64,000 nt of DNA from Tridacna crocea (taxonomy: Eukaryota; Mollusca; Bivalvia; Cardiida; Cardiidae). Within the stretch, counting starts at the first letter, position 1. Each line of letters begins with the position of its first letter. Location: NCBI GenBank assembly GCA_943736015.1, contig OX031065.1, positions 32,812,427 to 32,876,426 on the forward strand, written 5' to 3'. Positions 1 through 64,000 of this stretch are shown one piece after another. A program made the position numbers and the translations under genes. The notes under the pieces were generated by a model. It had not been told where the DNA came from, ran no database searches, and saw nothing but the letters and a program-made list of their open reading frames with translations.

Positions 1-6
1 GATGTA

Positions 7-203
7 TTAACCCATTACCACACAATCCCTACTTTTGACGCCCCTGTGAAAGAAGCCGATTGAAAACATGGTTTCTCCTTTTTCCACAATGTTTTCAACT
101 CTTCACAACACGAATTCTAAATTTTCATTTACTTTTATTTTGTCGTCTGCAAACGCTTTTAATTCTGGCAAGCCTGATATAGTAACATTTGGTAATGAGT
201 TAA
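7..203 (+). repeat. T-MITE A, half palindrome
   Basis: Both TTAA ends are present (TTAACCCATTACC... and ...GGTAATGAGTTAA). The centre has lost most of one palindrome arm, so the copy is about 197 bases instead of 229. Confidence 0.85.
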
Positions 204-509
204 ACCACCTTTTCACAGAGCATGGCTTGTTTAGATCATACAAGGCACTCTAATGAACTGCTCTCTTTTAAAACCATTGAGGGAAATGAAGAAAATGTTA
301 TTAGCAACTGCTTCATTTCCAGTATTGTTTTTGATGGTTGTCTTTGCATTAATAAAAAAAAATGCTGTCTTTTTTCTGTAATCATCCTGCATTTTTAATG
401 ACTGAGGCTTTTAACTATGCTAAATATCAAAATTAAAAACTATCCATATTGAATGCATTAATTCAGCAGATGTCAAAATTTAATGTTACTTGGACATGAA
501 AATTGATCA

Positions 510-936
510 AAGGGAAGATAATGTGAGAAACAGAGAAAATGCTGATAACCAGTATTGTCTCCTTTCCCACAATGTTTTCTAGTTCTATTTGTTATAAATC
601 TGATAATTTATTCCACATTTAATGTCAACGATCTTAAAATACTTTCAATTTAGAAAGTTCTGTTTCTTTTTTGTTTGGTAAAGAGTTCAGGCTATTGATT
701 GCAATTCAACCCTTTACCACACAGCAAAATTTTAGACCTATCCAAATTGAAAGCATTTGCAAAGGACAATTTCTGAGTGACTCGAATAGTGCAATTTTGC
801 TTTGATAGGGTAGAAAACTTTGTGGAAAAAGGAGAAAATGCTGGTTACCAGCATTTTCTCCTTTTCCCACAATGTTTTCAAATTGGGCTTCTTAGTCAGG
901 GTTCTTAAAAATCATCATTGTGTGGTAAAGGGTTAA
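510..936. repeat. Two T-MITE A copies, worn + copy then good - copy
   Basis: 510-688 is a worn + copy with a recognisable centre (540-590) and a GTTTGGTAAAGAGTT end. 705-936 is a - copy with both ends and a full palindrome around 811-875. Confidence 0.8.
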
Positions 937-1049
937 GACCATGCCTATTTCCACAGATTCGACTCACAAACTGCTGAGAATGTTTCCCTAGACGAGAAAA
1001 TTTCAGATTCATCAATTTGAAGTCTTTTCCCAAGTCTATAAAGCAGAAT

Positions 1050-1175
1050 TATTACTATCCTAAGGAAGAATTTCTCAAAACATTGTAGGAGAAACAGAAA
1101 ATACTGGTATTTACATTTTCAGCTTTTTATTTGGACAAGTTTAAAATTATGTCTTCTGGTAAAAGTATTGAGGTT
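1050..1175 (+). repeat. Degenerate T-MITE fragment
   Basis: Only the central part (AAAACATTGTAGGAGAAAC...) and the right-hand TGGACAAGTTTAAAAT segment can be matched. Confidence 0.45.
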
Positions 1176-1539
1176 TATACTGATATTTCTCTTCCAAAAC
1201 CTATATTGCTTGTACTCCTTGTAGTTTCCTTGAAAAGGGAAAGGAAACAACATGGATTTTATAGCAAATATACTGAAAAGATGTCCCTAGGAAGCCGAAA
1301 ATAGCTCCAATATCTTTCCTCTTCATCACCGATATGAAGCTATTCTTGGTAAAAACAGATGTTTGGATGGAAGTAGCTGTAAAACATCTCTTTACTAGAC
1401 TTTCAATTTGAAACCAATTGCAGACAACACATTTAGTGACATAATATTAGAAATGTTTCCAACAGATAGATTTTTTTATACGCCAGTAGAAAACAGGCTG
1501 TATAATGGGATCACCCATGTCATACAGGTGGGCGGGTGT

Positions 1540-2275
1540 CAAGGCAGGCAGGCAGGCAGATGGGTGGGCAGGGTAGGCGGTATCCAGTTCTTTGTCGGAA
1601 GCAAAACTTTGTCATCTCAAGTTCCATTGATTTGAAACTTGGCATTTGTGTTTGTTATAATAATGCATTGTGAAAGAACCATAAATTTACCTCATGCTGT
1701 ATTTGAGTTATTTCCGTTGATTATCATGTTTACAGCATTTTGTGCTTGTTCGGACTATAACTTTGTCATCTTTAGTATGAACATCTTCAAATTTGATATG
1801 CACAACTATTTCTATTTAAAAATCATGGCGTGCAGTGTTAAGGAGCGGTAACTCTTCATACCACTGAATTTGAGTTATTCCCCCTTTGATCGTCATTTTT
1901 GTAGCATTTCTTGATTGTATGGAGCATAACTTTGTCATCTTAAGTAGGATTGATGTGAAATATGGTAAGCTTATTAGTTGCAATATTTGGAAGTGCAGTG
2001 CACCAGTATTGTATCTCTACCAAATGCTGTCTTTGAGTTATTTCTCTTTGATTATCATTTTTACAGCATTTAGTGCTTGTCCGTGATATAACTTTGGCAT
2101 TTTAAGTCAGAAGGGCTTCAAACGTGGTATGTATATGTATTGCAATATTACAGAGTACAGCACACAAGAACAAAAACTGCTTATCATGGATTTTGAGTAA
2201 ATCCACTTTGATCTTCTTTTTTACAGTATTTCTTGCTTGTCTGCAACGAAACTCTGTCACCTCAAGTTAAGTTGG
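1540..2275 (+). repeat. Tandem array, unit Y (~155-160 bases), with GGCA microsatellite at its start
   Basis: A short (GGCA)n tract at 1541-1560 leads into about four diverged units. Each has ...AACTTTGTCATCT..., CTTGGCATTTGTGTTTGTT, GTGCAGTG and TTTGATTATCATTTTTACAG. The same unit forms the second half of the element at 13371-15413. No terminal hairpins are seen, so this is a fragment. Confidence 0.75.
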
Positions 2276-2604
2276 GAAAAGGTAGCTTATTAGTAGTGAT
2301 TTCTTTTTCCAAAAATGTGGAAACGGCAATACTCTCAGAGATTTAAATTTCATGCCTTTCTGTCCTTGTTTGGCGTGTAACACTGTCAGCAGCATTTTAA
2401 TTACCTTACAGTGACAATTGACATCCATTTTTTTTCTCTTCACCAATATTATCCAGAGAAAAGGGCTACTTGTTTCATTTTGCTGCAATAGTTTATTCAT
2501 GATGTGCGAAAAATACATGGGAAGACTTTTGATTCGATATCCACAACAAAAAAATACACATGTGCAGTGGGATGCACCCAAAGAGTTATTTTGTGATATT
2601 AGTT

Positions 2605-2748
2605 GTGAACTCTTTACCTAATGACGAAATTTTAGACTGGTCCAAATTGAAAGCATTTGCAGACGACAAAATACGTGTGACTGAAAAATTGAAATTAGGC
2701 TTTCTTCTCAGGGTCGTCAAAAGTCGGCATTGTGTGGTAAAGGGTTAA
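2605..2748 (-). repeat. T-MITE A lacking the whole central palindrome
   Basis: Both termini and both side segments align well, but the sequence passes from the GAAATT segment straight to CTTTCTTCTCAGGGTCGTC; the 65-base palindrome and its edges are missing. Confidence 0.85.
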
Positions 2749-2895
2749 ATTAGCTCCAGTGATAGAATTTATCTATGATAGATAGGTTAGAAAACATGGT
2801 AGGAAAAGGCGAGAATGCTGGGAACCAGCACTTTCTCCCTATTCCTGCCATATTTTCAAAAGTCTTCTTCCTCAAGGTTGGTTGGTATTGGTCAA
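2749..2895 (-). repeat. Degenerate T-MITE
   Basis: The centre is clear (ACATGGTAGGAAAAGGCGAG / ...CCTGCCATATTTTC, with both arms partly matched); the ends are worn. It abuts the copy ending at 2748. Confidence 0.6.
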
Positions 2896-3049
2896 CTGTA
2901 TGAATATTGAGGGCTTCATAATGCTCTTTTCCTCTAATTTTCACATAACTAAATCTTAACATAATTGTTAACTTTAACTTTGATTGTAAATTTTGTTACA
3001 TATATCTAACCTCACTCTGTAAATAATTTATACGATACTGTTACGGTAT

Positions 3050-3165
3050 ATGGGCCAGGCCTAAATACTTAAATAAAATATTGTATTGTATTGTATTTTG
3101 TGGATATTGTAGATCAAGATCAGACTGCATGAAACATGCTGTTTGATCTTTGATCTTCTCTACTA
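3050..3165. repeat. (ATTGT)n tail and ~60-base palindrome
   Basis: 3080-3100 is a short ATTGT repeat following TAAATAAAAT, like the tail of a non-LTR element (weak). 3106-3163 is a copy of the short palindrome AGATCAAGATCAGACTGCAT...GATCTTTGATCT. Confidence 0.5.
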
Positions 3166-3264
3166 GTAATTTTTCCTAGAAATTCTGGTCACATTGCCTC
3201 AAGTACAACTCAAAAGATCCACAGTATTCAATAGCTGTCCAAAACTTCAATCTTTCTATAGATT

Positions 3265-3690
3265 GCAAATTTTGGACTCGTCCAAATTTAAAGAATCCTC
3301 AGATGACAAAATGCCAAAAATGGTACAATGAGCTGAATTTTTCTGACACATTAGAAAACACTGTGGCTGAAGATAAAATGCTGGTTTTAAGAATTTTCTT
3401 TGGTTCTTCCGAAGTTTACTGATGAGCTTCATATAAGAGACTTGTTTAACCCTTTACCAAACAATCCCTGTTTTTTATGACCCAGAGGCAAAAGCCGTCT
3501 GAAAACGTTGTGAGAAAAAGGAGAAAATGCTGGTAACCAGTAATTGTGGTACCAGCATTTTCTCCACAATGTTTTCTATCAAGCTGGAAGCAAATTTCAC
3601 TTTTTGAGTTATGTTTATTTTGTCGTCTGCAAAATTTTAATGCTTTCAATTTGGACAAATCTAATTTTTTTCCATTATGGGAAGAGTGAT
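3265..3690. repeat. Two T-MITEs: worn - copy and B-like + copy
   Basis: 3265-3420 matches the - strand only loosely. 3446-3690 starts with TTAACCCTTTACCAAACAATCC and has an enlarged, partly duplicated centre at 3516-3573 (two partial stem repeats). Confidence 0.65.
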
Positions 3691-3916
3691 ACAGAGGATT
3701 TATTTAGCTGAGGGTTTTCTAAGCATATTTTATGATGGCAGAACTCTTGTACGAAATCCTGATAAACCATTTTCAGATATTTTGAAATAACAGTAGGTGT
3801 CTTGAAAATTGGACTAATTTTGTACAATTACTGTCAAAAATTTCAGAGATTCGTAGATCATGGAGTCATTTTCCTGTCAAAAAGGATGTTTCATTTTGAA
3901 TTTTTCTAGGAATTAA

Positions 3917-4145
3917 TTAACCCATTACCACACAATCCCTACTTTTGACGCCCCGGAGAAAGAAGCCTTTTGAAAACACTGTGGGAAAAGGAGAAAATGC
4001 TGGTAACCAGCATTTTCTCCTTTTCCCACAGTGTTTTCTACCCTTCCCAGACCAAATTTCAATTTTTCAGTCACCTTTATTTTGTTGTCTGCAAATGCTT
4101 TCAATTTGAACCAGTCTGAAATTTTGTCGTGTGGTAATGGGTTAA
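3917..4145 (+). repeat. T-MITE A, full length, best reference copy
   Basis: 229 bases from TTAA to TTAA. Terminal inverted repeats are near perfect over about 18 bases (TTAACCCATTACCACACA). The palindrome arms both carry the CACTGTGGG variant (CCCACAGTG on the other arm). Confidence 0.95.
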
Positions 4146-4249
4146 ACCCTTGCTTTCAAATCGTTAGATTTTCTAAACATTGAATATGCTTGTAAAACAT
4201 GAATAAAACCTTAAGTTAATCTGAGATTTTGCAACAACCTAGAGAAGTA

Positions 4250-4318
4250 ACGCATGGTACCCATTAAACCCATTAACCCATATATGCATGGTACCCATTA
4301 ATGCATTTAACCCATGGT
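4250..4318. repeat. Short tandem of ATGCATGGTACCCATTAA-like units
   Basis: GCATGGTACCCATTAA occurs twice with AACCCATTAACCCAT spacers, a local duplication of about 30 bases. Confidence 0.6.
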
Positions 4319-4359
4319 AGGTTTAAGGTCTCATCCAAAAGACTTTCTAATAATTTTAG

Positions 4360-4450
4360 ATGACCAGCTGTGGAAATCAAACCCACAACCTTAGGTGGCC
4401 TTGCATTTGAAATTCGTGTATCATGCTCTAACACCTGAGATACTGGGTAG
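4360..4450 (-). repeat. tRNA-derived SINE head, worn
   Basis: On the - strand, TATCTCAGGTGTTAGAGCAT resembles a pol III A box and GGTTTGATTTCC a B box about 45 bases on. The acceptor stem does not close, so it is not a tRNA gene. Confidence 0.45.
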
Positions 4451-4540
4451 TCAAAGGGTTAAAGGTTATTTTAAGAAGCAAAAGTTGCTACATTTCCTAC
4501 AGTGCTTTCCATTCTTTTGTAAACGTACTCTTTCCTTTTA

Positions 4541-4880
4541 GCTCACCTGAGTACAGTGTGCTGTAGGGGAGTTTTTAGGATCAGGCTGTGTCCGTTGTTT
4601 GTCGTGCGTTGTCCTTCGGCTGTCTTCAACGATTTCTTTAAACATCTCCTCCTTAACCACTGGGCTGATTTGAACCAGTCTTGGCTGAAATGTTCCTTTG
4701 AAAGTCCTCTTCAAAATTGTTTACAAAAATTGATTCCATTAAAAACTCTGGTTGCCATGGCAACCAAATAGAATGTTCTAAAATTTTTTTTAAAGATCTT
4801 CTCCTTGGGTGACCCTTTCCAAAAATTGTTTCTGCCAAATTTTGATCTGTCTAGAAACATGGCTGTGATGGGACGGGGCT
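4541..4880 (+). mobile_element. Helentron-like element, 5' part only
   Basis: Starts TTTTAGCTCACCTGAGTACA and soon has GGGGAGTTTTTAGGATC, as does the element at 42784. It runs through AAAACTCTGGTTGCCATGGC, shared with the elements at 24257 and 43955. No 3' hairpin terminus is found. Confidence 0.6.
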
Positions 4881-4904
4881 ACTTTCATTATACGGACATG
4901 AAGA

Positions 4905-5015
4905 AATTCTTAAAAGTTCCTCTTCTAAGAAGAAGACTTTTGAAAACAGTTTAGTGGCAAATAGAGAAAATGCTGGCAACTTGTATTTTCCCTGTCTATG
5001 GCATTGCTGTCTACC
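4905..5015 (+). repeat. Degenerate T-MITE fragment
   Basis: CTTTTGAAAACAG...GAGAAAATGCTGGCAACTTG matches the left half and centre only. Confidence 0.4.
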
Positions 5016-5032
5016 TGTCACACATCTTTGAT

Positions 5033-5590
5033 CACTACGTGGATCTTACCTCGGAGGATCAGCCTGATTTTGAGATTCCCGTGACATGCCCCTTTTTGGA
5101 TGCTGCTTATTATCTCCCTTTACATCATATTTCTTATAGCCAATGAAATATCATTTTACAAACGGCTTACGAATACAATAATTCAACATGAAGCAATAGC
5201 CGCAAACATACTTCGACATTCCATGGTCAGGTGCTGGGATATAGCCTAAAACATCTGATAATTGATTGGTCTCATAGAAACTTTATGTAAATATTGTTTG
5301 TTTATGTTTTCTTCTGTAATAAATCATTACAGATTCTGCACACGTCCACAAAGGTATTCATGTTTACCTTCTATTTTTATCACGACCCAGTTCTATTTTT
5401 ATAAAAGATGAAATGCTACAAGCGATTTGATTTGATGCAGTAAGAGCTAGCTGCAACAGATGAAAATGCAATTGGGTGATCGTCAAAATCAAGCTCAATC
5501 AGCCAAGGGTAAGGTAGTGTAGTGGATTGTAAGCCTTGGCTTGCAAAGATGCCTGTCACAAGTCATATAAAATTATTGAAGACACATTTA
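5033..5590 (+). repeat. Unclassified ~560-base interspersed repeat, copy 1
   Basis: Shares most of its length with 7327-7935, for example GGATCTTACCT.GGAGGATCA, CATTCCATGGTCAGGTGCTG and AATAAATCATTACAGAT. No open frame is kept between the copies. The last part (GGTAGTGTAGTGGAT) looks like a worn tRNA A box. Confidence 0.7.
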
Positions 5591-5729
5591 ATGGTCTGTC
5601 TGTAAAAATCTCAGAATGAAGTAGTCTCAAGTTGTGTCGTCTGGTTGAGAGATTATGTTGAAATTAGTCTAGAAAACAGTTTCAGCTATATGTTGTTGCT
5701 TGGATCTATGGAAATGAGCCATGGTCTGT

Positions 5730-6055
5730 TTAACTCTTTATCAAACGACAAAACTTTGGATTGGTCCAAATTGAAAGCACTTGCTGACGAGAAAATAAAC
5801 GTAACTGAAAAACTGAAATTTGTTTCCAGCAGGGTAGAAAACATTGTGGGAAAAGGAGAAAATGCTGGTTACCAGCATTTTCTCCTTTTCCCACAATGTT
5901 TTAAAAGGTCTTTGAAATTTGATTTGGGAAGGGAAGAAAACATTGTGGGAAGAGGAGAAAATGCTGGTTACCAGCATTTTCTCCTGTTCCAGCCATGTTT
6001 TCAAAAGATTTCTTTCACAGAGTTGTTAAAAGTCGGGACTGTGAAGTAGACTTAA
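5730..6055 (-). repeat. T-MITE A with two central palindromes
   Basis: Left and right termini flank two successive palindromes, at about 5837-5902 and 5936-6003. They are separated by a repeat of the internal segment GAAATTTGATTTGGGAAGGG. It is one element with an internal duplication, or a fusion of two copies. Confidence 0.85.
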
Positions 6056-6651
6056 AAGGTTCTAATGCACCTGCAAGAAACTCAAACCTGATCAGCCTGT
6101 GCAGTCTGCTAAGGTGACTTTGATTGAAACTTTACTATTGATAAATTTTCTGCAGTGCATGATCATGGACCACTCTACCTTATAATCAGTTGATTGTCAA
6201 ATTAAATGGAATTGTAGATCTGTAACAATGATTGCAATGCATCACAGCAATGCATAAAATACCCGATTGACAAAAATAATTACTCAAATGTGACAGGTCA
6301 CACATTAAGGGACAATCTGGGAATTCTGTACATTAATTAGATAAAAACAGGTCAACCATAGTGCAGGTCAATTTAAGTTGATAGTTAAAGAATAATTGTA
6401 TAATAAGTTAGAATGGCCACTTTTCATACTGACAATATCATAAAAGCAAAAAGTGTCATTCTTAGTCAACCTGTGCAATTCATGCAGTCTGACCAGAATT
6501 GACTCTGTTTGCAGTTCCTAGAAAGTTCCTTTTTGCATGTCGTGTCACAAATGTGTTTGGTTGGATAAAAAAATCCTTATCATTTATTTATTAGATTATG
6601 GGTTCCTTTAATCTCTCCAGGCTAGGGAAATACTGCTAACTATTTCATCTT
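6056..6651. other. No gene or clear repeat seen
   Basis: AT-rich sequence. Short stretches (CTGATCAGCCTGTGCAGTCT at about 6090) resemble half of the ~60-base palindrome family. Confidence 0.6.
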
Positions 6652-6951
6652 TTAACCCTTTACCACACAATCCCTTCTTTTGACGACCCTGAGAAAGAAG
6701 CCTTTAGAAAACAAGGTGGGAAAAGGAGAAAATGCTGGTAACCAGCATTTTCTCCTTTTCCCACAATGTTTTCTACCCTTCACAAAATAAATTTCAAATT
6801 TTCATTCACTTTTATTTTGTCATCTGCAAATGCTTTCGATTTGGACAAGCCTAAAATATTGTCAGAGTATTACAGAGTACCAGTTGTTTCACCTTTCCCA
6901 CACTTTTTTCCAGAGGGTCATTAAAATATCATCTTGTTTGATAAATGGTTA
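6652..6951 (+). repeat. T-MITE A, right end replaced by part of another copy
   Basis: A good + copy runs to about 6862 (AAAATATTGTC). It is then followed by a - strand end fragment (TTTCCCACACTTTTTTCC... to GATAAATGGTTAG) instead of its own terminus. Confidence 0.75.
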
Positions 6952-7202
6952 GTGCAATATGGCTATGTTCATAAGAATTCCTTATAAAACCCAAGCTTTA
7001 AATTCTAAGACTAGATGAATGACTTGCTGAGACATGGTTGCTCAGTCTATTAGGAGTCCTAAACCTTGGAAAATAGGAGTAGAGCAATATTTAGAATTGT
7101 TGCTGAGTATGATGTCTGGACCTGTATTCACAAACTGTTCAACATAATATTCTAAGACTACTTGAATCTTGCCCTTGCTCTGTGATAAATGAGACCTGTG
7201 AC

Positions 7203-7935
7203 TTACAGGTAGGGATGGGTATTGCCAAGAATTCCAACACTGTGATACATTACAATATTTCAATTCACATTGCTGATATCTTGCAATATATTGCCAGTTA
7301 TTTTCATAGCATCTTCGCGAGCCAAGGTTACAATCGCTGCGTGGATCTTACCTTGGAGGATCATGCCCGATTTCGATATTCCCACAATACGCCCCCTAAT
7401 GGATGCTGGTTATTATCCCTCTTACATCATATTTCTTATAGCCAATGGAATAGCGTTTTACAAACCGCTTATGAATACAATAATTCAACATTAAGCAATA
7501 ACCACAAACATACTTTGACATTCCATGGTCAGGTGCTGGGATATAGCCTAAAACCTCTGATAATTTATTTGTCACACTGAAACTTTCTGTAAATATTGTT
7601 TGTCTGTGTTCTTTTTTTTGGTAATAAATCATTACAGATCCTGCACACATCCATGGAGGTATCCGTCTTTAATCCTCCTATTTTTATCTGAAAGGTCGCC
7701 GTCTTGTTCTATTTTTACCAAAGGTAAAATGTTACGAGTGATTTGATACAGTGCAGCTAGAGCTAACTGCAACCAATGAAAATGCATATGGGGTGATTGT
7801 CGAAATCAAGCTCAATCCGCCAAGGGTAGAGTAGCGTAGTGGCTCGTGACCCTTGGCGTGCGATGATGTTTTCCTAGTAGATAGAAGAAACTGAAGAAAT
7901 CATATGAAAAAAATAGATATTGGTATAATGGATGG
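7203..7935 (+). repeat. Unclassified interspersed repeat, copy 2, with hAT-like start
   Basis: From 7327 it matches 5033-5590. It extends further left to TAGGGATGGGTATTGCCAAG, like the outer end of some hAT elements, but no matching inverted end is found on the right. It is probably truncated and non-autonomous. Confidence 0.55.
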
Positions 7936-8257
7936 TTAGAGAGCCCTCATTTGTGCAGCTGGGTTACTAGTTCCACTGCTGTATTCCATCGATTGCATGC
8001 AAGATTTGTAGACGGCTGCATTTTCAACCAAATGATAATTTTTTTTTTCAGTTCAAAGAATTTCCTGATCTGTGCTTTTCCCATTTTACTGGGAACAGTT
8101 TCAAAATCTGGCATGCTTGTTGCCATGTTTTGTTTTGGTACAGAAATTTGAAATAAAATGTAGACTGATAGACAAAACATGTACTTTGGATGGTGGTTTC
8201 ATCCAGAGATAAATAATAATATAAAAATTCATAAAGCACAATCTGGAAATTTTGCGG

Positions 8258-8351
8258 AAAAGTAGAATCTTTTCTCCTTTCTCAACACTGTTTTCATTTG
8301 TCCTTCTGCTGAATGTTGTTAAACATGGGATTGTTTGGTAAAGGATTTACT
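8258..8351 (-). repeat. T-MITE A end fragment
   Basis: Right half of a - copy: TTTCTCCTTTCTCAACACTG to GGGATTGTTTGGTAAAGGAT. Confidence 0.6.
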
Positions 8352-8490
8352 AAGGCATTATAATGTGCTAGACTTACAAAGAAATCTAGATAATCATTAG
8401 CGATCACCTTGCAAATCCACTGGGTATAGAAAGTCTCTCTATACAAATAGCAGTATCCATCATCCATAGAATAACTCTTCTTCTTCTTCG

Positions 8491-8716
8491 CTAACTCATT
8501 ACCAAACGACAAAGTTTTAGGTTTGTCCAGATGGAAAGCATTTGCAGACGACAAAATAAAAGTGAATGAAAATTTGAAATTTGTTTTGTGAAGGGCAGAA
8601 AACATTGTGGGAAAAGGAGAAAATGCTGGTTACCAGCATTTCTCTTTTTCCCACAATTTTTTCTAAATGCTTCTTTCTTAAGGTTGTCAAAAGTAGGGAT
8701 TGTGTGGTAATGGGTT
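8491..8716 (-). repeat. T-MITE A, nearly full length
   Basis: Starts CTAACTCATTACCAAACGAC (first base of TTAA changed) and ends GGTAATGGGTTAA. One palindrome arm has lost a base. Confidence 0.9.
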
Positions 8717-8799
8717 AACCATTTTATTCTTCTTTGCTCAGCCTCTCCAAAGAAAGTGTTTATTGGTAGATGTCATGAAGTTTTTAAGCTCTAACCAAC

Positions 8800-8975
8800 G
8801 ATTCAGTTTTATTGAAGGCTATTGAAAACATGGTGGAAAAAGTAAAGAAAGCATTTTTTTTTCCATTTTCTGCGATGATTTATACCCTTTTAAGGACAGT
8901 TCCAATCATTTGACTCTTATCTTATTTGATGTCCGCAAATATTTTGAGTTTGGACCAGTCTTAAACATGGCCCGT
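8800..8975 (+). repeat. Degenerate T-MITE
   Basis: Centre AAAACATGGTGGAAAAAG and right segment TTGGACCAGTCTTAAA are recognisable; the termini are lost. Confidence 0.5.
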
Positions 8976-9950
8976 CCGACTTTGGGACGAAAATGTTGCA
9001 AAAATAAAAAAAAGTCATCCATATAATCCCAAAGCCTATTAATTTTCGTTCATAAAACCCAAATAGTCGAAAACCATCCAACTACAGGAGAAATTAGAGA
9101 TTTACTACGGCCCAGGTTGACTCCGACGGGAAACGTGGTCTATTTTTACATGGGCAACTGGCTCATTTACATACTGGAAATACACACGATGAAGCTTCAA
9201 ACATAGCGTCCAAAGAAGACATTATGGAAAATATTTACATGTTTGTTATGTTATGGAATTTAAGCATTATTAGTCACATGCCAGTCATTTGACATTCCTG
9301 ACATTGCTTTTTTGATTTCTGGCGCAAAATTTAAAAATAACTTAAGAGGCTAAGTAGCCTTTTTTAGTGAACACCATCAATTTTTTTTATGTTGTAATTT
9401 TATGGTTCTTAATTATTGATGATTTGTTTTGTTTTTCATATAAGTTTCATTGATATATATATATTTTTTAATTTGGTGAGATGTGAAAAATCTAAATACC
9501 CACCTTTAAATCAAGATTAAAACATTGTAAGTAAAACTGTTACAATTCTCATTAGGCGTGACTGTTTTTCATTTTCTATCGTACCAATGTTTTTTTGTCA
9601 AAGTATAGCGGCAGAGAAGGCAAAACATACAAACAGAATTCATGACAAATATCACTCTATCCTGTTATCGCTATTGTACATACAAGGTCGAGTTCAACTG
9701 CTTTCCTTTTAACTATCTTCTTTTTACTTTTTTGTTTGTGAATATATTTATTTCAATAAAAAATTATTGCAAATGAAAGAGTCGCACACTTTTTGCGCTT
9801 GCTTGAACATGACAATGGTAAAAAAATCTGAAGCCTTGCAGCATGTGTTGTGAGTGAATAGTTGACCTTTATAATTTAGTTATGCCTCAGCAAAAGGGGG
9901 ATCATTGCATCTCCGTACTAAGCAAGCCTTCACATTCTTATAACTCCTTA
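8976..9950. other. No gene or clear repeat seen
   Basis: AT-rich; a slightly GC-richer patch lies at about 9090-9190. No frame of note and no match to the other repeats of the window. Confidence 0.6.
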
Positions 9951-9954
9951 ATAT

Positions 9955-11401
9955 CCCCTTTGTTCACTCACCAAGCTATTTTGATCGTGTTTTTTCCGTT
10001 CTGCATTGTGCATCATCAACTTTTTACTTCGTGAGTAGGCTTTAGAGGCCACATTTTCAGTCCAATACTCATGAAACTTGTTTGGAATGTTTGTCTTGAT
10101 AATATCTTATATTTGTATGAAAATGGGTGTTGTACGATAAAAAAAACTTAGGTCAGTGGGTCAAATCTCTGAAAAACCTTTTGTAATGAAAAACCTTGTT
10201 TCATTATCATTTGGCCTTGAACCTTGATATTTGGTATTTATCTTTATTTTAGACCTTCACTGCTTAAGTACTCTGGTGAGCAACATAAGACCCCCATCAT
10301 GGTCCTCCTGTTTGTCCAATACTCTTAGATGTTTGCCAGAATGTTTGGCTTGATGATATCTAAAATTGGTTTGAAAATGGGCCCTGTTGGATCAAACACT
10401 ATCTTACTAGGTCAAATCTGAGAAAAACTTTGTGTAAGCTCCAGAAACCACATTTTCAGTCCAGTACTCATGAATATTGGTAAGAATGTTTGTCTTGGTG
10501 ATATTTCGGACGAGTTCCAAAATGGGCCATGTTGGGTCAAAAACTAGGTCATTGAGTCAAATTTTAGAAAAACCTTGTGCACACTCAAGAGGCATCAATT
10601 AGTCCAATGCTCTCGGATGTTGGTCATCATGGTTGTAATATGATAGCTTGAATAAGTTTGAAAATGTGTCGTGTCAGGTCAAAAACTTAAGTCTCAGGTG
10701 GAAATCTTAAAGAAAAAACTTTTGTCTGCTCTAGGGGCCACATTTTAAGTCCAGTAATCTTGAAATTTAGTCAGAATGTTTATCTTGATGATGTCTTACA
10801 TTTGTATGAAAATGGGTGTTGCAGGATTGAAAACTGGGTCAGTGGGTCAAATATCTGAAAAAAACTTTTGTACAGACTAGAAGTTACATTTTGAGTCATA
10901 TTCTTTAAACTTGGTCAGAATGTTTGACTTGATGACATTTTGCATGAGTATGAGGTCATGTGGAATAAAAAAACTAGGTCACCAGGTTTAATCCTTGAAA
11001 AAACCTTGTGAACACTCTAGAGGCCAAATTTTCAATCCAATAATCTTCTAATTTTGTTAGAATGTGTGTCTTGATAATATCTTAGACTATTATGAATTTA
11101 TGTCATGTTGGAAATAAAAACTAGGTCACTAGGTCAGATCTAGGAAAAACCTTCTGTAAACCCTTCAGGCCACATTTTCTCTCCAAGTTTGTCAGAATGC
11201 ATGTCTGGATAGTTTCTACATGTCAATTAGGCAGCTGAAAAAGCATGTGTGCAATCTTAAGATGCCATAATTGTAAGTCCAATCCTACTGATTGTCTGTC
11301 AGAATGTTTGTCTTGGTATCTCTGAAGAGATCAGAAATAGGTCATGTTTGATCAAAAGGCTTAATTAAGTGATTTCAGGGCTATCGTGGACCTCTTGTTT
11401 A
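9955..11401 (+). mobile_element. Helentron-like element with ~145-base tandem units (type T), worn 5' end
   Basis: Worn 5' end (TCACCAAGCTATTTTGATCG, GCATCATCAACTTTTTAC). About nine diverged units follow, with ...GTCAGAATGTTTGTCTTGATGATAT... and ...AAAACTAGGTCA...GGTCAAATCT.... It ends GTGATTTCAGGGCTATCGTG then GACCTCTTGTTT. More diverged than the array at 31527-33533, so probably older. Confidence 0.75.
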
Positions 11402-11582
11402 ACCACTGATATAATGACAAGGTAGACTGGTCCTTATGCGAAATTGATCAAGAGCAAAAAAGCTTCAGCCCAGTTTAGCCCGTGTAGATTGACCTGGATC
11501 AATTCTTTTTGCAGATCTGTGCATTTAGCTCCTTTTTTACGGAGCATGGCTCAATCATTTTATTGCATGAAAACAAATATTA

Positions 11583-11811
11583 TTAACCCATTACCACTCA
11601 ATCCCTACTTTTGACGCCCCTGAGAAAGAAGCCTTTTGAAAACACTGTTGGAAAAGGAGAAAATGCTGGTAACCAGCATTTTCTCCTTTTCCAACAGTGT
11701 TTTCTACCCTTCCCAGAAAAAAATTCTATTTTTCAGTCACCTTTATTTTGTCGTCTGCAAATGCTTTCAATTTGGACCAGTCCAAAATTTTCTCGTGTGG
11801 TAATGAGTTAA
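11583..11811 (+). repeat. T-MITE A, full length, GTTGG/CCAAC arm variant
   Basis: 229 bases. The palindrome at 11638-11702 has CACTGTTGG on the left and the exact complement CCAACAGTG on the right. Confidence 0.95.
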
Positions 11812-12178
11812 GAAACTGTTCTTCTAATAGATGACTGTTTTCTCATTGAAAGCTATTGAAGCATAGTACATGTTCAAATAAAGGTTTGTTTACTCTTATA
11901 CAGTAAGTTCTTGTGAATAGTGAAATTGGAACTTGGCAGTGTCTAACTTTAGGAGTGAATTGAATTAGACTTCGAATTACATACATGTTTCATGATAAAG
12001 TTATTACACATGCATCATGTTGTCAGTTTAGATTATGGTGCTTTTGAAGTAACCCAACACATTTATATGGATCAAAAAGCATCTAGAACACAGTTACAGC
12101 CATCAATACAGAGCAAAACAGATTGAGATTACATGATTTTGAGAATTTCTGTTGTTTGCACGAGACTCATGTCATGAT

Positions 12179-12407
12179 TTAACCCATTACCAAATGGCAA
12201 TATTTCAGACTGGTCCAAATTGAAAGCATTTGCAGATGACAAAATATAAGTGACTGAAAATTTTAAATTTGTTTTGCGAAGGGTAGAAAACATTGTGGGA
12301 AAAGGAGAAAATGCTGGATTCCAGCATTTTCTCCTTTTCCCACAATGTTTTCTAAAGACCTCTTTCTCAGGGGCGTCAAAAGTAGGGATTGTGTGGTAAT
12401 GGGTTAA
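12179..12407 (-). repeat. T-MITE A, full length
   Basis: 229 bases, TTAACCCATTACCAAATGGC to GGTAATGGGTTAA. The centre reads GGATTCC instead of GGTTACC. Confidence 0.95.
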
Positions 12408-13082
12408 GAAAGAAAAGGATCCTTGGAATGGTATCAGGAACTCCATACTCTATATGGTAGCCTGCTGCGGATCTTTGTCTATCAAACTGTGGCATTGTAG
12501 GAGAAACAACAGGTACCCATTTACATTTTACTTTCCCGTATTTCCTTCTGGTTTTGACTCAATATTGTATAAAGACAAGACAACTTAAATAATTTTCGAA
12601 ATTACTATTGAATATATTAAAGACAGCTTGGGAACACCGTCGGTGCTTGTAAAAAGTACTTTTTTTTGGTTTCATGAAAAAATCTGGTCAGCGGATTGGT
12701 CAAGATAAAAGTAAAACAACTTGCGGTCTTGCAGTAGTTTTCAGACAGCTCAAGAGTTTTCCAATTCAGTCGTCTTTTCAGTAAGCTGACCGACTAGAAC
12801 CTTATTGCTAGAAACAATCTGAATGACTTTTGGAGTACTGTAAATTATCCGAATAAAGCTGATGGCAACCATTAAGAGCAAAATTCCAATAAGTGAAGTA
12901 TGGAGGTGAGTTATATGATTACATTATCATTTAAAAGAGTTTATTTCCATGGTTTTACCTGTTTATGATATATGACCATAAATCTATTCAAAATGAATAT
13001 TAGGAGTCATTTATCCCTATACAAAACAATCTGGATTCTTAACATTTTACATGCCTGTCAGAACTACAAGTGGCTTTGTAGC
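12408..13082. other. No gene or clear repeat seen
   Basis: Unremarkable AT-rich sequence between a T-MITE and a short palindrome. Confidence 0.55.
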
Positions 13083-13141
13083 CAGTGTAGATCAGAGATC
13101 AGACTGCACAAAATGTGCAGTCTGATCTTTGACCTACACTG
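13083..13141. repeat. ~60-base palindrome, best copy
   Basis: CAGTGTAGATCAGAGATCAG and its inverted partner around an AAA loop (ACTGCACA-AAA-TGTGCAGT): a stem of about 26 bases with few mismatches. Confidence 0.8.
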
Positions 13142-13370
13142 TCTGCTTTGCTAAGATATTATGAACTAGAGCAAACTTGACATTGCAATTATTTGGCTCT
13201 TATTGATAGAAAGTGCCAGTTGGGTTTATTTGGCTCTCTGAAAGTTAATGACTTCTGCTGAAATAATGAGATTTGTCTTTGAAAAGGTAAGAAAAACATA
13301 TAGTCTCAATCTGAATCTAAACTGAACCTGTATGAAAATTTCAGGCGGATTCCGGAAGGAGCCTCTCATT

Positions 13371-15413
13371 AGCTCACCTGAGCACGAAGTCCTCAGTGAG
13401 CTATTGTGAGCTTTTGTGATCACTCACCGTCCGTTTGCGTACATTGTCCGTCCGTCCATTCACATTTCCTTTGTTTACAATTTTAGCATCTACAAATATC
13501 AACCAATCATCACCAAACTTGGTCAAAATATATATGATCATAGATCTAGGATGAATTAGATTATGGGTCTAATGTGACCAGAACATCTGGAGTTATTTGC
13601 CCTTGAATTAGAAAAATTGCCACATACCACTTTGTTTACACTGTAGTATCTAAAAATATCAACCACTTAGTACTTAACTTGGCCAAAATATATCATTATC
13701 TCCCGCTAGATGGCATTCTATAAATACTCATCTATCTGATATGGGCATCCTGGGTACAGAACCGAACCACTTTCCTACGCCACAAGCGTTACTTTGAATT
13801 TAAAACAAAAAAAGGTTTACCCAATAAAATGCTACCTCGTGCAATTGACTCAACTATGATCACCGGTTTAGAGAAATCTGGAGCTAAAGCAGGTCTCATT
13901 TCTCCTCAAACGTATTGATACGTAAAAGCTATTTTCAACATTGCTACTTTATAGAGCGTAATATTACAGTCAGCCCGCTTTCAGGGCTAGTAGTGATGCG
14001 TCATATAAGACAGTGGAATCTTTGAAGAATATGACATGCGCAGACAATGCAAAATATATATGACTATAAGATCTTGGATGAGTTTGATTATGGGTCTAAT
14101 TGGGCAAGAATGACTGGAGTTATTTGCCCTTGAATTAGAAAAATTGCTATGCTTCACTCTGTTTACACTCTAGCATCTACAGTTTTTAAACAATCAGCAA
14201 TAAACTTGGCCAAAATATAATAACAATAAGATCTTGGATGGGTTGGATTATTGGTCTAATCCTATTAGAATGACTGGAGTTATTTGCCCTTTAAGTAGAA
14301 AAAAAAAATGATAAATGACTTCATTTATACTCCAGCATCTACAATTTTTAAACAATCGGCACCAAACTTGGTCAAATATACATGACGATAAGATCTTGGA
14401 TGAGTTCAATTATGGGTGTAATCCGACCAGAACAACTGGAGTTATTTGCCCTTGAATTACAAAAATTGCTATATTTGACTTTGTTACACTCTAGTATCCA
14501 CAAATATCAACCAGTCAGTACCAAAATTGGTCAAACCATTATGACTGTAAGATCTTGAGTTCGATAATTGATGTACTCAGACCAGAACAACCGGAGTTAT
14601 ATGCCCTTGAATTAGAAAGTTCTGTAGAATAGTTCTTAGTCTGGACCATAACTTCGTCATCTCCGATTGACTTGAAGCTTGGCATTTGTGTTTGTTGCAA
14701 CAATACAGACTGCAGTGTGAAAGAAGCGTAACTCTACCTCATACTATTTATGATTTATTTCCCTTTGATCATCATTTTTACAGTATTTTCTGCTCATCTT
14801 GAATATAACTTTGTCATCTACAGCCTGAAATCTTCAAATTTGATACGCATGATTGTTGAAAAATTATGGAGTGCAGTGCACAAGTACTATAACTCTTCCT
14901 TGCACAAATTTTGACTTATTCCACCTTTGACCATCATTCTTATAGCATTTCTTGCTTGTCCGAAGCAAAACTTTGTGATATTTGTAGGAATGTCTTGAAA
15001 TTTGATATTCTTATCTGTTGCAATATTTAGAAGTGCAGTGCACAAGAAATGTAACTCTACTTTGTGCCGTCTTTCAGTTATTTCTCTTTGAATGTCATTT
15101 CTTCAGCATTTAGTGCCTGTCTGGAATATAACTTTATCACCTCAAGTTAGAACGACTTAGTACTTGGTATGCATGTTTGTTGCAATATTACGGACTACAG
15201 TATGCAAGAACAGTAACTATACCTAGTACGGATTTTGAGCAATTCCACTTTGATCTTCAATTTTACAGTACTTCTTGTTTGTCCAGAACAAAACTCAAAG
15301 TCTCAAGTCAAATTGCAATAATTTGGTGTTCTTGTTTTCTTGATCTTTATTTTAGAGCTTTACTGCTTGGTACTCAGGTGAGCGATATAGAACCATCATG
15401 GTCCTCTTGTTTT
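13371..15413 (+). mobile_element. Helentron-like element with two different tandem arrays (X then Y)
   Basis: Begins AGCTCACCTGAGCACGAAGT (5' hairpin) and ends CTCAGGTGAGCGATATAGAA, CCATCATGG, CCTCTTGTTT. The first half has ~150-base X units (AACTTGGTCAAAATATAT, GGAGTTATTTGCCCTTGAAT). From about 14635 the units are type Y, as at 1540-2275. A 356-base TIR element is nested at 13694-14049. Confidence 0.85.
13694..14049 (-). mobile_element. 356-base TIR element, copy 1, with 9-10-base target duplication
   Basis: Ends CATTATCTCC and GCAGACAATG are imperfect inverted repeats. CAAAATATAT flanks it directly on both sides, and removing one copy restores an X unit of the host array. No coding capacity. 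A 9-10-base duplication suggests a Mutator-like or similar non-autonomous element (inference). Confidence 0.85.
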
Positions 15414-15479
15414 GTTACATGTTACCAAAATAACCTTCAATTGCAATAGTTGGGCTACTTTTCCTGATTGTAAAGGCCA

Positions 15480-15660
15480 GTTTCATTAAGCCCATATCAA
15501 ACAAGACCTTCTTTTAACCACCAGGAGAAAAAAACAATAAAATTTTGAGAAGAATGATTACAAACATAATGGGAAAAGAAAGAAATGCAAGAAATAAGCA
15601 TTTTTTCCCATTTTCAACAATATGTTCTATCCGTTGTATCATAATATTGTATCTTTTGGG
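15480..15660 (-). repeat. Degenerate T-MITE
   Basis: AACATAATGGGAAAAGAAAG and TTTTTTCCCATTTTCAACAA keep the palindrome theme; no clean ends. Confidence 0.4.
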
Positions 15661-16307
15661 CTAAACTATCCATCTTAACTTTATATAAACAAATTTAGTT
15701 TGAAGGTGTCTAAAATGTGATGCAAGAGTCATTTTTAGCTCCACTGCAAATAGATGAGGCATCATCTGTAGAAATCTTTCCTTCCAAACATACAGCCAAA
15801 TTTCTTTTCCTGTCAAACTGAATCGGGCCAATTATACTAAGCTGTTTGTGGAGTTTGTATCTATTTGGATTCCTGGCAATCGGGAAATGGATGCTTTCGA
15901 CAAGTTGACAGATTAATTCCATTCTGTTTTGGTATAACAGTCAAGTTTGTCTCACCAATGCTTCTTTTTGCTGGATATTATGTCAGGCAACACCAAAAAA
16001 ATGTTGACCTTCATATTATCAATGTATCAAGCAATCCCTATATTTCCGGATAGGAAAGTAGAAAATCCGCATTACTCCTTTTTTTCCTGTGATGTTTTCA
16101 TAGTTCTTCCAAAGAAAATTTTCATCATTCAAGGAATATTCAATAGCTTTCAGTATGCACTAGTCAAAAAAATGTAATTTGAAAAAGCTACAAGGAGCAA
16201 AAGAATAAGATTTCTGTCCTCTTAGCCCTATGCAGTTAGTGGTATAAAGGGCTTGACACCAGAGGATGGGAGTTTGAAATTCCCAGCTTGGCCTGTATTG
16301 GTGATAG

Positions 16308-16528
16308 TTAACCATTTACTCCATAGATACTCATTTCTATGCATTGCTTGTAGGAGCCTTTGGAAAACATTATGGCAAAAGGTGAAATTTCTCGTGATGA
16401 GCAATTTCACCTTTTGTTTTCTATGCTATCAAAAGGTATCCTATACACATAAAAAATGGCTTCATCCTTGCTGTTATTTAAGGTCAATTAGAGATGGCAT
16501 AGAAATGCCTTATGGGGTAAGGGGTTAA
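16308..16528 (+). repeat. T-MITE, diverged third variant of the palindrome
   Basis: TTAA at both ends. The centre reads GGCAAAAGGTGAAATTTCTC ... GAGCAATTTCACCTTTTG: the GGTGAAATT of one arm is exactly matched by AATTTCACC on the other, unlike A or B. The middle of the right half is unrelated sequence. Confidence 0.75.
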
Positions 16529-16754
16529 CTTTTTACCAAATGACAAAATTTCAGACTGGTTCAAAATAAAAGCACTTGCAGATGACATTATACATGTAAC
16601 TCAAAAATTGACATTAGTTTCTAGCAGGGAAGAAAACATTTTGGGAAAAGGAGAAAATGCTTGTTACCAGCATTTTCTCTTTTTCCCACAATGTTTTTCA
16701 AAAGGGTTCTATTTCAGGGTCGTAAAAACCAGGGATTGTTTGGTAAAGGATTAA
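16525..16754 (-). repeat. T-MITE A, full length, shares TTAA with previous copy
   Basis: TTAACTTTTTACCAAATGAC to GGTAAAGGATTAA, 230 bases. The TTAA at 16525-16528 is also the end of the neighbouring copy. Confidence 0.9.
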
Positions 16755-16855
16755 TACATAAAGTTCATTACTCACTTACCACTGATCATTTCTTGGATGA
16801 TGGTTATTTGGAAAAGCAGCCAGTTGTTTACAGGAAGATTATGTGAAATATGCCG

Positions 16856-16960
16856 AGCTCCTATAGCTCAGTCGGTAGGGTATAGGATTTGAGAACAGGG
16901 GGTCCACCAGGGTTTGATCCCTGGCCATGACCCCTGGCTTGCTAATATTACAATGACTTA
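16856..16960 (+). repeat. tRNA-derived SINE head
   Basis: TATAGCTCAGTCGGTAGGGT fits the A box and AGGGTTTGATCCCTGG the B box and T arm of a tRNA. The 5' GCTCCTA has no complementary 3' acceptor strand, and the sequence continues into non-tRNA DNA. Confidence 0.6.
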
Positions 16961-17092
16961 GACAAGTTTATGTGATAGTGTCCTCGGGCAACAGGTGTTC
17001 AGAAAATTTTCGAAGTAATTTACTTAAAACACTTAAAATTGCACAACGATATGTTCTCAACAAGCATTATCATTGAAATGACTAGTCGTACT

Positions 17093-17350
17093 TTAACCCT
17101 CTCCCAAACAACAAGGTTAAGACTCTTCGAAACTGAAATAGTTCGCAGACGACAATTTCAAACTTGATGAAAATGGTAGAAAGTTCTCCAAATGGGAGAA
17201 AAAAATGATAGAAGTTCTCCAGATGGAAGGAAAACACTGTGGGAAAGGAGAAATTACTCATTATGAGCAATTTCTCCTTTTCCCACAGTGTTTTCAAAAG
17301 ACTTGTACTGCGGACACGTATAAACCAGGATTTGTTTGGGAAAGGGTTAA
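17093..17350 (-). repeat. T-MITE B with internal duplication
   Basis: TTAACCCTCTCCCAAACAAC to GGGAAAGGGTTAA, 258 bases. A ~30-base segment (GAAAGTTCTCCAAATGGGAG / GAAGTTCTCCAGATGGAAGG) is doubled before the palindrome. The centre is the B type (ATTACTCATTATGAGCAAT). Confidence 0.9.
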
Positions 17351-17409
17351 GCCATGCTGAATTTATTTTCGGGCATCAGACTTTGCATTGAAGACTGTGC
17401 AAGTCAGAT

Positions 17410-17576
17410 CTCCATTTTGACAGGTCCTTCGAACCAGCATTTTTTCCTTTTCCCACAATGTTTTCTATGCGGCTGTAAACAAATTTCAGTTTTTGAGTTA
17501 AGGTTATTTTATCAACTGCAAGTGCTTTCAATGTGGACCAGTCTAAAATTTTGTCGTTTGGTAAAGATCGACTTAA
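17410..17576 (+). repeat. T-MITE A, right half
   Basis: Starts inside the centre (CCAGCATTTTTTCCTTTTCC) and runs to GGTAAAGATCGACTTAA. Confidence 0.75.
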
Positions 17577-17798
17577 CCCTTTCCCACACAATCCCTGGTT
17601 TTTACGGCTCTGGAATAGTAGCTTTTTGAAAACATTGTGGGAAAAGGAGAAAATGCTGGTAACCAGCATTTCCCCTTTTCCCACAGTGTTTTCAACCATA
17701 ATAGACAGAAATCATCTTTTCAGCAAGAGTTGAATTATCTTCTGGAAATGCTTTCAATTTGGTCTAGTACAAAAGTTTGTCGTTTGGGAAAGGGTTAA
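17573..17798 (+). repeat. T-MITE, A palindrome with B-like termini
   Basis: Left end TTAACCCTTTCCCACACAAT and right end GGGAAAGGGTTAA follow B (CCC for ACC), but the centre is A (ATGCTGGTAACCAGCAT). It shares the TTAA at 17573 with the preceding half copy and looks like an A/B mosaic. Confidence 0.85.
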
Positions 17799-17975
17799 AT
17801 AATTTAACACAACACAGAGATGCATGTAACTCCCCTATGCCAAACTTGGCTCATTTAAATTGATACCAAGTATATATCTATTCAATTTTTGTTCTCTAGT
17901 TCTTAGAAACGATTGTCATAAATCAGACCTTGTCAATGTTTGTGTGGGAAGAGGTAGTATCTATGGAGAATTCAA

Positions 17976-18266
17976 GTGATGCATTTCTTTTTCATTAAAA
18001 TCTATTACCTATACTCTAGAATCAGTATATCTTTGTCAATAATAATCAAAATGTATAAAGATAACACAGATAAACTTCAAAGATTTTATTTAAGAATGTC
18101 TGACAGTGGTGAAAACATGATATTTCAGCATTGGAAAGAGATGAAGCTGTTAAATGATGAAGAGATGCCGAAAAAAGTGTCATTGGATCCAGTGATGATT
18201 GTATTTGAACAAACAACAAAACTAGAACTCAAAGGTCGTAGTTTACAGTTCAAGATGATGTTTTGA
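17976..18266 (+). CDS. Unsupported 96-codon ORF, no known family
   Basis: Lies in a repeat-poor patch. After a hydrophobic start, it reads charged, soluble-looking sequence from about residue 41 (MSDSGENMIFQHWKEMKLLN) to FKMMF. It could be an isolated exon of an unseen gene or chance. No splice context clearly supports it and it does not fit the TRPC frame. Confidence 0.15.
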   Translation: MMHFFFIKIYYLYSRISISLSIIIKMYKDNTDKLQRFYLRMSDSGENMIFQHWKEMKLLNDEEMPKKVSLDPVMIVFEQTTKLELKGRSLQFKMMF

Positions 18267-18809
18267 ACAGTTACTGATACAAAGATTTTTACAAATGTTC
18301 ATTCATAACATTAACACTCTTAAGTATAATAAGACGAAAGATTGAAGTCAACAAATCAACGAACATGATCTTCATAGCTGTATGGCAAAATGGTGTTTGG
18401 TTGTTAACTGTTAGATTTTCTCATAAATTCAGGTAAATTGTGTATTAGGTTTTTATAGAAGCTAATAAACAGGAAAATCGCTAGTAATAAACAAGACAAC
18501 TGGGAAAAATTCCAATACTTGTAATTTTAAGTATTCATCCAAGGATGGAAAAAAAATGGTTATAATGAGTAAACATAATTGTTTACTGTATGAAAGCATA
18601 TGATTCTTGAAAATTATTTCACCTTTGACATGTTTCATAAAAAAGAAAAGAATAGTTTACAAGCATATACTGCATCATTTTCATAGACTACATTTTTCTA
18701 GACCAGCATAAAGCATATTTATCTTGGTAACATACGCATGTTATAATGCCAGTTGACATGAAATTTTATCAAAATTATGACAAAAACATTCAAAATTGTC
18801 CAAAGCTAA
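18267..18809. other. No gene or clear repeat seen
   Basis: AT-rich sequence between the small ORF and a T-MITE. Confidence 0.55.
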
Positions 18810-19403
18810 TTAACCCTTTCCCAAACAGACCCTGGTTTTTACGTGTCTGCAGTAAAAGTCTTTTGAAAACACTGTGGGAAAAGGAGAAATTGCTCGTAAC
18901 GAGCAATTTCTCCATTTCCCACAGTGTTTTCTATCCTTTTTGAGAATTTTCTGCCATTTTCTCCAAATCTAAAATTATCGTCTGCAAGATGTTGCCGTTG
19001 TCTGCGCATGTCATATTCTTCGAAGATTCGACTGTCTTATATGACGCATCACTACTAGCCCCGATAGCGGGCTGACTGTAATATTACGCTCTATAAAGTA
19101 GCAATGTTGAAAATACCTTTTACGTATCAATACGTTTGAGGAGAAATGAGACTTGCTTTAGCAACAGATTTCTCTAAACTGGTGATCGTAGTTGAGTTAA
19201 TTGCACGAGGTAGCATTTTATTGGGTTAACCCTTTTTTTGTTTTAAATTCAAAGTAACGGTTGTCGCGTAGGAAAGTGGTTCGGCTCTGTACCCAGGATG
19301 CCCATATCAGATAGATGAGTATTTATAGAATGCCATCTAGCAGGAGATAATGAGATATTCCGGTTTAGAAGGGTCCAAAATTTGTTGTTTGGGAAAGGGT
19401 TAA
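18810..19403 (+). repeat. T-MITE B split by a 357-base TIR element
   Basis: 18810-18995 and 19353-19403 together make one B copy. The left part has a complete B palindrome (GAAATTGCTCGTAACGAGCA) and the right part ends GGGAAAGGGTTAA. Confidence 0.9.
18996..19352 (+). mobile_element. 357-base TIR element, copy 2, inserted in a T-MITE
   Basis: Inverted relative to 13694-14049 and about 90% similar by eye (CTATAAAGTAGCAATGTTGA, TTTACGTATCAATACGTTTG). The flanks AGATGTTGC and AGATATTCC are a decayed 9-base duplication. It postdates its host MITE. Confidence 0.85.
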
Positions 19404-19699
19404 GCTTGGAAAGCGTCATCTTTTCTTTTCAATGGTAGTTCTTAAAATTGTGCAGAATTGAAAGTGCATGTATATACAAAAACATAGATGAAAATTCCTA
19501 AAGTAAGTTCAAAGTTTGTGTATTTCAAAATTCAGTAGCTTTAAACATGGAAGGTGAGATGAAGTAAAGCTGTAAAATATGACATAAACAATTCCGCACT
19601 TTTATACCCCAATGGCCGTGTTTGGTGAGAATGAGTCTCAAGTATACGCCGTGCAGTGCTTTGATTGAGATTTACAAAGCCTACACTTTCACACAATCC

Positions 19700-20019
19700 A
19701 CACTACTTGATGGAAAAGAGGCAAAATGAAAGTAGGACACCAGTGTTTTCTCTTTTTTCCTGTATGTTTTCTAAAGGTTCATAGAAAAACCCATTATCAA
19801 ACAACAAAATTATAGACTTATACAAATCAAAAACATTTGCAGACAATGTTTAAGCAAAAGTGGTTCAAAAGGCAGAATTTGTCCTTGATAGAGTAGAAAA
19901 TATTGTTGGAAAAGGAGAAAATGCCTATTATTAGCATTTTCCTTTTTTCATACAACGTATTCAAAAGGCTTCTTTCTCAACGTCATAAAAATGCGGGATT
20001 GTGTGGAAAAGGGTGTTAA
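19700..20019 (-). repeat. T-MITE A, worn, with a second fragment before it
   Basis: 19787-20019 is a - copy with TTGTTGGAAAAGG in one arm. 19700-19785 is a degenerate + fragment (CACACAATCC...GTTTTCTAAAGG). Confidence 0.65.
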
Positions 20020-20060
20020 ACGAGAACCTGCTCTCAAACTTAATGTGGGGTAAACTTTAG

Positions 20061-20796
20061 TTAAAGTCACAGTAAAGTCCAAACATAAAAAGGCCTTTTT
20101 AAAAAGTAAAAGTAAATTTCATTTTTACCTTGTAAAATTATAGGATAATGATGACTGTAACGATATAAAAAGGTGCAGTTTGTGAACGTTTCAGTCAATT
20201 GCAGAAAAATGGAATTTTGTACCTTGAACAGATCCTACCATGTCGCATAATTTGTTTGTTTACATAGATGATTGCCTATGATTATGCGATTTTTCTTCGT
20301 AAATCTCTGCAGTGACATAATAGTGAGGTAAACACCACATGATTATTCAGTGGGTTGAAAAAAAAAATGTCATTCACTTGATCTTTATCTTCCCCATTCT
20401 AGGCTTGAAAAACTAAGTTTATTGACATTGTATTTTAAATAGAAACGATGACACATGCTAATTGTTGCTTATTTGATTATCATCAATAGAGGAAGAGTTT
20501 ACTACATTGAAATATGAAAACAGGTTCAGAATAAACTCTTTCAGATGACATGATATTGGAGGTGTAATCACTAGTCCTGTGCACTATGTCATAGCACTAA
20601 ATGTTACCATGACTTACGACTTTCTCAGAGACCCAAATTGAACATACATGAATGATCACAAGGTTGTCTCGATGAATGGTGTACGTGAAATTGATGGACA
20701 CATAATATATATCATGGCAACCAATGCAGTAACTGATATGTTTTCGAGTTATAAACAATGAAAATTGCCTAATTTTTTACTTTACTGGGGCTTTAA
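20061..20796 (+). mobile_element. 736-base TIR element, copy A
   Basis: Starts TTAAAGTCACAGTAAAGTCC and ends TTTACTGGGGCTTTAA, imperfect inverted repeats. No open frame. It matches 23141-23912 over most of its length. Terminal TTAA could be a target duplication or part of the TIR. Confidence 0.7.
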
Positions 20797-20850
20797 GCTA
20801 CATTGTGAGAGCTTAATTGCATATCCACAAGTCATCATAGAGGTTGCAAA

Positions 20851-21075
20851 TTAAGGCAAACAATCTTGTGTTTTAATGATCCTGAGGTGAATGCCTTTTG
20901 AGAAAACTTAGGGGAAAGGAGAAAATGCTAGATACCAACTTTTTCCTCCTTAACCAACAGATTTATCTACCTCTCAAAAAGAAAATTCCATTATCTTAGC
21001 TACATCCTATTTTGTTGTCCCTGCATGACTTGCATTTGAACAAGTACAATACTTTGTCACATAGTAAAGGGTTAA
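20851..21075 (+). repeat. T-MITE A, worn but complete
   Basis: TTAA at both ends, 225 bases, many substitutions including both palindrome arms. One of the older copies. Confidence 0.7.
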
Positions 21076-21815
21076 TAAAATTTGTCATTCTGAAGATTAT
21101 AATTGGTTATTGGATGCTGATGTTGCCAGGGTAACAATTTTGCCTACCTGTGTTGTATTTTTACAGCCTCATATCTATGGATTTTTTTCCTTTCACGGTA
21201 TAATGGTCTTATTAGACTACCACATTGGTTTTTTATACATTTATTAAGGCAATATCGTAATCAAGCACACCTGACAGTAGTTCCTTTAGATATTTGAGAA
21301 TGTCATTAGTTTTGTTACAGTGGATAGCTTAAGAAACATTCTTGTAAAATATGGATTATTAAAATAAACAGTTTAAATGGTTTTATGGTTTAAAGCATTA
21401 TTACTTATGAAAACAGTTTGGAAAAGTAAGGTTTAAAGGGAAAAAATTGTTAATTGATAATTATTGCCCTTTGGAATGGAATTGACTATTAAAAAGCCCC
21501 CAGTTTTACGGAAAGCAAGTTCTAGAGGTAAATGAATATTTATCTATTTCATTTGTACTGTGTCAGTTGCTATATTTTGACAGTGATGCTGTGTCAGTTG
21601 TTCTGGGTTAAATCATTTTGATTTTATTTTTGTCCACTGGTATCAAAAGTCAATTCATAAATAAAACTAAAACACTAGTTTTCATATTCTGAAAATGTGT
21701 ATACAGCTGGTGAAAGTTATGTTCCAATTTATGTTCTTGTCTTTATGCATGATTTATTATCTGAGTAAAATTTTTGATATTTCAAATGTGAAAGCATTTT
21801 CCAAAATTTGATGAA
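21076..21815. other. No gene or clear repeat seen
   Basis: AT-rich. A short near-direct duplication (TGTGTCAGTTG) occurs at about 21559 and 21591. Confidence 0.55.
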
Positions 21816-21819
21816 AAAT

Positions 21820-22170
21820 TAATTAGGCTAAAAATTGTTTTTCATTAGGGTCAAAAATTTTACGGAAAAGGAAAATAATAATGCTGTTAAGCAGAATTTG
21901 ATCTTTTGTATTCCAAAAGACGTCATTCTTATTAGTTTTGTTAAAACTTGGGATTTTGTGGTAAAATATTAGCCTTACCACACAATGCCCACTTTTCACA
22001 TCCCTGGGAAAAGAACCCTTTGAAAGCATTGTGGGAAAAGGAGAAAATATTGGTAACCAGAATTTTCTCCTTTTCCATTTTTTCCTTTTACCCTATCAAA
22101 GAGACATTGCACCGTTTTCATGTGGCAAACTTCTACGTACGATTCATTAAAACTTAGAATTGTTTATTAA
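21820..22170. repeat. Two worn T-MITEs in opposite orientation
   Basis: 21820-21972 is a - copy lacking clean ends. 21970-22170 is a + copy with CACACAATGCCCACTTTTCA and a good centre, whose right half fades. Confidence 0.6.
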
Positions 22171-22841
22171 GATAAAGTAGCATGGAATGTGCTCTTTGAT
22201 AAGGGATCCTCTTTGGCTTGTTAGCTGCAAGTTTTGCTCAGCATTAGGGGGCTATATAATGAAGAAAAAATGGTTGATGTCTTGGATTGGGGAAGGCAAA
22301 GGAATTTCAACTGGTGAACCTAAAAGGAAATTTGATAAAAGTCTGGAGCCGAACCCAATAAACTTCTGAGTACTAGACATTAAGCATCTATTTTATTTAT
22401 CCTGCTTTTCATTTATAATCCGTAAACCAACTAAATTGAAATTTCACTCTCAAATAAGGCAATCCTTTTTCATTTTGGGTAGAAATGTAGAACTGGGTAA
22501 AGGGTCTTTGTACTGTGTAATTTTGCAGTTGCAATGAAGATGCTATTGGCTATGTCATAAATGTGATGTTTACCTTTGAGCAAAAGCATTGTGACAAAGG
22601 TAAACAAATCCTTTTTGAATTAATTTTTGTCTTTTAATTTTAATAGTCAAGGAAAGGAAAATAAGGGTTAACACTCGAGACAATTTTAGTGGACCATACT
22701 TTCATAGCATCATTAGATCTTCATTTTAAAGTAGTCACATTGTCAGTTGTGCTTTTCTATAGACATTACCAGATAAAGTACAACACTTGACTATTGGGTT
22801 AAAGAAATTACATGATAAATTGCAAAACTGTGATCTATTTA
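22171..22841. other. No gene or clear repeat seen
   Basis: Contains an uninformative 60-codon frame (22187-22369); nothing recognised. Confidence 0.55.
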
Positions 22842-23057
22842 TTAACTCTTTACCAAACAACAAAATGTTAGACAAGTCAAAATTGTAAACATTAACAGAC
22901 AACAAAATTAAATTACAAAATTGATACTTATTCTGTACGAGGGATAGAAAACATCGTGATGAAAGGAGAAAATGCTGGCAACCATTATTTCTAGGCTTTT
23001 TAAGCTTCTTTCAGAGTCAGAGTTGTGAAAAATTGAGATTGTTTGGTGAGGAGTTAA
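22842..23057 (-). repeat. T-MITE A, palindrome arm shortened
   Basis: TTAACTCTTTACCAAACAAC to GTTTGGTGAGGAGTTAA. The second palindrome arm is mostly missing. Confidence 0.8.
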
Positions 23058-23140
23058 GTAAAAGTCCCAATTTTGATTAAATGCATGATGTTATACAGCT
23101 GAGAAAGTTTTCAGCTATTAAATATACTCAAAAATAGGAA

Positions 23141-23912
23141 TTAAAGTCCCAGTAAAGTCCAAATGTAAAAAGGACTGAAAATATGGCAATTTTTAAGACT
23201 TTAACGATCCATAAAGGTGCTGTTGGTAAAAGTTTCCTGTTCTAGGCTTGCTACTGATTAACCAACTACCAAACAACAATATTTTAGACTGGTCCAAATT
23301 TAAAGCATTTTGCTGACAACAAAATAAAAGTGACTGGAAATTTGTTTTGTGAAGGGTAGAAAACATTGTGGGAAAAGGAGAAAATGCTGGTTACCAGCAT
23401 TTTCTCCTTTTACCACAATATTTTCTAAAAGCTTCTTTCTCAGGGGCGTCGAAAGTAGGGATTGTGTGGTAATTGGTTAGCTAAGTTTATTGACATTGTA
23501 AACAGAGACAATGACACCGGCTGATCGTTGCTTATTTATTTTTCATCATCACAGGAAGAGTTCACTACATAGAAATAAGAAAATAGGTTCAGAATAAGCA
23601 ATCTTAGTCTTCAATGACATAATATTGGAAGTGTAAACAGTAGTCCAGTGTGTAGTACGTCATAGTACTAATGAGATAGAATGGTATCATGTGATGCTGT
23701 CGTAGACCTAGTTCGAATATTCACCAATGAAAATGAAGGTTATCAATGGGCTTCTTCATGTAGTTTTGAGCAAATGTATCGTGGCAACCAACGCAGTAAC
23801 TGACACATTCGGGTTTTCTCCACATTACATATTATGTGTATTCTAATTGGTAATCTGTTAGATTTTCAAGTTATAAATGGTAAAAATTACCTTTTCTTTG
23901 GTTTTACTTTAA
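23141..23912 (+). mobile_element. TIR element, copy B, carrying a T-MITE
   Basis: Starts TTAAAGTCCCAGTAAAGTCC and ends near GGTTTTACTTTAA. It aligns with copy A except for the T-MITE at 23258-23480, inserted between GGCTTG and CTAAGTTTATTGAC. Confidence 0.7.
23258..23480 (-). repeat. T-MITE A nested in the 736-base TIR element
   Basis: TTAACCAACTACCAAACAAC to GGTAATTGGTTAG, with a good palindrome. Copy A of the host element lacks it and so supplies an empty site. Confidence 0.9.
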
Positions 23913-23961
23913 AATGATGATTATCCTCTAAGCATTGGTTCAGATGTAGACTATTTATCCT

Positions 23962-24190
23962 TTAACCCATTACCACACAATCCCTACTTTTGACGCCCCT
24001 GAAAAAGAAGCCTTTAGAAAACACTGTGGGAAAAAGAGAAAATGCTGGTAACCAGCATTTTCTCCTTTTCCCACAATGTTTTCTACCCTTCACAAAACAA
24101 ATTTCAAATATTCAGTCACTTTTATTTTGTCGTCTGCAAATGCTTTCATTTTGAACCAGTCTAAAATTTTGTCGTGTGGTAAAGAGTTAA
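23962..24190 (+). repeat. T-MITE A, full length
   Basis: 229 bases, TTAACCCATTACCACACAAT to GGTAAAGAGTTAA. The arms mismatch once: CACTG on the left against CAATG on the right. Confidence 0.95.
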
Positions 24191-24210
24191 GCACATGTCC
24201 AGATGTAGAC

Positions 24211-24256
24211 TATGTAGATCAAGATCAGACCACTTATTCTGTGCAGTCTGATTTTT
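24211..24256. repeat. ~60-base palindrome copy
   Basis: TGTAGATCAAGATCAGACCA ... TGTGCAGTCTGATTTTTGG. A Helentron-like fragment follows directly. Confidence 0.6.
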
Positions 24257-24620
24257 GGCTCCACTGGCCAAAGGCCAGCAGGTTTATGTCATGGCCGTGT
24301 CTATAGTGCCTTCTTCTGTTGGTATGTTAACTTTTATTCAAAACATCTTCTCTGAAACTATCCATCCAAATTTGATGAAATTTTACAGATATTATCTTGC
24401 CATGGTTCCTTTAAAAACTCTGTTTGCCATGGCAACAAAACATGGAAAAAAAATAACACTTTCAAAAATCTTCTTCTCTGAAATCACAAGGCCCAGACCT
24501 ACTGAATTTGGCATGTAACTTTATCTAATGGATCTTTGACAAGTTTCTTCATATTACAAGTTTATAAGATGGGATTCCATTGATAGATACTTCAATTTAA
24601 AGATTAATCAAGGGAAATAA
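24257..24620 (+). mobile_element. Helentron-like element, GGCTCCACTGGCC family, 5' part
   Basis: 5' hairpin CCACTGGCCAAAGGCCAGCA directly after TTTTT, then CATGGCCGTGT and AACTTTTATTCAAAACATCT, shared with 43955-45190. It fades before any tandem array or 3' hairpin. Confidence 0.7.
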
Positions 24621-25006
24621 CCCAGTTATAAAGGATAAAGTTTGTCAGTATGTACATCCCTTGATTATCAAACTGCAGGGATACATGATAGACTGGTGGC
24701 AGTCCGTTAAATAGAGCCTTTTCATTAAAACAAAATCATAAAGTAAAACTGCAAAATGGAAACTCTGTGCTCTCAATGCTCTGAATGTCTGATTTAACGG
24801 ACATTTCAGATGAAGGGCAAGTAACAACACATATTTCTGTGACTTTGCTGTAGTTGTGTACCTTGTTTGTTAGAATGACTTAAATGCAGGGCCTGAATGC
24901 CAGGCTAGGATACATGATTGATGCTAGGTTTTTCTTAAACCCTCCGTCACACCATCCTTGTGTTTTCATGTTGCCAAGTCAATTATAAACTTTTTTACCA
25001 CCTAAA
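24621..25006. other. No gene; T-MITE-like left end at about 24936
   Basis: Mostly unassigned. TTAAACCCTCCGTCACACCA at 24936 resembles a worn T-MITE terminus. Confidence 0.4.
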
Positions 25007-25239
25007 TTAAACTTTTTACAACATGACAAAATTTTAGACTGGTTCAAATTGAAAGCATTTGCAGACAACAAAATAAAGGTGACTGAAAAATTGAAATTTG
25101 TTCTTGGAAGTGTAGAAAAAACACTGTGGGAAAAGGAGAAAATGCTGGTTACCAGCACTTTCTCGTCTTTCCACAGTGTTTTCAAAAAGCGTCTTTCTCA
25201 GAGGTGTCAAAAGAAGGGATTGTGTGGTAATGGGTTGCA
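25007..25239 (-). repeat. T-MITE A, full length
   Basis: TTAAACTTTTTACAACATGA to GGTAATGGGTTGC. Arms carry the matched CACTG/CAGTG variant; the right TTAA is mutated. Confidence 0.9.
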
Positions 25240-25407
25240 CCCTAGAGGAAATGGCCTTTTGAAAACATTGTGGGAAAGGGAAAAAATAATGGCAACTGGC
25301 ATTTTCTCATAGACTCTTACCATCATTTCAGCTGCATTTGATTTGTTATCTGCTCATGCTGTCAGTATGGACAGGTCTAGTATTTTACCAGTTTCATAAA
25401 GACTTAA
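25240..25407 (+). repeat. T-MITE, worn + copy
   Basis: Starts mid left segment (GCCTTTTGAAAACATTGTGG) and ends at the TTAA at 25404, which the next copy also uses. Confidence 0.6.
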
Positions 25408-25631
25408 CCCTTTCCCAAACGACAAATTTTGGACTCTTCCAAACTGAAAGAGTTTGCAGACGACAATTTTAGATTTTGAGAAAATGGCATAAATGTCTCG
25501 AAAAGGGTAGAAAACACTGTGGGAAAAGGAGAAATTGCTTGTTACGAGCAATTTCTTCTTTTCCCTCAGTGCTTTCTAAAGACTTTTACTGTAGAAACAT
25601 AAAAACCAGGGCTTGTTTGGGAAAGGTTTAA
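25404..25631 (-). repeat. T-MITE B, full length
   Basis: TTAACCCTTTCCCAAACGAC to GGGAAAGGTTTAA, 228 bases, centre ATTGCTTGTTACGAGCAAT. Confidence 0.93.
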
Positions 25632-25674
25632 AAACATGATAAAAAGAAAGACATATATCAATTTTGTTCAGTTT

Positions 25675-25815
25675 CTAGTTCAAAAGCCTGCATTTTGGTT
25701 GGATTTTCTCGAGATTTGCATAGTTTGTTTTTTCACAGCTTGACCACTGTTGATTTTGAAAGAAAATCTGGCAGTTAAAGTGGGAAAAGAAGCCCATCTC
25801 TCATTTATGCAATTA
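25675..25815 (+). repeat. Unit Z fragment
   Basis: GATTTTCTCGAGATTTGCATAG and GTGGTCAGATTTTCTTGAGA match the Z units arrayed at 55150-55680. Confidence 0.5.
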
Positions 25816-25869
25816 ATTCTGCATTTGTGGTCAGATTTTCTTGAGATGTGCTGTTTTGATAAAATTTAA

Positions 25870-26042
25870 TGGCTGGTGCTAACTAGCTGAATGAATCATA
25901 CCATGTAGTGTTATATCGAATAAGCATTTCTACTTTTGAAATTCAAGGTAACAGTTTTCATTTTTAAAAGTGGTCCTGTTCTGTACTCAGAATGCCCAAA
26001 TCAGATGTGTATTTTTTTAATGCCATCTAGAGGAAGATAATG
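25870..26042 (+). mobile_element. 356-base TIR element, truncated third copy
   Basis: AAATTCAAGGTAACAG, TGTACTCAGAATGCCCAAAT and AATGCCATCTAGAGGAAGAT match the right half of 18996-19352, at clearly lower identity. Confidence 0.65.
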
Positions 26043-26344
26043 GAACTTTACTAAGACTGTTTAATACAATTAAACAATGCATACTGAAACCCTATCAAAT
26101 TCGGCTGATTTCCAAACAATTAGTTTTCAGAAATTGTACTTTAACTTTTTTCAATATTTGTTCAGTTCACCATGCCTACTAATGCTGTCTTTAAGCACAA
26201 AATGGGTTGAAGCAGTCAGTTGCAAGAAACCCTTCCCCTCCCATTTGTTCTGTTTTTGTCCTTTTCCATTTGACATCATGAGTGCATAATACATGTATAT
26301 TTATGGATATTATGCAAATTTTGTTTGACATTTGAAATTCTGGT

Positions 26345-26573
26345 TTAACTCATTACCAAACAACAAAAGTTTAGGTTTGTCCAAATCAAAAGCGTTTGCA
26401 TACGACGTAATAAAAGTGACTGAAAATTTGAAATTTGCTTTGTGAAGGGTAGAAAACACTGTGGGAAAAGGAGAAAATGCTGGTTACCAGCATTTTCTCC
26501 TTTTCTCACAATGTTTTCTAAAGGCTTCTTTCTCAGGGGCATCAAAAGTAGGGATTGTGTGGTAGTGAGTTAA
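26345..26573 (-). repeat. T-MITE A, full length
   Basis: 229 bases. Ends 81 bases before the acceptor of TRPC exon 1. Arms mismatch at CACTG/CAATG and at one further base. Confidence 0.95.
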
Positions 26574-26654
26574 ACAAAGCGTAAGCTGCGGAGGGTTGGC
26601 ACATGCATGCAATCCTGTTGATTTACTTTTGACATAGTTTTACTCTCATTGCAG

Positions 26655-26755
26655 CGCGAGCAAGTGAAAATGGCGAGGGAGGAATGGCACAGAACAGGAG
26701 CAAACGTTCGGCCTCCAGACTAACATTTGAGAAGATGAGTGGACTTCATAGACCA
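26655..26755 (+). CDS. TRPC exon 1 (first coding exon), N-terminal leader
   Basis: A cattgcag acceptor precedes 26655 and a GTATGT donor follows 26755. The frame joins exon 2 in phase 0 to give ...GLHRP/LSLVEEDF, the usual spacing in TRPC N-termini. ATG at 26684 (MAQNRSKRS...) is the likely start. The frame stays open upstream of it to the acceptor (RASENGEGG), so a coding exon further upstream cannot be excluded; a 5' UTR exon is the simpler reading. The leader is basic and serine-rich. Confidence 0.75.
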
Positions 26756-29700
26756 GTATGTATATCGTAATCAAATAATACTGTGTTTTCTTTCTTCTTA
26801 ACTCTTTACCAAACAACAAAATTTTGGACTCGTCCAAATTGAAAGCATTTGCAGACGATGGATTAAACGTGACTGAAAAATTGAAATGTGTTTTAGGAAG
26901 GGAAGAAAACATTGTGGGAAAAGGAGAAAATGTTGGTTTCCAGCATTTTCTTCTTTTCCCAGTGTTTTCAAAAGGCTGCTTTCACAGGGTCATCAAAATT
27001 CGTGATTGTGTGTTAAAAGGTTAACTCATTACCAGACAGCACAATTTTGGACTTGTCCAAATTGAAACCATTTGCAGACAACAAAATAAAAATTCGAAAT
27101 TCGCTTTGTGAAGGGTAGAAAACATTGTGGGAAAAGGAGAAAATGCTGGTTACCAGGCTTCTAAAGGCTTCTTTCTCAGGGGCATCAAAAGTAGGGATTG
27201 TGTGATAATGGGTTAAAGGGCTGGAGTACTGATTACTGATTTGGACTGTTTTGATTTGGAAAAATGATATGTAACATAGCAGCAGCATACATCTAAAATC
27301 TGTGCCAGCTAGCTGATAATAATCTATCCCATTACCAAACGACAATATTTCCGGCTTGTCCAAATCGAAAGCATTTGCAGACAACAAAATAAAAGTGAAT
27401 GAAAATTTGAAATTTGGTTTGTGAAGGATAGAAAACATTGTGGGAAAAGGAGAAAATGCTGGTTACCAGCATTTTCTCCTTTTCCCACAATGTTTTCAAA
27501 ATGCTTCTTTTCCAGGGGCGTCAAAAGTAGGGATTGTGTGGTAATGGGCTATGCTTGTGCATAAGCAACTTTGTTTGGTTGCAGGTCTGTGTTGAGTAAC
27601 AACCATTAAAAGAAAGGCTTTTGAAAACATGTCACTAGCTGTTTGGGAAAAGTAGCCATTTCAAGTTGAAAGTTTTCATTTCTTGTTTATGCAATAGTCT
27701 GCAATTGTGGTCCGATTTTTGTGAAACTTGCACAGTTTGTTAATCTCATCAGTAGCTTTAACCCTATTGATTTTTAAAAAATCCAACAAACAGTATGGGA
27801 AAAATAGCCATTTCAAGTTGAAAATTTCAATTTCTTCTTTAAGCGATGAAGTCAGCATTTCTTCTTTTAATCTTCATATTTGTGTTTGTCTTGCCTTTTT
27901 GAATAATACGTTAATGATTTATGCTACAAAATAGGCAAAATCCTTGCCAGTAGAGCAATTGAGGCCCTTCAGGCCCGCTGGTTTTAAAAAAGAGTGTTGC
28001 AAGTTGAGACAAGTCATATTGAATACAAGGTGCAGGGGTGATACTGTCCGTAATGATTTGTTGTTGTTTTTTTTTCTATCATCCATCACTTCACTTTTGA
28101 ATCATAGGACAAAATTGAAAGCATTTGTGGAATAAGATAAAAGTAAATGTGGCTCAAATGAGGAAATTTGTTGTTGATACAGATAGGTTAGAAAACATTC
28201 TAGGAAAAGCAGAAGTTGATGGTTACCAGCTTTTTCTCTTTTTCCTACACTGTTTTCAAAAGTCTTCCCCATCAGGTCATTATACTTTAGATTTTGTCAC
28301 AACGAGATGAGTTTGTTCTCCAGTATTACTTTCATAAGTCTGGGAAAAGCTCCTTTTTACCAGTAAGTACTGTAATATGTCATTGACTCTTTATCTTCAC
28401 AAGCTGTAACTATTGGGGCCTTAACCCTTTACCACACAATCCTGACTTTTGACACCCCTGTGAAAGAAGCCTTTTGAAAACATTGTGGGAGAAGGGGAAA
28501 ATGCTGGTAACCAGCATTTTCCTCTTTTCCCACAATGTTTTCTTCCCTTTCTAAAACTAAATTCAGTTCTTTAGTCACATTGATTGTATCATCTGAGAAT
28601 GCTTTCAATTTTCATCATTTGGTAAAGAGTTAATTCTTTACTAAACCATAAGATTTTAGGGGTGACTAAATTGAAAGCATTTGCAGATGACACTTGTTAG
28701 AGTTGACTCAAACACAGAGATTTCATATTGCAAGAACAGAAATTACAGCAAGAGAAGGAGAAAATACCGGTTTCCAACATTTTTGCCTATTACTAAGTCT
28801 ATGGTGAAATGTGGCATTGTTCCCAAATAGTTATAAAGGAGACGTTCAAAGTAAAAGATAAGGACCTTTCTGGTCAGAGGCTACAGAAAACATTTTAGGA
28901 AATGGACAAATGGCTCCAAGTTCTTTGTTTGCCACAATGTTGTCAAAAGCCATAATTAGACTTACAGAGGGCAGCTAGTTTACATGGACTAAAGAAGACT
29001 GAAGAGTTAATTAGTGGGGTCATGACAAGATACTTTATTTCCAATCAATAGTCTGTAACCAGCAATTTATATGTTAATGTGACACTAATCTTTAGTCTTG
29101 TGGGCAAATACCCTTATTTATGAATGAATTGATTGCTGCAGAACTGTTCTGAGTGTAACAGATTGTTAATTAGTGGCATTTTGTCTCACTTTGAAAACAA
29201 CATAATCCAAACCAAACAATGCTTTCCAAAAGTCCAATGTGGAAGGGGTATTTTAGTAAAGGGCTGAATTTATTAAGTATACCGAATTGCTTTCATGCGT
29301 TCTGGATAGCATGATCTGGGATCATACTTCTCATGGTGTGCGGTCCGATCTTTACCTTTATTTTTATCTTTATTTTTATATTGATCTTTTTTGCCTGATA
29401 AAACGGTTTGGCTTTGGTTATTATTGCCTGCAGGGACAACTTTAATAGGTTGGCACTTCAAAGGCTTACACTCCTGTTGCATAAAATTTCCTTGATATTT
29501 TTCCAAAACTTCTATATATTTTCCTTGGTATTTTCCCAAATGCTTTTATACAGTTTTCTTGGTACATGTATTTTTCCAAAAACTTGTATATAATTTTCTT
29601 TGTATTTTCCATAATTTTTTTGTTCGCAAGTTGAGCGCTGGATGGATGGGGTGGGGTCTTTCAGTCATGGCTGTGTGCTTGACTGAGGGAGTCCAGCTTA

Positions 29701-32700
29701 TTTGTCCGGCACTTTATACATTACAGATTGTCTGTGTGTTCGACACTTTCCTGTCGGCATTTTGCTAGTCAGTAATAAGACTCAAAGTGTATATTTTACG
29801 TCATGCTCGCCTTGTATCTGGTGATTTTTAATTTTCATTTTTGTATTTGTATGGACTATGTACAACTGTGTACTTGTCATAAAATAAAATTTGTTCTGTT
29901 CTGTTGTTCTGCTGAATCTGTAAAAAGTTAACTCTTTACCAGGCAATCCTGACTGTTAACAACACCAAGAAAGTCTTTGAAAACATTGTGGGAAAAGGAG
30001 AAAGTGCTGGTAACCAACCAGTATGTTCTCCTTGTCCTAACAATGATGGTTTATTTTGGAAAGCAGGCAGTGGCTTTGCACATAACAATCATTTATGGGT
30101 AACCAGCATTTTCTCCATTTCCAACAATGTTTTCTACACTTCCAATTCAAATTTCAATTTTTGATTGACATTTATTTTTTCCTCTGCAAATGCTTCAATT
30201 TGGACCAGTCTAAAATTTTGTCATTTGCACATTACTTTCTATCCAACTCACTGACTGCTTTTCTCAATGCATCAAAAGTATGAGTGGCAAATAATGGTCA
30301 GAAGGAAAAGTTGCCTCAACAAGGTATTAACTTTTTACCACACGAGATAATTTTAGACTAGTCCAAATTGAAAGCATTTGCAGACGACAAAATAAAAGTG
30401 ACTAAAAAATAGAAATTTGTTCTGGGAAGGGTAGAAAACACTGTGGGAAAAGGAGAAAATACTTGTTACCAGCATTTTCTTCTTTTCCCACTGTGTTTTC
30501 AAAAGGCTTCTTTCCCAGGGGCGTCAAAAGTAGGGATTGTGTGGTAATGGGTTAAGGCTGCAACCACCAGGTCAAGAGAGTGAAGAAACTTGGTCAGAAT
30601 GTTTGTTTTGGTGATGTCTCAAAAGAGTTTGATAATGGGTAATTGTCGGGTCCAAAACTAGGTCACTTGGTCAAATCTTAGAAAAACCTTTTGTATGCTG
30701 TAGAGGCCACATTTTCTGTCCAATACTCATGAAACTTGGTCAGAATGTTTGTCTTAATGATATCTCAAAACTGTTTGATAACTCAAAACTGTTTGATAAT
30801 GGGTAATGTCTGATAAAAAACTAGGTCACTTGGAAACTAGATTGAAAATGGTTCATGTTTGGTCAATAGACTCAGGTGAGCGATTTCAGAACCATCATGG
30901 CCCTCTTGTTTCTGCATCTTCTTGGTAAATGTAGACTCCGAACCCACTTTCAATATCTGCTTTACATCACGGATGAATAACTGGGATGAATAACTCCTAA
31001 GGAGTTAGATGGTTTTAGGGGTGTGTTGTGTAAAGCCAATTAGAAACAGTGATTGCAGTTCCAGCAAATCAGAGATAGCGAATAGAGCGCATTTATACAT
31101 AATGTTGAGAGTAGTTGCAGCTTTTATGCAAAAGTGTGAAATGTGGTTACTAAGGCTAGGCGCAGTTGGCCCCTAGCCAAAAAGAATGGTGTATATCTGG
31201 GCCCGTATTCACCAACCATTCTTAAGAATGTTCTTCTGTCTTATTCTCCAGAATTTTCTACCTTTTAAGTAACACAACTCCTGATTGGCTAAACCATTTG
31301 GTTTAGCCAATCAGAAGTTGTGTTACTTACAAATTTAGAAAACCTTGGAGAATAAGCCAAAGAATATTCTCAAGAATGGTTATTGATTACGAACCCTGAT
31401 ACTGAAGCAAGAGCAGGCTTGGATTTGTAACCCATTATTCAATTATGTGGTTTAATCTGGCAGTTGTGTGTGGTAAAGAGTAAACTCTTAGCCTATAGCA
31501 GACTAGTTTTAAGCTCAGCTATTTTTAGCTCACCTGAGCACGAAGTGCTCATGGTGAGCTATTGTGATCGTGCTTCGTCCGTTGTGCATTGTCCATCATC
31601 AACTTTTTACCTTGTGTACGCTCTAGAGGCCACAGTTTTGGTCCGATACTCATGAAAGTTGGTCAGGATGTTTGTCTCGATGAAATCTCGGACGAGTTTG
31701 AAAGTGGGTCATGTGGGGTCAAAAACTAGGTCACTAGGTCAAATCTTAGAAAAACCTTGTGTACGCTCTAGAGGCCACATTTTCAGTCTGATACTCATGA
31801 AAGTTGGTCAGGATGTTTGTCTGGATAATATCTTGAACGAGTTTGAAAATGGGTCATGTGGGGTCAAAAACTAGGTCAGTAGGTCAAATCTTAAAAAAAC
31901 TTTGTGTATGCTCTAAAGGCCACATTTTCAGTTAGAGACTAATAAAAGTTGGTCAGGATGTTTGTCTGGATGATATCTCGGAAGAGTTTGAAAATGGGTC
32001 ATGTGGTGTCAAAAACTAGGTCACTAGGTCAAATCTTAGAAAAACCTTGTGTAAGCTCTAGAAGCCACATTTTCAGTCGGATACTCATGAAAGGTGGTCA
32101 GGATGTTTGTCTGGATGATATCTCAGACGAGTTTGAAAATGGGTCATGTGGGGTCAAAAACTAGGTCAGTAGGTCAAATCTTAAAAAAACTTTGTGTATG
32201 CTCTAGAGGCCACATTTTCAGTTAGATACTAATGAAAGTTGGTCAGGATGATTGTCTGGATGATATCTCAGAAAAGTTTGAAAATGGGTCATGTGGTGTC
32301 AAAAACTAGGTCACTAGGTTAAATCTTAGAAAAACCTTGTGTACACTCTAGAGACCACATTTTCAGTCGGATACTCATGAAAGTTGGTTAGGATGTTTGT
32401 CTGGATAATATCTCGGACGAGTTTGAAAATGGGTCATGTGGTGTCAAAAACTAAGTCACTAGGTCAAATCTTAGAAAAACCTTGTGTACGCTCTAGAGGC
32501 CACATTTTCAGTCGGATACTCATGAAAGGTGGTCAGGATGTTTGTCTGGATGATATCTCAGACGAGTGTGAAAATGGGTCATGTGGGGTCAAAAACTAGG
32601 TCACTAGGTCAAATCTTGTGCGCTCTAGAGGCCACATTTTCAGTCGGATACTCATGAAAGTTGGTCAGGATGTTTGTCTGGATGATATCTCGGACAAGAT

Positions 32701-35700
32701 CGAAAATGGGTCATGTGGGGTCAAAAACTAGGTCACTAGGTCAAATTTTAGAAAAACCTTTTGTAGGCTCTAGAGGCCACATTTTCAGTCCGAAACTCTT
32801 GTAAGTTGGTCAGAATGTTTGTCTTGATGATATCTCAGACAGGTTCGAAAATGGGCTCATGTGGGGTCAAAAACTAGGTCACTAGGTCAAATCTTAGAAA
32901 AACCTTGTATATGCTCTGGATGCCACATTTTCAGTTCAACACTCTTGTAAATTAGAATGTTTGCCTTTATAATATCTTGAATGAGTTTAAAAATGGGTCA
33001 TGTTGGGTCAAAAACTGGGTCAATAGGTCAAATGTTATAAACACCTTTTGTATGCTCTGGAGGACACATTTTCAGTCTGATACTCCTAAAACTTGTTCAT
33101 AATATTTGTCCTGGTGATACCTTGAATGAGTTTGAAAATGGGTCATGTGGAGTCAAAAACTAGGTCAATGGGTCAAATATTAAAAAAACCTTGTGTACAC
33201 TCTAGAGGCTACATTTTCTGCCTGATACTCTTCAGACTTGGTCAGAATATTTGTTTTGGTGATGTCTCAAAAGAGTTTGATAATGGGTAATTGTCGGGTC
33301 CAAAACTAGGTCACTTGATGAAATCTTAGAAAAACCTTTTGTACACTGTAGAAGCCACATTTTCAGTCAAATACTCATGAAACTTGGCCAGAATGTTTGT
33401 CTTATTGATATCTCAAAAGTGTTTGATGATGGGTAATGTCTGATAAAAAAGTAGGTCACTGGGAAACTAGATGGTGCATGTTTGGTCAATAAACTCAGGT
33501 GAGCGATTTCAAGGCCATCATGGCCCTCTTGTTCAAGAATATTATCAGGTATTGTTGTTGCCCTGCTATCACCATTCTGAAACATTGACATTGTTCTTAT
33601 TTAACCCTTACCAAATGATGAAATTTTTAGTAGTCCAGATTGATAACATTTGCAAGCCCTGGTTTTCACGTGTCTGAAGTAAAAGTCTTTTGAAAACACT
33701 GTGGGAAAAGGAGAAATTGCTCGTAACGAGCAATTTCTCCTTTTCCCACAGTGTTTTCTACCCTTTTTGAGACTTTTCTGCCATTTTCTCAAAATCTAAA
33801 ATTGTCGTCTGCAAACTCTTTCAGTTTGGAAGAGTCCAAAATTTGTCATTTGGGAAGGGGTTAAGGAAGTTACATTGTTCCAAATGTTTGATGTAATTGA
33901 TGAAATAACACTCAAAGGCTGTTTATTGATTTCAGCTATCCTTGGTGGAAGAAGATTTTATCTACGCTGCAGAGTTTGGTGATATACCCACTGTTCAGAA
34001 AATACTTGAAGAGAATCAAAATCTGAATGTTGACTTCACTGATATTCTTGGTCGTACACCACTCAGGCTTGCTGTTGGAAATGAACATTTGGAGGTTAGT
34101 AATAGCCCTAGATTTAATCAAAATACAAAAAGTATTTTTTGTTTTCATTCTACTTAGGACAGAATGTTCTGATTGCTTTGCTTGATTCGCCTCTTGATTT
34201 CACCTAGCCTATACCATTTGCACTGTTTAAGCTTTTATCACTTAACACCATTCTACACTTGTTGAAATATAAAACATTTGCATGCGACAAACCAATGGTT
34301 GCTTAAATAAGGGGGTTTGCCTCGGAAAGGTTATAAAATATTGTGGAAAAAGGTTGATTTCTCACAGTTGTTAAAACTCTGTGTTATGGGGAGGTAATTA
34401 CGCTAGCCATAGCATAGTCTGTGGCAGAAGTCACTGAAATGCAATGAAAGGTTTAACCACAGAAGATGTCACACAAGTCCAAAATTTCATGAGGTATTTA
34501 AGAATTAAAGGAGCAGCTCTGTATCTAATTTCAAAATTCTGGGCTCTTTCTCATTAATAGCACTTACAGACCACATGTTAAAATTTGGCCTGTGATAAAA
34601 TTTTATTGTGAAAAAGTAGAATAAGCTGACTGCCAGAAATCTCTCTTTTTCCCACAATATTTTCAAAAGCCTACTTTTCCAGTGAAGCATCAGGCAAGTC
34701 TAATCTGTGTCCCAAACAACAGAATTAGATTCCAAATTAGCAAATGAAGACTACTTAAGTGTAGCTCAAAAGATTATTTGTCATTTAGAAAGTAGGAAAC
34801 ATTGTGGAAAAAGTAAATTCCCCAGTTACCACAATGGTTTCTTAAACCTTCTCTTTCAGTGTCATGGAATTTGGGATTGTGTGGTATAAAGGTTTAACTC
34901 TTTACCAAACGACAATTTTTTAGACTGGTCTAAATTGAAAGCATTTGCAGACAACAAAATAAATATGATAAAAAAAATTTGAAATTTGTTTTAGGAAGCA
35001 AAGAAAACATTTTGTTTTCAGAAGGCTTCCTTCTCAGGGTCGTTAAAAGTCGGGATTGTGTGGTAAAGGGTTAACTCTTTACCAAACAACAAAATTGTCG
35101 ACTTGTCCAAATTGAAAGCATTTGCAGACAACAAAATAAACGTGGCTCAAAAATTGAAATTTGATTTGGGATGGGTAGAAAACATTTTACGGTTACCAGC
35201 ATTTTCTCCTTTTCCCACAATGTTTTTTGAAGGCTTATTATCAGGGTTGTTGAAAGTCGGGATTGTGTGGTAAAGGGTTATAGAAAAATTACAACAAACT
35301 TTTGTCTTCTCACAGGTTGTTGAGCTTCTGCTGGATCGCAGTAACCTTACAAATATTTATGAGGCTCTTCTACAGGCGATCAGTTCAGGGCACGAACAAA
35401 TCGCCGAGTCGATACTTAAACATCCAAAATACCAGGGTATGAAAAAAGAGCACAAACATTTTGGCGAAACCGATCATTTTTTCAACACAGCAAGCGAAGA
35501 TTCTCCTTTCTCATCCGATATCACGCCATTGATATTGGCTGCAGAAAGGAATCAATTTGAAATTGTACAGCTACTTTTATTGCGGGGAGAGACTATTCGG
35601 AAGCCACACCATTACTACTGTAACTGCCAGGAGTGTAGTAATAAGTTGGAGTTCGATCAACTACGATTGGCTAAAACCCGGTTGAATGCTTACAGAGGTC

Positions 35701-38700
35701 TTACCAGTGGTGCCTACATTTCACTGTCCAGTAATGATCCAATTTTGACTGCCTTTGAGTTAGCAAGAGAACTAAGGGGTGTGGCCAAGGTGGAAAAGTA
35801 TTATAAGGTAAGTAGCCATGTAAGGTGTGTAATAAGCTGGTAAGTCTGTTTTCTAAAGGATGTAAAGCCTTCAGCAAACAATCCTGTGTTTTAACTCCTT
35901 CCCACACAATCCCCGACTTTAAACGACCCTGGATTAGAGGGGTTTTGAAAACAATGTTGGAAGAGAGAAAATGCTGGTTACCAGCATTTTCTCTTTTTCC
36001 AATAATGTTTTCTACCCTGTCGCATACAAATTCCATCATTTAAGTCACATTCAATTTGTCGTCTGCAAAACCTTTCAATTTGGACAAGTCTTAAATTTTG
36101 TCGTTTGATAAAGAGTTAAGGACCCTGAGGAAGACAGCTTTTAAACATCTTAATAGAAAAGAATAACTTGCTTCTGAAATGTAACATTTCCTGTATTCAT
36201 AATGTTTTTGAACCTATCGGAAAACTTAAGCTCTTTTGTACAAATTTTATATTTGTCATCCTTTGAATGTAGAAGAGTCTAAAATTGATCATTAAGGGAA
36301 GGATTAATTTTGACATCTTTTATGGACACATTGGCATTCATGCTGTATAACGCTAATGAAATCCTTACATAATCAGCTTTCCCACTCTCACACATTACAC
36401 TTTACCTCTCTGCATCATTTTAGACTCATCCAAATTTTTTAATCAGGTCTAGGCTCCGATAGAATTTGATAAATATCTGATAATTTGTGTTTGGGAGAGG
36501 CAGAGAGAGAGAGAGGGAGAGAGAGTGAGTGAGAGAGAGAGAGAGAAAGCAGGGTTTGGATATCTTACATTATCACAATTCCCAGAATGGGTCATATTTT
36601 CTTTTGTGCGTCATGTGCAATAATGGAATGCTGGTAACTGATTGATTGCGCTTCAGTAAGTATGAATTAAATGTAATGGAACTCATCATCTCATTACTTA
36701 GAGACAGAACAGGAACCATAATGTCATTATTGACTGGTACCCTCATGGGCTTTAACTTACTCGTTATCAAGAATGAACTTGATATACCAATATTAAAGAT
36801 AAGAATTTTATATAAGTGAAAGTCTTCATTAGAAAATTTAGTTTTTTTGATACAGTATTTTTGAAATCATTTCTGCTACAGAAGTATGTAAAAAAAAGAG
36901 CAAAATGTGGTGAAAAGTTTAGATTGGGATCCATATTCCCCAACCAACTAATGAACTGTTTTTGTCTCAGTCTCAGTAAGTTTCTAAATTTAAAGAACTA
37001 CTGATTGGCTAAACAAAATGATTAAGCCAATAAGATATTATAATTTTTAGAAGCAAAGCTTTTGATAAATTGGGAATGGTTGTGAACAAGGATCCAGATT
37101 TCACTAAACTTGCTATTAGGTTTTATACCAAAAGCAAATGTTTCAGATTTTCATTAGCTCCTTATTTTGTTCAATTAACCCATTACCACTCAATGACACC
37201 TTTTAACGCCCCTGTGGAAGAAGCCTTTTCATTCGAAAACATTGTGGAAAAAGGAGAAAATACTGGTAACCAGCATTTTCTCCTTTTCCCAAAAAGTTCT
37301 CTACCCTATCAAAGCAAAATTGCACCATTTGAGCCACTTAGAAATTGTTTTCTGCAAATGCTTTCGATTTTGATAGGTCAAAAATTTTGCGCCTGCCAGG
37401 GTGGCTCAGTGGTGAGCATGTTGGACTCGTGATCTGGTGGTTGTGAGTTCGATACCCGGTTGAGGGTAACTTTCTTTCCGGTGTATTTTTGCCTCTCACC
37501 TCTGCTGAAGCATGTGAGAAAAGTAGTCAGTGGCTTTGGAAAGAAAGTTGTGTTAGTACCAGTGTGAGAAAGCCAGGAAACATGTGTGTCACCGACCGCC
37601 ATGATATGACCTTAGCTGTTAAAGTGGCGTTAAACTCCAATACAACCAACCAACTAAAGTATTGCTGTGTGGTAACAGGTTAACTCTTTACCACAAATAA
37701 AAAATGTAGACTTGACCTAATTAAAAGCGTTTGCAGACTACAAAAAAATGACTCATATTATGAAATTTGTTCTTGATAGGGTAGAAAACATCCTGGGAAA
37801 ATGAGAAAATGCTGGTTATCAGCATTGTCTCCTTTTCCCATAATGTTTTCAAGAAGCTCCTCTATGTAAATCGTCAAAATTGGGGAGTATGTGGTAAACT
37901 GTCGGTTTCTTCCTGTCTAAGAGGAAAGCCCTTTCCTTATGTTTCATGCATCAGTAATTGTTAAAGGCTTTTTCAAGAGGAAAGAAACAAAGAACAATTT
38001 GTTGATTTACTTTCTGGTATTCAGATGTTGTTTGACTCTTTACCACATGAAGAAAATAAAGACTTGTTGAATTTAAAAGCAGTTGCAGATGACAATTTAG
38101 ACTCGGCTCAACTATGAAATTTGTATTTGATATGGTAGAAAAGTGTGGAAAAAGGAGAAAATGCTGGTTACCAGCATTTTTCCATTTTCCTACAATGTTT
38201 TCAAAAGGTTCTTTTCTCAGGGATTGTGTGGTAAAGAGTTAATCCTGTACCACACAAGGACGACTTTCAACACCCCTGAGGGAGAAGCCTATTGACAACA
38301 TTTTGGGAAAAAGAGAAAATGCTGGTAACCAGCATTTTCTTCCTTTTCCACAAAGTTTCCTACTCTTTCAAAGCAAATTTGCATCATTTGAGGCGCTTTG
38401 AAATTGTACCCTGCAAATGCTTTCAGTTTGGATAGGTCTAAAATTTTAGACTACTCATGATGACCCTGAGAAAGAAGCCTTTAGAAAACATTGTGGGAAA
38501 AGGAGAAGATGCTGGTAACCAGCATTTTCTCCTTTTCCCACAGCATTTTCTACCCTTCACAAAAAAAAATTTCAAATTTTCAGTCACTTTTGTCGTCTAC
38601 AAAAAGCTTTCTTCGATTTGGACAAGCCTAGAATATTGTTGTTTGGTAATGAGTTAAAAAGACACCTAGCCCCACCCCATACCCCCACATCCCCACCTGG

Positions 38701-41700
38701 TTATGCCATAGAAAACAAGCAGCAATCCAGCAACATGCAGAAAATTTACCAAATGCAAAAATTTCTGAAACAGGCCTGTTACATAGGCTAACATGGTTTT
38801 TATACAGTTTACAGTAACTGTTGTTTGAAACCACATTTTCACAGGGCAGGGATCAGTTATGAATTTTCCATACCGTAACAACCAAGGTATTCAGGATTTA
38901 TTTGATACCTTAAAATAAACAACTCAAGTTTTTACAATCAAGAAAAACAAATATTTATTTACAAAGAGAAAATTACTAGACAGACAAATGCCGAAGTTTC
39001 TGACAGTAACAGGAAAGTTATTACTGTTGCTTGAACATGTACATCAGAATCTTCTTTTCTTCCTTGGATTTTTCAACTCTTTACCACATGACAAAAATAC
39101 AGACTTGTCCAAATAGAAAGCAATTTAAATATAATACTCAAGTGATGGAATTTGATTTGATAGGGTAGAAAACGTGGAAAAAGGAGAAAATGCTGGTTAC
39201 CACCATTTTCTCCTTTTCCTACAATGTTTTCAAAATGCTCTTTTCTTGGGGTCATCAAAAGTAGGGATTGTGTTGTAAAGAGTTATTAATGTATTAAATA
39301 TTCCAATGTTTATTTGACAATGTAAATGAAAGAACTGACTTTTAATGTTTTTACTGGTTTTACACAATTTGCCAAAACAGTTATGGTGGTACTATCTTTT
39401 TCTGTGAAGTCAGATTTTCAAAGGGCTGAAGGTACTGCAATTGTAGTTGCAAGGGAATTATGATAGACAAAAGTGTTTCATGTAGACACCTATCAAAAGA
39501 TACTAGGAATATTCCAAAGCTTCTGTTTATTTGTAAGCAGACCAGGGTGGTTTTTCCATTTTTCTTTTCAGAAATATTAATTTTTTTGCTTGTATGAGCT
39601 CCTCAAAGTATGTCCCATTGCCCTCTGCACTCTTTGTATGATGATATTTTCACATCCAGTTAGCCTTACAGTACTTTTCTATAGGAATATGTTGAAGACA
39701 CTGTTAACCCTTTCCCAAACGACAAACTTTTGGATTAGACCACAGTGAAGGCATTTGCAGACGACAATTCAACTCTTGCTGAAAAGATGATTTCTGTCTG
39801 TGATAGGGTAGAAAACATTGTGGGAGAAGGAGAAAATGCTTGTTACCAGCAATTTCTCCTTTTCTTACAGTGTTTTCAAAAGGCTACTATTCCAGACCCG
39901 AAAAAACCAGGGATTGTTTAGGAAAGGGTTAAACCACACTATTCATGGTTTTATGCTGGTAACTTTTTTTCCCATAATAGCAGTCTGGTTGATCATTTTC
40001 AATTGAATCCCAACCTTTGTTGAAACTTAGAAATCATCTAACAAATGTTCTGAGCTTAAACTGAGCATTGTAAACTTTCTGCGAATCGGCATTAGTTTCT
40101 ACTGACCGACACGAAAGCTGTGCCCAAATTTTATAGTAAAACCTTTGGTCAGATGTAAGTTCTTCCATATTAAAAGTTACATTTTAATCTTGTAGTATAT
40201 CAAATTAACAGTTACTGCTGTAAATTCTCCGTATGGTATGCATCGGCACCATAGGTATTCTTTGTCTTCACCACGGATCAGGACACTAGAGTTGTCTAAG
40301 AAGTAGGGTAATTTCATTTTTGCATTCAGAAGTTATTCCCATAGTCTATGAACATGAAAAATTGCCCCATATACATGAATCTAAATGGGCTATTGGTGAG
40401 TGACAAAGAATGAGTAGAATATACAAATAATGATTATGGTTTCAGAAAATACTGTTGCATGAGAGAGAAACCAAATTGGAAAAAAAATAGTATCAATCTT
40501 GCAGAATAACCAAAAAAAGGGAAAGTTACCATAGCAACTCTTACCAGTAAATGAAGCAAAAAAATAAAGTTTCTCAGCGGTTAATGAATATTGTTTTTGC
40601 TCTCTCTTAACTCAGTACCTCAATAAACAAAAGTTACATAAAGTGACTCTTACAAAATCCTTCTGTTCCAGGGATTATCAACCAGAAGTAGGGTATGAGA
40701 GATGAAAAACAGTGAAATCATAGCTGTTTAATGTTTTGGCACAGTGTTATCATAAGTGAAACAGGGTTCAAACAGTTATCTGTACCCTAGGTTATGAGTT
40801 TAAGTGAAAAATATGATATGAACATTATCACTCAGTAGAAAGGATCAAATTAGATCCATATTCATAACCAAACAATCTTGTGGTTTAACTCTTTACCAAA
40901 TGACAAAATATAAGAGTGGTTCAAATTGAAAGTATTTGCAGCCAACAATATCAGTGTGGGTCAGATGGTGCAATTTTTCTTTGACATTGAAGAAAATATT
41001 GTAGCAAAAGGAGAAAATGCTCTTCACAAGCATTTTCTCCTTTTCCCACAATGTTTTCAAAAGGCTTCTTACCCGCGGGTGTTAAAAGTTGGGATTGTGT
41101 GGTAAAGAGAAATGAGAAAAGGCATAGAAGTCAAAACTGAAGGCATTTGCAGATATCGAAATAAATCTGGATTATTGCTTTGGATAAGAGACAAAAAAAA
41201 TTGAGAAATGGAGAAAATGCTGGTAAAGGGTAAACGCCTAGGTTAAAGGCTTTTGTAAATTTGTGGGAAAAGCAGAAAATGCTGCAAACAAGCGTTTCTG
41301 CTATTTGCACAATGTTTCTAATCTTTCCATAGACAATCTCCATCATTTGAATCACATTTAATTTTTCATCTTCATATACTGTATGTTATAAAGAGCCGAG
41401 CCTTGCTACAGTGTAGCTCAGTCTAGAATTTTGTTATCTTGTAGGGAGTTAAAAGCCAGAATTGCTCATAAATTAGCTTTCAACCAATTTGACTGATATT
41501 TTGATGGAAATTTCCCTATCACGTTAAATACTGCACCTGCACCTTCTTTTACCAGTGTTATTACACGGAATCTTTGAGAGGCAAGGTTTTCATTCTCACC
41601 TTCATATGTCACCGTTCTGCAGTTTGCTGCAAATGCCTTTGAACTATATTATCCAAACACCTTTCAAAATGTTTGATACTTCTCAAGTACATAAGAACAA

Positions 41701-44700
41701 AATCATGTCAAGATTGTTGTAAATTCAATAAGAACAAAAAGAAGAAACTTCTAATTTTTAGAAGGAATGAAATAGAGTTCTTGAAAAACATTGTTTTTTA
41801 CAAAATTTTAATGCAAAACACTTAAGATCAGTTGATTGTTATGATTTTGTTGCTGCAATGGGTGTAAAATAAGCCAAGCAAAACTACTTAAATGACATCA
41901 TTCAGAATTAATTCGACTCTACAAGGCCTAAACAAATAACCAATCAGATAGCTTTTCTTGATTGACGTATGGCAGATAGGCCCTTTTTCTCTGTTACAAA
42001 CATTCTTCTGTTTATGAGAAGTAAAATTTCAATGAAACTGATTCCTTAGAATCATTGAGTATTTTCAAAAAAAAATATCTTTCAAAAAATACCTTTTTCT
42101 TCTATCAAAGTTGTGCTGGATATTATGATAAATGACTAGGTTATTGTTACGCGTCAGCATGGCCAAGTTTTAATACCGGATACCCGTAAAAAGAAAAGGG
42201 TCAATCAGTACACTATATGTGTCTTTCAGGCACCATAATGTAACAATGTATAGCAGGGGATAGACTGGGTTCCAGCCAATTGTTTCTTTCCTGATATAGG
42301 AGTTTGGTCAAGCTTTACTTTGTCAAAAACGACATTAATATGATCTGTAACCTTTTATCATACCAATAGTTTTAACCACTAAGTAATTCTTTTGATTGTC
42401 GTGGTGCTTAATGTTCAGGAACTATTCATAGATATTTTAACCCTTTATCACACAATGCCGACTTGGAACAACTTTTATGAAACAGAAATGCTATTCTCTC
42501 AAAGGGTGATATTATTTCGTTACAGACAGAGTATTTGGAGCTTGCTGACCAGTTGAGTGTCTATGTGGTGAAACTTCTCGATAAGGTCAGAGGTCATGAT
42601 GAGCTTGAGATCCTCATTAACAAAACAGGTCGTGACCCTGACATTGAAACCTATGAGAGGCTAGCCAGGCTAAAGCTGGCCATTCAATACAACGAAAAAA
42701 AGGTAAGACAGAGATTAAGATAAATTTTGTCTTTTAAAAATAATATCTTTACTCATTATTCATCCAATTTTTCGGCCCATTTTTAGCACAACATGCTCAA
42801 GGGGAGCTTTTAGGATCCAATGTGTCAGTCATCATTGTGCGGCATCAACAATTCTTTATACATCTTTTTCTCCTAAACCTCAAAGCCAATTTAGACCAAA
42901 CTTGGCTGGAATGTTCCCTGGGAGGTCTTATTCAAAAATTGTATACAGAATACGATTTCATGAAAAACTCCAAAATCACATGTCAGATTTTGAAATAATT
43001 TCACAGAAATTAACCTTATCTAATGCCCCCTTTTTTAGGTAAGCTGTTTTTGAAGAAAGCTTTTAAGTATTGTCATAGCCCTGTTGTCCTCTGTGTGGTT
43101 GTCATCTTGCAAAAAACAGACATTTTGTTATATCTCGGCTTCCACGCAACACACATATTTGAAACTTATTATAATTGTTCACTAGTAAATGAGCAACCTG
43201 TATATCAAGGACAGATAACTCTTAAATAATTTTTGTCCCAATTATGCCCCCTTTCCAACGCAGAAGATTTTTAACTTACTATCCTGCATCCAACAGCCAA
43301 TCATTGGCATTGGCATGCAGTACTCTTGTTTGACTCAATATTCAAGAAATGTTCCATGGGTGATCTATCCCAAAATTTATTTGCAGAATTCCGATTCATC
43401 AAAAACATGGCTGTGGTGATGATTGTAGGGGTGATGACAGATATTGAAATTATTTTAGAGGTGACCTTTTCAAAAGTGCTTGGCAAAAGAATGATATTGT
43501 TTCCAAACTTTCAGTACTTCAAAAAGAAAATCGGCAATGGTCCACTCAAAAATTCAGGGAAGCTATCCAGGGCGATCTTGGCCCTGTTGTTTAAAGGTTC
43601 TTTTATGTTTGTTTTATGAAACTATAATCACTCTTGTATCTTCATGACAAATATTGCCCGTGATAGTTGCAAGGTTGCACAGATTATAGCAGATAGAAAA
43701 TTCATTTCATTTTATTGTAGCTAACCATAGTCAAAACAACCACAGTTTCAGGTGTTAATCACAAATCCCTACAGTTTCTTTATACCAGAAACTATATATT
43801 GATTTTTCATGTATGTTTACACAGCTGACTAGATCATAACACAGCCAATTTTTTGACAGCATTTGTTTACTCTCTGGCTGCAAAGATGTCTCCCTAGGCT
43901 TAAACCTTATACTTGTAAAGAAAAAAAGGTTTAACCACTTGTTTGCACCATTTCTAGCTCCACTGGCTGAAGGTGTCTGTCGTGCGTTTGTGGCCGTGTG
44001 TGCGTTAACTTTTATTTCAAACATCTTCTTCTCTGAAACTACCAACCCAAATTTGATGAAACTTCACAGAAATTATCCTGCTATGATCCTCTTCAGAATT
44101 CCTTGAAAGAATTTTTTTTTTTTTTCAAAAACTCTGGTTGCCATGGCAACAAAACTGAAAAATATTATTATTTTTTTTTTAATTCTTTTTCTCTGAAATC
44201 ATAAGGCCTAGGGCTACCAAATCTGGCTTGTAGCTTTATCTAGTGGACCTCTACCAAGTTCCTTTAAATAATGGCCCTGGGGTCAATATTGTCTCCACCC
44301 CTGGAGTCAGAAGTTTTATATGGGCCTATATAGGGAAAACTTTAAAATCCTTCTGGCACCTAGCCATAGGGCCTAGGACTACCAAATTTGACATGTATCT
44401 TTATAAAGTGGCCAAATGATAGCCCAGGGGTCAAGTTTGGCATGGCCCTGGGGATCACAAATTTTATATTGACTTATATAGGGAAAAATTTAAAAATCTT
44501 CTCGTACGAAGCCATAAGGCCTAGTGCTACTCAATTTTGCATCTAGCTTTATCAAGTGGTTGTCTACCAAAGGTGCCCAAATCATAGCCCTGGGATTAAA
44601 TTTGGCCAAGTCCTTGGGGTCACAAGTTTTACATGGGCTCATATTTGAATTTTTAAAAAAGTCTATTTGTACCAAGCCATTAAGCCTAGAGCTACCAAAT

Positions 44701-47700
44701 TTTGCATGTAGCTTTATCTAGTAGGCCTCTACCAGGAGGGCCAAAATTAAAGCCTTGGGGTCAAGTTTAGACACCAGGGGTCACAAGTTTACTTGGGTTT
44801 TTGTGGTGAAAACTTTCTAGGTCATATTGTTACTAACCATAATAAAGACTAGGGCTACTAAATTTAGCCCTGTATCATGGGTTTCATGTTTTACAGGGCC
44901 TTTTATTGAGAAAACTTAGCAAATCTTCTTGTCTATCTCCACACATTCTAGACCTTTATTATATGGTATGGGGCTTTATCTTGTGGACCTCCACCAGGAT
45001 TCAAGTAATTATAGCTTTGAGGTCAAACTTGGCTTTGCCTGGGGTCACAACTTTCTTGAAGGATTTTATAGAAAAAATTTTGTATGTCCTCAAGTTTGAA
45101 AACAAATGGTTATATATTGTAATGATTGGTATGTAGTGTTTTTACTTATTAGCCAGTGGAGCGATACAGGGCCATCATGGCCCTCTTGTTACTCTTTTCA
45201 CAAGGGTTACTCTATTTCTGCTTTACCAAAAAACTCAGTTTGAAAAAGGCTGAGGAAGAAAACTTCCTCAAAAACAATATATTAAAAGGAAAAAAAATAC
45301 TAGTGATCACACTTCAAAGACAAATCCCACTGTCCATTTAACCCATTACCAAACGACAATATTTTAGACTGGTCCGAATTGAAAGCATTTACAGACCACA
45401 AAATAAAAGTGACTGAAAATTTGAAATCTGTTTTGTGAAGGGTAGAAAACATGGTGGGAAAAGGAGAAAATGCTGGTTACCAGCATTTTCTCCTTTTCCC
45501 ACCATGTTTTCTAAAGGCTTCTTTCTCAGGGGCGTCAAAAGTAGGGATTGTGTGGTAATGGGTTAAGCCATGCTTCACTGTCATTTGCAAAAGCCTTCAA
45601 TTAAGCAAATGTAAACTTTAAAATTAGGACTAGAAATAAATAATTTTTGCAAATTATTAAAAACTATAGAGTGTATGAATAGAACGGCAAATTACAGTTT
45701 TTGACTTAATAGGGGAGTGTCTAGCTGTCTGTATTAGATGGTTCCTTCTCCAGAATGTGTTCCATCCATGGCTACTTTTCAGGTTAACTTTTTTTTACAG
45801 TTTGTTGCCCATTCAAGCTGTCAACAGAAGCTTGTCAGCATATGGTACTCAGACTTGCGAACGTTGGAGAGATCCAACTGGTTTTTCAGGACACTTTTGG
45901 TTTTTGCAATCACCTTTGGATATCCTATCATGTGTTTACTCTATCTAGTGGCACCCAAAACAAAGGTAAAACACTTTATTATCTCTCTACTACACAATCA
46001 CTTGTTTACACCTGATATAGGCTACTTTTGAAAACTTTATAAGAAAACGAGAAAATGCTGGTAACCAGTATATTTTTTTTTTCTCCCACAATGTTTATAC
46101 CCCCCACACTTGGTGGAGGAGGGTGTACTGGAAGTGCCATGGCTATCTATCCGTCCATCTGTCCGTAGACCCAAATTTGACAGGAACAATACTCCTACAG
46201 TTTTTTTATGAACTGAACTAACATTTTCACACAGTGTTCCTATAAATATGAAGTTGTGCATGTGCAATTTTCATGCCCCTGCTGCAATTTGTTACAGAAT
46301 TATCTCCCCTTGAACTTTTTTCAACTATCTGTAACTATATTGTACTAAACCATTCTGCATTCTGTGAAAAAGACCTGTTTTTGTGACAAGGAGCTGGTGG
46401 GGGGTATAATCACGTTTAGTGATAGCTCTAATTTCTACTTTATCGAAGACACATTACAGAAAATGCTGGTAAACAGTATTTTTTCACTGTTTACTTCTAT
46501 CACAATGTTTTACTACTCAGACAGTCCGTCACTTTAGCCACTGTTGAATTTATTCACTTTCTAGTAGACCTGGTGGAAAGTTTCAATCTTTAATTAGAAC
46601 ATCTGAAGTATGTCTCAAGAGAATGGTGCAGTCTGATCTTAATCTATGCTGGCCAAAGACGAACTTAAATTGTAAATGAAGTAAAAAGTCAACAAGAAGC
46701 TTTCATCTTAGAAAAAGAGGTTGACAAAAGAGAAAGTGATGACCACATTTTTAGCTTACCTGAGCACAAAGTGCTCATGGTGAGTTTTTGTCATCATGCT
46801 GTGTCTGGCATTCATTGTGCGATGTTTGTTGTCCATTGTCAACTTTTACCTTGTGTACACTGTAGAGGCCACATTTTTTGTCCGATTATTGTGAAACTTG
46901 GTCAGAATATTTGTTCTGATAATATCTCGGACAAGTTAGAAGATGGGTCATGTCAGGTAAAAAACTAGGTCACTATGTCAAATTTTAGAAAAACAGTGTG
47001 TATGCATTAGAGGACATATTTTCAGTCCAATACTCATGAATTTTGGTAAGAATGTTTAGCTTGATGATTATTATTTGAGACGAGTTTGAAAATGGGTCAT
47101 GTCAAAAACTAGTTCACTATGTCAAATCTTAGAAAAACTGTGTGATCCCCTAGAGGCTATGTTTTCTGTAAAATACTCCTGAAAGTTGGTCAGAATGTGT
47201 GTCTTGCTGATATCTTAAATGACTTTGAAAATGGACCATGTCTGGTCAAAAACTAGTTCACTAGTGCAAATCATAGAAAAACCTTGTGTATGCTCTAGTG
47301 GCCATATTTTCAGTCCAACATTTCTGAAAGTTGGTCAGATTGTTTGGCTTGATGATCTTGTACAAGTTTGAAAATGGGTAATGTCGGGTGAAAACGTAGT
47401 TCTCTAGTGCAAATCTTAGAAAAACCTTGTGTATGCTCAGGTGGCCATACTTTCAGTCCAACATTCCTGAAAGTAGGTCAGAATGTTTGGCTTGATGATT
47501 TTCAACAAGTATGAAAATGGGCCATGTCGGATAAAAAACTAGGTCAGCAGGTCAAATCTTAGTAAAATCTAGTGTACACTCTGAGGGCCACATTTTCAGT
47601 CCAATAGTCTTGAAATTTGGTCAGAATGTTTGGCTTGCTGAATAATTGAGACAAGTTTGAAAATGGGTCATGTTGGTTCAAAGACTAGGTCAACAGGTCA

Positions 47701-50700
47701 AATTTTTGAAAAACCCAGTGTATGCTGTACAGGACACATTTTCAGTCAAAAACTCTTTAAAGTTGGTTGAATGTTTGTCTTGATAATATATCTGACAAGT
47801 TTGAAAATGAGCCATTTGGGGTCAAAAACTAGGTCACTATATCAAATCTTAAAAAAGATCTTGTGTATGCTTCAGGAGCAACATTTCCTGTCCAATACTC
47901 TTGAAGTTTGGTCAGAATGTTTGTCTTGATAATATTGCAGTCAAGCTCAAAAATGGACCATCTGGAGTAAAAAAAAAATAGGTCACTAGGAAAAATCTTT
48001 TAAAAACCTTGTGTACACTTCTGAAGCCTCATTTAAGTCCAGTGCTCTTTAAAGTTGGTCAGAATGTTTGTCATGATATTAGCTTGGATGAGTTTGAAAA
48101 TGGGTCATATAAGGTCAAAAAGTAGGTCACCAGGTCAAATCTTTGAAAACTATTTTGTCACCACAGAGGCCACATTTTCAGTCCAATTATCTTGAAATTC
48201 GGTCAGAATGTGTGTCGTAATAATTTCTTAGACTGTGTGAAAATGGGTCATGTTGGATAAAATCTAGGTCACAGGGTCAAATCTCGGAAAAACCTTTTGT
48301 ACTATAATTACTGTCCGATATTGTTTAAACTTTTCTTAGAATGTTGTCTTGTTGATATCTTGGGCTAGTTTAAAAATGGGTCACATGGAATAAAAACTGG
48401 GTCACTAAGTTTCATCCTTGCAAAACCATGTGTATGTGTTTTCAGTCCTATAATGTAGAAATTTGTGTTGAATATTTCTCTTGATAATAGACTAGTATGA
48501 ATATGAGTCATGTCAGATAAAAAACAGAACACTTTGCAGGGTTTTCCCTCGGCCACAAAAACAGGGGGTCATTGTGACCCCCTAGTCAAAAATAATGGGG
48601 GTCATTTTGGAATTTGTGGGGATCACAAAAAAATGTAATTCGCTAAATCGCTTAAACAAAAGCTACTATTTGTGAAAGTATGTGGTTTTTTTTGTGTGTG
48701 TAGCCTCTTGCTATGGTTAAGGGTTATTTTGTTTTTATCACAGGAATCGACCATTTCGTTGGCAAAGAAAGCTTGTTGTCGGCTAAAGTGGTTATTTGTT
48801 ATTTTTCTTGATAAAGATTATCCATTTCGGACGAAAATAAACTATTTTCACCAATTAGATAAATGGCCGATTCTTGTGTTTTGACACGCAGGTCGCGTTC
48901 ATGTCGCTGTTTTCAACGAATAACAAAGTGCATCTCTAGCTAATTTACAGTAAATCCTCGAGACCTTGAAACGTTGTTCTGGGTGCTCTTACCACCTGCC
49001 GTATCGTCTGATCTTTATTTAAGGGCTCTTCTTCCTTGCAGACAGCAAGAATGACGTCGATTTTGACAAGAGCCATATTGTTTTCATTTGAGATTGACTG
49101 GTTTAGTTTAAACCCATTTAAAGACTGACGGTATTTTTAGTAAAATCGATACACAGTCCAGTTTTTCGTCCCATTTTCCCTTCGTACTACAGATTTTTCA
49201 TCTGCTCACAATGTAACAGTGTCAGAAGTATATACGATCGTTATTACCCGGTACCTCTTATTGTATTTGTGCGTCCACCATGACGCATTACTGAAAAAAA
49301 ATGCGGGTCATTTTCCTTTAAAGTGTGTCAAAACGCACAAAATCGTGCATAAAGGAAAACCCTGCTTTGCCAAATCTGGGAAAAACCTGCCACATTTTCT
49401 CTCAAATACTCATGAAAGTTTGTCAAAAGGTGTGTCTGTATAATTTCTACATGCCAAGTAAGCCACACAAATTCTAGAAAAAGCTTCTGTGCACTCTAAA
49501 AGCCATATTTGTAAGCCCAATTCAAATGAATGTTTGTCAGATTATTTGTCTTATTATCTCTGAAGAGACTGGAAAAGGGTCATGTGTGATCAAAAGGCTC
49601 AGGTGAGCTATTCAGGGCCATCATGGCCCTCTTGTTTCTGATTAATGCTGTCTTGTCTATGAAAAAGTTTCTCATTCTGTATTCCAGATTGGACGCTTCC
49701 TACGTTATCCATGTATCAAGTTTATTGGGCACACGATGTCTTTTGTTGCTTTTCTCATTATGTTACTCACATCAAGCATTATGGAGAATCCGTCAGCAGC
49801 CAATCGAATGTCAGAGTGTACAGAGCAATACCAATACTACCTGTAAGTTTGCCATCTTAACCCTTAACTCTTTACCACACAAATTTGACTTAAAACAACC
49901 CTGAGAAAGAAGCCTGTAGAAAACATTGTGAGAAAAGGAAGAAAATGCTGGTAACAAAATATTTTCTTCTATTCCCACAATGTTTTTTACCCTTTTTCAA
50001 CCCAAGTTTCAACTTTTGAGTCTCATTTATTTTGTTCTCTGCAAATGCTTCTAATTTTGACAAGTCTTAAATTCTGTTGTTCGGTAAACAGTTAACTAAC
50101 AAATCATGTTTATAGGTCATTGAACCCTATTTTGACCCACGTTTTTGATGACAGAAAGTCAAATGAAACAAATCATATCTGTCGTAATATCAGCTCTTAG
50201 GAGTGTCAACGGTGAATTGCCAAAATCTTTCTTGTTCTACATTGTGTTTAGTGTAAATCAAAAATTTTCATTTTACTGTTTTACAAGGACCATTGACACT
50301 TTACCACTTGAAAAAACTTTAGACTGGTCCAAATGGAAAATAGTTTGCAGACTACTAATTAAAAGTGCCTCAAGTCGTAGAATTTGCTCCTGAAAAGTTT
50401 TAAAACATCGTGGGAAAAGTAGAAAATGCTGGTTACCAGCATTTTCTCCTTTTCCCACAATGTTATCAAAAAGCTTTTTCTTTAGTGTTGTAAAATCTGT
50501 GGTTGTGTGGTAAAGGGTTAATCAGCCTTGATATTTCTTCATGGAAAGCAGACCAGCTGTTACGTCTTGATGGTGTGTAGTATCAAAGCTTGATCCTGTT
50601 CATCTGGGAATCCCAACCAGGAACTTCTGTCACAAGCTAAAGCAACACCCCTACACTTATATGTCTGACTCTGACTTGTGAGTTTCGCAGAAAAAGCCAA

Positions 50701-53700
50701 GAAATGACAGTCTTTGGGTCATTTTGATATTTGCTACTACCACAAGATCTGCGCCCACGGCGGCTCCACTAGGACTCACATCAAGGGCTTCTGTGCTCAC
50801 TGCAGCGCCTTCCTACTAGTTGCTGTTTTTCTCTAAAAAAGTATCGGGCGATGGTCCAGTATAAGCATGAAGCACCAGCACCGTCCATTTTCAGGGCTGG
50901 TTGAAGTAACGGGAAATTTTACTTTATGATTTTCAATCTTAAAGAATTGTATATATCTATTATCTGTATCATTTTTTTTTCAGGAATTTCACAAAAGATT
51001 CTCCATACTTATTGCATGGAAATCAAAGTTTGCCAGATGATTTCAGATTAAGGGCAAACAGACCACAGACAATCAATTTGATACTCTCCATATGGATTAT
51101 TGGTAATGATCTATTTGTCAAGCCTTTTAGGCTCATCAGACATAACATACACATTTTTTTATCAGAAATAGTGCAAGACTCTGAAAGAATAAAAAACTTT
51201 TTTCTGAGGAAGAATCTCTTTGAAGAGACAATGAAAGCTTTGGACTGTTTGATCCGGCTTATAAGTACACTGGTCCTGGTTAATTAGCTTCAGAATATTT
51301 AACCCCTTTACCCTTTACCACACAATCTTAATGTCTAACAGTGTAGAGGAAATTTCATTTAAAAATATTGTTGGAAAAGGAGAAAATGCTTGTGAGCAGC
51401 AAAATGATTTTTTTATTTTCTTGCTTATAATCTAGAAATACACAAACCTTGAGAAGCAATGTATCAACTGATGGAATTACCCTTCTTTTTTTACTTTCTT
51501 GTTCTCATCTTGTATCCATTGATGGTTTGCAAAGCATTCTATACTAGATTTAATTATAATACACGTTTGCTACCTGTTGCCTTATTAAGTTCAGTAATTT
51601 TAAAATCTGGTATGATCAATAAAACCTGGAAAGCCACCTTTTATTTATTATTCTAATATGATATGCGACTTCAGCTCTATAAACACAGTGCAAGGAAAGC
51701 GGGGTAAAATCTGCGACAATCCATGTAGAGTGACGTCATTCCATATCGAGTGATGACATTCAGTGAGTGGGTTACTCAATGGAACATTATCTTCATCCAC
51801 ATGTTTACTCTTAAGATTGAACTTGCTTTCCTTTCCTTAAGAATTGGCCATGTTAGAATCGAAATAATCTTCTTTCTATCATGGTTTATCATTCAATAAA
51901 CCATGTTGTGAGTTATGAGGCAAAATAAATAAACCACTCGGGCTATCGCCCTTGTGGATTATTTATGGTGCCTCATAACTCACAACTGTGGTTTATTGAA
52001 CGATATTACACGATAGGAAGAAGATTATTTCTTAATTTTATATTTGTTAAAAAATGTAAAATATGATTGCAGGTATGTTATGGCAGGAACTGAAACAAGT
52101 GTACAGTGAAGGCATTTACAACTACTTTGAGGCCCTGTATAACTATCTAGACTTCACCGTTCTTACCTTGTACATAACATCTTTTACACTACGATTTCTC
52201 ACTCTTATCAAGGTGGGTAACTCTTGTCAGAATTGTGAAATGTTAAACAAATGGCAAAAAAGTTCATCTTTTGCTACATGAGATTATTTACAGACAAAAA
52301 AACCAAAGGTTGGTCAAATGATTCATTTATCTCTAAAAATGTAGAAAACCTTGCAGTAAAAGGGGATAATGCTGGTTGTGACCACCTTCGGCAGCATTTG
52401 TGTCATTGTACAAAAACTTTGACATTTTATTGTAGCTCTAATATTGTTCAAGTCACAACATTGTATTTGAAACTTGAGCTTGTTATTTACTACAACAAGG
52501 GAAGCAATACCAGAAGGGCAGATAACTGTCAACACATTTTGTCACTCTTATGCCCTTTTTTTACTGGCAACTATAAATGCACAAGCAGCTGCGCATTTAC
52601 AGCAGCATATAATAGTTGTGTTCTGACTTACAATTAGTTTATTTTCAGCCAATTAATGAGTTCAAATAATAAATTTGGCACTGAAAGGTCTCTGTGGTAG
52701 GAGTTGACCCTTCACCAAAGAATTCAATCATCTTTGAGGAACAAAGCTTTTGAAACTCTTGTGGAAAATAGAGAAAAAGCTAGTAACTAGCATTTTCGCA
52801 TTTTCTCACAGTTACTTACATCTCATTTAAGATATCCCATCATTTGAGCCACCTGTAAATTGTTCTCTTTAAATGGTTATAAATTTGACAAGTCTGAAAT
52901 TTTGTTTTTTGGTAAAGAGTTAACCCATTACCACACAATCCCTACTTTTTACGACCCTGAGAAAGAAGCCTGTAGAAAACCTTGTGGGAAAAGGAGAAAA
53001 TGCTGGTAACCAGCATTTTCTCCTTTTCCCACAATGTTTTCCACTCTTCACAAAACAAATTACAAATTTTCAGTCACTTTTATTTTGTCGTCTGCAAATG
53101 CTTTCGATTTGAACAAGCCTAAAATATTGCCGTTTGGTAATGAGTTAACCCATTACCACTCAATCCCTACTTTTTACGACTCTGAGAAAGAAACCTCTAG
53201 AAAACATTGTGGGAAAAGGAGAAAATGCTGGTAACCAGCATTTTCTCCTTTTCCCACAATGTTTTCTACTCTTCACAAAACAAATTACAAATTTTCAGTC
53301 ACTTTTATTTTGTCGTCTGCAAATGCTTTCGATTTGAACAAGCCTAAAATATTGCCGTTTGGTAATGAGTTAAGGAGTCAAATATTTTTCTGTCTGTATG
53401 AAATAGGTTTTTGTGTTTGTTCAGGTTCAGGGAGCTCTCACTTATTTTAAAGATCCGTTACACTGGTCAGACTTAAGAAATGGAGAACAGTTGGCTGAAG
53501 AGCAATTCTATTGGTTGGTTGCAGGTAAATACATCTTTTGTACATTTCGTTTAGCTTTACCAGTCAATAAAATTATAGACATGTCAAATTGAAGAAAATA
53601 GGAGACAAATTTACCCTTAGTTCTTCAGCAAACAACAAAATTTTCAACTTATCGAAATTGAAAGCATTTGCATAAAACAAAATAAATGTGATTAAAAAAT

Positions 53701-56700
53701 AACAAATTGTGGGAAGGATAGAAAATATGGTGGGAAAAGGAGAAAATGCTGGTTTCCAGCATTTTCTCCTTTCCCAGGATGTTTTCATAAGGTAATATCT
53801 TGGGATTGTTAACAGTCGGGACTTTGTGGTAAAGGGTTAACTTGTTATTGCACAACAAAAATACAGACCTCTTCAAACTCAAAGCATCTGCAGAGGACAA
53901 TGTCAGTTGTACTCATTGCCAAAATTTGCCTGAAGTTGAATAGAACATCTGAAAAAAGGAGAAATGCTGGTTCTCCTGTTCATATAGTATTTTCAAAAGT
54001 CTTCTTCCTATTGATCATCAAAAGTTAGGATCATGTAGATGCTGGTAGCCAGTATTTTTCCTTATCCAATAATGTTCTCAACAGCTATTTCTCTTAAGGT
54101 TAACTCTCTACCAAAGGACAAAATTTTAGACTTGTCCAAACTGAAAGCACTTGCAGACAACAAGATAAACGTAACAAAAAAATTGAAATTTCTTTCCATC
54201 AGTGAAGAAAACATTGTGGGAAAAGGAAAAAAGCTGGTTACCAGCATTTTCTCCTTTTCCCACGTTTTCAAAAGGCTTCTACCTCAGGGTCGTAAAAACC
54301 AGGGAATTTTGGGAAAGGCTAAAGTCTGGATCATGTAGCAAAGAGCTAAAAGAGAAAATAGATACTTTTGTAGAATGACAAGTCAATATGAGCTGATATT
54401 ACTATAGTATAGTCCCCTCTCTGAAAGGTCTTTTGCAGCATACTGACATAGATTTGTTGACTTTTGACAAGACTACAGAGTTTCAGACTTATCCATGTTG
54501 AAATTATTCACAGATAGAAAGATTACAACGGTTTCAAAAGACGGGTTTTGTCCTATTGCAGTTGGAATACATTGTGAGAAAAAGAGATAATGATGGATAA
54601 TGATAATGATTTTCTCCTTTTCCAATGATGTTTGATAAAAGCCTCAGGATGATAAACTCATTACCAAATGACAAAATTTTAGTTTTGTCCAAATTCAAAG
54701 CATTTGCAGACAACAAATAAAATTGACTGAAAAGTTGAAATTTATTTTGTTAAGGGTAGAAAACATTGCGGGAAAAGGAGAAAATGCTGGTTACCAGCAT
54801 TTTCTCCTATTCCCACAATCTTTTCTAAAGGCTTTTTTCTCAGGGGCGTCAAAAGTAGGGATTGCCTGGTAATCGGTTAAAACATGTGGTAGTGTGGTAA
54901 ATGATAGGATGTATCTTTTTTATTATAGATCGGCTGTATTGGGACTCCTTTGATCCACATAACATAGCAGAGGGACTGTTTGCTGTAGCAAATGTGATCA
55001 GTTTTACACGGCTCTCATACATTCTGCCAGCCAATGAACTGTTTGGTCCCATGCAAATTTCTTTGGCAAAAATGATTACGGTAATTTGTTTTTACTATTT
55101 CTTACCAGAAATTTGAAATATGATTTCAAAGCAGAGCTTATGTAATGGTGGGGTTTCCGTCGTCCGTCCATCTGTCTGTCCATTAGTCTTTTTCTTGTTT
55201 TCACAATAAAGTCTGTATTTGTCGTCAGATTTTTGTGAAACTTGCACAGTTTGTTTATCTCATCAAGAGCTTCAACCCTATAGATTTTGAGAAAAATCCA
55301 ACAAACAGTATGGGAAAAGTAGCCATTTCAAGTAGAAAAGTTCAAATTATTGTTTATGCAGTAAAGTCTGCATCTGTTGTTAGATTATCATGAAACTTGC
55401 ACAATTTGTCTATCTCATCAATAACTTTAACCCAACTGACTTTGAAAAAAAATCCAACAAATAGTATGCGAAAAGTAGCTATTTAAAGTTGAAAATTTCA
55501 AATTCTTGTTTACGCAATAAAGTCTTCATTTGTTGTCAGATTTTCATGAAACTTGCACAGTTTGTTTATCTCATCAGTAGCTTTAACCGTCTTGATTTTG
55601 AGAAAAATCCAACAAACTGTATGGGAAAAGTAGCCATTTCAAGTTGAAAATTTCAAATTCTTGTTCAGTTTTTAAAGTCATGGTAGGGGCATTATCGTCA
55701 TATCTCTGTTATCACTTGAGGATGTCCCATCATATTTTTTGTGCTATCCCACTTTCACATTGTGGGATATCTCTCTGTCATTATTAAAGATATTACATTT
55801 CCCAACATTTCCCTTTGTGTTCAGTGTAGATGAAGATCATACAACACAAAACATGCAGTCTGATCTTTAATCCACACTGTTTAAATTGTTTTGCTGACAA
55901 GGACAAGGGCAATAAGAACATTGCTATATTTATGCTCTTTGTTTTAGAAATGAAATGTCTGTCAGATTTACTGGGGCTCCTAGGATTGAGTGTTTGAACT
56001 TTTTACAGATTAACATTTTGCAGTTGTTTGTTCATGTTACACATGAAATTTTCTTTGTGTAAGGTTTCAGGGAGAGTTTTTCACTCAGTGTAACTGGACT
56101 GTTTTCTTTGATTATTCATGAGGTTGCATACCAGCATTAGAATGTAACAAAAGCTATCCAACCAATGTTATTCACTCCTTGATTGGGTTATTTATTTTAA
56201 ACTCCAGGACATGAAGTTCAGACAGATGTGATTAAGAGCAGACTGAAAGAAATTGTGTTCTAAACTTTGATCAGTACTTTCTGATAATTAGAGAGATATT
56301 GAGGAGAAATAGCCTGTAGAATGAAATGCTTGAGCCTTTTTCTTTAATCAGGTGGAAATGTTCATTTGATTTTGTGTTCTGTGGGTAGACTCTTCACCGT
56401 AGGAACAAATTTTTGTCTTGCCAAAACTGAAAGCAGTTGCAGACATACAGTTTCAATGTGGCTCAAATAGTGGAATTTAACCCTGAAAGGATAGAAAACA
56501 TTGTGGCACAAGGTATTTGCTCCTTTCCAACAATGTTTTCAAGAGCCTTTTGTCAATGTAAGCATCGGAGAATAGTAATGTTTTATGGAAGTTTCATTGT
56601 TACATTGTGTCTTTTTTTGTGATTAGAATTTGTGCAATGATTGCTCATGAGAATTGCCTCATTGATTGTGTAAATGTTTCGCTACCAAATGAATACATCA

Positions 56701-59700
56701 CTCTTTGTTAATAACAAGATAAGAAATACAAGATAGAAAGACAATTTTAGATTAAATAAGAGGACACTGTAGGTTAGAGATCAGTCAGCACATTCTGTGC
56801 AGCCTGATCTTGATCTACAATGTCCTTAACCCATTACCACTCAATCCCTACTTTTGACGCCCCTGAGAAAGAAGCCTTTAGAAAACATTGTGGGAAAAGG
56901 AGAAACTGCTGGTAACCAGCATTTTCTCCTTTTCCCACAATGTTTTCTACCCTTCACAAAACAAATTTCAAATTTTCAGTCACCTTTATTTTGTCGTCTG
57001 CAAAATGATTTCAATTTGGACCAGTCTAAAATATTGTCGTTTGGTAATGGGTTAATATAGGTTGCTAACATAACAGAGGTGGCCTCGAAGACAAGGCTAA
57101 CTGTAACGGCAACAATAAAATCTTCCTCTGTGGAAATCACTTTTTATCAAAAACGTAGACTTGCAAAGATTTACAGTATTTGCAGATGACAATTCCACTA
57201 GTGCTCAAATGATGAAATCCACCTTTGTTTGGGAAGAAAACATTGTGGGAAAGTGAGAAAATGCTGGTTACCAGCATTTTCTCCTTTTCCCATAATATTT
57301 TCTAAAGAAGTCTACCTATGGTTAGTTAAAACTTATTGTGGGATAAGGGATTCAATTTGAATAAAATCCCAGTAATATAAGGTTTACTTCTTTCATTCAT
57401 TTAGGACATTTTAAAGTTTGGAGCAGTGTTTTCTGTGGTTTATAGTGCCTTCATGGTGGGTTTACATAACCTGTACTGGTATTATCCGAAAGATGTTAGA
57501 AAGCAAGTAGAATTGGTGGAGAATGATGTGAAAACAGTGGCAGAGGAACATTTTGGAATGTAAGCTTTATAAGAAGGTTAATAACATCTTTACCAAACAA
57601 CCTTGTGTTTTACTGAGCTTAACCCTTTCCCAAACAAGTGTTTTCTACCCGTTTTGAGAAATTTCTGCCATTTCCTTCAAATCTAGAATAGTCATCTGCA
57701 AACTCTTTCGGTTTGGAAGAGTCCAAAACTTGTTTGGGAAAGGGCTAAAGAAGAAGACTTTCCAAAACAACATGTAAAAAGGAAAAATACTGGTAACCAG
57801 CATATTCTTCCCATTCAATTGATTTCTATCCTTTCATAATCAAATTTCAATATTTGAGCCACGTGTGAATTGTTGTCTCCTTTCAAATTGATCAAGTCTA
57901 AATGTCTTTGTATGGAAAAGAGTTGACCCTTTACCACAAAACAGAATGCTAGACTTGTCCAAATTGAATGCATTTGCAGACAACAAATAGCATGCCAACA
58001 AAATGACAATACCTGTATTTGATAGGCTGAAAAACATTGTTGGAAAAGGAGAAAATGCTGGTTACCAGCATTTTCACCCTTTCCAACAATTGTTTTCAAA
58101 AAGCTTCTCTTGAAGGTTTATTAAGAGTCTGTACTCTGGTAAAGAGCTGAACCTCTTCCAAAAGACAAAGTTTACGTTCTTTCAAAATTAAAATATCTGC
58201 AGACAACAAATTCAAAATTGGCAAAAACAAGCTTTAATTCTGATTTGGTAGAAAATCAAAGCATTGAGAACCCTGAAGTGGTATTTGTCAAGGAAACCCA
58301 TTGTGTGGAATTAATAGTTTGAAAGAAAAAGAGACATATTATTCAAATATTGGTTTAAAAGTCAACCCACTAAGCAAATAAATACCTTATCGGTTGAAGG
58401 GAGAGTACTCATGTACCTTAAAACTATAATTTTGAAATATCTTTAGCCTTTTACATTTACTTTCTAATATTACAATCAATTACTTCAATCTATAAATATT
58501 TATGAGCAATCAAATGGAGTAGCGGGCAATCATAGGACAAACAGGCCATGGAACAAATTGGTTTTGGATAAAAAAAAGCCAAGGGTCAGTTGGCAAATTT
58601 GTATCATTGCACCAATAAAAGGCTATGAGCGAGAGAAGCTATTTTCAATGAAAAATAAGTATCTCAACGATCGATGGCTTCGCCCAATGTATTTTAATAT
58701 GCCATTTCAAATTACATATCTGAGGGCCACCGAAAAACTCATTTGCCTGAGAAAAAATTAGTTTAACTGGGTTTATTTCCTTCGGCTTTGCACAAAATAA
58801 GATACATGGTTATCAAAATTCAATCTTGAACTCATAGTGGTATTGTCTTCAACAAATACCACAAAAATTGTGTGAATAGGAGAAAATGCTGGTTACCTTC
58901 TTTGCTAGGGTTTTGTAAGACCTGGATATTTTGGTAAAGAGTTAGAATCTATTTGTTTATCTAGTTTGAATGTAACTACATGTGGGTGGGGTATCTTAGT
59001 TTGTGAGCATATTGAAATTGATAGTGTTTTTAAACACCTTCAGTAGCAATATATCTATAAACTCATGAGTTAACTATTCATTGTTATAACTTTCCATTTT
59101 ATCACTTCTGTCAATTTTCTAATTTCAAAACAAACATGGAAGTATTATCATGGCCCTGCAGCTGTTATTTTCTTGCAAGGACTTTAATATTTTGTAATTT
59201 CTCTGTTGTAACCGTGTCAAGTGAAATTACTCCGTCATGCAAGGCTTCATCCTGGTTTAAATATATTACCCAACAACTTTAGCTCAGTGTTTATGGTGTT
59301 GGCCTTTCATCTAAGCATTCTAGGTTTGAATCCAGACCAGTCCCTGCATTTCTTTAATGCATTTATTAATTTGTTTCTTTGTTATGGACTTTGTTCGTGA
59401 GAACCAAAGAGCTGGTCAATCCTTTACCACATGACAAAACTATAGACAGATCCAAATTGGACATAGTAAATGTGGCACAAGCAAAGTGATTTGTTTGTAG
59501 AAGATTAGAAAACATTGTGGGAAAAGAAGAAAATGCTGGTTACCAGCATAGGGTTAATAACTATCAAAAAAGGAACCAGCACTAGAAGGGCAGGTAACTC
59601 TCAAATGATTTTTTTTACAGGTACGCCCATGTTTAGACGTAAAATTTTAAAATGTTAAACAAAACTTGACTGCAGCCAAACATTGGCACCCCATTGTTAT

Positions 59701-62700
59701 CAAGTCAAGTTTCATAGTTATTCACTACATCAAAAATTAACAAAAAAAATTTGGACAGGTAGAGTTAATGTTAGTGTTTGTTTTCTACAGACCACATATA
59801 ACATTTCGGACTGTATTCTGGTCGCTATTTGGAAGAGGGGATCCCAATGTGGTGGAGCTACAACAGTTTGGTCACCTGTTCACAGAGACAGTGGGATACT
59901 GGATATTTGGTGTCTACAATATATGCACTGTGATTGTACTACTCAATATGCTGATTGCTATGATGTCAAGGTCGTTTGAAATTATACAGGTGATCTATGT
60001 GTTTACTGTCTTGAAGAAGATTTTTACATACATGTACATTACGAGAAAATGGTGGTAACCAACATTTCTTCCTGTTCCCCCAATGTTTTATATCCTTGCA
60101 AAGACAAAGCCATCATTTTAGCAATGTTTAATCCTGTACCAGTCCCAACTTTTAACGACCTTGTGAAAGAAACCTTTAGAAAACATGCAGTTTCTCCCTT
60201 TTCCAAAAATGTTTACTTCCCCACCCAAAATAAATTTCAATTCTTCAGTCACTATTGTTTTGTCATCTGCAAATGCTTTCAATTTGGACCAGTCTAAAAT
60301 TTTATCGTTGGGTAAAGAGTTAATACTTGGTAACGTGGAAGCTGGATGGTTTTCTGAGTGTCCGTGACAAGACAGTTCATACTTTACTGATGAAACGGGA
60401 CCATACATGAATAGTTGAGTTGTCATGGTGATATGACTGAAAGTGGTGAATGTGCAATTAAGTCATTACCAAACGACAAAATTTTTGGCTTGTCCAAATC
60501 AAAAGCATTTGCAGACAACAAAATAAAAGTGACTGTGAAAATTTGAAATTTCTTTTATGAAAAGGAGAAAGCATTGTTGGAAAAGGAAAAAAGCATTTTC
60601 TCCTTTTCTCACATTGTTTTCTAAAGGCTTCTTTCTCAGGAGTCGTCAAAAGTAGGGATTGTGTGGTAAAGTGTTAACCAGGACCAGTGTACTTATTAGC
60701 TGGAGCAAATAGTTCAAGGCTAAACTCTATTCAATCGAACAATCGGTGAAAAAGTCTTCCAATTTAGCACATAAATTTAGCACACAAAGAGTAAAATTTG
60801 TATAGAAGAATAAATTTCACCACAGCCTGCTGTATTTAGTAAATTTTGATCTGAACTCATTATCAAACGACAAAATTTTAGGTTTGTCCAAATCGAAAGC
60901 ATTTGCAGACGACACAATAAAAGTGACTGAAAATTTGGAATCTGTTTTGTGAAGGGTAGAAAACAGTGTTGGAAAAGGGGAAAATGCTGGTTACCAGCAT
61001 TTTTTCCATTTCCCACAATGTTTTCTAAAGGCTTCTTTCTCAGGGTCGTCAAAAGTAGGGATTGTGTGGTAAAGGGTCAAGAGGGTCCAGTAAACCCAAC
61101 TGACAATTTTACTCCCGATATAAAATAACTGCAATCTCAATGTTTTTCTTATCCAGAGTATCTCTGAAAAGCATCCAGTGTAAATCAAAGATCAGACTTA
61201 ACTTCTGTGCAACCTGAACTTGGTCCACACTGGCCAAAAATGCAACTAGAGTTTTGGGAGTCAGATTGAGGGTTAACTCTTTACCAAAGGACAAAATTTT
61301 AGACTGTTTCAAATTGAAAGTATTTGCGGACGACAAAATAAAAGTGACTGAAAATTCGAAATAGTTTTTGGGAAGGGAAGAAAACATTGTGGGAAAAGGA
61401 GAAAATGCTGGTTACCAGGATTTTCTCCTTTTCCCTCAATGTTTTCAGAAGGCTTCTTATTCAGGGTCATTAAGTCTGGATTGTGTGGTAAAGAGTTAAC
61501 TCTTTACCACATGAGAAAATTTTAGACAGGTCCAAATTGAAAGCATTTGCAGACGACAAAATGAAGGTGAGTAGAAAATAGAAATTTGTTCTAGGAAGGG
61601 AAGAAAACACTGTGGGAAAAGGAGAAAATGCTGGTTACCAGCATTGTCTCCTTTTCCCACAGTGTTTTCTAAAGGCTTCTTTCTCAGGGCGTCAAAAGTA
61701 GGGATTGTGTGGTAATGGGTTAAGTAGCATCATTACTTTGGTTTATTTTTTTCATTTTTTTTTCCAGGGTGAAGCTGACACGGAGTGGAAGTTTGCAAGA
61801 AGTAAACTGTACATGGAGTATATAAAAGATGAATCCACACTGCCTATACCATTTAACATCATTCCCTCACCCAAAACCATCTTCTATATCTTCAGATATA
61901 TGTTTCGTTGTTGTTGTTGTGGGAGTGGGGACGAGGACACAGCTATACCCCACCCTGGGCGAGTAGTTGACCTTGAAATGTTCCCACCCTCAACGTTTGG
62001 TGGACAGGTACGGTTTGTGTATGCTCTGTGTTGATCCGTATAAGAAAATGGGTAAAAAAGGGGAGACAAAGAGATTAGAAAAAAAAAAATGTTAGACTTG
62101 AGTCAATTTTCAATGATAAAAATTTTGTCACCATAAAACAAGCTGATCAGTATGTCTCTTACCCAGTTTCTCTTTTAACCCATTACCACACAATCCCTAC
62201 TTTTGAAAACCCTGAGAGAGAAGCCTTTCAAAAACATTATGGGAAATGGAGAAAATGTTGGTAACCAGCATTTTCTCCTTTTCCCACAATGTTTTCTTCT
62301 CTTCATAAAACAAATTTCAAATTTTCAATCACTTTTATTTTGTCATCTGCAAATGCTTTCCATTTGGACAAACCTTAAATTTTTTCTGTAGGTAAAGTAA
62401 CTAAGTAAACCTGTGGAGAGCCATAGAAACCTCAGTAGAAATTTTCATTTTAGAAGTAAAGATCCATGTATTTGTGACATTGCCCTGTACAGGCTTCTCT
62501 GGTTTTCAACATAGGGAAAGAGATGTCAGTATGTATGTGCGTTTATGTCGACTTAGTCAGATAGGACTTATATAAGTGAGCAACAGAACAAACAAAATAA
62601 ATGGTTTATATCTTGGATTGGGAAAGCATGTCAGGCCTGGCTGCTGTATAATACGATTTACCCTCAGCTCACAGGATAAAACTTCAAAGTCTTGCCTGAT

Positions 62701-63282
62701 CCAAGACATAAACCATGTATTCTCTGTATTTTGTAACTCTTTACCACAAGATGAAATACTGAATTGACCAAAATCAAAGCATTTAATGCAGACAAAAAAA
62801 ATACCGGTATAATGTAACTCAATTGGTGCTATGTCTTCTTAGAGAGGGTAGAAAACATTGTGGGAAAAGGAGAAAATGCTGATTAACTCTTTACCACATG
62901 ACAAAATTTTAGACTGGTTCAAATTGAAAGCATTTGCAGATGACAAAATAAAGGTGATTGAAAAATTGAAATTTGTTCTGGGAATGGTAGAAAACACTGT
63001 AGGAAAAGGAGAAAATGCTGGTTACCAGCATTTTCTTCTTTTCCTACAGTGTTTTCAAAAGGCTTCTTTCTCAAAGGCGTCAAAAGTAGGGATTGTGTGG
63101 TAATGGGTTAAAAGCATTTTCTCCTTTTCCCGCAATATTTTCAAAAGTTGTCTTTCTTCAGGGCTGTTAAAACTTTCGATAGTGTGGTATGGGGATAAGG
63201 CCTAACTATGAAATATTTACAGGTGATTGTATATTCCAATTTATTTCAGCAAGCAGCTGCTGCAAAACCTACACAGATTGAG
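26684..63282 (+). CDS. TRPC-family cation channel, 14 spliced exons (whole gene model)
   Basis: Joined exons give one open frame of 786 codons: 26684-26755, 33936-34094, 35316-35807, 42526-42702, 45801-45965, 49688-49842, 50984-51102, 52073-52212, 53425-53524, 54929-55080, 57405-57559, 59791-59989, 61768-62007 and, tentatively, 63250-63282. All introns are GT-AG and the phases fit. The product should be a plasma-membrane, non-selective Ca2+-permeable channel subunit working as a tetramer downstream of phospholipase C (family knowledge). Residue map: ankyrin repeats about 29-170, zinc motif H175/C179/C181/C184, pre-S1 elbow about 331-350, S1 367-386, S2 433-456, S3 472-490, S4 541-560, S5 577-600, pore loop 633-652, S6 663-688, TRP box from 701 (EWKFAR). 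From memory the ankyrin region looks closest to vertebrate TRPC3/6/7 (AVGNEHLEV, RPHxY-like, LSLSSxDPxLTA), but the pore (FWSLFGRGDP) differs. The stop codon is not in view, so the 3' end is open. Confidence 0.93.
26798..27024 (-). repeat. T-MITE A in intron 1, near full length
   Basis: Begins 42 bases after the exon 1 donor. TTAACTCTTTACCAAACAAC to GTGTTAAAAGGTTAA. Confidence 0.9.
27021..27216 (-). repeat. T-MITE A lacking one palindrome arm, TTAA shared
   Basis: TTAA at 27021-27024 is common to both neighbours. After ATGCTGGTTACCAG the sequence jumps to GCTTCTAAAGGCTTC. Confidence 0.85.
27323..27552 (-). repeat. T-MITE A, full length, mutated ends
   Basis: CTATCCCATTACCAAACGAC to GGTAATGGGCTAT; the palindrome is complete. 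Confidence 0.9.
27620..27850 (+). repeat. Unit Z tandem fragment
   Basis: CCATTTCAAGTTGAAA occurs at about 27657 and 27807, with GTGAAACTTGCACAGTTTGT and AAAATCCAACAAACAGTATG between, as in the array at 55150. Confidence 0.65.
28095..28305 (-). repeat. T-MITE, worn, matched CTAGG/CCTAC-type arms
   Basis: The left terminus is lost; the centre AACATTCTAGGAAAAG pairs roughly with CTTTTTCCTACACTGTTTTC. Confidence 0.6.
28421..28633 (+). repeat. T-MITE A, short right side
   Basis: TTAACCCTTTACCACACAAT to GGTAAAGAGTTAA, 213 bases; a segment near the right end is missing. Confidence 0.88.
28630..28832 (-). repeat. T-MITE, degenerate, TTAA shared with previous copy
   Basis: TTAATTCTTTACTAAACCAT and GAAAGCATTTGCAGATGACA are clear; the right half fades. 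Confidence 0.6.
28833..29927. other. No supported gene; possible retroelement 3' end at 29795-29910
   Basis: 28850-28955 holds a worn T-MITE centre. A lysine-rich 88-codon - strand frame (29273-29539) coincides with low-complexity TTTTCC repeats and is not convincing. 29870-29910 has AAAATAAAATTTGTTCTG followed by (TTCTG)n, like a LINE tail. Confidence 0.4.
29928..30228 (+). repeat. T-MITE A, interrupted or rearranged
   Basis: 29928-30052 is the left part. About 40 unrelated bases follow, then the centre starts again (GGTAACCAGCATTTTCTCCA at about 30099) through the right half to TTTTGTCATTTGC. Confidence 0.75.
30327..30555 (-). repeat. T-MITE A, full length
   Basis: 229 bases, TTAACTTTTTACCACACGAG to GGTAATGGGTTAA. 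A tandem-unit element remnant follows at once. Confidence 0.95.
30556..30911 (+). mobile_element. Helentron-like element, 3' part (type T units)
   Basis: About two units, then CTCAGGTGAGCGATTTCAGA, CCATCATGG and CCCTCTTGTTTC. The units match 33230-33480 closely, including TCTCAAAAGAGTTTGATAAT, so it is a deletion relative of the 31527-33533 element. Confidence 0.8.
31196..31402. repeat. ~200-base foldback element, best copy
   Basis: CCCGTATTCACCAACCATTC ... GAATGGTTATTGATTACGAA at the ends, and CTGATTGGCTAAACCA / TGGTTTAGCCAATCAG at the centre form one long imperfect hairpin. Confidence 0.85.
31527..33533 (+). mobile_element. Helentron-like element with ~13 tandem 145-base units (type T)
   Basis: 5' end AGCTCACCTGAGCAC-GAA-GTGCTCATGGTGAGCT is a 15-16-base hairpin with one bulge. 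About 13 units follow (GTTGGTCAGGATGTTTGTCT, CAAAAACTAGGTCACTAGGT), the middle ones very alike. A variant pair (CAGTTAGA at 31930 and 32220) recurs at 290 bases, showing dimer amplification. The end is CTCAGGTGAGCGATTTCAAG, then GCCATCATGGCCCTCTTGTT. Lies in intron 1 of the TRPC gene. Confidence 0.9.
33601..33864 (+). repeat. T-MITE B, chimeric left end
   Basis: Opens with an inverted right end (TTAACCCTTACCAAATGATG...AACATTTGCA), then joins the B left interior (GCCCTGGTTTTCACGTGTCT). The B palindrome at 33693-33757 is perfect. Ends GGGAAGGGGTTAA. Confidence 0.88.
33936..34094 (+). CDS. TRPC exon 2, ankyrin repeats 1-2
   Basis: 53 codons, residues 25-77, after a ttgatttcag acceptor and before a GTTAGT donor; both ends phase 0. 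It encodes FIYAAEFGDIPTVQKIL and LGRTPLRLAVGNEHLE, the helix pairs of the first ankyrin repeats. AVGNEHLE is a stretch I recall from TRPC3/6/7. A subfamily B T-MITE ends 71 bases upstream. Confidence 0.95.
34243..34895. repeat. Three degenerate T-MITE pieces
   Basis: 34243-34388 and 34590-34690 keep parts of the centre. 34700-34895 is a worn - copy with GGGATTGTGTGGTATAAAGG at its end. Confidence 0.5.
34894..35074 (-). repeat. T-MITE A, palindrome almost wholly lost
   Basis: TTAACTCTTTACCAAACGAC to GGTAAAGGGTTAA with only AAAACATTTTGTTTTC at the centre: 181 bases. Confidence 0.88.
35071..35281 (-). repeat. T-MITE A, one arm shortened, next to exon 3
   Basis: Shares TTAA at 35071 with the previous copy. 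The left arm is cut to AAAACATTTTACGG; the right arm is complete. Ends 34 bases before the exon 3 acceptor. Confidence 0.88.
35316..35807 (+). CDS. TRPC exon 3, ankyrin repeats 2-4 and zinc motif
   Basis: The largest exon, 164 codons, residues 78-241, between a cttctcacag acceptor and a GTAAGT donor, phase 0 at both ends. It holds the rest of the ankyrin domain (VVELLLDR, ITPLILAAERNQFEIVQLLL). It then has HHYYCNCQEC, whose H175-C179-C181-C184 spacing matches the HCCC zinc site of TRPC channels, and LSSNDPILTAFELARELR of the linker helices. T-MITEs lie 34 bases upstream (- strand) and 83 bases downstream (+ strand), in opposite orientation. Confidence 0.97.
35891..36119 (+). repeat. T-MITE A, full length
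   Basis: 229 bases, TTAACTCCTTCCCACACAAT to GATAAAGAGTTAA. The GTTGG variant is loosely matched by CCAAT. Confidence 0.92.
36120..36310 (+). repeat. T-MITE, degenerate, directly after the previous copy
   Basis: GGACCCTGAGGAAGACAGCT to ATTAAGGGAAGGATTAA; order and spacing fit, the centre is unrecognisable. Confidence 0.5.
36497..36546. repeat. (GA)n microsatellite
   Basis: About 50 bases of GA with GGGAGA and GTGAGT interruptions. Confidence 0.95.
36919..37090. repeat. ~200-base foldback element, worn second copy
   Basis: GATCCATATTCCCCAACCA, CTGATTGGCTAAACAAAATG, AAGCCAATAAGATAT and GGGAATGGTTGTGAACAAGG follow the order of 31196-31402. Confidence 0.65.
37175..37683 (+). repeat. T-MITE A split by a SINE
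   Basis: 37175-37390 has the left end, centre and right segment to AAAAATTTTGC. About 37654-37683 is the right terminus (TGTGTGGTAACAGGTTAA). Between them lies a SINE. Confidence 0.85.
37391..37653 (+). mobile_element. tRNA-derived SINE, ~265 bases
   Basis: GGTGGCTCAGTGGTGAGCAT (A box) and GGTTGTGAGTTCGATACCCG (B box) form the head. The body runs through CACCGACCGCCATGATATGA, and the tail is TTAAAGTGGCGTTAAACTCC followed by AATACAACCAACCAACTAAA. AAATTTTGC and AAAGTATTGC at the edges may be a worn target duplication. Confidence 0.85.
37680..37903 (-). repeat. T-MITE A, worn right end, TTAA shared
   Basis: TTAACTCTTTACCACAAATA to GTATGTGGTAAACTG; arms ATCCTGGGAAAA / TTTTCCCATAATG partly matched. 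Confidence 0.78.
38031..38242 (-). repeat. T-MITE A, moderately worn
   Basis: ACTCTTTACCACATGAAGAA to GGGATTGTGTGGTAAAGAGT, ending in the TTAA the next copy shares. Confidence 0.8.
38239..38656 (+). repeat. Two fused T-MITE A copies in tandem
   Basis: 38239-38448 lacks its right terminus and 38449-38656 lacks its left terminus; both are + and each has a full palindrome. This is what unequal recombination between tandem copies would leave. Confidence 0.85.
38657..39071. other. No gene or clear repeat seen
   Basis: A C-rich stretch (CCCCACCCCATACCCCCACA) at about 38670 stands out; otherwise unassigned. Confidence 0.5.
39072..39287 (-). repeat. T-MITE A, moderately worn
   Basis: Starts TTCAACTCTTTACCACATGA; the centre reads GGTTACCACC; ends GTTGTAAAGAGTTATT. 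Confidence 0.8.
39288..39703. other. No gene or clear repeat seen
   Basis: Intronic AT-rich sequence. Confidence 0.5.
39704..39932 (-). repeat. T-MITE, full length, A centre with B-like ends
   Basis: 229 bases, TTAACCCTTTCCCAAACGAC to GGAAAGGGTTAA; GACGACAATTCAACTCTTGC matches the mosaic copy at 17573 in reverse. Confidence 0.92.
39933..40884. other. No gene or clear repeat seen
   Basis: Intron 3 sequence, AT-rich, no open frame of note. Confidence 0.5.
40885..41112 (-). repeat. T-MITE A, mutated loop
   Basis: TTAACTCTTTACCAAATGAC to GGTAAAGAGAAAT; the centre reads ATGCTCTTCACAAGCAT. Confidence 0.85.
41113..41453. repeat. Two degenerate T-MITE pieces, one with a ~45-base insertion
   Basis: 41113-41225 is the left half of a - copy. 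41236-41453 is a worn + copy, with TAAAGAGCCGAGCCTTGCTA inserted before its right end. Confidence 0.55.
41454..42436. other. No gene or clear repeat seen
   Basis: Intron 3 sequence before exon 4. CCAATCAGATAGCTTTTCTT at about 41940 faintly recalls the ~200-base foldback family. Confidence 0.5.
42438..42495 (+). repeat. T-MITE left-end fragment before exon 4
   Basis: TTAACCCTTTATCACACAAT then GCCGACTTGGAACAAC; the rest is lost. Confidence 0.6.
42526..42702 (+). CDS. TRPC exon 4, linker helices
   Basis: 59 codons, residues 242-300, between cgttacag and GTAAGA, phase 0. It encodes TEYLELADQLSVYVVKLLDK through LARLKLAIQYNEKK, matching the linker-helix segment that ends in the family's LAIxYxxKK. 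A fragment of a T-MITE left end lies about 35 bases before the acceptor. Confidence 0.95.
42784..43593 (+). mobile_element. Helentron-like element, GGGGAGCTTTTAGGATC family
   Basis: Starts TTTTAGCACAACATGCTCAA, GGGGAGCTTTTAGGATCC and ends ATCCAGGGCGATCTTGGCCC then TGTTGTTT (3' hairpin GGGC-CGATCTT-GGCCC, worn). Internal units have CAAACTTGGCTGGAATGTTC. It shares its 5' module with 4541-4880. Confidence 0.75.
43955..45190 (+). mobile_element. Helentron-like element, AGCTCCACTGGC family, ~5 tandem units (V)
   Basis: Begins AGCTCCACTGGCTGAAGGTG. Units of about 155 bases repeat AAGGCCTAGGGCTACCAAAT and GTAGCTTTATCTAGTGGACC. The end is AGCCAGTGGAGCGATACAGG then GCCATCATGGCCCTCTTGTT. The 5' CCACTGGC is matched by GCCAGTGG near the 3' end. 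Confidence 0.88.
45338..45566 (-). repeat. T-MITE A, full length, CATGG/CCATG arm variant
   Basis: 229 bases. The palindrome at 45446-45510 is perfect over 32 bases per arm with one central base; its CATGGTGGG is matched by CCCACCATG. Confidence 0.96.
45801..45965 (+). CDS. TRPC exon 5, linker end and pre-S1 elbow
   Basis: 55 codons, residues 301-355, after a long T-rich tract and acag, before GTAAAA; phase 0. FVAHSSCQQKLVSIWYSDL corresponds to the near-invariant FVAHxxCQQxLxxIWY block of TRPC proteins. The hydrophobic run TLLVFAITFGYPIMCLLYLV is the pre-S1 elbow. Confidence 0.96.
45984..46570 (+). repeat. Worn T-MITE interrupted by an ATACCCCC element
   Basis: 45984-46096 is the left half (TACACAATCACTTG, GAGAAAATGCTGGTAACCAG). 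46440-46570 has another centre and right segment (AAATGCTGGTAAACAGTATT). The ATACCCCC element sits between them. Confidence 0.55.
46097..46431 (+). mobile_element. ATACCCCC-ended element, ~335 bases
   Basis: 5' ATACCCCCCACACTTGGTGG with GGAGGGTGTA folds back. The 3' side has GGTGGGGGGTATAATCAC followed by GTTTAGTGAT (hairpin ATCAC-GTTTA-GTGAT). ACCCCCCA / TGGGGGGT are subterminal inverted repeats. Same plan as the larger Helentron-like elements, with no array. Confidence 0.75.
46621..46654. repeat. ~60-base palindrome, half copy
   Basis: GGTGCAGTCTGATCTTAATC then TATGCTGGCC; the opposite arm is not present. Confidence 0.5.
46753..49636 (+). mobile_element. Helentron-like element, type T array, with nested 828-base TIR element
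   Basis: 5' AGCTTACCTGAGCACAAAGT hairpin, about 13 diverged 145-base units, then CTCAGGTGAGCTATTCAGGG, CCATCATGGCCCTCTTGTTT. Units are more diverged than at 31527. The 48537-49364 insertion breaks a unit near the 3' side. The terminus lies about 52 bases before TRPC exon 6. Confidence 0.88.
48537..49364. mobile_element. 828-base TIR element with CTTTG target duplication
   Basis: CAGGGTTTTCCC... and ...AAGGAAAACCCTG are inverted repeats. CTTTG at 48532-48536 and 49365-49369 flanks it, and removing one copy rejoins a T unit (CACTTTG/CCAAATCTGG). GGGGGTCATTGTGACCCCC is an internal hairpin near the left end. No transposase frame. Superfamily not assigned. Confidence 0.85.
49688..49842 (+). CDS. 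TRPC exon 6, S1 segment
   Basis: 155 bases, residues 356-406 plus two bases of codon 407, between attccag and GTAAGT (phase 2 exit). FIGHTMSFVAFLIMLLTSS is S1. The tail after it starts the extracellular S1-S2 loop. A Helentron-like element ends about 52 bases before the acceptor, and a T-MITE starts 21 bases after the donor. Confidence 0.95.
49864..50095 (+). repeat. T-MITE A, worn palindrome
   Basis: Begins 21 bases after the exon 6 donor. TTAACTCTTTACCACACAAA to GGTAAACAGTTAA; centre AATGCTGGTAACAAAATATT. Confidence 0.85.
50291..50521 (-). repeat. T-MITE A, worn left end
   Basis: ACACTTTACCACTTGAAAAA to GGTAAAGGGTTAA; palindrome ATCGTGGGAAAAG / CTTTTCCCACAATGT mostly intact. Confidence 0.85.
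50522..50983. other. Intron 6, no supported feature; GC-richer patch
   Basis: About 50740-50900 is less AT-rich (CTGCGCCCACGGCGGCTCCA, CACTGCAGCGCCTTCC) and looks like a worn unidentified insertion. No consistent reading frame continues across it. Confidence 0.4.
50984..51102 (+). CDS. TRPC exon 7, S1-S2 loop and start of S2
   Basis: 119 bases after a ttttttttcag acceptor and before GTAATG. The first base completes a Leu codon and the last base opens a Gly codon. Residues 408-446 begin NFTKDSP; NFT (408) and NQS (420) are N-glycosylation sequons in the expected extracellular loop. INLILSIWII starts S2. Confidence 0.93.
51298..51415 (+). repeat. T-MITE left half
   Basis: TTAACCCCTTTACCCTTTAC (internal doubling of CCCTTTACC) to GAGAAAATGCTTGTGAGCAG, then lost. 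Confidence 0.65.
51862..52034. repeat. ~175-base foldback element
   Basis: GAAATAATCTTCTTTCTATC at one end and GATAGGAAGAAGATTATTTC at the other. Inside, AATAAACCATGTTGTGAGTT, ATGAGGCA and their complements continue the stem to a loop at CTCGGGCTATCGCCC. It ends 38 bases before the exon 8 acceptor. Confidence 0.88.
52073..52212 (+). CDS. TRPC exon 8, end of S2 and S3
   Basis: 140 bases between gattgcag and GTGGGT, entering two bases into a Gly codon and leaving in phase 0. GMLWQELKQVY matches the GMxWxExK segment after S2 in TRPC channels. LDFTVLTLYITSFTLRFLTL is S3. Confidence 0.95.
52702..52923 (+). repeat. T-MITE, old copy at the head of a three-copy chain
   Basis: TTGACCCTTCACCAAAGAAT to GGTAAAGAGTTAA, heavily substituted; its last TTAA is the first TTAA of the next copy. 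Confidence 0.7.
52920..53148 (+). repeat. T-MITE A, full length, tandem member 1
   Basis: 229 bases. Its right half, including the private ACAAATTACAAATTTTCAGT and AAAATATTGCCGTTTGGTAA, is the same as in the next copy. Confidence 0.96.
53145..53373 (+). repeat. T-MITE A, full length, tandem member 2
   Basis: 229 bases, joined to member 1 by a shared TTAA; about ten differences between the two, all in the left half by eye. It ends 51 bases before exon 9. Confidence 0.96.
53425..53524 (+). CDS. TRPC exon 9, S3-S4 loop
   Basis: 100 bases after tgttcag and before GTAAAT (phase 1 exit). VQGALTYFKDPLHWSDLRNGEQLAEEQFYWLVA is split here only by position: residues 494-526, aromatic and acidic, the variable S3-S4 linker. 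It is the least conserved exon and is called mainly from frame and splice fit. A + strand T-MITE ends 51 bases upstream and a - strand copy starts 93 bases downstream. Confidence 0.88.
53550..53840 (-). repeat. T-MITE fragment then near-complete copy
   Basis: 53550-53617 is a left-end piece (TTACCAGTCAATAAAATTAT). 53618-53840 is a - copy with centre ATGCTGGTTTCCAGCAT, ending GGTAAAGGGTTAA. Confidence 0.78.
53837..54098 (-). repeat. Degenerate T-MITE pieces
   Basis: 53837-54035 opens at the shared TTAA and fades in the centre. 54037-54098 is a stray centre (GATGCTGGTAGCCAGTATTT). Confidence 0.55.
54100..54323 (-). repeat. T-MITE A with B-like right end
   Basis: TTAACTCTCTACCAAAGGAC to TTTTGGGAAAGGCTAA; CGTAAAAACCAGGGA follows the B/mosaic pattern. 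Confidence 0.85.
54478..54650 (-). repeat. Degenerate T-MITE
   Basis: TTCAGACTTATCCATGTTGA and the centre ACATTGTGAGAAAAAGAGAT ... TTTTCTCCTTTTCC are recognisable; the loop is replaced by GGATAATGATAATGA. Confidence 0.55.
54652..54880 (-). repeat. T-MITE A, full length, before exon 10
   Basis: TAAACTCATTACCAAATGAC to GGTAATCGGTTAA, 229 bases, one arm base changed. It lies 48 bases from the exon 10 acceptor. Confidence 0.92.
54929..55080 (+). CDS. TRPC exon 10, S4 and S4-S5 linker
   Basis: 152 bases between ttattatag and GTAATT. RLYWDSFDPHNIAEGLFAVA leads into NVISFTRLSYILPANELFGP, the S4 and linker signature (SFxRxxYILPANExFGP) typical of TRPC. A - strand T-MITE ends 48 bases upstream. Confidence 0.97.
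55150..55685 (+). repeat. Tandem array, unit Z (~155 bases), ~3.3 units
   Basis: Begins CCGTCGTCCGTCCATCTGTC. It then repeats CATGAAACTTGCACAGTTTG, TTATCTCATCA.TAGCTTTAACC, AATCCAACAAACAGTATGGG and AAAAGTAGCCATTTCAAGTT. The array ends at AAAGTCATGGTAGGGGCATT. No terminal hairpin of the CCATCATGG type. Confidence 0.85.
55686..56387. other. Intron 10; one ~60-base palindrome, otherwise unassigned
   Basis: 55822-55880 is a copy of the short palindrome (CAGTGTAGATGAAGATCATA ... TGCAGTCTGATCTTTAATCC). Nothing else is recognised. Confidence 0.55.
56388..56570 (-). repeat. T-MITE, worn
   Basis: ACTCTTCACCGTAGGAACAA; GAAAGCAGTTGCAGACATAC; the centre is shortened to ACATTGTGGCACAAGG ... CCTTTCCAACAATG. 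Confidence 0.6.
56764..56823. repeat. ~60-base palindrome copy
   Basis: GGACACTGTAGGTTAGAGAT ... AGCCTGATCTTGATCTACAA, directly before a T-MITE. Confidence 0.7.
56826..57055 (+). repeat. T-MITE A, full length
   Basis: 230 bases, TTAACCCATTACCACTCAAT to GGTAATGGGTTAA; AATGATTT for AATGCTTT near the right end. Confidence 0.95.
57145..57350 (-). repeat. T-MITE, worn ends, good palindrome
   Basis: Centre GGTTACCAGCATTTTCTCC with one arm CATTGTGGGAAAGTG; right end TATTGTGGGATAAGGGATT. Confidence 0.7.
57405..57559 (+). CDS. TRPC exon 11, S5 and outer pore turret
   Basis: 155 bases after tcatttag and before GTAAGC (phase 2 exit). DILKFGAVFSVVYSAFMVGL is S5 and its lead-in. HNLYWYYPKDVRKQVELVEN and what follows form a charged extracellular turret. 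A degenerate T-MITE ends about 55 bases upstream. Confidence 0.94.
57619..57749 (+). repeat. T-MITE B deletion derivative
   Basis: TTAACCCTTTCCCAAACAAG jumps straight into the right palindrome edge (GTGTTTTCTACCCGTTTTGA) and continues to TTGGGAAAGGGCTAA: 131 bases, no hairpin. Confidence 0.85.
57750..58152. repeat. Two T-MITEs, + then -, overlapping at a mutated TTAA
   Basis: 57750-57926 is a + copy without its left end. 57923-58152 is a - copy (TTGACCCTTTACCACAAAAC to GGTAAAGAGCTGA) whose arms share the GTTGG/CCAAC variant. Confidence 0.78.
58149..58315 (-). repeat. Degenerate T-MITE
   Basis: CTGAACCTCTTCCAAAAGAC and TATCTGCAGACAACAAATTC, then fading. Confidence 0.5.
58316..59270. other. 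Intron 11, no gene or clear repeat
   Basis: A short T-MITE centre remnant (GGAGAAAATGCTGGTTACC) lies at about 58878. A 67-codon frame at 58558-58761 has no family resemblance. Confidence 0.5.
59276..59345 (+). repeat. tRNA-derived SINE head, worn
   Basis: TTTAGCTCAGTGTTTATGGT (A box) and TAGGTTTGAATCCAGACC (B box) at tRNA spacing, without a closing acceptor stem. Confidence 0.5.
59412..59560 (-). repeat. T-MITE A with large internal and right deletion
   Basis: TCAATCCTTTACCACATGAC through the first arm and loop to ACCAGCATAGGGTTAAT, where the right half is gone. Confidence 0.75.
59791..59989 (+). CDS. TRPC exon 12, pore loop and S6
   Basis: 199 bases between ttttctacag and GTGATC, phase 0 exit. 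TFRTVFWSLFGRGDPNVVEL is the pore helix and selectivity loop (the LFW motif reads VFW). GYWIFGVYNICTVIVLLNML and IAMMSRSF form S6, with the LLNMLIAM sequence shared across TRPC. GRGDP in place of the more usual FGL-type sequence is notable. Confidence 0.97.
60128..60323 (+). repeat. T-MITE A, one palindrome arm lost
   Basis: TTAATCCTGTACCAGTCCCA to GGTAAAGAGTTAA; AAAACATGCAGTTTCTCCCT marks the deletion. Confidence 0.82.
60458..60677 (-). repeat. T-MITE A, loop region lost
   Basis: TTAAGTCATTACCAAACGAC to GGTAAAGTGTTAA; the arms GTTGGAAAAGG and CCTTTTCTCAC remain, the ATGCTGGT loop is deleted. Confidence 0.85.
60851..61080 (-). repeat. T-MITE A, full length, TTAA mutated
   Basis: CTGAACTCATTATCAAACGA to GGTAAAGGGTCAA, 230 bases. 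Confidence 0.9.
61176..61235. repeat. ~60-base palindrome, worn copy
   Basis: CAGTGTAAATCAAAGATCAG ... TGTGCAACCTGAACTTGGTC then CACACTGG. Confidence 0.6.
61273..61499 (-). repeat. T-MITE A, near full length
   Basis: TTAACTCTTTACCAAAGGAC to GGTAAAGAGTTAA, 227 bases; the last TTAA is shared with the next copy. Confidence 0.93.
61496..61723 (-). repeat. T-MITE A, full length, before exon 13
   Basis: 228 bases, matched CACTGTGGG/CCCACAGTG arms. It lies 44 bases from the exon 13 acceptor. Confidence 0.95.
61768..62007 (+). CDS. TRPC exon 13, TRP box and proximal C-terminus
   Basis: 80 codons, residues 696-775, after tttttccag and before GTACGG. EADTEWKFARSKLYMEY is the TRP box helix and LPIPFNIIPSPKTI the conserved proline-rich stretch after it. 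RCCCCGSGDED follows, a four-cysteine run that could be lipidated (inference). T-MITEs flank it in opposite orientation: - strand 44 bases upstream, + strand 167 bases downstream. Confidence 0.97.
62175..62400 (+). repeat. T-MITE A, worn right end
   Basis: TTAACCCATTACCACACAAT; right end TTTTTTCTGTAGGTAAAGTA. Confidence 0.88.
62401..62731. other. Small imperfect foldback around 62600-62720, otherwise unassigned
   Basis: ATGGTTTATATCTTGGATTG at 62601 and GATCCAAGACATAAACCAT at 62698 are inverted, as are TCAGGCCTGG and CCTGAT nearby: an imperfect hairpin of about 120 bases. Confidence 0.55.
62732..63200 (-). repeat. T-MITE split at its palindrome centre by another T-MITE
   Basis: 62732-62882 is the left half up to AATGCTGA; 63112-63200 resumes AAGCATTTTCTCCTTTTCCC and ends GTGTGGTATGGGGATAAGG. 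The break is at the loop. Confidence 0.88.
62883..63111 (-). repeat. T-MITE A, full length, nested, GTAGG/CCTAC arm variant
   Basis: 229 bases. The palindrome at 62991-63055 has CACTGTAGGAAAAG matched by CTTTTCCTACAGTG. Both TTAA ends are intact. Confidence 0.95.
63250..63282 (+). CDS. Possible TRPC exon 14 (33-base microexon)
   Basis: A tttatttcag acceptor precedes 63250 and a GTTATA donor follows 63282. Read in phase 0, as exon 13 requires, it gives QAAAAKPTQIE, in frame and without a stop. The evidence is only splice-site quality, phase and composition; I know of no conserved motif here. If it is not an exon, the C-terminus continues beyond the window. Confidence 0.4.
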
Positions 63283-63359
63283 GTTATATGCCTGTATTTT
63301 ATGTGAATAATGCATTTTAGGATGGGTGTGACATTGTCTGAAACCCAGACTGAAACTAT

Positions 63360-63480
63360 TTAAGTCTTTAGCAAACAATTCAGGTTTAAAATGACTGTAA
63401 ATAAAGAATGAAGCTTTTGAAAAAAAATTGTTGAAAAAGAAGAAAATGCTTGTGTTACCACCCTTTTGCTGGGAAATTTC
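63360..63480 (+). repeat. T-MITE left half, worn
   Basis: TTTAAGTCTTTAGCAAACAA to AATGCTTGTGTTACCA, then lost. Confidence 0.5.
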
Positions 63481-63486
63481 ATTTCT

Positions 63487-63719
63487 TTAACTCTTTACCA
63501 AACAGCAAGATTTTTAGACCGGTCCAAATTGAAAATATTTACAGATGACCCCTAAAGAAAAAAAATGTTTGAAAAATCGAAGTTTGTTGTTCGAAGGGTT
63601 AAAAACATTGTTGGAAAAGGAGAAAATGCTGGTCTCCAGCATTTTCTCCTTTTCCCACAATGTTTTCATAAGGCTTGCATTGGGTCATTAAAAGTCGGGA
63701 ATGTGTGGTAAAGGGTTAA
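63487..63719 (-). repeat. T-MITE A, full length, slightly long
   Basis: TTAACTCTTTACCAAACAGC to GGTAAAGGGTTAA, 233 bases; centre GGTCTCC; GTTGG on one arm against CCCAC on the other. Confidence 0.9.
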
Positions 63720-64000
63720 TAGGATTTGTCGACCATAAGTGCTTTGAAGTTTGTCAAGCCTAGAATTGTTTTGTTTTGTAAAAACTTGGTATTTCCTGAA
63801 CCAAAATTTTGCTGAAAACTTAACACATGAAAATTTAATATTGTGACCCCAAAAAAAAATCTTTGTATATTTTGAAGTTATGAAGATTGCTTATTTCTGA
63901 AAGACAATGTGTGCTCATTCCTAAAATTGTGATATTCTTCCTAAACTTGTGATATTCTTGAAAGAAGCACTGTGTACATGCACAATGTACATGTATTCAC
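63720..64000. other. No gene or clear repeat seen
   Basis: A short direct duplication (AAA.TTGTGATATTCTT, about 63923 and 63945) is the only structure noted. Further TRPC exons may lie beyond the window. Confidence 0.5.

Follow-up and report, generated by a model that had tools for sequence, protein, structure and literature searches.

The T-MITE element and its copies in the window

The window, a 64,000-nucleotide stretch of Tridacna crocea DNA, comes from a genome of 1.05 Gb in 31 contigs and is rich in copies of a 229-bp, TTAA-ended, piggyBac-like MITE, here called T-MITE, which has a perfect 67-bp palindrome as its core. The core is made of 33-nt arms flanking a single central A, and two cores, folded as DNA, give a 32-pair hairpin (-37.2 and -38.2 kcal/mol). 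Using a 229-column model, we found 103 non-overlapping matches in the window (18,928 bases). A sample of the genome, consisting of twenty 10-kb stretches at fixed places on contigs C1-C5, gave 199 matches (35,191 bases in 200 kb), or approximately one per kb; three of the stretches contain none, and the other 17 have between 1 and 26 matches each.

TTAA is found at the start of 95 and at the end of 94 of the 99 full-length copies. The bases that follow the TTAA at the left end are CCCA, CCCT or CTCT, depending on the class; at the right end, read inward, they are CTCT or CCCT in the class consensus and CCCA in some copies. The terminal inverted-repeat motif described for piggyBac-type MITEs is CC[C/T]T (PMC2872659). 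Short length and high copy number, as in piggyBac-type MITEs, are both seen in T-MITE, and its inverted-repeat sequence, for reference in comparisons with the ends of piggyBac-like genes, is TTAACCCWTTACC. A CACAAT word common to the inverted repeat and the arms was set aside as likely due to chance. The piggyBac transposase domain PF13843 has 118 matches genome-wide, the ten best of which lie in open frames of 491-668 aa. Many of the transposase matches have long open frames, and several score identically; given the long-framed matches, a source of transposase seems to be present in the genome.

The first-pass annotation had named five arm variants that occur as exact complements on the two sides of the palindrome. 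All five are in the window as such, at coordinates a few bases narrower than those first given, and the mismatched arms reported for the copies at 26345-26573 and 23962-24190 were borne out. These cores and copies, with the arm pairs that distinguish them, are as follows.

3917-4145, forward strand: T-MITE copy with a CACTG/CAGTG core and perfect arms (palindrome 3972-4038)
11583-11811, forward strand: T-MITE copy that belongs to the young CACTGTTGG burst, with its 67-bp palindrome at 11638-11704; CACTGTTGG/CCAACAGTG exact complements at 11643-11699
12179-12407, reverse strand: T-MITE copy in which both arms are changed at pair 1 (GGAATCC centre); flank neighbours lack the change
16381-16411, forward strand: GGTGAAATT/AATTTCACC stem, exact complements at 16381-16411, mismatched towards the centre
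18865-18931, forward strand: the window's other B-loop core; GAAATTGCTCGT/ACGAGCAATTTC exact complements at 18886-18910, one mismatch further out
23962-24190, forward strand: T-MITE copy with mismatched arms, CACTG versus CAATG
26345-26573, reverse strand: T-MITE copy with mismatched arms, CATTGTGAG versus CCCACAGTG
33692-33758, forward strand: core of the B-loop subfamily, differing from the commonest core at pairs 3, 8 and 26 on both sides; GAAATTGCTCGT/ACGAGCAATTTC exact complements at 33713-33737
45338-45566, reverse strand: T-MITE copy changed on both arms at pair 25 (CATGG/CCATG), with its palindrome at 45445-45511; CATGGTGGG/CCCACCATG exact complements at 45450-45506
62883-63111, reverse strand: T-MITE copy with CACTGTAGG/CCTACAGTG (pair 22) and, at pair 14, a change that is unpaired (palindrome 62990-63056); CACTGTAGG/CCTACAGTG exact complements at 62995-63051

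Two of the five variants stand in stems that are mismatched elsewhere (62991-63055, at pair 14; 16381-16411, towards the centre). At 2606-2738 and 35071-35203 the window also has T-MITE copies that apparently lack all or part of the palindrome.

Ancestry of the arm variants

Some of the variants belong to single lineages. The CACTGTTGG copy at 11583-11811 matches 39 other places with 99-100% identity over approximately 212 bases (39 scored of 1,893 candidates), and this variant is a young burst. The B loop marks a flank-defined cluster of 12 copies in which pairs 3, 8 and 26 are changed on both sides. A group of three copies (L009_1236, L018_2145 and L030_2008) is changed at pairs 3, 8, 13 and 20, and its members have in common an unpaired right-arm change at pair 21. 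At pairs 3, 8, 13 and 20, the paired changes in the B loop and in this group are all base-pair flips (G-C to C-G or A-T to T-A).

The carriers of CATGG are more scattered. We fetched 20 of the 146 and used the 19 with enough flank (L078 was left out); their flanks differ by a median of 27% and a minimum of 8%. Together with the window copy, these 20 elements show seven left-by-right combinations of flank class, some assigned from partial flanks. Flank clustering of the carriers was not significant (12 of 100 nearest neighbours versus 6.4 expected, a value reached in 25 of 300 random draws), and their mean nearest flank distance of 0.178 lies at the close end of the random values (0.216; range 0.171-0.262). 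CATGG was present in none of 20 right-flank relatives of the 45338 copy (fetched from 39 scored; one without the left arm). The flanks of two carriers, L084 and L086, differ from those of 45338 by only 5-7%, so that 45338 may belong to a small carrier clade. The CATGG variant thus either originated on several occasions or was passed from element to element, and some of its carriers may form such a clade with 45338. The paired changes of 45338 and 12179 are not common to their near flank neighbours.

Left and right flank classes of T-MITE reassort (columns 0-54 and 122-228; left class 1 occurs with right classes 26, 20 and 5), flank sites are only weakly linked (mean r2 0.02-0.04), and on alignment the subfamilies look like mosaics. 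Because of the mosaic flanks and low linkage, an independent origin of CATGG and its exchange between elements are indistinguishable. The alternative first put forward, that each variant is simply a distinct old subfamily, is half borne out: it describes the CACTGTTGG burst and the B-loop cluster, but the CATGG/CCATG carriers extend over many flank types.

Two explanations draw on these observations. According to one, a few paired changes, made by chance or by rare copying, were spread by bursts and recombination, with no selection for symmetry. The CACTGTTGG burst, the B-loop cluster, the reassorting flank classes with their low linkage, and the position of the CATGG carriers at the close end of the random distances all agree with it; overall, we consider it rather unlikely, for reasons that appear when clusters are compared. 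According to the other, a polymerase switches template within a hairpin or cruciform at replication and copies one arm onto the other (quasipalindrome or template-switch mutation). This would account for carriers that hardly cluster by flank and fall into seven class combinations, for the lack of CATGG in the fetched relatives of 45338, and for paired changes (45338, 12179) that are absent from near neighbours, although the closeness of L084 and L086 to 45338 counts against it. Overall, we consider arm-templated repair unlikely.

Paired and one-arm changes compared with chance

For tests against chance, 473 non-overlapping matches were reduced to 436 at 35 bits or more and to 317 by a coverage and identity filter; leaving out 46 arm-selected copies and removing near-identical ones (flank distance below 2%) gave 262. 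L001, which is the same place as the window, was dropped. Changes were scored relative to flank neighbours, and shuffles (n = 200) were stratified by divergence.

Paired complementary arm changes number 97 in the 262 copies, versus 59.5±6.7 expected, with none of 200 shuffles as high. Without pairs 22 and 26 there are 73, versus 49.4±6.9 (0 of 200), and when the three-copy group is removed as well there are 62, versus 49.0±5.8 (3 of 200; 259 copies). With the same exclusions, the 195 copies that have at most eight arm changes show 18 paired changes, versus 12.0±3.2 (13 of 200). The first-pass annotation had looked to a large excess of double complementary changes as support; an excess is present in the full set, but it is concentrated, and what is left without pairs 22 and 26 and the three-copy group is small. 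An excess throughout the arms, which template switching would be expected to give, was not found; the excess is strong at pairs 22, 25 and 26, and weak when summed over the rest. As a separate observation, pairs 21-26 change 2-4 times more often than other arm sites (0.076 versus 0.018-0.034 per site) and hold most of the paired variants.

Doubles at mated positions exceed plain independence both when complementary (73 versus 30) and when non-complementary (55 versus 36), and doubles at slid mates occur at 1.2-1.7 times chance. Since these last two types are also above chance, part of the paired excess reflects uneven age. A Poisson fit of the paired counts gives a chance multiplier of 2.1 (1.6-2.6), with the excess tracking the product of the one-arm frequencies, and a copying term of 0 per one-arm change (bootstrap upper limit 0.003, or 0.3%). 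If the multiplier is fixed at 1.5, as the non-complementary doubles indicate, arithmetic leaves approximately 18 paired changes, or 1-2% of the one-arm changes, of which the 259-copy set has 1,045. Steady arm-templated repair in resident copies accounts for at most 1-2% of arm changes. The proposal of one-arm-templated repair as a standing process in resident copies is not supported by these 1,045 one-arm changes beside an excess of approximately 13-18 paired ones, and by the counts at pair 6 given below.

Two other counts were rejected. Nearest-neighbour pairs by flank distance (64 pairs) gave 29 paired, 44 double non-complementary and 314 one-arm changes, but were too coarse and included arm-selected copies. 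A count of unshared changes (125 paired versus 62.9) was inflated by arm-selected neighbours, to which pairs 22 and 26 owed 34 apparent changes.

Genome-wide counts of exact cores

Exact 57-base cores were counted over the whole genome, with left and right defined relative to the central A and not to the flanks. At pair 25 (T to G), 34,027 cores are unchanged, 490 are changed on the left only, 520 on the right only and 146 on both arms. Under independence approximately 12 two-arm cores would be expected, or about twice that if copy ages are evenly spread (by arithmetic), and this twelve-fold excess speaks in favour of copying from arm to arm. The two-arm share is uneven, which copying would not predict: it is 146 of 1,156 changed cores at pair 25, whereas pair 6 (G to T) has three two-arm cores versus 101 left-only, or approximately 1.5% if right-only cores equal left-only ones. 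At pair 22 (G to T, in CACTG cores), there are 292 left-only and 166 right-only cores; the 205 two-arm cores were counted by a longer pattern, so that this number is not comparable with the one-arm counts and no expectation can be derived from it.

The one-arm forms at pair 25 are five times as numerous as the 101 at pair 6, which suggests that one-sided cores may multiply too. The near-equality of 490 and 520 fits crossovers between two-arm and unchanged cores, as expected under ancestry and exchange; equal mutation of the two arms fits as well.

Arms and flanks in multiplying lineages and in resident copies

Copies were clustered by flank sites. Eight clusters had at least five copies, and clusters 10, 33 and 34 are outside the consensus comparison. 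When the consensus sequences of five clusters and the burst copy are set against one another (15 comparisons), the flanks differ at 10-47 of 162 sites (up to 29%), whereas arm differences are confined to pairs 3, 8, 22 and 26 and occur every time on both arms. Copies of the largest cluster are polymorphic at pair 26 (consensus below 60%). Selection for a hairpin, the other process that had been suggested for the matched arms, or restoration of the palindrome agrees with these multiplying lineages, whose consensus arms differ by paired changes only; it does not agree with clusters 33 and 34 (five copies each), in which pair 22 has an A on the left arm and no matching change on the right, as a clear majority in one and a weak one in the other.

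Cluster 10 was considered as a burst of an unpaired core and ruled out, because its members are T-MITE remnants that lie within the units of an approximately 1.67-kb tandem repeat. In that sampled stretch (L011, C1:25000001-25010000), six such tandem units run from 1279 to 9624, each with the identical T-MITE remnant and its mismatched arms.

These comparisons bear on all of the alternatives. Spread by ancestry and exchange, with no selection for symmetry, leaves unexplained both the all-paired arm differences between the larger clusters, at four positions, and the conservation of arms beside unconserved flanks. Arm-to-arm copying matches arms without slowing their change, as constraint would, yet from one of the larger clusters to the next the arms have hardly changed. 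A third possibility, that the palindrome is recent, with no special process and no time for decay in the sources, would be in keeping with the abundance of exact cores (34,027). It is very improbable, because clusters with perfect cores differ at up to 47 of 162 flank sites, a divergence far beyond what would disrupt a neutral palindrome, provided that no cores passed between elements.

Resident copies show a different pattern, in which the arms change but do so more slowly than the flanks. For disjoint nearest copy pairs, arm and flank differences per site are 0.025 and 0.033 (3 pairs) and 0.057 and 0.073 (9 pairs), and among more distant pairs they are 0.058 and 0.125 (10 pairs), 0.085 and 0.179 (8 pairs), and 0.189 and 0.264 (27 pairs). 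Changes not shared with neighbours amount to 0.037 per arm site versus 0.062 per flank site and are lower for every base (108 copies), and the distance to the cluster's own consensus is 0.044-0.048 for arms versus 0.105-0.111 for flanks. We read the slower arm change as probably due to flank subfamilies left unsplit; core exchange would give the same pattern. Resetting of old arms, suggested by an arm/flank rate correlation of only 0.07 (108 copies), was set aside, since arm change grows with flank distance over the whole set and flank subfamilies seem the simpler explanation. Because arms mostly change together between families and mostly one-sidedly in single copies, steady repair within a copy is not the main cause of their matching.

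The central base

Relative to the flanks, the central base (model column 88) is A in 216, T in 23, G in 10 and C in 3 of 252 copies, with gaps in 10 more. A to T (23 of 252, or 9.1%) is approximately 3-4 times as frequent as at arm A/T sites (median 2.3%), and A to G and A to C occur at ordinary arm rates. The excess is suggestive of a possible spacer inversion, which template switching in a hairpin would give. The centre is, however, not a unique outlier, as comparable flips occur at pair 8 (9.6 and 8.3%), position -26 (8.1%) and position -1 (7.1%). T-centred copies are also no richer in paired changes (9 of 162 versus 109 of 1,058), which argues against arm-templated repair.

Proposed explanation

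We put forward, tentatively and as possible rather than probable when taken as a whole, an account in which constraint acts on the core wherever a lineage multiplies, and in which a broken palindrome is mostly made whole by two successive changes, with template switching as a rare contributor. In multiplying lineages, as the larger clusters indicate, the core would be constrained for sequence and, mostly, for two-fold symmetry. After insertion, the arms gather changes mostly on one side at a time, as the resident copies show. A two-arm variant would again be a whole palindrome, which could multiply and so reach many copies, and most one-arm variants would be post-insertion damage. The second change would usually be a separate mutation and sometimes, perhaps, a template switch in the hairpin. 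Symmetry might be of benefit through a cruciform that joins the ends, or as a two-fold protein-binding site used in transposition.

In its simple form, this account of constraint and two-step restoration has to contend with one-arm variants in hundreds of copies, with the mosaic flanks and with the slow decay of the arms. The one-sided pair 22 of clusters 33 and 34 and the unpaired pair 21 of the three-copy group also go against it. Moreover, given the mosaic flanks, one core may have passed between elements, in which case the arms could look conserved.

A variant that we regard as doubtful is that symmetry is renewed during transposition, when a hairpin state of the excised or copied element would let one arm template the other and mostly perfect palindromes would be passed on, and that residents are left alone. 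If true, renewal at transposition would explain the matched source cores, the one-sided decay of residents and the flipped centres.

Comparison with known systems

The CMITE families of the coral Acropora are small elements with TTAA duplications and piggyBac-like ends (family I left end CCCTTTCCC...), and their internal region, described as more conserved between families than the ends, has been suggested to have a role in transposition (PMC2872659). They resemble T-MITE in the TTAA, the piggyBac-like ends and the conserved internal region, as far as the published family descriptions go (PMC2872659). They differ in being approximately 100 bp long, and "palindrom-", "hairpin" and "secondary structure" are absent from the paper's wording (PMC2872659); its account of the families does not describe arm covariation of the kind seen in T-MITE (PMC2872659).

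Mutations by template switching are reported to build new hairpins or repair existing ones (PMC8794818), and in yeast the homogenisation of arms is reported together with inversion of the spacer (PMC8604942). T-MITE is like the systems outlined in these reports in its two-arm complementary changes and possible spacer flip; it is unlike them in that the share in residents is small and uneven by pair, and in that the arms are also constrained in sequence (PMC8794818, PMC8604942).

Among the titles that it listed, a literature search gave no report of arm covariation in a MITE palindrome, which is not proof of absence. The T2-MITE family of Xenopus targets TTAA. It is a long-lived MITE family with recent activity, placed in the Kolobok superfamily by the title of the paper (PMC6004289). 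By its description, we liken it to T-MITE for its long life and recent activity, and it differs in its Kolobok assignment (PMC6004289).

A single palindrome that one genome repeats exactly tens of thousands of times (34,027 exact 57-mers) makes an unusually large natural experiment on mutation in hairpin DNA. T-MITE also separates two questions that are usually mixed, namely mending in residents, of which there is little here, and symmetry kept in multiplying lineages, which is largely the case here.

Other repeats in the window

The window also has arrays of an approximately 145-bp tandem repeat at 31609-33487, 46848-48228 and 10048-11324, with copies 60-97% alike. The longest among the inverted pairs listed is at 13799-14047 and 18998-19246, with arms of 249 nt that are 94% complementary and lie 4,950 nt apart.
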